Origin: Paracoccaceae bacterium
Lineage (GTDB): Bacteria > Pseudomonadota > Alphaproteobacteria > Rhodobacterales > Rhodobacteraceae
Direction of reading: 5' to 3'
DNA length: 34,026 bases
Assembly (NCBI GenBank): GCA_007694945.1
Contig: REER01000049.1
Span: forward strand, 1 to 34,026
Each line of letters opens with the position of its first letter. Position 1 is the stretch's first letter. Positions 1 to 34,026 of this stretch are shown here, in pieces. Below the pieces are notes generated by a model. The model was not told where the DNA came from. It saw only the letters and a list, made by a program, of their open reading frames with translations, and ran no database searches. The translations under genes and the position numbers were made by a program.

Positions 1-2028
1 GTGGTGGCCAATGCCGTTGGCGGCTCGACTGCCACGGGGCAGAGAACGACCCTCGATATTCGTGACGCAGCTGCGGGCAATGACGGGATCGAGACCCTGA
101 CGCTTTCCGTCTCGAACGGGGTGCGGATGGAGCTTCGGAACTCGGCAGAGAATATCGAGAACCTGATCATCACCGGGACCGGCCCGCTTGTCCTGTCTGG
201 CCAAAACAACTTCCCGAACCTCGTGACGCTGAATACAACCGGCAATACCTTTACGGGTGATCTGACCCTGGACGTCTCGGGCAGCGCTGTTCTTGAAAGT
301 GTCCTGACGGGTGTTGGCAATGACTTCATCACAGTAAGTGCGGCCGCTGCATCGTCTGGGGACCTGTCCGTTAACCTTGGTGCGGGAACCGACATTCTCG
401 GCGTTGATGGGGTTGAAGGCGAAGGCGACATAGCTGGGCTCGACTTCACAGGTGGCGTAACGAATGTAGAGAATCTGGCCTTCACATCCGGTGTCGACCT
501 GGATGATGCGGCAACGCTTGATCTTGATGGCTTCGACGATACGCTTGAAGCCGTGTGGTTCTTCGAAGGTCTGACCGGCGGCGAGAACTTCTCGCTCGCA
601 AACGCCCCGGAGGTTCTGGCGATCAATGCGACGAACCCACTTGAGGCAGACCCCGACGCAGACAGGGAGTTTGTGGTCGATGTCCTTGATACGGGCGCGA
701 TCGAAGATCTGACGATCACCACTGATGGTGAGCTCTCCATCAACAACATGAATGCACCATCGCTTGCGAGCCTCGCGCTGGTTCAAAGTGGCTTGGACGC
801 AGATGGTGATGGGCTTGGCGAAATCGATCTGAAGATCACAAGCGATGAAGATCATGATGTCAGCAACCTTGAGGCCATCTCGGCTCAGGCAGATGGTGGC
901 GCAACCGTCACTCTGGATGCATCTGATGCCGATGACGCGGACATGGATGCGCTGGAAAGCGTCTCTGTCAGCGGCGAGAACGCGACACTGACCATGAATG
1001 GTGTGGCCCCTGAGCAGCAGGTACAGTCCTTCACGATTGTTGGTCCGTTCGTAGGGGTCGCCACCATTGCGTTCAACGTGCCGGGGGCTGGTGTAGTCAG
1101 CGGCACCGGGAATAGCCCAGCTACTATCACCACGAGCTTGAATGCGGCTCTCGAAGCAAACGATGCCGGCTATGAAGCTGAGTTGGTAGGGGCAAACACC
1201 ATTCAGTTTACAAAGATTGATGCCGGTCCAGAAGTGCCTATCACTTTCAATAGCACCGTCTCGGTTGGGCTTGGGTCACTGACAATCACCGACATTGGTG
1301 TCACTACAGATGGTGTTGACAGCGCTGGCTTCGAGGCTCTGGAAGATGTCGTGGTCGACGCAGAAGCCAATGCAGAAGTCAACTTGTCCAATGTTCAGGG
1401 CGACTTCACCGTTGATGTCACGGCGGCGGACAATGCCAACGTGATGCTCGACAACACCAGCGCAACCGAAGTGACGGTCGTAGCGGATACCTCAATGCTC
1501 ATGATCGGCGGAGAGCTTTTCGGAAATCCGGCACTTGAAACGTTGTCGATCTCTGGTTCGACCACAACTGTGACGATGTCTGATGATTTGTCGAAGCTTT
1601 CTTCGTTGGATCTTTCTGGCGTGACGGAAACGATTACCGTGGACGTTGGGGAGGCAGACTACGGTGTCCGAACCCAAACGGATGCCGTGGAATATCTCAT
1701 CAGCAGCGCAGAGACCGTGGAGTTTACCGCAGAGAGTGAGGGGCAAGCCCGCGAAGTCTTCAAGTTCGTTGGCAATGATATTGGCGATGTTACAATCGAC
1801 AATTTTGACAACGGTGGTTTTCTCGCCGCAGAGCGCGACATCCTGGACTTCTCCGCATTCACCAACATCACCTCGGCGGTCGATTTGGAGTTCGTTGACG
1901 ACGGTTCCGGCAATATCCAAATCAATGCTGCGGGTGATCAGTTCAGTGGCTCAATCGTCCTGGAAGGTGTCGCCTTCAACGTAGATAACGTCCAGGACTT
2001 GGCGCTCTACAGCATCCAATACGTTTGA
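1..2028 (+). CDS. Large beta-rich secreted / S-layer-like protein, C-terminal part (5' partial)
   Basis: The frame is open from the first base, so the gene very probably begins upstream and these 675 residues are its C-terminal part. The protein is acidic, rich in Asp, Gly, Thr, Ser and Val, almost free of Cys and Lys, and made of repeated short beta-strand-like segments with the recurrent pattern 'leu-x-leu-x-val-x-gly/asp', as in solenoid surface proteins. Residues ~336-440 look like a separate domain inserted into this repeat pattern. The last ~90 residues (VFKFVGNDIGDVTIDNF, then ERDILDFSAF) resemble the C-terminal region of RTX/type I-secreted proteins and alphaproteobacterial S-layer proteins. 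No nonapeptide calcium repeats are clear in the visible part. A SapC-family gene follows, which supports a cell-surface role. The exact family is not recognised and the function is inferred. Confidence 0.7.
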   Translation: MVANAVGGSTATGQRTTLDIRDAAAGNDGIETLTLSVSNGVRMELRNSAENIENLIITGTGPLVLSGQNNFPNLVTLNTTGNTFTGDLTLDVSGSAVLESVLTGVGNDFITVSAAAASSGDLSVNLGAGTDILGVDGVEGEGDIAGLDFTGGVTNVENLAFTSGVDLDDAATLDLDGFDDTLEAVWFFEGLTGGENFSLANAPEVLAINATNPLEADPDADREFVVDVLDTGAIEDLTITTDGELSINNMNAPSLASLALVQSGLDADGDGLGEIDLKITSDEDHDVSNLEAISAQADGGATVTLDASDADDADMDALESVSVSGENATLTMNGVAPEQQVQSFTIVGPFVGVATIAFNVPGAGVVSGTGNSPATITTSLNAALEANDAGYEAELVGANTIQFTKIDAGPEVPITFNSTVSVGLGSLTITDIGVTTDGVDSAGFEALEDVVVDAEANAEVNLSNVQGDFTVDVTAADNANVMLDNTSATEVTVVADTSMLMIGGELFGNPALETLSISGSTTTVTMSDDLSKLSSLDLSGVTETITVDVGEADYGVRTQTDAVEYLISSAETVEFTAESEGQAREVFKFVGNDIGDVTIDNFDNGGFLAAERDILDFSAFTNITSAVDLEFVDDGSGNIQINAAGDQFSGSIVLEGVAFNVDNVQDLALYSIQYV

Positions 2029-2053
2029 GCTCATTAGCTCAGCCTAACACCAG

Positions 2054-2080
2054 AAAGGGGGCTTCGGCCCCCTTTCCCTT
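2054..2080 (+). terminator. Rho-independent terminator after the S-layer-like gene
   Basis: A perfect 9-bp stem (AAAGGGGGC / GCCCCCTTT) closes on a TTCG tetraloop and is followed by a short pyrimidine tail, CCCTTTCC. It lies 26 nt after the stop codon and just before the SapC start at 2112. The upstream frame of the SapC ORF reads through this hairpin, which argues against any start before 2112. Confidence 0.8.
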
Positions 2081-2111
2081 TCCATATACCTCACCCGAAG
2101 CGAGGAGAGCC

Positions 2112-2924
2112 ATGGCCAGCTATGAACCCCTCAACCGCCAGACCCATGAGCGCCTGCGTTGCGGCCCCACGCGCAGCTATCGCTTTGCCGCCGAGAAAAC
2201 CCTCGTCCCGATCATCCTTGACGAGATCGCCGCTGTCGCGCGCGAATACCCGATCATCTTTCCCACGGGCGAGGCCGCCCTGCCCTGCGCCATGGTCGGC
2301 ATGCGGCCCCGGACCAATGCCTTTGTCAGCGACAAGGGCGCGTGGCTGGCCGATTACATCCCGATGCAGATCCGCCACCACCCCTTTGCCCTGACCAGAA
2401 CCCCCGAGGCGCAACCCGGCGACGGCAAGGCGCAGTTCACGCTCTGCATCGACCATACAGCCGAAGAATGCGCCGATCTGGAGGGCCCGCGCGTCTTCAA
2501 CCCCGATGGCAGCCTTGCCCCCGAGGCCACGCAGAAGGCCGAGATGGCCAAACTGCTGCTGGAACGCAGCGGGATCACCAAGGCGATGGTCCAGGTGCTG
2601 GACGAGGCCGGGCTGCTGGTGGAGCGCAGCGTCAAGATGAAGCTGCTGGATGAAGAACCGCGTGTGGTGCAGGGGTTCCGGGTTGTCGATGAACAAAAAC
2701 TCAACCAGATGCCCGATGCCGATTTTGTCGCCTTGCGCAACAAGGGCGTGCTGCCGCTGGTCTATGCGCATCTCATGAGCATGGCCAATCTGCGCCAGGG
2801 TGTGCTGGCCGGCCAGATCACGCCGCCACGGCGGGTACCTGTTTTGGATGCCCCCGCAGTACCTTCAGAGGATCTGGACCTGAGCGTGTTCGGGGACGAA
2901 GGGGATATCGACATCCCGCAATAA
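2112..2924 (+). CDS. SapC family protein
   Basis: This 270-residue soluble protein matches the SapC family (PF07277): the N-terminal MASYEPLNRQTHERL, then a segment on securing and importing ligand-like residues (VPIILDEIAAVAREYPIIF), then GAWLADYIPMQIRHHPFAL. The family is named after a gene of the Campylobacter fetus S-layer locus and its biochemical role is unknown. The start is placed at ATG 2112 because GAGGAGAG precedes it at good spacing. The longer open frame from 2025 would run through the upstream terminator. It has no signal peptide or membrane segment. Its position directly behind the S-layer-like gene is the only clue to its job, perhaps in production or assembly of that surface protein; this is inference. 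Confidence 0.85.
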   Translation: MASYEPLNRQTHERLRCGPTRSYRFAAEKTLVPIILDEIAAVAREYPIIFPTGEAALPCAMVGMRPRTNAFVSDKGAWLADYIPMQIRHHPFALTRTPEAQPGDGKAQFTLCIDHTAEECADLEGPRVFNPDGSLAPEATQKAEMAKLLLERSGITKAMVQVLDEAGLLVERSVKMKLLDEEPRVVQGFRVVDEQKLNQMPDADFVALRNKGVLPLVYAHLMSMANLRQGVLAGQITPPRRVPVLDAPAVPSEDLDLSVFGDEGDIDIPQ

Positions 2925-2970
2925 ACCCGCCTTCAGTTGAACATGGTGGTGCGCGCCGCGGCAAACATAC

Positions 2971-2984
2971 AAACTTTATAGTAT
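2971..2984. promoter_or_regulatory. Candidate GntR operator in the tctC promoter
   Basis: AAACTTTATAGTAT matches 12 of 14 positions of the perfect palindrome AAACTATATAGTTT at 19883-19896, which lies between the gntR and dehydrogenase genes. It is in the AT-rich 114-bp gap upstream of tctC, 55 nt before the start codon, where a promoter is expected. I infer that the GntR/HutC protein encoded at 19131-19850 binds both sites. No -35/-10 pair stands out clearly around this copy. Confidence 0.5.
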
Positions 2985-3038
2985 ACATGATAAGTATTCA
3001 TTGTTAGACTGACAGGGTTTCGTCAGGGAGGAGAAACC

Positions 3039-3986
3039 ATGTCTGAGATTTTTTCCACGCGCAGGACTGCGCTAGCCGGGGTTATGGCCGCATGCATTGT
3101 CGCGGTGCCCGCCATGGCGCAGGATTTTCCGAGCCGGGCGATCGAGTATATCATCCCCTTCAACCCGGGCGGTGAGTCCGACGTAACGGCCCGCCTGCAA
3201 GAGCCGTTGATGGAAGAGGCGCTCGGTATCAGCGTGAATGTCCGTCACCAGCCCGGTGGCGGTGGCGCCGTTGCCTGGGCCGATTTTCAGGCCAATGCCG
3301 AGCCCGACGGGCATGAAATCATCGGCATCAACATTCCGCATATCGTGGCACAGCCGATCCAGCGCGCCGATGCAGGCTATACAACCGAGGGCTTCGACAT
3401 CATCACCTGGTTCCACATGACGCCGCATGTCGTGGTGGTGCGTGAGGACAGCCCGTTCCAGACGCTGGACGACATGATCGAATTCGCGCGCGAGAATCCG
3501 CAATCGCTGACAGTTGGCGGCAGTGGAACCTTTTCGGGCAACCATCTGGAGGCCTTGCGTCTGCAGGAACTCACCGATGTTCAGATCACCTATATCCCCT
3601 TCACCGGGACCGGCCCCTTGCCCGCGGCGATCCTCGGCGGGCATGTTGGTGCCGTGATCTCGAATTCGACCCTTGGTGTCGAGATGGGCGATAATGTGCG
3701 CGTGCTCGCCGTTGCCTCGGAAGAGCGGCTGGAAACTCTGCCCGATGCGCCGACCTTCCGTGAACTTGGGCTGGATATCGTCGGCGGCACTTATCGTGGT
3801 GTTGCCGTGCCGAATGGCACAGCGCCCGAGATTATCGAGGTGCTGGCGGATCTGTTCACCGAGATGAATCAGACCCTCGGCGAACGTCAGGTTCCGATGG
3901 GCTTCCAGATGACGGATATCCGCGGCGAGGATGCCATCGACCTCATGGTGCGTCTGCGTGAGCAGTACGGCGATTTCCTGAACTGA
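3039..3986 (+). CDS. tctC: TTT transporter substrate-binding protein (TctC/Bug family)
   Basis: This is the periplasmic solute receptor of a tripartite tricarboxylate transporter, 315 residues, the normal family length. Residues 1-27 form a signal peptide with an Arg-Arg pair, a hydrophobic core and an AMA cleavage site before Gln28. The mature part begins with the Bug-family pattern FPSRAIEYIIPFNPGGESD, and the family loop GTGPLPAAILGGHVGA is present near residue 190. A strong ribosome site, GGGAGGAG, precedes the ATG. The tctA-tctB permease genes follow after a 113-bp gap holding a hairpin. Bug proteins bind small carboxylates. With suyAB in the same window and a shared operator, 3-sulfolactate is the likeliest ligand (an SlcH-type protein), but the sequence alone does not prove it. 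Confidence 0.9.
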   Translation: MSEIFSTRRTALAGVMAACIVAVPAMAQDFPSRAIEYIIPFNPGGESDVTARLQEPLMEEALGISVNVRHQPGGGGAVAWADFQANAEPDGHEIIGINIPHIVAQPIQRADAGYTTEGFDIITWFHMTPHVVVVREDSPFQTLDDMIEFARENPQSLTVGGSGTFSGNHLEALRLQELTDVQITYIPFTGTGPLPAAILGGHVGAVISNSTLGVEMGDNVRVLAVASEERLETLPDAPTFRELGLDIVGGTYRGVAVPNGTAPEIIEVLADLFTEMNQTLGERQVPMGFQMTDIRGEDAIDLMVRLREQYGDFLN

Positions 3987-3997
3987 ACTCTCGGCGT

Positions 3998-4024
3998 CGC
4001 ACTCCTGCTAGCTGCAGGAGTGCG
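3998..4024 (+). other. Intercistronic hairpin between tctC and tctA
   Basis: A perfect 11-bp inverted repeat, CGCACTCCTGC / GCAGGAGTGCG, encloses a 5-nt loop (TAGCT). It starts 12 nt after the tctC stop. No T-run follows, so it is unlikely to be a full terminator. Hairpins here are typical for transporters that need more binding protein than permease: they slow 3'-to-5' decay or cause partial termination. Confidence 0.65.
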
Positions 4025-4098
4025 CCACGCTTATTGAAAGCTAGAGTCACGGGCTCGGCGCGACCGACCCCGCATCCTGCGTCCGAAAAAGGATCGTG

Positions 4099-5604
4099 AT
4101 GGACATCCTGATTGCAGCGGCACTGGCCGTGCTGCAACCCCATATGCTGATTATCATTCTGCTTGGTGTGACAGCAGGGTTGTTTGTCGGGGCCTTGCCG
4201 GGCCTGACGGCGACCATGGCGCTTGCGCTGATGCTACCCTTCACCTTCACGCTTGATGCGCTGGAGGGGCTGGTCGCCCTAGGCGCCGTCTATATGGGCA
4301 CGATCTATGGTGGCGCATTCACGGCGATTCTTCTCAACACGCCGGGAACGCCGTCGTCGATTGCGACCACCTTTGATGGCCACCCGATGGCGAAACAGGG
4401 GCGCGCACTCGAGGCAATCAGCGTCGCCACCATAGCCTCTGTGGTCGGTGGGGTGGTCGGTGTCACATTCTTGCTGATCGCGGCGCCGCCGCTTGCTCAA
4501 CTTGCGCTCAAATTCGGCCCGGCCGAGATGTTCTGGGTCGCCATCCTCGGGCTAACACTGATCGGCTCGCTTGCCACAGGGTCCTTGCTCAAGGGGCTTC
4601 TGGGGGGGGCTATCGGGCTTCTGATCGGTACCATCGGTATTTCGCCCATTGGCGGCGAGAGCCGCTTCACATTTGGCTGGCCACCCCTTCAGGCTGGAGT
4701 GTCGCTGATCGTCGCGCTGATCGGGCTGTTCGTGATCCCCGAGCTTTTACAGATGATCCGGCGCGGGCAGGCATCACTGGAACCTTCCGATACTATCGGG
4801 AACACGGGCTTTCAGTTCATGTCGGCTCTGCGGACGGTCCTGTCAAAACCAGTCAATTTGGTCCGCTCCTGTGCCATCGGGCAGGTCATCGCCGTGATCC
4901 CCGGCGCAGGTGGGTCGATCACGTCTCTGGTCGCCTATAACGAGGCGAGGCGTTGGTCAAAAACACCCGAAACCTTCGGCAAGGGCAATCCGGAGGGGAT
5001 TGTCGCTTCCGAGTCGAGCAATAACGTGATGGTCGCGGGCTCCATGGTGCCACTCCTGACCCTCGGGATTCCTGGCGCCCCGCCCGATGCGATCATTCTG
5101 GGCGTGATGCTCCTGCATGGGTTACGTCCGGGGCTCGATCTCTTTACTCAGACCGGGGTGCTGGCGAATGGCTTCATAATCTCGATGGGGCTCGCCGCAT
5201 TGATGCTGGCGCCAATCGGGCTGCTGGGCGGAAGACTGATCTATCGGGTCATCATTCGCACCCCACATTACTTCCTCGTTCCGACAATCCTGATCGTCAC
5301 CATCCTCGGAACCTATGCGCTGCGCAACAATGTCATCGATGTCGCAATCATGCTGGGGCTCGGTGTCGTGGGCTTTCTGATCCGCGGGCTTGGCCTGCAT
5401 GCGGCGCCCATTGTGCTGGGGCTCATTCTGGGCACGATTGCGGAACAGGGCTATGTGCAATCGGTGCTTGGTGGAATGGCGCTCGATATTCCCCAGCTTC
5501 GCCTCGTCGCCAATCCGCTCAGTCAGGTTCTGATCGCGCTGATTGTGCTGGTAATCGTCTGGGCCGCATGGCCCAAACGGTTCAGCCGAAAGAAACAGGG
5601 TTAG
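4099..5604 (+). CDS. tctA: TTT transporter large permease (TctA family)
   Basis: A 501-residue polytopic membrane protein with about 12 hydrophobic segments. It shows the TctA hallmarks: PGLTATMALALMLPFTF near residue 35, NTPGTPSSIATTFDGHPMA near residue 80, IPGAGGSIT near residue 270, and IPGAPPDAIILGVMLLHG near residue 325. The start is set at ATG 4099 because AAAAAGGA lies 5 nt before it; GTG 4096, one codon earlier, would be too close to that site. It transports the ligand delivered by the TctC protein using an ion gradient. It is followed after 4 nt by tctB, so the two permease subunits are translated together. Confidence 0.93.
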   Translation: MDILIAAALAVLQPHMLIIILLGVTAGLFVGALPGLTATMALALMLPFTFTLDALEGLVALGAVYMGTIYGGAFTAILLNTPGTPSSIATTFDGHPMAKQGRALEAISVATIASVVGGVVGVTFLLIAAPPLAQLALKFGPAEMFWVAILGLTLIGSLATGSLLKGLLGGAIGLLIGTIGISPIGGESRFTFGWPPLQAGVSLIVALIGLFVIPELLQMIRRGQASLEPSDTIGNTGFQFMSALRTVLSKPVNLVRSCAIGQVIAVIPGAGGSITSLVAYNEARRWSKTPETFGKGNPEGIVASESSNNVMVAGSMVPLLTLGIPGAPPDAIILGVMLLHGLRPGLDLFTQTGVLANGFIISMGLAALMLAPIGLLGGRLIYRVIIRTPHYFLVPTILIVTILGTYALRNNVIDVAIMLGLGVVGFLIRGLGLHAAPIVLGLILGTIAEQGYVQSVLGGMALDIPQLRLVANPLSQVLIALIVLVIVWAAWPKRFSRKKQG

Positions 5605-5608
5605 GGGC

Positions 5609-6061
5609 ATGTATATCCGGATCAATACCGAACTTCTGAGCGGTCTGCTGGGGCTGGCACTTGCGGCCATCTTCTGGTTCAACATCGGCGATCTCGGCTT
5701 TCTGAGCGCAGTCTTTCCCAACTCGGTCCTGCTGTTTCTGGCCGTCGTCTCGGGGCTGCTGGTTCTGGTCGGACTATTCGCAGGTGAGCCCGTCACCATC
5801 GACATGCGTGGTGTGATCCCAGTCGTATTCGGAATTGCGCTATTGGCGATCTGGTGGCTGGGCATTCGCCATGTCGGCTTTGTGACGACGTCGGTGCCAC
5901 TCTTCGCGATACTGGCGCTCGTGCTGAAGCGGCGGCAAGGACCGCTCAGCCTGCGCGATGTCATCACGGCTGTTGTCGTAGCCTGTGTTGTCGTGGGCGG
6001 TTTCTTTTGGGTCTTCAGCGAGCTTCTAGGCATCCGCCCTTTCCGCGCGCCGTTCCCCTGA
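5609..6061 (+). CDS. tctB: TTT transporter small permease (TctB family)
   Basis: A 150-residue membrane protein with four hydrophobic segments (about residues 8-30, 34-55, 70-88 and 110-138), the usual size and topology of TctB. Sequence similarity within this family is low, so the call rests on topology and on its place directly after tctA (4-nt gap, GGGG before the ATG). It completes the tctC-tctA-tctB transporter. The gene converges on the hydroxyacid dehydrogenase gene with 41 bp between the stop codons. Confidence 0.85.
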   Translation: MYIRINTELLSGLLGLALAAIFWFNIGDLGFLSAVFPNSVLLFLAVVSGLLVLVGLFAGEPVTIDMRGVIPVVFGIALLAIWWLGIRHVGFVTTSVPLFAILALVLKRRQGPLSLRDVITAVVVACVVVGGFFWVFSELLGIRPFRAPFP

Positions 6062-6072
6062 TCTGCCGTGCC

Positions 6073-6094
6073 CGCCCTGCCTGACCGCAGGGCG
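6073..6094. terminator. Hairpin between convergent tctB and dehydrogenase genes
   Basis: An 8-bp stem, CGCCCTGC / GCAGGGCG, with a 6-nt loop lies in the 41-bp gap between two convergent stop codons. It has no T-tail on either strand, so it is a weak candidate for a shared bidirectional terminator. Confidence 0.4.
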
Positions 6095-6102
6095 CGCATG
6101 CC

Positions 6103-7026
6103 TCAGCCCGCAAGGTGGCGGGCAACGTTCTGAACCGTGATCCAGCTAATCCGCGTATTCGATTCCACCGTGACCCCGGCGATATGTGGCGTCGCAATCA
6201 GGTTGGGCACGCCTTGGAGGACAGAACCTGCGGGCAAGGGCTCGCTGTCGAAGACATCAAGCGCAGCACCGGCCAGATGACAGCTTGATAGGGCTGCGGC
6301 CAGTGCCGCCTCATCCACGATCCCGCCGCGGGCGGTGTTGACCAGCACGGAGCCCGGCTTCATGCGCGCCAGGTTTGCCTCATCGAGCATGTTACGGGTC
6401 TGATCGGTCAGCGGCACATGCAGGCTCAGCGCGTCCGAGACCTTGAGTAGAGCTTCGACGCTTGCGCAGTGCTGAACCCCCTCCCAGACCGGGTTGTCGG
6501 GGGGGACAAACGGGTCCAAGGCCGCGATCTGCATCCCCATGGCCTGCGCTCGGGTGGCGACAGCCTGCGCAATTGCTCCGAAGCCCAGAAGCCCCAGCGT
6601 TGCGCCCGCGACCTCCAGCCCCATCATCCGCTGGCGCGGCCATGCGCCCGCCAGCACATCGGCACTCCCCATCCAGGCCTTGCGGCGCAGCATCAGGATC
6701 GCCGTGATGACATATTCCGCGACCGAGACCGCATTGCCCCCGGTGGCCGGAAACACCGCCACATCACGGGCCTTGCAGGCCTCAAGGTCGATATTGTCAA
6801 GCCCGACGCCTAGGCGCCCCACAGCTTGCAGCTTGGGGCTGGCGGCCAGCAACTCTTCACGCACCTGCGTGCGATTGCGCACGATCAGACCTCGCGCTTC
6901 AGCACAGGCCACATTCAGCTGCGCGGGGTCATCGACAAGGCTTGGGTCATAGGTGACCGCGAACCGCTCGCGCAGCCAATCGACCGCAGGCTCGTCCATG
7001 AATTCCGAGATCACGATATCCGACAT
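6103..7026 (-). CDS. D-isomer-specific 2-hydroxyacid dehydrogenase; SlcC-type (S)-sulfolactate dehydrogenase candidate
   Basis: An NAD(P)-dependent 2-hydroxyacid dehydrogenase of 307 residues. The Rossmann motif GFGAIA is at residues 148-153, with an acidic residue (Asp171) after the second strand that favours NAD. The catalytic triad is Arg233 (NTARGGIVDE), Glu262 (SEPLP) and His281 (ATPHIAG). The start is ATG 7026, preceded by GAGGGGGA; the open frame extends 86 codons further but overlaps the upstream gene. It is the last gene of the minus-strand operon and lies next to the TTT transporter. The characterised (S)-sulfolactate dehydrogenase SlcC belongs to this superfamily and works with ComC to invert sulfolactate before SuyAB. 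That context makes SlcC a good guess; a glyoxylate/hydroxypyruvate reductase or a sugar-pathway enzyme are the alternatives. Confidence 0.85.
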   Translation of the reverse strand: MSDIVISEFMDEPAVDWLRERFAVTYDPSLVDDPAQLNVACAEARGLIVRNRTQVREELLAASPKLQAVGRLGVGLDNIDLEACKARDVAVFPATGGNAVSVAEYVITAILMLRRKAWMGSADVLAGAWPRQRMMGLEVAGATLGLLGFGAIAQAVATRAQAMGMQIAALDPFVPPDNPVWEGVQHCASVEALLKVSDALSLHVPLTDQTRNMLDEANLARMKPGSVLVNTARGGIVDEAALAAALSSCHLAGAALDVFDSEPLPAGSVLQGVPNLIATPHIAGVTVESNTRISWITVQNVARHLAG

Positions 7027-7037
7027 GCTCGTCCCCC

Positions 7038-8153
7038 TCACGCAGCCGAAGCGGCCGGATGACCATTTGCGCGCAAGTCGATCACCTGATGCGTGCGGAT
7101 CGACTGCTCGGCAGCCTCGCCCACCAGCACCGACCAATAGCCATCGGCCAGACTGACCTCGGGGGCGCCCTGCCCCGCGCGCACCAGTTCCAGAAACCGT
7201 GCATGCTGGAAATAGGTCGAGCCGTGATGGTCGCCCGCGCGCAGGATTCGCGGGTCCACCTCGACCACTTCGCGGGTCTCGCATTTGGTGGCGCGGTCGG
7301 AGATCACGAATTCCGAATGACGCTCCTGCTCGTCAGGGGCGAAACGCGCCGGGCCGGGCACACAGGCATCCAACCGCGCCTTGTCGCCGGTGACCGAGAC
7401 AACCTCCTGCCAATGCGAGCCCTCTGCGAACATGCACAGCTCCAGCATGGCGCGGGCGCCATTGGCGAAATCGACGGTCACGAAACCATGATCTACCATA
7501 TCGGGGATGCGCCCGTCATAGCGCTCGTCCTTGTGGTTCACATCCGCGCCGCCGCTGGCATAGACGCGGATCGGGTCCGAATTCAGCAGCAGGCGCATCA
7601 GGTCGAAGAAATGGCAGCATTTTTCGACCATCGTGCCGCCCGTTCGCGTGTTGAAGCGGTTCCAGTCGCCGACCTTTTCCAGAAACGGAAAGCGATGCTC
7701 GCGGATCGAGACCATTCGCGGGGTGCCCGCGCGCCCCTCGGCGAGTGCTGCGCGCAGCCGTTCCACGGGGGGCATGTAGCGATATTCCATCGCCACCCAG
7801 ACCGGTGCGCGCCGCCCGTCGGCGGCCTGCATCAGCGCGCGGCAATCGGCAGCATTGGTCGCCAGCGGCTTTTCGCAGAGGATCGGTTTGTCAGTTGCCA
7901 GCAGATCGCGCATGAGCCCCGCATGCAGGTCATTCGGCGCAGCCAGAACGTAAGCGTCGCAAATATCGACCGTGAGCAGGGCGCGATGGTCACTGAACGC
8001 CTCTGCGCCCGTCAAAGCCTGCGCTTGTGCGCGCATCCCATCATGCGGATCGCAGACCGCGCTCACGTGCGCGCCGTCGAGCAGCGCGATATTGCGCATA
8101 TGCTCTTGCCCCATCATGCCGGAGCCGATGATGCCATATCGGATGGGTTCCAT
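7038..8153 (-). CDS. Gfo/Idh/MocA family protein; possible NAD-dependent glycosidase (sulfoquinovosidase-like)
   Basis: A 371-residue protein of the Gfo/Idh/MocA fold. An N-terminal Rossmann domain carries GSGMMG at residues 10-15, the family motif CEKPLA is at 93-98 (Glu94, Lys95), and the C-terminal domain contains GGTMVEKCCHFFD at 172-184 with His181 and Asp184 in the usual active-site region. Family members oxidise sugars or inositols. Others, such as GH109 and the NAD-dependent sulfoquinovosidases (GH188), use transient oxidation by bound NAD to break glycosidic bonds. The operon already contains an SDR sugar dehydrogenase, so a glycosidase role is attractive; it would release sulfoquinovose if the locus is a sulfo-ED cluster. 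The fold is certain. Whether it is a dehydrogenase or a glycosidase is not decided by the sequence. Confidence 0.85.
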   Translation of the reverse strand: MEPIRYGIIGSGMMGQEHMRNIALLDGAHVSAVCDPHDGMRAQAQALTGAEAFSDHRALLTVDICDAYVLAAPNDLHAGLMRDLLATDKPILCEKPLATNAADCRALMQAADGRRAPVWVAMEYRYMPPVERLRAALAEGRAGTPRMVSIREHRFPFLEKVGDWNRFNTRTGGTMVEKCCHFFDLMRLLLNSDPIRVYASGGADVNHKDERYDGRIPDMVDHGFVTVDFANGARAMLELCMFAEGSHWQEVVSVTGDKARLDACVPGPARFAPDEQERHSEFVISDRATKCETREVVEVDPRILRAGDHHGSTYFQHARFLELVRAGQGAPEVSLADGYWSVLVGEAAEQSIRTHQVIDLRANGHPAASAA

Positions 8154-8184
8154 CCCGTGTCTTCCTTTCGTTTCCCTCGCCGGA

Positions 8185-8943
8185 TCAGTTCAGTGTCAGC
8201 CCGGCATCGACTATGAAATCCTGCCCGGTGCAGCCTGCGCTCGCATCCGAGGCGAGAAACAGCACCATAGGCGTGACGTGTTTGGGCTCGAGGCGGAATT
8301 TCAGCGCTTGAAGCGTCAGAAACTCGACGTTCTTCTCGGGCGTGAGCCAAAGCTTCGCCTGACGCTCGGTCAGGATTGCACCCGGCACGACGGAATTGAC
8401 ACGGATGCCCTGAGGCCCGAGTTCCTGCGCAAGCGTGCGTGTCAGCCCGTGAATCGCGGCCTTGGCGGTGGTGTAGCCCAGCATGCCGGGCCGCCCACGC
8501 ATCCAGCTGATCGAGCCCATGTTGATGATACTCCCGCCGCCTGCTGCGGCCATACCAGGCGCAACGGCCTGCGCGGCAAAGACATGATGCGAGAGGTTGG
8601 TGGCGAGGCAGTCGCGCCAATAGTCCGGGGTGAGATCTGCAAAATCATGGCGGTCATCGCGGGCGGCGTTGTTCACGAGCACAGTGAACGGGCCAGTGGC
8701 ATCCTGCAGTCGGGCGATGACCTGCGGCAGGGCGTCCAGATCGCGCATGTCGGCCTGAGCAAAATGCGCGCCGGTTTCCGCAGCAAGCTCTGCGCCCGCC
8801 TCGGCGTCAATATCGACCACGCCCACCTGCGCGCTCTGCGCGCGCAGTGCGCGCACGACATCCGCACCAAGGCCCGTGGCCCCGCCCGTCACCAGCACAG
8901 AGGCGCGCGCGAGTGAGGGGTAATGAACAAGCTCTGTCATCAT
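8185..8943 (-). CDS. SDR family sugar dehydrogenase (aldose/sulfoquinovose 1-dehydrogenase candidate)
   Basis: A classical short-chain dehydrogenase of 252 residues. It has the cofactor motif TGGATGLG at residues 19-26, Asp44 after the second strand (favouring NAD over NADP), NNAA at 91-94, and the catalytic Ser144, Tyr157 and Lys161 in the YxxxK arrangement. The start codon follows the stop of the lactonase gene with no gap; ATG 8943 and ATG 8940 are both possible. Coupling to an SMP-30 lactonase suggests oxidation of an aldose at C1 to a lactone. In the sulfo-ED pathway of Pseudomonas putida SQ1 the sulfoquinovose dehydrogenase belongs to this family. Other aldoses are equally possible on sequence alone. 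Confidence 0.88.
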   Translation of the reverse strand: MMTELVHYPSLARASVLVTGGATGLGADVVRALRAQSAQVGVVDIDAEAGAELAAETGAHFAQADMRDLDALPQVIARLQDATGPFTVLVNNAARDDRHDFADLTPDYWRDCLATNLSHHVFAAQAVAPGMAAAGGGSIINMGSISWMRGRPGMLGYTTAKAAIHGLTRTLAQELGPQGIRVNSVVPGAILTERQAKLWLTPEKNVEFLTLQALKFRLEPKHVTPMVLFLASDASAGCTGQDFIVDAGLTLN

Positions 8944-9810
8944 CTAGCCCTGAAACTTTGGCTCGGGCAGCCCCCGCACCTCGACCCGCGTGGCGAAGAG
9001 ATTGCCCGATTCAGGCCATTCCGCCAACTCCTCTGCCGGACGCCCGTGCCGCGCGGAAGTGACATAGAGCGTGCGCAGGTCCGGGCTGCCAAAGGCACAC
9101 ATGGTCGGGCAGCGCGCGGGGACCGGGTATTCGGCCACGATCTCGCCATCGGGGGAGAGGCGCACCACGCGCCCACCCTCGTATAGCGCCGACCAGTAGA
9201 AGCCATCGGCATCGACCGCCGCGCCATCGGGGCGGCCATTGCCGAAGGGGAATTGATGAAAGACCTCGCGCGGACCGGGGGTTCCGTTTGCGTCCAGCGG
9301 GTAGCGATAAATGACATGCGCGGGTGTGTCGGAGTGATACATCCAGCGCCGGTCGGGCGAGAAGGCCACCCCGTTCGAGACCTTGATATCACCCGTGACG
9401 CGCATGCAACTCAGATCCGGGTCAACCCGGCAGAGCATCGCATCCGGGCGGTCGCGCGGCTCATAGATCGTCCCCGCCCAGAACCGGCCCCAGGGGTCGG
9501 CGCGGCCATCATTGAAGCGGCTGATACTGGAATCCGCCTGCGGGTTGGCGATCAGCTTTTCCTTGCGGCCCCGCGCATCGAGCAGCCAGATCCCCGAACG
9601 CAGCCCAGCGATGAAGCCGCCGCCCGTGCGCAGCGCTATGCAGCCGACATTCTCCTCCATCGGGATTGTCGCATTCTCGCCCGTCGCAGGGTCGAAACAA
9701 TGAATTGCGGGGGCCTCGATATCAACCCACCACAGCCGTTGCGTCTGCTCGCACCAAAGCGGGCATTCACCAAGCGCGGCCTGCGCGGGATATGCGGTCT
9801 CAAAGCCCAT
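8944..9810 (-). CDS. SMP-30/gluconolactonase family sugar lactonase
   Basis: A 288-residue six-bladed beta-propeller lactonase. The expected metal ligands are visible: Glu15 (LGECPLW), Asn146 (KVSNGVAFSPD) and Asp195 (GRPDGAAVD), with Asn100 (SRFNDGRADPWGRFW) in the substrate pocket. This order and spacing match the SMP-30/LRE family. It hydrolyses an aldonolactone to the aldonate, the step after the SDR dehydrogenase encoded next to it and before the IlvD-type dehydratase. It starts 9 nt after the aldolase stop, with GAGAGGCGG as ribosome site. In a sulfo-ED pathway it would be the 6-deoxy-6-sulfogluconolactonase; otherwise a gluconolactonase, xylonolactonase or arabinolactonase. Confidence 0.9.
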   Translation of the reverse strand: MGFETAYPAQAALGECPLWCEQTQRLWWVDIEAPAIHCFDPATGENATIPMEENVGCIALRTGGGFIAGLRSGIWLLDARGRKEKLIANPQADSSISRFNDGRADPWGRFWAGTIYEPRDRPDAMLCRVDPDLSCMRVTGDIKVSNGVAFSPDRRWMYHSDTPAHVIYRYPLDANGTPGPREVFHQFPFGNGRPDGAAVDADGFYWSALYEGGRVVRLSPDGEIVAEYPVPARCPTMCAFGSPDLRTLYVTSARHGRPAEELAEWPESGNLFATRVEVRGLPEPKFQG

Positions 9811-9819
9811 GCCCGCCTC

Positions 9820-10626
9820 TCAATACACGCCGCCTGCCGCCTCGGGCGCGGCCTGCCCGCGTATGTCGCGGATCGTGGCTTTCGCGGCGCCCATCACCAG
9901 CCCCAGATCCGAGGCGATGGCGATATAGCTGAACCCCATCTCGACATAGCTGCGCACTGTCGCCGGGTCAGCGCCAACAATCCCGCATGCAATACCCGCC
10001 TTGCTTGCGGCCTCGGCTCCATCACGGAGCGCGGCCTGAACATCAGCATGCTTGATCTGACCCAAAAGCCCCATGCCGCCCGACAGATCGCCCGGCCCGA
10101 TGAAAATAGCGTCCACGCCATCAAGCGTGGCAATCTCGGACAGTAGCGCGACCGCTTCGGGGGTTTCCAGTTGCAAGACGACCGCGACCTGATCGTTGGC
10201 GCGGGCCAGATAGTCCGGGGCTGTCCCAAAACGGCTGGCGCGATGCATCGCAGCCACCCCACGCGTGCCCTGCGGCGGATAGCGTGTGGAGGCGACCGCA
10301 GCGCGGGCCTCCTCCACCGACTGGATAAACGGGAACATGATCGAACGCGCGCCTGCGTCCATCACGCGCTTGACCATCACCGGATCATTCCACGGCACGC
10401 GCACGACCACCTCCGCAGGTGTGCCCGAGAGTGCCTGCATGATCGCAGTGGTCTGCGCCAGATCGATGGGCGAATGCTCCATATCGACAAGGATCCAGTC
10501 ATAGCCCGCATGGCCCATCGCCTCGGCGATGATGGGGCTTGCAGACATGATCCATGTGCCCAGCGGTGGCATCCCCTCGCGCGCCTGCATCCAGGACTTG
10601 AAACGGTTTTCATTGCCTTGCATCAT
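9820..10626 (-). CDS. HpcH/HpaI family class II aldolase (2-keto-3-deoxy sugar acid aldolase)
   Basis: A 268-residue metal-dependent pyruvate aldolase of the HpcH/HpaI family. Catalytic His51 (VDMEHSPID), Arg76 (VVVRVPWND), and metal ligands Glu154 (LQLETPEA) and Asp180 (FIGPGDLS) appear at the spacing known from HpaI and 2-keto-3-deoxy-L-rhamnonate aldolase. It would split the 2-keto-3-deoxy acid made by the adjacent dehydratase into pyruvate and an aldehyde. In the sulfo-ED pathway the KDSG aldolase is from this family and yields pyruvate plus sulfolactaldehyde. GAGAGGA precedes ATG 10626. The gap to the dehydratase stop is 9 nt, so both belong to one operon. Confidence 0.9.
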   Translation of the reverse strand: MMQGNENRFKSWMQAREGMPPLGTWIMSASPIIAEAMGHAGYDWILVDMEHSPIDLAQTTAIMQALSGTPAEVVVRVPWNDPVMVKRVMDAGARSIMFPFIQSVEEARAAVASTRYPPQGTRGVAAMHRASRFGTAPDYLARANDQVAVVLQLETPEAVALLSEIATLDGVDAIFIGPGDLSGGMGLLGQIKHADVQAALRDGAEAASKAGIACGIVGADPATVRSYVEMGFSYIAIASDLGLVMGAAKATIRDIRGQAAPEAAGGVY

Positions 10627-10635
10627 CGCGTCCTC

Positions 10636-12375
10636 TCAGAAAATTTCCGGCTCGGGCTCATCCGGCCCACCTTGCAGAATGTCGAAATCGCAACCCTTGT
10701 CGGCCTGTGTGACATGCTCGTAGAAAAGCGCGGTATAGCCCCGCGTGCTGCGCGGGGGCGGCGGTGTCCAAGCCGCGCGGCGGGCTTCCAGTTCGGCCTC
10801 CGGCACCAGAAGCTCCAGCCGTTTCGCGCCGACATCCAATGCGATCTCATCGCCATGGCGCACCAGCGCCAGCGGGCCGCCGACAGCGCTTTCAGGGGCG
10901 ACATGCAGAACGCAGGTGCCGTAATGCGTCCCGCTCATTCGCGCATCCGAGATGCGGACCATATCGCGCACCCCTTGCGCCAGCAGATGTTTCGGGATCG
11001 GCAGCGCACCCCATTCGGGCATCCCCGGCGCGCCCTTCGGGCCGGCATTGCGCAGCACCAGCACCGAGTCGGGTGTGATGCCGAGCGCTGGGTCATCTAT
11101 GCGCGCGACCAGATCGGCATGGGTTTCGAACACCACTGCGCGACCGCGATGCTGCATCAGATGCGCACTGGCAGCACTGGGTTTGATGACCGCACCGTCG
11201 GGAGCAAGATTACCGCGCAGAACGGCCAGCGCAGCAGCCTCTGACACGGGGTTATCCAGCGGGCGGATCATCGTGTCATCGTAACACTCGGCACCCTCGA
11301 GCATATCGGCGAGTGTGCCGGTGACGGTGCGGGCGGAGAGATCGAGCTGGTCCTGCAACCGCGTGAGCAGGGCAGGCAAGCCACCAGCAAAATAGAAATC
11401 CTCCATCAACCGGTCACCCGCCGGGAAGATATTGACCAGCACCGGGACCTCGGCCGCTGCGCGGTCCAGATCGGCCAGCCCGAAATCGAACCCGGCCCGC
11501 CGCGCCAACGCCACCAGATGCACAGCGGCATTGGTTGAGCCGCCCAAGGCCATGAACACCCGCGCGCCATTCTCGAACGAAGCCGGGCTCAGCACATCCG
11601 AAGGGCGGAGATTCTCCCAGACCATCTCGACAATCTGCGTCCCGCAGGCCGAGGCCATGCGGCTATGCCCCGAATCTGCGGCGGGCATCGATGACGCGCC
11701 CGGTAGCGTGAGCCCCATCGCATCGACGATGGAGGTCATGGTCGAGGCGGTGCCCATCGTGTTGCAGGTGCCGAAAGAGCGCGTCATGCGGCTTTCAAGA
11801 TCGACCCAGTCCTCCTGCGTGATCTCGCCCGAGCGCAGCTTGTCCCAATAAGCGCGCGTATGGGTGCCGGCACCGAGCGTCTTGCCCTTCCAGCGCCCGT
11901 TCAGCATGGGTCCAGCCGGGCAGAAGATCGCCGGGATGTTCATCGAGATCGCGCCCATCAACAGCCCTGGCGTGGTCTTATCGCAGCCGCCCAGCAACAC
12001 AGCGCCGTCGATGGGATGCGAGCGCAGAAGTTCCTCGCATTCCATGGCCAGGAAATTACGGTAAAGCATAGTCGTGGGCTTGACCATCACCTCGCCCAGC
12101 GAGAGCGCGGGCAGTTCCACGGGAAAGCCACCCGCAGCCCAGACCGCGCGTTTCACCGCCTCCGCCCGGTCGCGCAGATGCGCGTGGCATGGACTTAGGT
12201 CGGACCAGGTGTTGATGATGCCGATCACGGGCTTGCCCATGAACTCCTCGCGCCGCAGACCCATCTGCTGCGTGCGCTGACGATGCGCGAAGCCGCGCAT
12301 GTCTTTCGAGGCATACCATCGCTGGCTGCGAAGTTCATCAAGGCTGCGCTTCGACACGACCCCCCCAAACGGCAT
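10636..12375 (-). CDS. IlvD/Edd family sugar-acid dehydratase (arabinonate/xylonate/sulfogluconate type)
   Basis: First gene of the minus-strand operon, 579 residues. It belongs to the IlvD/Edd Fe-S dehydratases: Cys63 (LSPCHAH), Cys131 (LGGCDKTTP) and Cys204 (FGTCNTMGTAST) are the cluster ligands, with spacing identical to that I recall for L-arabinonate dehydratase of Rhizobium leguminosarum (59/127/200). The three-cysteine set indicates the [2Fe-2S] sugar-acid subgroup. The motif DARMSGTHYGTCVLH near the C-terminus carries the active-site Ser. The reaction is aldonate to 2-keto-3-deoxyaldonate. In a sulfo-ED pathway it would be the 6-deoxy-6-sulfogluconate dehydratase. No strong Shine-Dalgarno precedes ATG 12375, so the exact start is less certain. 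It is divergent from the TRAP operon. Confidence 0.92.
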   Translation of the reverse strand: MPFGGVVSKRSLDELRSQRWYASKDMRGFAHRQRTQQMGLRREEFMGKPVIGIINTWSDLSPCHAHLRDRAEAVKRAVWAAGGFPVELPALSLGEVMVKPTTMLYRNFLAMECEELLRSHPIDGAVLLGGCDKTTPGLLMGAISMNIPAIFCPAGPMLNGRWKGKTLGAGTHTRAYWDKLRSGEITQEDWVDLESRMTRSFGTCNTMGTASTMTSIVDAMGLTLPGASSMPAADSGHSRMASACGTQIVEMVWENLRPSDVLSPASFENGARVFMALGGSTNAAVHLVALARRAGFDFGLADLDRAAAEVPVLVNIFPAGDRLMEDFYFAGGLPALLTRLQDQLDLSARTVTGTLADMLEGAECYDDTMIRPLDNPVSEAAALAVLRGNLAPDGAVIKPSAASAHLMQHRGRAVVFETHADLVARIDDPALGITPDSVLVLRNAGPKGAPGMPEWGALPIPKHLLAQGVRDMVRISDARMSGTHYGTCVLHVAPESAVGGPLALVRHGDEIALDVGAKRLELLVPEAELEARRAAWTPPPPRSTRGYTALFYEHVTQADKGCDFDILQGGPDEPEPEIF

Positions 12376-12419
12376 GCAAAAGCATACCGGAACCTGTTGA
12401 CCCCAATTGTGTCAGGAAT

Positions 12420-12435
12420 TTCCAATCGCTGCAAG
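12420..12435. promoter_or_regulatory. Weak second operator-like site near the dehydratase promoter
   Basis: Read on the minus strand, CTTGCAGCGATTGGAA matches 11 of 16 positions of the operator-like palindrome at 12561-12576 (minus-strand reading). It overlaps a poor minus-strand promoter candidate: TTGCAG, 17 nt, CACAAT. The match is degenerate and is recorded only because it would place both divergent operons under the same LacI-type regulator. Confidence 0.25.
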
Positions 12436-12530
12436 AATAGAAATCGAGAATCGGCAAGATTCGGAGGCGACATCTCTTATCTTTTCGCATAAGATTGTTT
12501 TTATTTGATTTTCCTTCCTGAACTCTCAGA

Positions 12531-12559
12531 TTGACAGCCAAAGATGCACGTGTTAGCAC
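12531..12559 (+). promoter_or_regulatory. Candidate promoter of the TRAP operon
   Basis: A consensus -35 box TTGACA (12531-12536) is followed after 17 nt by TAGCAC (12554-12559), a poor -10 match. It lies in the 243-bp gap between the divergent dehydratase and dctQ genes, about 60 nt before the dctQ start. The weak -10 and the adjacent palindrome suggest a regulated promoter. Confidence 0.45.
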
Positions 12560-12560
12560 T

Positions 12561-12576
12561 TTCGTAGCGCTGCGAA
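12561..12576. promoter_or_regulatory. LacI-type operator candidate upstream of dctQ
   Basis: TTCGTAGCGCTGCGAA is a 16-bp inverted repeat with a single mismatched pair, centred on AGCGCT. A palindrome around a central CG step is the usual form of LacI/GntR-family operators. It sits immediately downstream of the putative -10 box, where a bound repressor would block transcription. The LacI-type gene at 18057-19109 is the natural candidate regulator. Confidence 0.5.
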
Positions 12577-12618
12577 TTTGTTGGAGGCAAATGCGCGAGC
12601 TGGTGCAGGGAGGACACA

Positions 12619-13164
12619 ATGGACGCAGTCATCCGCGTGCTGGATGTCGTCAATCGATGGCTGACGCGCATCGCAGGATATGCTGCAACGGCGCTGCTGT
12701 TCGGCATGCTCGGCGTCGTCATAGTGCATGTGTTCTATCGCTACGTGTTGGGTGACAGCTTCGGGTGGACCGAGGAGTTGTCGCGCACGATGATGGTGTG
12801 GATGGCGTTTCTCTACTTCCCGACTGCCCATCGCTACGGGATGAATGTCAGCCTTGATATCTTCGTCGCAGCAATCCAGCACCACCCGATCATGCGCTAT
12901 GTGGGGTTGCTGATCGAATTGTCGGTCTTCATCATGCTGTGCGGCGCAATCTGGCTGGGTTACGGCCTGATGTCCCGCGCAGCCACGAGCTTCACGCTCT
13001 CGCTACGCCTGCCGCTGGCCTATGTCTATGCGATCATGCCCATCGGGTTCGGACTTGTCGCGCTTGTTTCGCTGGAGCGGCTGCTGCGTCTGATCGGCAA
13101 TCTCATTCATCCGGGCCGGTATCAGGTGAATGTCTTCGGCTCGTCCACGGGCGCAGGGAGCTGA
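12619..13164 (+). CDS. dctQ: TRAP transporter small permease (DctQ family)
   Basis: A 181-residue membrane protein with four hydrophobic segments (about residues 17-38, 52-70, 92-115 and 132-155). It carries the DctQ signature around residue 42-60: FYRYVLGDSFGWTEELSR. It forms the small membrane subunit of a sodium-driven TRAP transporter. GGGAGGACACA before the ATG is a good ribosome site. It is the first gene of dctQ-dctM-dctP, transcribed away from the sugar-acid operon, so it probably imports the substrate of that pathway. Confidence 0.93.
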   Translation: MDAVIRVLDVVNRWLTRIAGYAATALLFGMLGVVIVHVFYRYVLGDSFGWTEELSRTMMVWMAFLYFPTAHRYGMNVSLDIFVAAIQHHPIMRYVGLLIELSVFIMLCGAIWLGYGLMSRAATSFTLSLRLPLAYVYAIMPIGFGLVALVSLERLLRLIGNLIHPGRYQVNVFGSSTGAGS

Positions 13165-13168
13165 GATC

Positions 13169-14455
13169 ATGGCCTTTCTCTATATCTGGATCTTCCTTGG
13201 GCTTCTGATCATCGGCACACCGATTGTCTTCGTGATGCTGCTCGCGCCCGGTCTGACGCTTGTCCTTGAAGACAACCTGCGCTTCCTGAACCTGCTGGTG
13301 CAGCGGCTATTTGCTGGGATGGACAGCTTCCCGCTCATGGCGCTGCCATTCTTTATCCTTGCAGGCGAGTTGATGACTGCGGGCGGCGTCACCAGCCGGA
13401 TCGTGCGCTTTGCCGAAACCTTCGTCGCGCATCGCAAGGCAGGGCTGGGACAGGTGTCGGTTTCCTCCTCAATCATGCTCGCGGGCGGGTCCGGCTCGGC
13501 TGTTGCCGACGCTTCGGCGCTTGGCGGGGTGATGATCCCGGGCATGCACCAGGCGGGTTATACGAAATCCTTCTCGGCCGCGATCACGGCGGCTTCTGCC
13601 GTGCTGGCGTCGATCATTCCGCCCTCGGGGCTGATGATCCTCTATGCCTTCATCATGAATGTCTCAGTGGCCGCAATGTTTGCCGCCGCGATCATCCCCG
13701 GGCTTATCATCGGCTTCGGGCTGATGGTGGTGGTCGCGATCGTGGCGCAGTTTCGCACCTTCCCCGACCCGGCCGAGCGCGCGACCTGGGCCGAGTCGTG
13801 GGAGACTGGCAAATCTGCGTTCCTGCCGCTCCTGACACCCATCATCCTAATCGGCGGCATCGTGGGCGGTATCTTTACCCCTACCGAAGGCGCAGCGGTC
13901 GCGGCCTTCTATGCGCTCATCCTCGGTGTGTTTATCACCCGCGAGATCAGCTTGACGCAGTTGATCGAGGTCTTTTCCAAGGCCGCGCTGAAATCCGCGA
14001 TCATCCTGCTGCTGGTGGGCGCAGCTGTGTCTTTCGCCTCACTGGTCAGCCTGAAGGGTACGCCGCAGCTTGTCTCAGGCTTCATCCTGAGCATCACCAC
14101 AGACCCGCTGATGCTGTTTCTGGTGATCGTGCTGTTTCTGCTCGCCATCGGCACGATCATGGATGCCGGGCCTGCGATCCTGATCCTTGCACCGATCCTC
14201 GCGCCGGTGCTGATCGGCGTGGGCATCCATCCGATCCATTTCGCCGTCGTGATGTGCATCACGCTCATCATCGGGCTGATCACGCCGCCACTGGGGCTTG
14301 TGCTCTTCGTGGTCTCGGGCATCTCGGGCGAGAGGATCGAGCGTATTTCCTGGGATTTGATCCCGTATTTCCTGTTCGAGGTCGCGGTGGTCGTGAGCCT
14401 CGTGCTGTTTCCCGATCTGGTCATGTGGTTACCACGATGGCTCGGGTATGTCTGA
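13169..14455 (+). CDS. dctM: TRAP transporter large permease (DctM family)
   Basis: A 428-residue polytopic protein with about 12 membrane segments, the usual DctM size. Typical motifs are GMDSFPLMALPFFILAGELM near residue 50, GGSGSAVADASALG near residue 110, and IGLITPPLGLVLFV near residue 375. ATG 13169 lies 4 nt after the dctQ stop, with CAGGGAG upstream. The frame is open for 13 more codons 5', but that part lies inside dctQ. It forms the ion-coupled translocation channel with DctQ and takes substrate from the DctP protein encoded 30 nt downstream. Confidence 0.95.
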   Translation: MAFLYIWIFLGLLIIGTPIVFVMLLAPGLTLVLEDNLRFLNLLVQRLFAGMDSFPLMALPFFILAGELMTAGGVTSRIVRFAETFVAHRKAGLGQVSVSSSIMLAGGSGSAVADASALGGVMIPGMHQAGYTKSFSAAITAASAVLASIIPPSGLMILYAFIMNVSVAAMFAAAIIPGLIIGFGLMVVVAIVAQFRTFPDPAERATWAESWETGKSAFLPLLTPIILIGGIVGGIFTPTEGAAVAAFYALILGVFITREISLTQLIEVFSKAALKSAIILLLVGAAVSFASLVSLKGTPQLVSGFILSITTDPLMLFLVIVLFLLAIGTIMDAGPAILILAPILAPVLIGVGIHPIHFAVVMCITLIIGLITPPLGLVLFVVSGISGERIERISWDLIPYFLFEVAVVVSLVLFPDLVMWLPRWLGYV

Positions 14456-14485
14456 CGAACCAATCCAAAAGGGAGGAAACCTGAC

Positions 14486-15568
14486 ATGTTGGACCTGAAA
14501 GAAACCCTCAATGGCACGCGCACTGCGCTGCTGGCGGGCGCCCTGGCGCTGGCGGGGGTCTTTGCCCCGCAGGCGCTGGATGCGACCGAGTTGAACCTTG
14601 TCTTCCTCGCGAACGAAGATGACCAGGAATATGACGCTGCTCTCGTGTTCAAGAACTTCGTCGAGGCGCGCACGGGCGGAGAGGTCAGCGTCAATATCTT
14701 CGTGGGCGCGCAGCTTTGCGGGTCGGCCAATGAGTGCTTCGAGTCCATGCGCGCTGGCGTGGTGAACATGTACACGGCCACGGCGGGCGGTGCCTCGGCA
14801 ATCTATCCGCCCGTTCAGGGGATGGATATTCCCTACGCGCTCAGCTCTGACCGCGTAGCGCAGCTTGTGCTGCAGGATCAGGAATTCACCAACTTCATGC
14901 GCCAGCGGATTCTGGAGTCGTCCAATAACGACATCCTGCTTCTAGCCATGACCCAGACTGGCGGCTGGCGCAATTTCGCGTCGCGCGACAAGCCGATCCG
15001 CACACCTGCGGATGTTGCCGGCGTGCGTTTCCGCACCATCGAGTCGGAAATCCAGCAACGCTTGGTCCGTTCGATGGGCGGCTCGCCTACCCCGATCCCG
15101 TGGCTGGAAGTCTATACCGCGCTGCAGACCGGCGTCGTTGACGGCACAAAGAACTCGATCAGCGATATTGCCAACATGAACTTCCAGGAACAGCTGAACT
15201 ACATCACGCTGGACGGGCATGCCTATATGGCCTCGATGTGGTTCATCGACAATGCCACCTTCCAGTCGCTCGACCCCGAGCATCAGGCCGTGGTGCTGGA
15301 TGGCGGCGCGCTGATGTCGACCATCCAGTTTGGCATCCAGCCCCGCAAGGAGCTTGACGCCTATGCCAAGTGGCTAGAGGCAGGCAATGAGATCATCGCG
15401 CCCACTGAAGAAGAGATGGACCTGTTCCGCGAACATGCCGGTCCGATCCGCGACTGGTATCTGGAAAGCTTTGGTGATGCAGGCAGCGAATTCCTCGAGG
15501 CCTTTGAGGCTGCAGTGGCGCGCGCAGAAGCTCAGGTTGAGAGCGACCGCGCCTCGGCCATGCCATAA
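14486..15568 (+). CDS. dctP: TRAP transporter substrate-binding protein (DctP family)
   Basis: A 360-residue periplasmic receptor. The N-terminal ~33 residues form a signal peptide with a hydrophobic core (ALLAGALALAGVFA). The mature part begins TELNLVFLANEDD and keeps the DctP patterns GVRFRTIESEIQQ, with the Arg that normally pairs with a ligand acid group, and EVYTALQTGVVDGTKNSISD. A bound carboxylate or other anion is therefore expected. GGGAGGAAACCTGAC precedes the ATG. In the sulfonate model the ligand would be sulfoquinovose or a sulfoquinovosyl compound; a sugar acid is the conventional alternative. A terminator follows. Confidence 0.93.
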   Translation: MLDLKETLNGTRTALLAGALALAGVFAPQALDATELNLVFLANEDDQEYDAALVFKNFVEARTGGEVSVNIFVGAQLCGSANECFESMRAGVVNMYTATAGGASAIYPPVQGMDIPYALSSDRVAQLVLQDQEFTNFMRQRILESSNNDILLLAMTQTGGWRNFASRDKPIRTPADVAGVRFRTIESEIQQRLVRSMGGSPTPIPWLEVYTALQTGVVDGTKNSISDIANMNFQEQLNYITLDGHAYMASMWFIDNATFQSLDPEHQAVVLDGGALMSTIQFGIQPRKELDAYAKWLEAGNEIIAPTEEEMDLFREHAGPIRDWYLESFGDAGSEFLEAFEAAVARAEAQVESDRASAMP

Positions 15569-15593
15569 ATCGCCATCTGCATGCGCAGAGGCT

Positions 15594-15635
15594 GGGGTGC
15601 GGTTGGGTCAAGACCTGACCGCACCCCTTTCGTTT
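15594..15635 (+). terminator. Rho-independent terminator after dctP
   Basis: A 10-bp perfect stem, GGGGTGCGGT / ACCGCACCCC, is extended inside by GGTC / GACC around an AA loop, and TTTCGTTT follows. It lies 26 nt after the dctP stop and 14 nt before the proposed GH116 start. The TRAP operon therefore probably ends here, and GH116-lacI depends on read-through or a separate weak promoter. Confidence 0.82.
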
Positions 15636-15648
15636 CAAACAGGTATTC

Positions 15649-18060
15649 ATGATCGTGGTAATGAAAGCCCAAGCGCCGGATAACGAACGCATCGCGCGTG
15701 TCTTTTGCTGCGGGGTCGGACGTGATGCAGTGGCCAGCGCCCCTGTCCCGGCACGGCCCAAGCCGCGCAGCCATGATGATGGTCCAGATTGCGGGCCTTT
15801 TCACGGAGGTCTCGGCGGACCGAATTTCGCGCGTAACCTGCGGGGGCATTTCGACCGCTGGCAGTTGGAGCCCGGACGCCACGGCACTCAGCGCATCGAC
15901 GCTGCGTTTCTCATGCTGCGCTGGCAGGAAGAGAATGGGCGGCGGGGCTATCGGCGTCTGAATATCGGCCCGGAGGGTTTCAAGGCGCAGCATCGGCGGG
16001 TTGCAGCGCTGTTTCCTTTTCTGATCGAGGAATACACCGATCCCGACCTGCCCCTTGTCGTAACCCTGACAGCCTTTTCTCCGATCATCCCGGGCGACAC
16101 TCCCCTCGCGCACTGGCCGGTCACGCTGTTTGATGTAACACTGACGCCCCGCGCAGGGGCGGGCCGGTTGACAGCGGCGGTCGGGATGATCTGGCCGAAC
16201 CTTCTCGGCTGGCACCTGCCTGAGCTGACTCCTGCGCGACGCGGCGCACATCTTTGGCCGGACCAGAGCCATTCCGGGCAGATCCACCATGCTGCGCCCG
16301 ACTACCCGGGGATGATCGGTGTGGTGCAGACGCATGCTCCCGAGCTTGACCTGCCGCCCCCCAACCCAGCAGGCGAGGTCGCCTTACTTGCCGCGGGCAT
16401 CGACTGGGACCTAGAGCGCGCAGTCAGTTTCAAGGCGGATCAAAACGCCCTTGGACGCCCGGATGCAGAGCAGAAATTCACCCTCGCGCATGTCGAGGCG
16501 GCTTTCGCCTCGGGCGCGGGCTGGGAGGGGTATGATCGCAGCTGGTCCGCGCATTGGCATGAACCACTTGCCGCGGCCGTTGCGGGGCGTTGTGTTCTGG
16601 ACAGCACGCGACATCTGTGCTTCTGCCTTGCGATGGATATCCCGCAGGTGCGCTTCGGCATGGGACGCCGCTGGTGGCGCGCTTATTGCGCGACATGGGG
16701 GCGCGAGGGCAATCAGGCCTCGGCGATGGCAAAGGCCGCAGTGCAGGAGGCAGATAGCTGGTTGGGCCGGATTGATGCATGGCACACAAGCATGCTGCGC
16801 GCACTGGGCGCAGATGCAGGAAGCATGATAAACGCCCTTGGTTTTCTGAGCGGTGGCGGGGCCGCATCGCTGGCCGGGCCAGTCCACGCCCCTAGAGAGC
16901 CAAAACCCTTGAGCGGCCCCGCGCATTTTGCACTGCTCGAGGGCATTGACTCAGGCTATTACTACTACAGCACGCTCGATCTGTGGGTCTATGCCTTCCC
17001 TGCCCTGTCGCTGACCTTCCCTGATCTGGCCGAAGCTGTGTTCCGAGATTTTCGCGACAGCATCAGCGCCACCGATGCGACCGAGCGCCCGATCTACCGC
17101 GATCAGCGCTTCGCCCCGATTCTGGTGCCGGGCAAGCTGCCACATGATCTCGGCTGCCCCGCCGAAGACCCGTTTATTCGCCTGAACGGCTATGTCATGC
17201 GCGATGACCCAAACCTGTGGAAAGACCACAACCCGGCCTTCATCATCGCCCACGCCCTGCATCGACACCTGACCGGCACACATAGTGACACTGCCGAATT
17301 CGACCTGCTCTGTGCGGCCGCAGAGTTCACCATCACACAGGATCGGGAAGGCACTGGCGTGCCGCCGCATGATGCCTTCGGCGACAGCACATGGGATAAT
17401 CTGCAGTTTCGCGGCCATTCGTGTTACGGCGCAGGACTCTGCCTTGCCGCATGGGCCGCGCTTGCGCGCGATGCGCATCGCTTGGGTCGCGACGCTGATG
17501 CTCAGCGTTTCGCGGAACTTGTCGAACACGCGAAACAGGCTATGGCCGGACTTTGGTGCAGGAAGGGGGGCTTTTTCCGCACCGCGAGCGAGGGGAAGTA
17601 TCGAAATGCAACGCAAAGCGATGCCCTTCTGGGGCCGCTTTATGCCCGCCTTGCCGGTCTGGGCGATCTGATTGACCCTTCCCGCGCCCGACAGCACTTA
17701 CGCGCAACCTTCGCACGCAATTTCGACACAGATGCACAGCGCGCAGTCGGCCCGCTACTGGTCGCGGACCCTGCCATCATCCGCTATGCGCAGGATGGGG
17801 GCGAGGAATTGCAGGTCAATGAGGTCATTGTCGGCTCTGCCCATATCTTCGCCACCTGCCTGAAGGTGTGGGGCCTTGAGGCCGAATACCGGGCGATGCG
17901 CGAGGCGATAACGCGCCATGAGGCGCGCGCAGGCTTGCAATTTCGCACGCCTGCGGCATGGGATGCCGAAGGGCAATTCCGCGCGCCGCTCAACATGCGC
18001 CCGATGGCCATATGGGCGAGCGCCATCGCAACGTCCGCAGCAAGGGAGTCTGCCGCATGA
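15649..18060 (+). CDS. GH116 family glycoside hydrolase (bacterial GBA2-like)
   Basis: A protein of up to 803 residues resembling the GH116 family (human GBA2 and thermophilic beta-glucosidase/beta-xylosidase). The N-terminal part holds GGLGGPNFARNLRGHFDRWQ, the family's start motif. The (alpha/alpha)6 domain aligns at LLEGIDSGYYYYSTLDLWVYAF, where Glu431 fits the nucleophile, at WKDHNPAFI, and at GDSTWDNLQFRGHSCYGAG, where Asp583 fits the acid/base. No signal peptide is seen, so it is probably cytoplasmic and would act on imported glycosides. GH116 enzymes are retaining beta-glycosidases. The start is uncertain: ATG 15649 and 15661 and a later GTG near 15730 are possible and none has a good ribosome site. 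It overlaps the regulator gene by 4 nt. Confidence 0.85.
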   Translation: MIVVMKAQAPDNERIARVFCCGVGRDAVASAPVPARPKPRSHDDGPDCGPFHGGLGGPNFARNLRGHFDRWQLEPGRHGTQRIDAAFLMLRWQEENGRRGYRRLNIGPEGFKAQHRRVAALFPFLIEEYTDPDLPLVVTLTAFSPIIPGDTPLAHWPVTLFDVTLTPRAGAGRLTAAVGMIWPNLLGWHLPELTPARRGAHLWPDQSHSGQIHHAAPDYPGMIGVVQTHAPELDLPPPNPAGEVALLAAGIDWDLERAVSFKADQNALGRPDAEQKFTLAHVEAAFASGAGWEGYDRSWSAHWHEPLAAAVAGRCVLDSTRHLCFCLAMDIPQVRFGMGRRWWRAYCATWGREGNQASAMAKAAVQEADSWLGRIDAWHTSMLRALGADAGSMINALGFLSGGGAASLAGPVHAPREPKPLSGPAHFALLEGIDSGYYYYSTLDLWVYAFPALSLTFPDLAEAVFRDFRDSISATDATERPIYRDQRFAPILVPGKLPHDLGCPAEDPFIRLNGYVMRDDPNLWKDHNPAFIIAHALHRHLTGTHSDTAEFDLLCAAAEFTITQDREGTGVPPHDAFGDSTWDNLQFRGHSCYGAGLCLAAWAALARDAHRLGRDADAQRFAELVEHAKQAMAGLWCRKGGFFRTASEGKYRNATQSDALLGPLYARLAGLGDLIDPSRARQHLRATFARNFDTDAQRAVGPLLVADPAIIRYAQDGGEELQVNEVIVGSAHIFATCLKVWGLEAEYRAMREAITRHEARAGLQFRTPAAWDAEGQFRAPLNMRPMAIWASAIATSAARESAA

Positions 18061-19109
18061 CCGAGCATCGCCAGCGCCGCTCGACCCAGCGCACAACCAT
18101 GAGCGATGTGGCGCGCGTCGCCGAAGTCTCGCCCTCCACAGTGTCGCTTTTCCTGCGCGAGCCCGATGCGGTCTCCGAAGCCCGCAGGCAGCGCATCCAG
18201 CGCGCCATCGACAGCTTGCGCTATGTGCCTAATCGTATGGCCGGTTCGCTGGCGGCGGCCTCGACGCGCGTCGTGGGGGTGATTGTTCCCTCGCTGGTCA
18301 ACAGCTTCTTTGCCGAGACCGTCAGCGCGCTGCAATCGGCGCTGATGGCAAACGGCTATCAGATCCTGATAGGGCACACCAATTATGACGCGGCCCGCGA
18401 GGAAGAGCTCGTGCGCACCTTTCTCTCCTGGTCCCCTTCTGCCATCGTGCTCACCGGGCTGGGGCATAGCAGGGTGACGCGCCAGATGCTCGAAAGCTCC
18501 AGCGTCCCCGTGGTCGAGATGTGGGAGGCCGGACCACAGCCCATCGACCTGATGGTGGGGTTCTCGCATGCCGATGTCGGGCGGCTCCAGACCCGCCACC
18601 TGATCGAGCGGGGGTGTCGGTCGATTGCCTTTATCGGCGCACAGCTCGACAAGGATGGGCGCGCCGCCCAGCGCGCGCAGGGCTATCGTGATGTGCTGAA
18701 TTCGCATACCACGCTGGCTCCGCCCGAGATTGTAATCGCCGACGCGCAAAGCGCTTCTGCCGGGGCCGTGGCGTTTGGAGCCCTTCTCGACAGGCGGCCA
18801 GAACTCGACGGTGTGGTGTTCTCCAATGACATCCTTGCCCTGGGCTCCTTTATGGAGGCCCAGCGCCGCGGCATTGCTATTCCCGAGCGGTTGCGGATGA
18901 TCGGATTCGGCGGGCTCGACTTCACCTCGGAAACTGTGGCCGATCTATCGACCATCGTACCGCCCCGGCGCGAGATCGGCGAACATGTTGCCGAGATGCT
19001 ACTTGCGCGCATCGAAGACCGCGAGACCCAGACGCGCATCATTCTGGACCCGGTTCCAGTGTACCGTCGCAGCACAGACGGCTCGAACACCAAGAAACGT
19101 ACAGCCTGA
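18057..19109 (+). CDS. LacI/GntR-type (LacI family) transcriptional regulator
   Basis: A 350-residue LacI-family repressor, closest in appearance to the gluconate repressor group. The helix-turn-helix lies at residues ~15-40 (MSDVARVAEVSPSTVSLFL), followed by the hinge region (YVPNRMAGSLAAASTRVVGV) and a periplasmic-binding-protein-like ligand domain to residue ~340. ATG 18057 overlaps the GH116 stop (ATGA), so the two are translationally coupled; an internal ATG at 18099 begins exactly at the helix-turn-helix and is an alternative. It probably responds to a sugar or sugar acid of the pathway. The likely target is the palindrome at 12561-12576 before dctQ. Confidence 0.93.
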   Translation: MTEHRQRRSTQRTTMSDVARVAEVSPSTVSLFLREPDAVSEARRQRIQRAIDSLRYVPNRMAGSLAAASTRVVGVIVPSLVNSFFAETVSALQSALMANGYQILIGHTNYDAAREEELVRTFLSWSPSAIVLTGLGHSRVTRQMLESSSVPVVEMWEAGPQPIDLMVGFSHADVGRLQTRHLIERGCRSIAFIGAQLDKDGRAAQRAQGYRDVLNSHTTLAPPEIVIADAQSASAGAVAFGALLDRRPELDGVVFSNDILALGSFMEAQRRGIAIPERLRMIGFGGLDFTSETVADLSTIVPPRREIGEHVAEMLLARIEDRETQTRIILDPVPVYRRSTDGSNTKKRTA

Positions 19110-19130
19110 CTCTCTTGTCCCGTCATCTGC

Positions 19131-19850
19131 TCATACATCAGCTTGATAATACAGGTTGTCAGTTCGTACGCAGGACTTGCGCAACTCGATGGGGCTGCCA
19201 TTGTAGTCCAGCGCAACCCGCGTAATCTCCAAAAGCGGTGCGCCGGGCGCAACGCCCAGTTCGCGCGCCTCTATGGCATCGGCGGTAACTGCCCGCAACT
19301 GTTCCTGCGCACGGTGGACAGTGGCGCCGAACTCGGTCTGATAGAGCTGGTAGAGGGTGTTGGGCAGGATTTCGGGGGCGTGTTCCAGCGGCGCGAAACG
19401 AGCGGCGTCAAGCAGGATGTGCTCGTAGAGTATAGGCACCCCATCTACTTCCCGCACGCGGCTAATGCGGATGACGGCAGCGCCCTCGGCAAGGCCAAGC
19501 AGGCGCGCATCCCACTCTTGCGCGCGCTCGCAGGCCCGTGACAGCACCCGGCTTTCAGGCTGCATGGTGCTGCCATCCTTGTGTCGCAGGTTGAAAAAGC
19601 GAAACAGGACAGCATCGCTGTCATGGCTCGCAACGACTGTGCCCTTACCCTGCCTGCGCTGCACAACGCCCTCAGCCGCTAGGTCCAGAAGCGCCTTGCG
19701 CAGGGTGCCTACGGCGACGCCATACTCTTCGGCCAGACGCGTCTCGGGTGGCAGATAGGTCCCGGGTGACCATTCGCCAGAATCGATCCGCGCCATGATC
19801 ATATCGCGCAACTGTCGATGTAGTGGTTGAAGAATGGGGCGGGCCGTCAT
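19131..19850 (-). CDS. GntR family regulator, HutC subfamily (UTRA domain); candidate sulfolactate regulator
   Basis: A 239-residue regulator with an N-terminal winged helix (residues ~8-75: YLPPETRLAEEYGVAVGTLRKAL, then GVVQRRQGKGTVV) and a C-terminal UTRA ligand-binding domain (~90-232), the HutC layout. AGGAGG lies 8 nt before ATG 19850. It is divergent from the dehydrogenase-suyA-suyB genes across 73 bp that hold a perfect palindrome. On the minus strand this sits just upstream of a consensus TATAAT, so autoregulation is likely. By position it is the regulator of the desulfonation operon and, via the related site at 2971, of the TTT transporter. The effector is inferred to be sulfolactate or a related acid. 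Confidence 0.92.
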   Translation of the reverse strand: MTARPILQPLHRQLRDMIMARIDSGEWSPGTYLPPETRLAEEYGVAVGTLRKALLDLAAEGVVQRRQGKGTVVASHDSDAVLFRFFNLRHKDGSTMQPESRVLSRACERAQEWDARLLGLAEGAAVIRISRVREVDGVPILYEHILLDAARFAPLEHAPEILPNTLYQLYQTEFGATVHRAQEQLRAVTADAIEARELGVAPGAPLLEITRVALDYNGSPIELRKSCVRTDNLYYQADV

Positions 19851-19862
19851 GCGATATCCTCC

Positions 19863-19896
19863 TTGACGATGCGATATTATATAAACTATATAGTTT
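19863..19896 (+). promoter_or_regulatory. Promoter of the dehydrogenase-suyAB operon with GntR operator
   Basis: TTGACG (19863-19868) and TATATA (19887-19892), 18 nt apart, form a plausible promoter for the plus-strand genes. The -10 lies inside the perfect 14-bp palindrome AAACTATATAGTTT (19883-19896). On the other strand a consensus TATAAT (19876-19881) serves gntR. One bound dimer could thus control both directions. A near-copy occurs at 2971-2984. Confidence 0.65.
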
Positions 19897-19923
19897 TACA
19901 ATACTCAGGGAGACGAAGCTAAT

Positions 19924-20931
19924 ATGCCGAGTGTCACGATCAGCCCGGATGCCGCCGAACAGCTCGTCCGCGCAGCCTTCACAGCGGCGGGAATGACCGA
20001 GGCCCTCGCGCTTCCGGCCGCACGAGCGCTGGTTCAGGCCGAGCAGGAAGGGCTGGCCTCGCATGGTCTCGCGCGGGTTCCGTTCTACGCCGCGCAGATG
20101 CGCGCGGGCAAGATCGCGCCCGATGTTGTGCCACAAGTCAGCCGCGACGGGGCCGTGATCCGGGTAGATGCGAGGTTCGGCCTCGCCTTTGCCGCCATCG
20201 AGGCCGGAGCAGAGGCCGCAAGGCAGGCGTTGCGCGAGCAAGGCCTCGCCGTTGTCAGCATCACCCATTCGCATCATTTCGGAGTGGCCGGTCAGGCAGT
20301 CGAGCCCTTTGCCCGCGAAGGTCTGCTTGCCCTCGCGCTTTCGAATTCGCCTGCGGCCATGGCCCCTTGGGGCGGCCATCGCGCGCTTTATGGCACGAAC
20401 CCGATCGCCTTTGCCTGCCCGCGCGCGACAGGCGCGCCGCTGGTGATCGACCTTTCGCTGAGCCATGTCGCGCGCGGCAAGGTGATGCTGGCGCAGAAAT
20501 CCGGCCAGCCCGTCCCCGAAGGCTGGGCGCTGGATGCGCAAGGAAACCCGACCACTGACGCAGATGCCGCGATGTCCGGCACCATGGTGCCATCGGGCGG
20601 CGCCAAGGGGGCCGCGCTGGCGCTGATGGTCGAGTTGCTGACCGCCGGGCTTGCGGGTGCAAACTTTGCCTTTCAGGCCAGTTCGCTTTTCGATGACAAG
20701 GGGCCCGCGCCCGATCTGGCGCATTTCATCCTCGCGCTCGACCCCGCCCGCTTCGCGCACGGTTTCACGGACCGCGCCGAGACCATGTTCGCGGCCATCG
20801 AGGCACAAGACGGCGCCCGCCTGCCTGGCGCGCGCCGTTTTGCAGAGCGCGCCGAACGCGCCGAGAGCATCCAGATTTCGGAACAGCTTCATGACACGTT
20901 GACAGGCCTTGCACAGGGCGTTGTCAGCTAA
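19924..20931 (+). CDS. Ldh2/MDH2 family dehydrogenase; ComC-type (R)-sulfolactate dehydrogenase candidate
   Basis: A 335-residue NAD(P)-dependent oxidoreductase of the LDH2/MDH2 family (PF02615), which has its own fold instead of a Rossmann domain. Family motifs are EGLASHGLARVPFYAAQMRAG near residue 40, ITHSHHFGVAGQAVEPFA near residue 115, and MAPWGGHRALYGTNPIAFACP near residue 143. Members reduce or oxidise malate, lactate, ureidoglycolate or sulfolactate. ComC, the (2R)-3-sulfolactate dehydrogenase, is in this family, and suyA-suyB follow directly (16-nt gap). Here it would interconvert sulfopyruvate and (R)-sulfolactate, the SuyAB substrate. The family call is firm and the substrate is inferred from context. 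Confidence 0.88.
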   Translation: MPSVTISPDAAEQLVRAAFTAAGMTEALALPAARALVQAEQEGLASHGLARVPFYAAQMRAGKIAPDVVPQVSRDGAVIRVDARFGLAFAAIEAGAEAARQALREQGLAVVSITHSHHFGVAGQAVEPFAREGLLALALSNSPAAMAPWGGHRALYGTNPIAFACPRATGAPLVIDLSLSHVARGKVMLAQKSGQPVPEGWALDAQGNPTTDADAAMSGTMVPSGGAKGAALALMVELLTAGLAGANFAFQASSLFDDKGPAPDLAHFILALDPARFAHGFTDRAETMFAAIEAQDGARLPGARRFAERAERAESIQISEQLHDTLTGLAQGVVS

Positions 20932-20947
20932 CCCAAGGGAGAGAACC

Positions 20948-21244
20948 ATGATCGCAAACACGCATCCACAATTGCTTGTCCATGACAAGGCCGACAATGT
21001 CGGTGTTGTCGTGGTCGAAGGTCTTACTGCTGGCACGGACATGCTCTGTGTCTGCACCGAAGACAATTCCGATTTCCGCCTGACTGCCAAGGCCGATATT
21101 CCAATCGGCCACAAGGTGGCACTCAAGGAACTGAAAGAAGGCGATACCATCATCAAATACGGCGAAGATATCGGCAAGATGGTCGGCCCCGCTGAAACCG
21201 GCGGCCATGTCCACACCCACAACCTGAAAACCAAACGCTGGTAA
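20948..21244 (+). CDS. suyA: (R)-sulfolactate sulfo-lyase small subunit SuyA (UxaA N-terminal/SAF domain)
   Basis: A 98-residue SAF-domain protein like the N-terminal part of altronate dehydratase: the pattern IPIGHKVALKELKEGD, KYGEDIG and GGHVHTHNLKT is typical. In SuyAB, as in split UxaA-type enzymes, this small subunit pairs with the large catalytic subunit encoded next. ATG 20948 follows AAGGGAGAG; an upstream in-frame GTG lies inside the preceding gene. The complex splits (R)-3-sulfolactate into pyruvate and sulfite. The alternative reading, altronate dehydratase small subunit, is less likely because the large subunit lacks UxaA-like sequence details and an anion exporter follows. Confidence 0.82.
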   Translation: MIANTHPQLLVHDKADNVGVVVVEGLTAGTDMLCVCTEDNSDFRLTAKADIPIGHKVALKELKEGDTIIKYGEDIGKMVGPAETGGHVHTHNLKTKRW

Positions 21245-21256
21245 GGAGCGCGCATC

Positions 21257-22438
21257 ATGGCATTCGATTTCACGCAAGAAACCGTCAAGGCATGGCGCCG
21301 CGAGAATGGCCGCGTCGGCGTGCGCAACCATGTGCTCATCCTGCCGGTGGACGATATCTCCAACGCCGCCTGCGAGGCTGTGGCCAATAACGTCAAAGGC
21401 ACGATGGCAATTCCTCACGCATATGGCCGCCTGCAATTCGGCGAGGATCTGGACCTGCATTTCCGCACAATTATCGGCACGGGTGCAAACCCGAATGTGG
21501 CCGCTGTGGTAGTAATCGGGATCGAGCCGGAATGGACCAAGATCGTCGTCGATGGCATCGCCGCAACCGGCAAGCCGGTCGAGGGGTTCTGGATCGAGCA
21601 GAATGGCGATTTCGAGACCATCCGCAAGGCAAGCTGGAAGGCCAAGGAATTCGTCCATTGGGCAACCGAGTTGCAGAAAGAGGACTGCCCGCTGACCGAT
21701 CTCTGGGTTTCGACCAAATGCGGCGAATCCGACACCACGACCGGGCTGTCCTCCTGCCCCACAGTCGGCAACATGTATGACAAGCTGATCCCGCACGGGC
21801 TCTATGGCGTGTTCGGCGAAACCTCCGAGATTACCGGGGCCGAGCATATCTGCGCAAAGCGGGCTGCCAGCCCCGAGGCGGGCGAGAAGTTCATGAATAC
21901 CTTCCAGGCCTATCAGGATGAAGTCATCGAGCCTTTCAAGACCTCGGACCTGTCCGACAGCCAACCGACCAAGGGCAATATTCTTGGCGGCCTCACCACA
22001 ATCGAGGAAAAGGCACTGGGGAACCTCGAGAAGATCGGGCGGACCTCGACCTATATCGACGTGCTGGAACCCGCCGAAGCACCCGCCAAGGGCCGGGGCC
22101 TCTATTTCATGGACACCTCGTCAGCCGCTGCCGAATGCGTGACCCTGATGGCGGCTGCGGGCTATGTCATCCACACCTTCCCGACCGGGCAGGGCAACGT
22201 GGTGGGCAACCCGATTGTGCCGGTGATCAAGATCTCGGGCAATCCGCGCACCTTGCGGACCATGTCCGAGCATATCGACGTTGATGTGACGGGCGTGTTG
22301 CGCCGTGACATGACCATCGATCAGGCTGGTGATGCGCTGATCGAGATGATCAAGCGCACCGCGAACGGGCGCCACACGGCGGCCGAGGCGTTGGGCCATC
22401 GCGAATTCTCGATGACCAAGCTCTATCGTTCGGCCTGA
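21257..22438 (+). CDS. suyB: (R)-sulfolactate sulfo-lyase large subunit SuyB (UxaA C-terminal family)
   Basis: A 393-residue protein of the altronate/galactarate dehydratase C-terminal family. It begins with the family motif [20 protein letters not shown], then has [21 protein letters not shown] near residue 75 and [20 protein letters not shown] near residue 155, where UxaA has a KCGGSD-type sequence. [19 protein letters not shown] and [18 protein letters not shown] follow near residue 280. To my recollection this set fits SuyB better than sugar-acid dehydratases. It desulfonates (R)-3-sulfolactate to pyruvate plus sulfite with SuyA in an Fe-dependent lyase. AAGGAG precedes the ATG, and the gap to suyA is 12 nt. 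The downstream exporter supports sulfite production. Confidence 0.83.
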
Positions 22439-22462
22439 TCAGAACGCAGCAATACAGCCAGA

Positions 22463-22486
22463 CGGGCGGGCCGCGCGGCCCGCCCG
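22463..22486 (+). other. GC-rich hairpin between suyB and the exporter gene
   Basis: An 11-bp inverted repeat, CGGGCGGGCCG / CGGCCCGCCCG, lies 24 nt after the suyB stop and 24 nt before the next start. There is no T-run, so transcription probably continues into the exporter gene; the hairpin may act as an attenuator or stabilise the suyB mRNA end. Confidence 0.55.
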
Positions 22487-22510
22487 CTCCGTGATGGTGG
22501 GGCCAGCAGA

Positions 22511-23515
22511 ATGATGGACCGCGCGCGCACTGCGATTGCCCCGTTGGCACCGGGGCTGATGCTGGCCGCAACGATTGCCGCCGCCGCAAGCTTTCTGGGC
22601 GCGCATTACGATGCGCCTGTGATGCTCTTTGCCCTCCTGATCGGCATGGCCTTCAATTTCCTGCACAAGGACGGCCCCTGCCACGCGGGAATCGAATTCG
22701 CCGCGAAATTCATTCTACGTCTTGGGGTCGGGTTGCTCGGTATCCGCATCGCGCTGGACGATCTTGCTCAGATCGGTCTGTCCGGTGCTGCGATTCTGGC
22801 AGGGCTGATTGTCCTGACGATAACTACCGGCTTCATCGCCGCGCCGCTCTTCCGCCGTCAGTGGCGGTTCGCGCTGCTCACGGGCGGTTCGGTCGCGATC
22901 TGCGGAGCCTCGGCCGCGCTCGCGATTGCCGCTGTAATCCCACATAACGACAAGACCGAGCGCAACACGCTCTTTACGGTGATCGCCGTAACGGCCCTGT
23001 CAACCATAGCGATGGTGCTTTACCCGCTCCTGTTTCAGGTCTTGGGTTTCTCCGAATTGCAGCAGGGCTTTCTGCTCGGTGCCACGATCCATGATGTGGC
23101 GCAAGTGGTGGGGGCGGGGTTCTCGGTGTCGGACCGCGCTGGCGAGATCGCAACCATCACCAAGCTCTTTCGCGTGGCGATGCTGCCGGTGATCCTGATC
23201 GCAGTGGTTCTGGTGTTGCGCATGACCCAAATCGGCAAGGGCGAGGGGCGCATCCCACTTCTGCCGTGGTTCATGATGCTGTTTCTCGCGCTGGTGGGGA
23301 TCGGGAGTGCGGTCGAACTGCCGCAGGGGCTGGTCGCGCAGGTCGAGACGGCCTCGCGCGCCTGTCTGGTGACGGCCATTGCAGCGTTGGGGGTCAAGAC
23401 GTCGCTGAAGGCGCTGCGCGAGGTGGGCGGCGGGCATCTCGCCATCGTCGTGATCGAGACACTCGCGCTGCTGGGTCTCGCAATCGGCGCACTTCTGTTT
23501 CTCGACATCTTCTGA
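22511..23515 (+). CDS. YeiH/UPF0324 family putative sulfite/sulfate exporter
   Basis: A 334-residue membrane protein with about ten hydrophobic segments, of the YeiH/UPF0324 family (PF03601). Visible family patterns are FAAKFILRLGVGLLGIRIAL near residue 60, GGSVAICGASAALAIAAVI near residue 125, QGFLLGATIHDVAQVVGAGFSVS near residue 185 and IAALGVKTSLKALREVG near residue 300. Members next to desulfonation genes are regarded as sulfite or sulfate exporters. Its position as last gene of the suy operon fits removal of toxic sulfite made by SuyAB. ATG 22511 and 22514 are both possible. Transport direction and substrate are inferred, not shown by the sequence. Confidence 0.85.
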   Translation: MMDRARTAIAPLAPGLMLAATIAAAASFLGAHYDAPVMLFALLIGMAFNFLHKDGPCHAGIEFAAKFILRLGVGLLGIRIALDDLAQIGLSGAAILAGLIVLTITTGFIAAPLFRRQWRFALLTGGSVAICGASAALAIAAVIPHNDKTERNTLFTVIAVTALSTIAMVLYPLLFQVLGFSELQQGFLLGATIHDVAQVVGAGFSVSDRAGEIATITKLFRVAMLPVILIAVVLVLRMTQIGKGEGRIPLLPWFMMLFLALVGIGSAVELPQGLVAQVETASRACLVTAIAALGVKTSLKALREVGGGHLAIVVIETLALLGLAIGALLFLDIF

Positions 23516-23533
23516 GGCATTTCAGACGCGACA

Positions 23534-24814
23534 TCATCTCACCGGAGGATGGTCTGCACGGATTTGACCAACGAGAGCCGATCCTTGCGATATGGACGAT
23601 AAAGACGATGACGATGCCCGCGCGACTGCTAGGGCTTCAAACCTCCTGCTCTGCACCCGACGTTGCAGTTTCGCGTGCCTAGTGGTGAGCGGATGCGAAG
23701 CGGCAAAGATCGAGGAAAACACCCCCAGCGCGAACCAAGCGGCACCCGGCTTGTCCCATAACAGGACGCCGGTTATCACCGGAGTAGCAATAAAGGGTAA
23801 TAAAAATAGCGTTGTCAGTGGGTTGGAGCATCGGCGTCCATTGTACCCGAACCAGAGGATATCGAGCGCGCGCCGGACTTTTTGGTGCAGATGCATGCGA
23901 TCCGGCTGCACGATGGATGCCTGCACAGCAAGGCGCCTCAGAATTGTGTGGACCACATCGGCGAGCGGCCAGAAGATGACCAGCGCGAGCGCCGGAATGG
24001 CCACTTCGCTGGCGTTCCACGCAAGCAGGAGGGTCAGCCACGCCAGCATATGACCCAGCCCATAGGCACCGGCATCACCCAGGAACAGGCGCGCCACCGG
24101 CCAATTGAACAACAGAAAACCTGTCGTAACAGCCGCAAGGAGCAAAGATAAAGATGCGATCTCTGACTGCGCGGCCAATGTGGCAATAGCAGCACAACCC
24201 AGCGCAGATGCTGTGACAACAGACGCGGCCAGTCCATTCATCCCGTCGACGAGGTTTACGGCATGGCAGAAGCCGGTGGAAAAGGTCACGGTCAGTATGA
24301 TGGCGACCAAAGGAAAGGACATTGCCTGATCAACAACCGCAATATCGCCCCTAGGAAGCCAGACCCCGAACAGTGCAACGGCAAGCATGGCCGAGAAAGC
24401 AGCAGCGACGATCCGAGCGCAGGGAGAGACCCGCTGTCCAAGGTCTTCGGCCAGACCAGTGAGAAAGACCGGCAACAATGACAACAGCAACAGGGGCGCG
24501 ATGGTGCTCGACTGGGTTATTCCAAAGAAGCCAGTCGCAACCACCAGCCCGAAGATAACTGCAATGCCACCAACCCGCAGCGGGTTACCAACATGCGAAC
24601 ACTGCACTGCCACCGCGTCATTACGCGGCTTGGTGAAGGCCCCAAGCTGCCGCCCGACGCCGAGCAATGCGGCACAAGCGACGATAGAGATCAGGAGGGA
24701 TGACAAGAATAGCAGCAGCATCGCGATTTCGACTATCCAGACAAGCAATACGGCGCGCACATATTGCAGCATGACGTCACAAGTTGGGCGCATTTGGCGA
24801 ATGAACGGTCCCAT
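23534..24814 (-). CDS. Polyprenyl-phosphate sugar-1-phosphate transferase (MraY/WecA-like, glycosyltransferase family 4)
   Basis: A membrane protein of up to 426 residues with about ten hydrophobic segments. It has the PNPT-superfamily motifs: an acidic pair at 123-124 (GLAEDLG, where DD is usual), NLVDGMNGLA at 187-196, FLGDAGAYGLG at 244-254, and HLHQK at 308-312 in place of the usual HxHH-type loop. It would transfer a sugar-1-phosphate from a UDP-sugar to undecaprenyl phosphate, the first step of an envelope polysaccharide. The ~60 residues after the last membrane segment are Ser/Arg-rich and not family-like. No other polysaccharide genes are nearby. The start is uncertain: ATG 24814 lacks a good ribosome site and ATG 24772 is an alternative. 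Confidence 0.8.
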   Translation of the reverse strand: MGPFIRQMRPTCDVMLQYVRAVLLVWIVEIAMLLLFLSSLLISIVACAALLGVGRQLGAFTKPRNDAVAVQCSHVGNPLRVGGIAVIFGLVVATGFFGITQSSTIAPLLLLSLLPVFLTGLAEDLGQRVSPCARIVAAAFSAMLAVALFGVWLPRGDIAVVDQAMSFPLVAIILTVTFSTGFCHAVNLVDGMNGLAASVVTASALGCAAIATLAAQSEIASLSLLLAAVTTGFLLFNWPVARLFLGDAGAYGLGHMLAWLTLLLAWNASEVAIPALALVIFWPLADVVHTILRRLAVQASIVQPDRMHLHQKVRRALDILWFGYNGRRCSNPLTTLFLLPFIATPVITGVLLWDKPGAAWFALGVFSSIFAASHPLTTRHAKLQRRVQSRRFEALAVARASSSSLSSISQGSALVGQIRADHPPVR

Positions 24815-24939
24815 CTCAACTCAAGATTGTAAAATACTCTTTAAGGTGCGTTGGGTTTATCGCAGCTAAATCAATTCGCTGGAATAAACGGGACCAAACG
24901 TATGCCTGGAAAGCCACTGGAACCCCAACAACAATATGG

Positions 24940-24967
24940 GCTCAGGGAAAATCACCTGAGCGTTTTT
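24940..24967 (+). terminator. Terminator-like hairpin on the plus strand
   Basis: A 7-bp stem, GCTCAGG / CCTGAGC, with an 8-nt loop is followed by GTTTTT on the plus strand. Both flanking genes run on the minus strand, so no obvious transcript ends here. Read on the minus strand it is a hairpin directly downstream of tRNA-Leu without a T-tail, and it may instead define the tRNA 3' trailer. Confidence 0.4.
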
Positions 24968-24970
24968 GGA

Positions 24971-25057
24971 TGGTGGCCCCTGTGGGACTCGAACCCACAC
25001 GCCCATACGAGCCTCAGATTTTAAGTCTGGTCTGTCTACCAGTTCCAGCAAGGGGCC
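24971..25057 (-). tRNA. tRNA-Leu (anticodon TAA)
   Basis: An 87-nt tRNA on the minus strand. The acceptor stem GGCCCCT / AGGGGCC, discriminator A and encoded CCA are present. The anticodon loop CTTAAAA is closed by CAGA / TCTG and gives anticodon TAA. The T arm is GTGGGTTCGAGTCCCAC. A long variable arm (GGCTCGTATGGGCGT region) is typical of tRNA-Leu. Confidence 0.97.
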
Positions 25058-25099
25058 TCACGCCCGTCCTATCCAGAAGCTTATGGTTTCTCAAGAAAC

Positions 25100-25122
25100 A
25101 AAAAAACCGATGCCGGAGCATC
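25100..25122 (-). terminator. Terminator after the polysaccharide deacetylase gene
   Basis: On the minus strand GATGC TCCG GCATC forms a 5-bp stem with a tetraloop, followed by GG and seven T. It lies 18 nt after the stop of the deacetylase gene and separates it from tRNA-Leu. Confidence 0.6.
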
Positions 25123-25140
25123 CAATGCAGTAGCACAAGC

Positions 25141-26580
25141 TTACTCCGCCTGCATCAGAATGGCAGAAATCGGCACCACCGCAATCTGCTCGGCACGCCC
25201 GTCTGCGAGCCACATCTCGATTGCTTCCATGGTCGCGTCATTCGACGCATCGCCGAAGACGATCACTTCACCGGTCTGACTGGCGTGGAACATGGCGCGG
25301 TCGATATAGCGGCGGATGGTGAAAGCACTCTCGCTGCCGCGTTCAAGCAACCGGAAGACCTCGGCATGCGCGATACCGACTGTCTCGGCCGCGCGCGCGG
25401 CCTGTGCGAGCCCGCCCGCAAAGGTTATCAGCCCGTGACCATCCTGCGCGAGCAGCGGGAGAATATCGTTCAGCATCGCAGAATTGCGGGCAAAGCCGTC
25501 CTCAGGCAGATCGATCACGCCGACCGCCTGCGGCAGCGCTTCGAAAAACGCGTTGAAGGTGACGTCGAGGTCGCTGGCGGTCGCCCCCTCGGGCAGGCTT
25601 GTCGCCAGGATCAGCGCCTCCTTGCCGGCATCACGGTAAATCTCGGCCCCGGCCGCCGCACTGCTGTCAAGCGGATTCAGGGCGATGGTTATGGGGATGT
25701 CAATCGCGGCAAGGTCGCGGCGCATCGGGGCGGGTAAACCAGGGTCGGACAGAACCAACGCCATGCGCGGCTGGCCAGCTGTGCCCCTCTGATAGAGCGA
25801 ATTGCGCTCAAGCGCAGTTCCATTGGACGCGCGTGACTCCGGCACGTCGGCCGTCATGCTCGGCAACTCTGCGTCGGCCCCGATCTGTGGCAAACCTGCG
25901 ACGCGCAGGCCCGGCATGGGCTGGCGCTCCTGCTGTATGATCGGTGTGGGAGGTGTGTCCGGCGTCGCCGCGCTGTCGGGCTGCACGGCATCATCCTCGG
26001 TCGCTGTCGGCACCTGCGGCAGAGTAATCTGCGGCAGACCGGCGGCACCGTCGCTACGCGAGGGTGGCACCACTGCCGATGGCAAGCGCGTGATGCGCAA
26101 TACCTCTTCCGACGAGGGCATCTGCGGAGCCCCCTCGTCACCGATTTCAGCATGGGCTTCGGGCTGCCCCGGCACAATGACTTCGGTCTGCCTGAAAGCC
26201 TCTGTGTCTTGATCTTCAACGCCCGGCTCAGGCTCTGCCAACTCGGCGATCTCATCAGGAGGCTCTATGCTAACTTCCGCCTGCTCGGCCTCCACCAGTT
26301 CACTTGCTATCGATATCGGTGTTTCCACCAATGCGGGAGGCTCCTCGTCAGCAAGGGAGACCTCAGGCCCGGCAGCCGGTGCATCTGGCTCAGGTATCTG
26401 GACGAGGTCGGTTTCGGCAGCTTCGCTGCCTTCGGGCTCGACCGGTTGCGACACGGCATCGGCTGTTGGTGGTTGCTTGCTCGGGTCCTGCGGGGGGGGC
26501 AACAGGAGCCCTGCTGTCAGCCCGACCACGAGCACAAGTCCGGTGCCGGCGCCAAGCCCTGCCAGAAGACTGCTGTTCAC
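25141..26580 (-). CDS. Divergent polysaccharide deacetylase family protein
   Basis: A 479-residue protein in three parts. Residues ~8-29 form a membrane anchor (GLGAGTGLVLVVGLTAGLLL). Residues ~30-260 are a Pro/Glu/Ala-rich, probably unstructured periplasmic linker. Residues ~268-479 form a divergent polysaccharide deacetylase domain (PF04748, YibQ-like), starting GQPRMALVLSDPGLPAPM and containing ITIALNPLD and GVIDLPEDGFARNSAMLNDIL. The start is GTG 26580, with AAGGAG 7 nt upstream. The family is thought to act on cell-wall or envelope glycans, but its activity is not established and the canonical metal-binding His-x3-His is not seen. The gene is divergent from trpG. Confidence 0.85.
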   Translation of the reverse strand: MNSSLLAGLGAGTGLVLVVGLTAGLLLPPPQDPSKQPPTADAVSQPVEPEGSEAAETDLVQIPEPDAPAAGPEVSLADEEPPALVETPISIASELVEAEQAEVSIEPPDEIAELAEPEPGVEDQDTEAFRQTEVIVPGQPEAHAEIGDEGAPQMPSSEEVLRITRLPSAVVPPSRSDGAAGLPQITLPQVPTATEDDAVQPDSAATPDTPPTPIIQQERQPMPGLRVAGLPQIGADAELPSMTADVPESRASNGTALERNSLYQRGTAGQPRMALVLSDPGLPAPMRRDLAAIDIPITIALNPLDSSAAAGAEIYRDAGKEALILATSLPEGATASDLDVTFNAFFEALPQAVGVIDLPEDGFARNSAMLNDILPLLAQDGHGLITFAGGLAQAARAAETVGIAHAEVFRLLERGSESAFTIRRYIDRAMFHASQTGEVIVFGDASNDATMEAIEMWLADGRAEQIAVVPISAILMQAE

Positions 26581-26771
26581 CCCATCGCTCCTTGAAAACC
26601 GCCTGCCTAAGAATGGCGTTTATCCCACACCTCGACCACAGTTTCCCATAAATCTGCCTGCGGATCAAATGGATTGCCCCCTAGACCGGCCAGCTCCGAC
26701 GCTTCGGCCTTGACCTCGGGGCTGCGGGACGGGCATGTAACGAGCAGCCCTTGTCTGCTCAGGCCCCTGCG

Positions 26772-27353
26772 ATGTTGCTCCTGATCGATAATTACGACAG
26801 TTTCACCTACAATCTCGTGCATTATCTGGGCGAGCTTGGGGCCGAGGTGCTGGTGCAGCGAAATGATGCACTGGATGTGCAGGCGGCAATGGCGCTCAAT
26901 CCGTCAGCGATCGTGCTCTCGCCCGGGCCCTGCGACCCGGATCAGGCGGGCATCTGCCTGCCCCTGACGCTGGCCGCTGCCGAGGCGCGGATGCCGCTGC
27001 TGGGCGTCTGCCTCGGGCATCAGACCATAGGGCAGGCCTTTGGCGGTCGCGTGGTGCGCGCGCCACAGATCGTGCATGGCAAGCTGGGTGCGATGCAGCA
27101 TTCCGGGAAAGGCGTGTTTACGGGGCAGCCCTCTCCGCTGATGGCAACCCGCTATCACTCTCTGGTGGTCGAGCGCGAGAGCCTGCCAGACTGTCTTGAG
27201 ATCACCAGTTGGCTGGCGGATGGGCTGATCATGGGATTGAAGCACCGCGAATTGCCCATCGAGGGAGTGCAATTCCATCCTGAAAGCATTCGCTCCGAGC
27301 ATGGCCATGCCATGCTGCGCAATTTCCTGTCCCAAGCTGCGGTGCCTTCCTGA
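26772..27353 (+). CDS. trpG: Anthranilate synthase glutamine amidotransferase component
   Basis: A 193-residue class I glutamine amidotransferase that supplies ammonia to TrpE for anthranilate synthesis in tryptophan biosynthesis. It starts [19 protein letters not shown], and the catalytic triad is Cys80 (GVCLGHQ), His169 and Glu171 (VQFHPES). [12 protein letters not shown] at 49-60 is the family oxyanion region. ATG 26772 fits the family N-terminus; the ribosome site is weak. trpE is not in the window. The stop TGA overlaps the trpD ATG by one base, so translation is coupled. Confidence 0.97.
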
Positions 27354-28372
27354 TGGATGACCTCAAACCCCTGATCGGCCTTGCCGCGACCCGCGCACTG
27401 TCCCGCGCCGAGGCCGAGATGGCCTTTAACCTGCTCTTCGAAGGCCAGGCGACCCCGGCCCAGACTGGCGGTTTCCTGATGGCGCTGCGCACGCGAGGCG
27501 AAACGGTCGAGGAATATGCCGCCGCGGCTGCGGTCATGCGCGCGAAATGCGTGAAGGTGCAGGCGCCCGAGGGGGCCATGGATATTGTCGGCACCGGGGG
27601 CGACGGCAAGGGGACGCTGAATATATCGACCGCGACGGCCTTTGTCGTGGCGGGTGCGGGTGTGCCGGTGGCCAAACACGGCAATCGCAACCTCTCTTCG
27701 AAATCGGGCGCGGCTGATGCGCTAGGTGCGCTCGGGATCGAGGTGATGGTCAGCGCCGATGTGGTGGAGCGTGCGCTTCGCGAGGCCGGGATCGGCTTCA
27801 TGATGGCGCCGATGCATCACCCAGCGATGCGGCATGTCGGCCCTGTGCGTATGGAGCTTGGCACACGGACGATCTTCAACATCCTCGGGCCGCTGACCAA
27901 CCCGGCAGGGGTGAAGCGGCAGCTGACCGGGGCGTTTTCGGCTGATCTGCTTCGACCGATGGCCGAGACGTTGCAGGCGCTTGGCTCCGAGAAAGCGTGG
28001 CTTGTCCATGGGGGCGATGGCACCGATGAGTTGTCAATTGCCGCCGAGAGCAAAGTCGTCGCGCTGGAAGGGGGCAGCCTGCGCGAATTCAGCCTGCACC
28101 CAGAGGAGGCGGGTCTACCGGTCTATCCCTTCGAGGACCTGATCGGAGGCAGCCCGGCAGAGAATGCCAATGAACTGAGCGCCGTGCTCGAAGGCATGGG
28201 CCGCCTCGCCTATCGTGATGCCGTGCTGCTGAACGCCGCCGCGGCGTTGATGGTGGCGGATCGCGCGTCAGGCCTGCGTGAAGGGGTCGAGATGGCGCGT
28301 GCGAGCATTTCTTCGGGCGGGGCAATGCGCGCCGTTCAGACGCTGGCGCAGATCAGCCCGGTTCGGAGCTAG
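27353..28372 (+). CDS. trpD: Anthranilate phosphoribosyltransferase
   Basis: A 339-residue enzyme that transfers phosphoribose from PRPP to anthranilate, the second step of tryptophan synthesis. The PRPP-binding loop [17 protein letters not shown] lies near residue 77. [21 protein letters not shown] near residue 106 and [20 protein letters not shown] near residue 165 are family signatures. The length is normal. It overlaps trpG by one base and is 18 nt from trpC, in a single operon. Confidence 0.97.
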
Positions 28373-28390
28373 TTTCAAGGAGGGGTCGCA

Positions 28391-29200
28391 ATGGCCACCA
28401 TTCTCGAGAGGATCAAGGCCTACAAGCTTGAGGAAGTTGCGGCTCGACAGGCCGCAACTCCGCAAGCCGCGCTGGAAGAAACCGCCCGCAGCGCCCCTGC
28501 CCCACGCGGGTTTCTAACTGCCTTAGAGCGCGCCCAGGCCACAGGTTATGGTTTGATTGCTGAGATCAAGAAGGCAAGCCCCTCCAAGGGGCTGATCCGC
28601 GCCGATTTCGACCCGCCCGCGCTGGCCCGCGCCTATGAGGCGGGCGGCGCGACCTGTCTCAGCGTGCTGACCGACGGCCCGAGTTTTCAGGGTGCCGACC
28701 ATTTCCTGACCGAGGCGCGCGCCGCCACCAATGTGCCCGCATTGCGCAAGGATTTCCTCTATGACCCCTATCAGGTTGTCGAGGCGCGCGCGCTTCATGC
28801 CGATTGCATCCTGATCATCATGGCCTCGGTCTCGGACGCGCAGGCGCTGGAGCTGGAGGCAGCGGCCTTCGACTGGGGCATGGATGTGCTGGTCGAAGTG
28901 CATGACGCCGAGGAACTCGACCGCGCCCTCGCGCTGCATTCGCCCCTTCTGGGTATCAATAACCGCAATCTGAACACCTTCGAGGTGACGCTCGACACTA
29001 CCCGCCAGCTTGCCGCGCTTGTACCCGAGGGCAAGCTGCTGGTCGCCGAGAGCGGGATTTTCACACCCGCTGACATGGCCGATCTGGCAGGCCACGGTGC
29101 TCGCTCTTTCCTGATCGGCGAGAGCCTGATGCGGCAGGCGGATGTCGCGCAGGCCACGCGCGATCTGCTGCGAGACCCGATCCTGTCCGAGGGGGTGTGA
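28391..29200 (+). CDS. trpC: Indole-3-glycerol-phosphate synthase
   Basis: A 269-residue TIM-barrel enzyme that closes the ring of carboxyphenylaminodeoxyribulose phosphate to indole-3-glycerol phosphate. The family pattern [16 protein letters not shown] at 55-70 contains Glu58 and Lys60. [34 protein letters not shown] and [12 protein letters not shown] follow in the right order. AAGGAGGGG precedes the ATG. It is a monofunctional TrpC without fused TrpF. moaC starts 2 nt after its stop. Confidence 0.97.
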
Positions 29201-29202
29201 TA

Positions 29203-29676
29203 ATGGCCAAGCTCACCCATTTCGACGCCGAGGGCCATGCTCATATGGTCGATGTCTCCGAAAAGGCCGTGACCGACCGCCGCGCGATTGCCGAAAGCGC
29301 CGTGCGGATGCAGCCAGAGACGCTCGCGCTCGTCACCGAGGGCCGGGCGAAAAAGGGCGATGTGCTGGGGGTTGCGCGGCTCGCGGGCATCATGGGGGCC
29401 AAACGCTGCGCCGATCTGATCCCGCTCTGCCATCCGCTGCCGATCACCAAGGTCTCGGTCGATCTGACCCCGGACGAGAGCCTGCCTGGTGTCCGCATCC
29501 GTGCCGAAGTGCGCACGACGGGCCAGACCGGCGTCGAGATGGAGGCGCTGACGGCCGCTTCTGTGGCCGCGCTGACAGTCTATGACATGCTTAAGGCCGC
29601 CGAGAAATCCATGGAGATCCTCGCCACTCGCGTGGTGCTGAAAGAGGGCGGAAAATCCGGGCGGTACGAGGCATGA
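29203..29676 (+). CDS. moaC: Cyclic pyranopterin monophosphate synthase
   Basis: A 157-residue enzyme of molybdenum cofactor synthesis, converting the MoaA product to cyclic pyranopterin monophosphate. It starts [20 protein letters not shown], with the family motifs [12 protein letters not shown] near residue 72 and [19 protein letters not shown] near residue 110, including the active-site Asp. GAGGGGG upstream supports ATG 29203. The trpC-moaC-moeA order is characteristic of Rhodobacterales. It overlaps moeA by 4 nt (ATGA). Confidence 0.97.
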
Positions 29677-30845
29677 TTTCCTTCGAGCAAGCCCTGTCAG
29701 AGGTGTTTTCGCTGACCCAGACCCTGCCGGAGGAAGAGGTCGATCTGGCGCAGGCCGCCGGCCGGGTGCTGCGCAAGCCTGTCATGGCCGACCGCGATCA
29801 GCCGCCATTTCCCTCGGCAGCGATGGATGGCTATGCGCTTGCCGAGGGACCCGCGCCGGGTGCGCGGCTAACAGTGATCGGGACAGCGGCTGCCGGGCAC
29901 AGCTTCGACGGGCGCATCAGCCCCGGTGAGGCCGTGCGCATCTTCACTGGTGCACCAGTGCCCGAGGGTGCGAACCGTGTCGTGATTCAGGAGGATGTGA
30001 CCCGCGAGGGTGACGAGATTACGCTGAATGAAGTGCCGGATGCCGGGCGGCATATCCGCCCGCGCGGACTGGATTTCCGCGCCGGTGACCGCATAAGCGC
30101 CCCCAGGCGCCTGCGCGCGCCGGATCTGGCCCTGCTGGCCTCGATGAACTGCGCGCGGGTCAGTGTCAGCCGCCGCCCCGAGGTCGCGATCATGGCCACG
30201 GGCGACGAACTGGTCATGCCAGGAGAGACGCCGAAGCCTGACCAGATCATCGCATCCAATGCCTTTGCCCTCAAGGCGATGGCCGAAGCAGAGGGCGCGA
30301 CGGCGCGCATGCTGCCCATCGCGATGGACAGCGAGGAAAGCCTGCGCGCGGTCTTCGGGCTGGCCGAGGGTGCCGATATCATTGTCACCATTGGCGGTGC
30401 CTCAGTCGGGGATCATGACCTTGTCGGCCCTGTCTCCGAGACGCTTGGTGCAAACCGCGCCTTCTACAAGGTCGCGCTCCGCCCCGGCAAACCGCTGATG
30501 GCGGGTCGGATGGGCAAGGCGATGTTGCTCGGCCTGCCCGGCAACCCGGTCTCGAGCATCGTCTGCGGGCATCTTTTCCTGCGCCCTGTCTTGCGCGCCA
30601 TGCAGGGCCTTGGGGCCTATCCGCTGCCCAGCAAGAGCGCTACACTCGCCACCGACCTTGCCGCGAATGGCCCGCGCATGCATTTCGTCCGCGCCACGCT
30701 CGGCCCTGATCGCATGATAACCCCCCTGCCCGATCAGGACAGCGCGCTTCTTGGCGTGCTCTGCGCAGCAGATGCGCTTCTAGTGCGCCCAGTCAACGAT
30801 CCGCCGCGCAGCGCGGGCGAGGAGGTCCGTTTCATCGCGCTCTGA
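29673..30845 (+). CDS. moeA: Molybdopterin molybdenumtransferase
   Basis: A 390-residue MoeA that inserts molybdate into adenylylated molybdopterin. It shows [17 protein letters not shown] near residue 33, [15 protein letters not shown] near residue 170, [13 protein letters not shown] near residue 240 and [18 protein letters not shown] near residue 288, in normal order and length. It is the last gene of the trpG-moeA run; 93 bp including the lexA promoter follow. Confidence 0.97.
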
Positions 30846-30851
30846 GCGCTG

Positions 30852-30880
30852 TTGACACAAGCCGCGAACATAGTTAGAAC
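30852..30880 (+). promoter_or_regulatory. lexA promoter with SOS box
   Basis: TTGACA (30852-30857) and TAGAAC (30875-30880) are 17 nt apart. The direct repeat GAAC-N7-GAAC (30866-30880) covers the -10 box. GAAC/GTTC with a 7-nt spacer is the known LexA-binding form in alphaproteobacteria, so LexA represses its own gene here. Confidence 0.88.
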
Positions 30881-30938
30881 ATAGTGCGAATACCTGTGTC
30901 TGAAGGCAGAACATTTGAGGCTGGACAAGGGCAAAGCT

Positions 30939-31625
30939 ATGCTGACGCGCAAACAGATCGATCTGTTGAAGCTTATTCATGAGCGGATGGAACGCGAAGG
31001 CGTCGCGCCATCATTTGACGAAATGAAGGATGCGCTCGACCTGCGGTCCAAATCCGGCATTCACCGCCTGATCACGGCTTTGGAAGAGCGCGGCTTTATC
31101 CGCCGCCTGCCGCATAAGGCGCGCGCCATCGAAGTACTGAAACTGCCCGATGCGCTCAACCGCCACGAAGCGCGCATCATCGAAGGGGGCGCCGCCGAGA
31201 AGGCAGCGCCACCGCGCAACGCAATGGCAGTAGAAGCTGCTTCCCTGAGCCTGCCCGTGATGGGTCGCATCGCCGCTGGGACACCCATCGAAGCGATCAG
31301 CGAAGTAGTCAGCGATATCGCAGTGCCGGGCAGCATGCTGCGCGGTCGGGCCAGCCATTATGCGCTTGAAGTGCAGGGCGACTCGATGATCGATCTGGGC
31401 ATCAATGATGGTGATATCGTGGTGATCCGCGAACAGGACACCGCCGATAACGGCGATATCGTCGTCGCTCTTGTGGACGGGCATGAGGCCACCTTGAAGC
31501 GTTTCCGCCGCCAGGGCGGGATGATTGCGCTCGAAGCTGCGAACCCGGCCTATGAAACCCGTCTACTGCGTGATGATCAGGTGGAGGTGCAGGGGCGTCT
31601 GGTCGGCCTGATCCGCAGCTATTGA
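30939..31625 (+). CDS. lexA: SOS response repressor LexA
   Basis: A 228-residue LexA. The N-terminal winged helix ([17 protein letters not shown] to residue ~65) binds the SOS box. The self-cleavage site is Ala113-Gly114 ([10 protein letters not shown]), and the protease dyad is Ser149 (QGDSM) and Lys187 (ATLKRF). ATG 30939 gives the standard N-terminus; a TTG eight codons earlier is in frame but unlikely. The binding site GAAC-N7-GAAC lies about 60 nt upstream. Confidence 0.97.
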
Positions 31626-31865
31626 TGCGCTTTGCCAGAGGCGGGAGAATGCGCCATTCACGCGCGCTCTGCAGTTCCTTCGGGAATTCGGCGCACTCGC
31701 ACTGCCAAAATGTCAACGAGGCTGAATGCAGAAAGAGGACTCGCCTCGGTGCATATCGGGTCCCGGAGCGCGTGCGGTCATGATGCGAGCCCAAACCGGC
31801 GCATTTTCACGCCCTAGTGGCCATACGCGTGACAGCGCATAGCGCATGCTTTTGCTCGCCTTCGC
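31626..31865. other. Intergenic stretch after lexA without a recognised gene
   Basis: About 240 bp. Short open frames exist on both strands but none has a family-like sequence, a convincing start or a ribosome site. No clear terminator for lexA is visible; the best structure is a short GTTCC / GGAAT hairpin with a TTCG loop near 31674-31688. With the broken-looking frame that follows, this may be decayed gene sequence. Confidence 0.4.
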
Positions 31866-32150
31866 TTATTGTCCAATACGGTCAATTACCTGGTCGCCAT
31901 GCGAGGCAATGAGATCCTCCAGCGGCCCGGCGGCGACAAGAGCAATGCATCGGGCTGTTTCGGCGGGCGAAATAGATGTCAGGACAACCGCCGACGCCAG
32001 CATCGGGTGAAGCCTGACAAGGTCGTCCACTACGTCAAATGTCGAGTCCAAGGAGTCTACAAGTGCGAACTCGGTCTCCTCCGAAAAACAGATCAGATAT
32101 AATTCCGCAAGGTTCGCCGTGCAGATGTCGTCATCCGGGAGCCTTTGCAC
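31866..32150 (-). pseudogene. Small open frame, possible relic of a DUF6869-like gene
   Basis: A 94-codon frame whose C-terminal part (RCIALVAAGPLEDLIASHGDQVIDRIGQ) resembles the small alphaproteobacterial DUF6869-type proteins, as far as I recall them. The frame is preceded by an in-frame TAG two codons before its first start (GTG 32150), there is no Shine-Dalgarno site, and it stops right after the conserved segment, where relatives seem to continue. A gene truncated at both ends is likely, but a short intact gene cannot be excluded. Its function is unknown. It lies 50 bp downstream of prfC on the same strand. Confidence 0.45.
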
Positions 32151-32200
32151 TTCGGCCTATGGAACCGCATTGCGGATCATTGCCCTTGGGATGATCGTGC

Positions 32201-33808
32201 TCACACCATCATCTCCTTGGTCGCGGTTAAGCGCACATCCGGATAATCCCGCGCCACCCGGTCGATATCCCATTGCAGGCGCGTCATGAACACCGGGTCA
32301 CCATCGCTGTCGAGCGCCATATGCTGTTTGTTGGCTGCGGCGAAGGCTTCGACCGCTGCCTTCTCACCCGAGACCCAGCGCGCCGAGGTGAATTGCGTCG
32401 GCTCGAACCGGACCGGCAGACCGTATTCAAGCTCTATCCTGCTGGCCAGGACCTCGAACTGCAACTGTCCTACCACACCCACGATGAACCCCGAACCGAA
32501 CTGCGGCTTGAAAACCTTGGCAGCGCCTTCCTCCGCGAATTGCGTCAGCGCCTTGTCCAGATGCTTGGCCTTCATCGGATCGCCAGCACGGCAAGCCTGC
32601 AACAGTTCCGGCGCGAAGGATGGGATGCCAGTAAAGCGCAGCCCCTCGCCCTCGGTCAGCGCGTCACCGATGCGTAATTGTCCGTGGTTCGGAATGCCGA
32701 TGATATCACCCGCCCAAGCCTCCTCGGCCAATTCGCGGTCAGCCGCGAGGAACAACACTGGCGAAGCGACCGTCATCTGCTTTTTCGACCGCACATGCGT
32801 GAGCTTCATGCCACGCTCGAAGTGCCCCGATGCCAGCCTGACGAAAGCCACACGGTCACGGTGCTTGGGGTCCATATTCGCTTGCACCTTGAAGACGAAG
32901 CCGGTGACTTTGTCCTCTTCAGGTGCAATCTCGCGGCTTTCGCTGCGCTGTGGTTGGGGCTCGGGCGCATAGGTGGCGATTCCCTGCATCAATTCCTTCA
33001 CCCCGAAGGAGTTGATCGCCGAGCCGAACCATATCGGGGTCAGATGCCCTTCCAGCACCGATTTTGGGTCCAGCGGCGGCAGTAGTTCGCGCGCCATCTC
33101 GACTTCTTCGCGCAGTTGGGAAAGTTGGTCGGCTGGGATGTGATCGGCCATGGCCGGGTCATCCAGCCCGTTTACCACCACGGTTTCGCCCACCTTGTTG
33201 CGGTCTGCGCGGTCCATCAGTTCCAGCCGGTCATGGAGCAGGTCGTAGCAGCCCAGAAACTCCGCGCCCTGCCCGATGGGCCAGCTTGCCGGTGTCACAT
33301 CGATTGCAAGGTTTTGCTGAATCTCATCGATGATGTCGAAGGTCTCACGGCTTTCGCGGTCCATCTTGTTGCAGAAGGTCAGAATGGGAAGGTCACGCAA
33401 ACGGCAGACCTCGAACAGCTTGCGTGTCTGGCTCTCAACCCCCTTGGCGCCGTCAATCACCATGATGGCAGCGTCAACAGCGGTTAGCGTGCGGTAAGTA
33501 TCCTCGGAGAAGTCCGAGTGGCCGGGCGTATCGACCAGATTGAAGCGATAAGTCCCGAAATCGAAGGACATCGCCGAGGCCGATACCGAGATGCCGCGGT
33601 CCTTCTCCATCTGCATGAAATCCGACCGGGTCCGCCGTGCCTCGCCCTTCGCCCGCACTTGCCCGGCCATCTGAATAGCCCCCCCGAAGAGGAGGAATTT
33701 CTCGGTCAAGGTCGTCTTGCCGGCATCCGGGTGCGAGATGATTGCAAAAGTGCGCCTCCGCGCAATCTCGGGTGGCAGGTCGGGGCGGTTCGAATGTGTT
33801 TGCAGCAT
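32201..33808 (-). CDS. prfC: Peptide chain release factor 3
   Basis: A 535-residue translational GTPase that recycles RF1/RF2 from the ribosome. G-domain motifs: SHPDAGKT at 25-32, switch II DTPGHSDF at 93-100, and NKMD at 147-150. The insert RSDFMQMEKDRGISV and the C-terminal region VGVVGQLQFEVLASRIELEY identify RF3 rather than EF-G. The start is set at ATG 33808, which gives MLQTHSNRPD before the RF3 core; a GTG 14 codons upstream (33850) is the alternative. Neither has a strong ribosome site. Confidence 0.96.
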   Translation of the reverse strand: MLQTHSNRPDLPPEIARRRTFAIISHPDAGKTTLTEKFLLFGGAIQMAGQVRAKGEARRTRSDFMQMEKDRGISVSASAMSFDFGTYRFNLVDTPGHSDFSEDTYRTLTAVDAAIMVIDGAKGVESQTRKLFEVCRLRDLPILTFCNKMDRESRETFDIIDEIQQNLAIDVTPASWPIGQGAEFLGCYDLLHDRLELMDRADRNKVGETVVVNGLDDPAMADHIPADQLSQLREEVEMARELLPPLDPKSVLEGHLTPIWFGSAINSFGVKELMQGIATYAPEPQPQRSESREIAPEEDKVTGFVFKVQANMDPKHRDRVAFVRLASGHFERGMKLTHVRSKKQMTVASPVLFLAADRELAEEAWAGDIIGIPNHGQLRIGDALTEGEGLRFTGIPSFAPELLQACRAGDPMKAKHLDKALTQFAEEGAAKVFKPQFGSGFIVGVVGQLQFEVLASRIELEYGLPVRFEPTQFTSARWVSGEKAAVEAFAAANKQHMALDSDGDPVFMTRLQWDIDRVARDYPDVRLTATKEMMV

Positions 33809-33949
33809 AACCGGGCTATAGGCGAGAGGACGGAGCGGAACAAGTGGCACGACTGTGCACAGAAGCGTGCAAGAGCAATTTCACTCACGTCTTGCGTACG
33901 GTCGGGTCTTGACGCATGACAGACCCTAAACTAAAGACCGCGAGGCGTT

Positions 33950-34026
33950 GGCGGAGTAGCTCAGTTGGTTAGAGCAGCGGAATCATAATCCGCGTGTCGG
34001 GGGTTCAAGTCCCTCCTCCGCTACCA
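33950..34026 (+). tRNA. tRNA-Met (anticodon CAT, probably elongator)
   Basis: A 77-nt tRNA ending at the last base of the window. The acceptor stem GGCGGAG pairs with CTCCGCT (with one G-T pair), and CCA is encoded. The D arm is GCTCAGTTGGTTAGAGC. The anticodon stem GCGGA / TCCGC closes the loop ATCATAA, giving CAT. The T arm is GGGGGTTCAAGTCCCTC. The overall sequence matches what I know of alphaproteobacterial elongator tRNA-Met rather than initiator tRNA or tRNA-Ile2. Confidence 0.95.

Follow-up and report, generated by a model that had tools for sequence, protein, structure and literature searches.

The window, 34,026 nucleotides of contig REER01000049.1 from a Paracoccaceae bacterium, had been read in an earlier note as carrying a complete locus for the conversion of sulfoquinovose (SQ) to sulfite, with sulfo-ED genes nested inside a sulfolactate desulfonation locus. 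Pfam and ORF profile searches confirmed that all of the genes named there are present at positions 3039–23515, and that sulfo-ED genes and a sulfolactate-lyase module are physically combined at one locus. Six minus-strand genes (6103–12375), separated by gaps of 0–31 bp, make up the sulfo-ED operon. The first encodes an IlvD/Edd protein (PF00920; 10636–12375), a predicted 6-deoxy-6-sulfogluconate (SG) dehydratase. It is followed by an HpcH/HpaI protein (PF03328; 9820–10626) and an SMP-30 protein (PF08450; 8944–9810), which from family and conserved gene order would be the 2-keto-3,6-dideoxy-6-sulfogluconate aldolase and the 6-deoxy-6-sulfogluconolactone lactonase, and then by an SDR (PF13561; 8185–8943), a Gfo/Idh/MocA-family protein (SqgA; 7038–8153) and, sixth and last, a 2-Hacid_dh protein that resembles the (S)-sulfolactate dehydrogenase SlcC (6103–7026). 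In the ORF list slcC starts at 7284; a start at the ATG of 7026 leaves 11 bp between the gene and the sqgA stop codon. Next to slcC, on the plus strand, are the genes of a tripartite tricarboxylate (TTT) transporter, TctC (3039–3986), TctA (4096–5604) and TctB (5609–6061). Beyond a divergent promoter region (12376–12618) at the other end of the operon, the plus strand encodes a DctQ-DctM-DctP TRAP transporter (12619–15568), a GH116-like glycosidase (PF04685/PF12215; 15649–18060) and a LacI-type regulator (18078–19109, start codon uncertain). These are followed by a SuyR-like GntR/UTRA regulator on the minus strand (19131–19850) and, on the plus strand, by a ComC-like (R)-sulfolactate dehydrogenase of the Ldh_2 family (19924–20931), SuyA-like (20945–21244) and SuyB-like (21257–22438) subunits of an (R)-sulfolactate sulfo-lyase, and a YeiH-family exporter (PF03601; 22511–23515). 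The Gfo/Idh/MocA gene, the TRAP transporter, the GH116-like gene and both regulator genes had been left out of the earlier note.

Six of 11 sister genomes (G295, G299, G301, G302, G303 and G304; 75–94% protein identity) have the six genes in this order on a single contig, so that the arrangement is not due to chance. It was split over two contigs in G300, and only the SDR-SqgA-SlcC end was seen in G296, G297 and G305. These gene maps consist of the best non-overlapping tblastn matches only, and most of the relatives are draft MAGs, in which an absence may be a gap. SlcC follows directly behind SqgA in the same orientation in 10 of the 11 (73–93% identity); in G298 it is adjacent but inverted (68%). 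With slcC closing the sulfo-ED operon itself, the two tiers are coupled and not merely nested. In three of the 11 sister genomes (G298, G301 and G303) the modules lie on separate contigs, so that their linkage is not obligatory; this and the inverted slcC of G298 count against an extended pathway.

The SDR is predicted to be an SQ 1-dehydrogenase. Its best PDB match is the SQ dehydrogenase 9gwu (283 bits; next match 224), with which it shares the sulfonate-pocket residues R152 and R154 as well as D99, R101, N119, S147, Y160, K164 and Q198. None of the 19 further SDRs inspected from this taxonomic family had the pocket arginines (a sample of 20 out of 148 matching places, one of them the window's own). 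In a tree that retained 47 of 50 chosen signature sequences after a length filter, the SDR fell together with 9gwu in the SQ dehydrogenase clade (100/100), outside the clade of the 19 family SDRs, a set defined by taxonomy and not by established pentose activity. A pocket signature built from the window and 9gwu together, which SQ dehydrogenases lacking it would escape, gave no match in 100 shuffles of the window and was found in at least 119 genome stretches. Among the 119 listed, 113 were accompanied, in the 2–8 kb retrieved, by a sulfoquinovosidase or a further gene of sulfo-ED. The residue signature WMRGRPG...YxxxK is suggested for telling SQ dehydrogenases apart from other sugar dehydrogenases.

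SqgA is predicted to be an NAD+-dependent sulfoquinovosidase of the GH188 type. It matched the PDB entries 8zn9, 8qc3 and 8qc2 with 368–410 bits, and the published sulfonate-site residues R166, L170 and K172 are all conserved, as are the catalytic or sugar-binding residues K107, Y136, E189, H193 and H321 (PMC10755693). The published Glu163 is one position off at a chain offset of 13, which fits the eight other published residues; the adjacent position does hold a Glu. The pocket arginines of the SDR, its clade and the adjoining GH188-type gene bear out the assignment of the inner operon to sulfo-ED.

In the sulfolactate tier, the best NCBIfam model of ComC was L-sulfolactate dehydrogenase, at 184 bits against a cut-off of 500; so low a score counts against the extended pathway. 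SuyA and SuyB form a two-chain enzyme of the UxaA/GarD family. SuyB is 87–88% identical to plasmid-encoded proteins of Paracoccus and 68% to those of Cupriavidus pinatubonensis; SuyA had no Pfam match and is named from its position and conservation (62–99% where seen). The YeiH protein scored below the cut-off of TIGR00698 (136 of 233 bits) and is a candidate exporter of sulfite or sulfate.

The TRAP transporter was found at the same place in sister genomes wherever the stretch was seen (84–99%) and is a candidate importer of SQ or its glyceride. TctC-TctA-TctB is a candidate sulfolactate importer. In a blastn search of the corresponding locus (L144) of the closest relative, G300, the TTT genes were absent between SapC and SlcC. 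A TTT transporter adjoins SlcC in the same-genus genome G179 (L339), and TTT genes lie beside SuyAB at three further loci (L329, L332 and L333). At the present locus they are probably a late addition. The GH116-like gene is specific to the lineage. It was missing at the corresponding place in G300, and a search of 19 genomes and a plasmid, which included no positive control, gave no match; in a search of the family genomes the same query recovered itself, and relatives of only 32–37% identity were found in 5 of the other 294. On these grounds it was dropped as a pathway member.

The two modules have different regulators, which counts against a single extended pathway. The divergent region contains the near-palindrome TCGTAGCGCTGCGA at 12562–12575, its only exact match in the window, with a CGCTGCG core in all nine genomes aligned. 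This is a candidate LacI-type operator, and the LacI-type regulator, whose gene adjoins the TRAP genes in sister genomes, may repress both the sulfo-ED operon and the TRAP genes. The GntR gene is divergent from comC in G300, G299, G302 and G303; no such match was present beside comC in G298 and G301. In the intergenic region (19851–19923) a palindrome, AAACTATATAGTTT, lies at 19883. Its TATAAACTATA part is unchanged in 5/5 genomes aligned and the whole palindrome in 3/5. No operator common to both modules was found, a search with two mismatches doing no better than chance, and a shared operator was rejected.

The locus is not complete in the sense of the earlier note. Neither a sulfolactaldehyde (SLA) dehydrogenase nor a mutarotase is encoded in the window, and PF00171 matched at 12 places in the genome, all of them away from the window's contig. 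Sister genome G303 carries both genes behind slcC, which counts against an extended sulfo-ED pathway here. The missing step must come from elsewhere, and its likely supplier is the GabD encoded on contig C5, which is 83–86% identical to the copies behind slcC in two sister genomes. This protein scored as high against an ordinary succinate-semialdehyde dehydrogenase (3jz4, 699 bits) as against 8c54 (RlGabD, 676 bits), a further point against the extended pathway. That the C5 gene has moved out of the operon was rejected: relatives also carry a GabD away from the cluster, and the copies in the operon fall within the clade of the chromosomal ones, so that it is described as the resident GabD. Because the cluster lacks the SLA dehydrogenase, it is classed as a sulfo-ED variant and not as an SQ1-type pathway. 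The available text on a Vibrio sulfo-ED variant also describes a lack of SLA dehydrogenase, with an SLA reductase instead (PMC13372026).

From gene content and order, active-site residues, phylogeny and conservation we infer the activities, transport substrates, role of GabD and co-expression of an extended sulfo-ED pathway; one cluster taking SQ to sulfite, with the SLA step supplied from outside it, is the reading that we consider probable. The TRAP transporter would import SQ or sulfoquinovosyl glycerol and the GH188 enzyme would release SQ, which the dehydrogenase, lactonase, dehydratase and aldolase would convert to pyruvate and (S)-sulfolactaldehyde. From the latter an aldehyde dehydrogenase, probably the GabD of contig C5, would form (S)-sulfolactate, SlcC would oxidize this to sulfopyruvate, ComC would reduce it to (R)-sulfolactate, and SuyAB would yield a second pyruvate and sulfite, the latter being exported. 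The LacI-type regulator may control the sulfo-ED operon including slcC and the TRAP genes, and the GntR-type regulator comC-suyAB. According to the available part of the sulfofucose paper, the sulfo-ED product is the S enantiomer, and inversion by SlcC and ComC is required ahead of SuyAB (PMC12421959).

That the inner operon serves L-arabinose, D-xylose or another ordinary sugar is extremely improbable. The dehydratase does score above the L-arabinonate dehydratase cut-off of NCBIfam (920 vs 882 bits), but homologous, sulfo-ED-type dehydratases bear this label too in three annotated plasmid clusters, of Rhizobium, Microvirga and Shinella. All three clusters have the order dehydratase-aldolase-lactonase-SQ dehydrogenase found here; their genes lie next to those of an alpha-glucosidase and of a TauE/TSUP exporter, and two of the clusters also have an SSADH-type gene there. 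Similarly, D-xylose 1-dehydrogenase is the best NCBIfam model of the SDR, but below its cut-off (299 of 400 bits) and in a protein with a sulfonate pocket. The sulfonate-site residues of SqgA also speak against this reading, which was rejected on the residues and tree of the SDR; with the GH188-type gene, these allow the pentose caveat of the earlier note to be largely dropped. The SQ dehydrogenase signature would be a reason to doubt a label of 'arabinonate dehydratase' on a gene beside it. Sulfofucose or another sulfohexose as the substrate is very improbable. The tandem sulfofucose-SuyAB pathway of Paracoccus shares the enzyme families of sulfo-ED in its ED part with a single exception, the PF13378/PF02746 dehydratase, which is the key difference named in the available text (PMC12421959); here the dehydratase is of PF00920, which disfavours sulfofucose, and the SDR shares a clade with 9gwu.

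It is unlikely, though less so, that the modules are independent neighbours, a sulfo-ED pathway that exports sulfolactate and a module (Tct, ComC and SuyAB) that scavenges it from outside. The separate regulators and candidate operators, the different contigs in three sisters, the short yeiH/gntR remnants in G295, which had no SuyB match, the TTT importer adjoining slcC and the missing SLA dehydrogenase would fit such independence. However, the sulfo-ED operon contains slcC, whose product would serve little purpose in the absence of ComC and SuyAB, and the TTT genes are absent from that place in the closest relative. In 10 genomes outside the lineage the SuyAB genes directly adjoin that of the SG dehydratase, and in G312 less than 2 kb separates them. 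SuyB was found in 15 of 50 signature genomes, sampled as about every second of the 100 loci beyond 19 selected ones; those 19, also searched, had been picked as interesting or related and their rate is no survey. The earlier interpretation is partly supported: mostly right, with the corrections given above.

Should the extended pathway operate as proposed, some of the SQ sulfur in these lineages would become sulfite within one cell, and sulfo-ED genes alone would be no sign of sulfolactate release. In the available parts of reviews, sulfo-ED sulfolactate is exported for other bacteria (PMC9594981; PMC12890257), and both tiers in one bacterium are called unusual in that of the sulfofucose paper (PMC12421959). 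We lean towards the view that a minority of sulfo-ED bacteria desulfonate their own product, that the genes for this came together on two or more occasions in differing layouts, and that some species of the present lineage filled the SLA step with a copy of the housekeeping GabD gene placed in the operon, and others, the present one among them, rely on the one chromosomal gene. Our literature search found no SuyAB-extended sulfo-ED pathway acting on SQ.

The sulfo-ED pathways of Pseudomonas putida SQ1 and Rhizobium leguminosarum use the same families of SQ dehydrogenase, lactonase, dehydratase and aldolase as found here. They differ in having a GH31 instead of a GH188 sulfoquinovosidase and an ABC instead of a TRAP transporter; here, slcC is in the operon, comC-suyAB lie beside it and the cluster has no SLA dehydrogenase. 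The sulfolactate cluster of Chromohalobacter salexigens (SuyR, SlcHFG, SlcC, ComC and SuyAB) is a stand-alone sulfolactate pathway that resembles the present locus in its type of regulator, TTT transporter, two opposite dehydrogenases and SuyAB. SlcC and ComC are mentioned in the available text of two papers (PMC12421959; PMC9594981). From the published text available, SuyAB-type extensions are described for sulfo-TAL, GH188/EMP-like and sulfofucose clusters (PMC9594981; PMC11465081; PMC12421959). SQ cleavage and SuyAB share one cluster, as here, in Thermotogae and Chloroflexi with sulfo-TAL (PMC9594981), and so do GH188 and SuyAB subunits in Actinobacteria bacterium IMCC26103 and Clavibacter (PMC11465081), but the upstream route in these is a transaldolase or EMP-like one, whereas here it is ED. 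The tandem sulfofucolytic-sulfolactate sulfolyase pathway of Paracoccus wurundjeri likewise combines an ED-type module with SlcC, ComC and SuyAB in one cluster, and in the available part of the paper its SLA dehydrogenase is not identified either; it differs in its substrate, sulfofucose (the strain is described there as not growing on SQ), its PF13378/PF02746 dehydratase and its ABC transporter (PMC12421959).

Open reading frame and Pfam scans of the window bore out the genes that had been named for a combined sulfo-ED and sulfolactate locus, and added a Gfo/Idh/MocA gene (7038-8153), a TRAP transporter, a GH116-like gene and regulators of the LacI and GntR/UTRA types. The gene spacing points to a single six-gene operon on the minus strand, in the order IlvD/Edd dehydratase (10636-12375), HpcH/HpaI aldolase, SMP-30 lactonase, SDR (8185-8943), Gfo/Idh/MocA (SqgA) and the hydroxyacid dehydrogenase slcC (6103-7026), the last lying 11 bp past SqgA. 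Two gene groups occupy the plus strand: dctQMP-(GH116)-lacI, which is divergent from the operon, and comC-suyA-suyB-exporter. The GH116-like glycosidase gene (15649-18060) is an insertion between dctP and lacI; the nearest relatives of its product found in the same taxonomic family are only 32-37% identical. Region 24971-31625 is an ordinary housekeeping run of tRNA-Leu followed by genes of the glutamine amidotransferase, TrpD-type, TrpC-type, MoaC, MoeA and LexA families. The genome, of which the window is contig C16, comprises 3.18 Mb in 145 contigs and is 95% complete.

To judge from the sequences, the sugar handled by the inner operon is probably sulfonated. The best PDB match of the SDR was the sulfoquinovose 1-dehydrogenase 9gwu (283 bits, 56% identity by BLAST; runner-up 224 bits). 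The active-site residues of the Pseudomonas putida enzyme, as numbered in the available text of PMC12133307, served as alignment reference and map onto the 9gwu chain at an offset of 13. In this alignment the window SDR keeps the sulfonate pocket residues R152 and R154, which are missing from the next two PDB structures, as well as D99, R101, Q198 and the catalytic N-S-Y-K tetrad. For a further SDR comparison, 20 loci, window included, were drawn from the 148 matching places that 295 genomes belonging to the window's taxonomic family had yielded; the stretch WMRGRPG was present in the window SDR and in none of the 19 others. A tree of 68 rows split the rows with this signature, 9gwu and the window from the 19 family SDRs with a support of 100/100.

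Scanning genome contigs for the signature WMRGRPG...YxxxK yielded at least 119 stretches, fetched at 2-8 kb each. Among the matches listed, all 119 had an SDR match, and in 113 the fetched DNA included one or more further sulfo-ED genes or a match to a sulfoquinovosidase; matches to GH31 occurred in 73 and to GH188 in 13, with no stretch having both. Plasmids of Rhizobium, Microvirga and Shinella showed the order dehydratase-aldolase-lactonase-SDR-alpha-glucosidase-TauE/TSUP; in two of the three an SSADH-type gene comes next. The dehydratase is annotated as L-arabinonate dehydratase in all three plasmid clusters; because the enzymes of these predicted sulfo-ED-type clusters bear the same label, the NCBIfam L-arabinonate label on the window dehydratase is uninformative. 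Aldose 1-epimerase genes within two sulfo-ED clusters (locus L254, 9857-10759; L244, 5438-6445) are candidate sulfoquinovose mutarotases; none was present among the window genes scanned.

The Gfo/Idh/MocA gene, overlooked in the earlier note, is of the GH188 sulfoquinovosidase type. At E values up to 1e-20 its product matched three distinct PDB sequences only (8zn9, 8qc3 and 8qc2), and 8QC2 is described as the structure of a GH188 NAD+-dependent sulfoquinovosidase in the part of PMC11465081 available. With key residues and numbering from the accessible text of PMC10755693, the sulfonate residues R166, L170 and K172 were found conserved in the window protein, and likewise K107, Y136, E189, H193 and H321. 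SqgA matches at E 1e-60 occurred in 145 of the 295 genomes, the window's included. Thirty-two GH188-type loci, namely the 20 nearest to SqgA in other genomes (57-71%) plus 12 more, were compared together with flanks of up to 10 kb per side. In none of these 32 did the dehydratase, aldolase or lactonase of the window find a match, so the GH188-type gene in this taxonomic family usually occurs apart from sulfo-ED genes; in the window the two stand together. Pfam assignment of selected genes placed a fucose-isomerase-family isomerase in L044, L058 and L045, a PfkB kinase in L044 and L058, and a DeoC-type aldolase in L044; from the genes checked in these three loci, this is a predicted sulfo-EMP-like set. 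Genes for MauG-type di-haem cytochrome peroxidases (L044, 4930-6744; L056, 13819-15570; L058, 13842-15578; all three proteins checked) separate the TRAP genes from the remainder of the GH188 sulfo-EMP-like clusters. In L045 (genome G057, 5381-16907) GH188 and fucose-isomerase-family genes adjoin SlcC, GntR, SuyA, SuyB and ComC, possibly a tandem route of sulfo-EMP type in the same taxonomic family.

SuyAB needs (R)-sulfolactate, and SlcC and ComC invert the S form via sulfopyruvate, as stated in the text available of PMC12421959. The sulfo-ED enzymes would yield (S)-sulfolactaldehyde and (S)-sulfolactate, which SlcC and ComC would convert through sulfopyruvate to the R form for SuyAB. That slcC is predicted to be driven by the sulfo-ED promoter agrees with this need for inversion. 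A near-palindrome lies between the dehydratase gene and dctQ (12562-12575), its CGCTGCG core being present in all nine genomes aligned, and another between gntR and comC at 19883 (whole in three of five genomes, at least partial in all five). The former has no second copy within the window, so the sequences do not demonstrate a common control of the two modules.

For the oxidation of sulfolactaldehyde (SLA), all 12 genome-wide PF00171 aldehyde dehydrogenase matches lie outside the window. An SSADH-type gene follows slcC in the sister genomes G303 and G304 (in G303 with an aldose epimerase next), and a remnant of it occurs in G295. GabD on contig C5 of the window's genome (109529-111004), its sole match at E 1e-110, is 83-86% identical to the operon copies of G303 and G304. 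In relatives this gabD is located elsewhere than the cluster, in a mostly chromosomal clade that also takes in the operon copies (100/100 for the clade). C5 GabD scored 699 bits to 3jz4 and 676 bits to 8c54, which we take to be the characterised SLA dehydrogenase RlGabD. The sulfonate arginines proposed for RlGabD are equivalent to the carboxylate-binding arginines of human SSADH (available text of PMC10599462) and so would not discriminate SLA from SSADH enzymes. From this we infer that C5 GabD probably supplies this step.

Eleven genomes of one Rhodobacteraceae-type lineage, most of which we take from their names to stem from soda-lake studies, were compared with the window. The modules were linked in 4 of 12 genomes including the window (in two of these a contig break is bridged by inference). 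No linkage was seen in three, it was apparently lost in one, and the other four (G296, G297, G304 and G305) are cut by contig ends or were covered only in part. A co-oriented slcC follows SqgA in 10 of the 11; in G298 it is inverted. In G300 (Rhodobacteraceae bacterium CSSed165cm_253), which is the closest relative, SapC-slcC-...-aldolase is found on one contig and aldolase-dehydratase-dctQMP-lacI-gntR-comC-suyA-suyB on a second, at 91-94% DNA identity to the window and without TctCAB and GH116. In G299 and G302 gntR-comC-suyAB-yeiH comes after TRAP genes and lacI, at a distance of about 1.1 kb; their enzyme genes are on a separate contig that is broken within the TRAP genes. G298, G301 and G303 have the two modules on separate contigs. 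G295 has no SuyB match and only short yeiH and gntR remnants beside lacI; it has apparently lost the desulfonation tier. Its remnants flank the sulfo-ED cluster (locus L248) at 574-808 (yeiH/gntR) and 11713-11899 (SSADH-type gene).

Outside this lineage, among genomes picked for promising-looking loci, SuyAB adjoins the SG (IlvD/Edd) dehydratase in G306, G307, G308 and G309, and in G312 lies within 2 kb of it, separated by SlcC and ComC. A more evenly drawn sample of 50 signature genomes had SuyB at E 1e-100 in 15; it adjoins the SG dehydratase in six (G321, G327, G336, G354, G355 and G363; the SDR of G327 and of G355 lies on a different contig) and sits on a different contig in the remaining nine. 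SlcC, ComC and an SSADH-type gene also occur in L254, L255, L326 and L331. The SDR tree keeps the window's lineage apart from an eight-row group containing 6 of the 11 outside genomes with SuyAB near the SG dehydratase, G312 is placed elsewhere and four are absent. Because the two groups are separate and their layouts differ, this suggests that sulfo-ED and SuyAB were assembled at least twice.

The available portions of a 2026 review (PMC12890257) give pyruvate and sulfolactate, mineralisable by other bacteria, as the sulfo-ED endpoint, and those of a 2026 survey (PMC13372026) let Vibrio sulfo-ED end in DHPS. The portions of the open-licence PMC literature consulted, supplements excluded, held no description of a sulfo-ED and SuyAB locus for sulfoquinovose; one may exist elsewhere. 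Extended sulfoglycolysis with SuyAB has been published for sulfo-TAL (PMC9594981) and GH188/EMP-like clusters (PMC11465081), and a sulfofucose version is backed by experiments (PMC12421959). The window would differ from these in its predicted sulfo-ED route for sulfoquinovose upstream of SuyAB.
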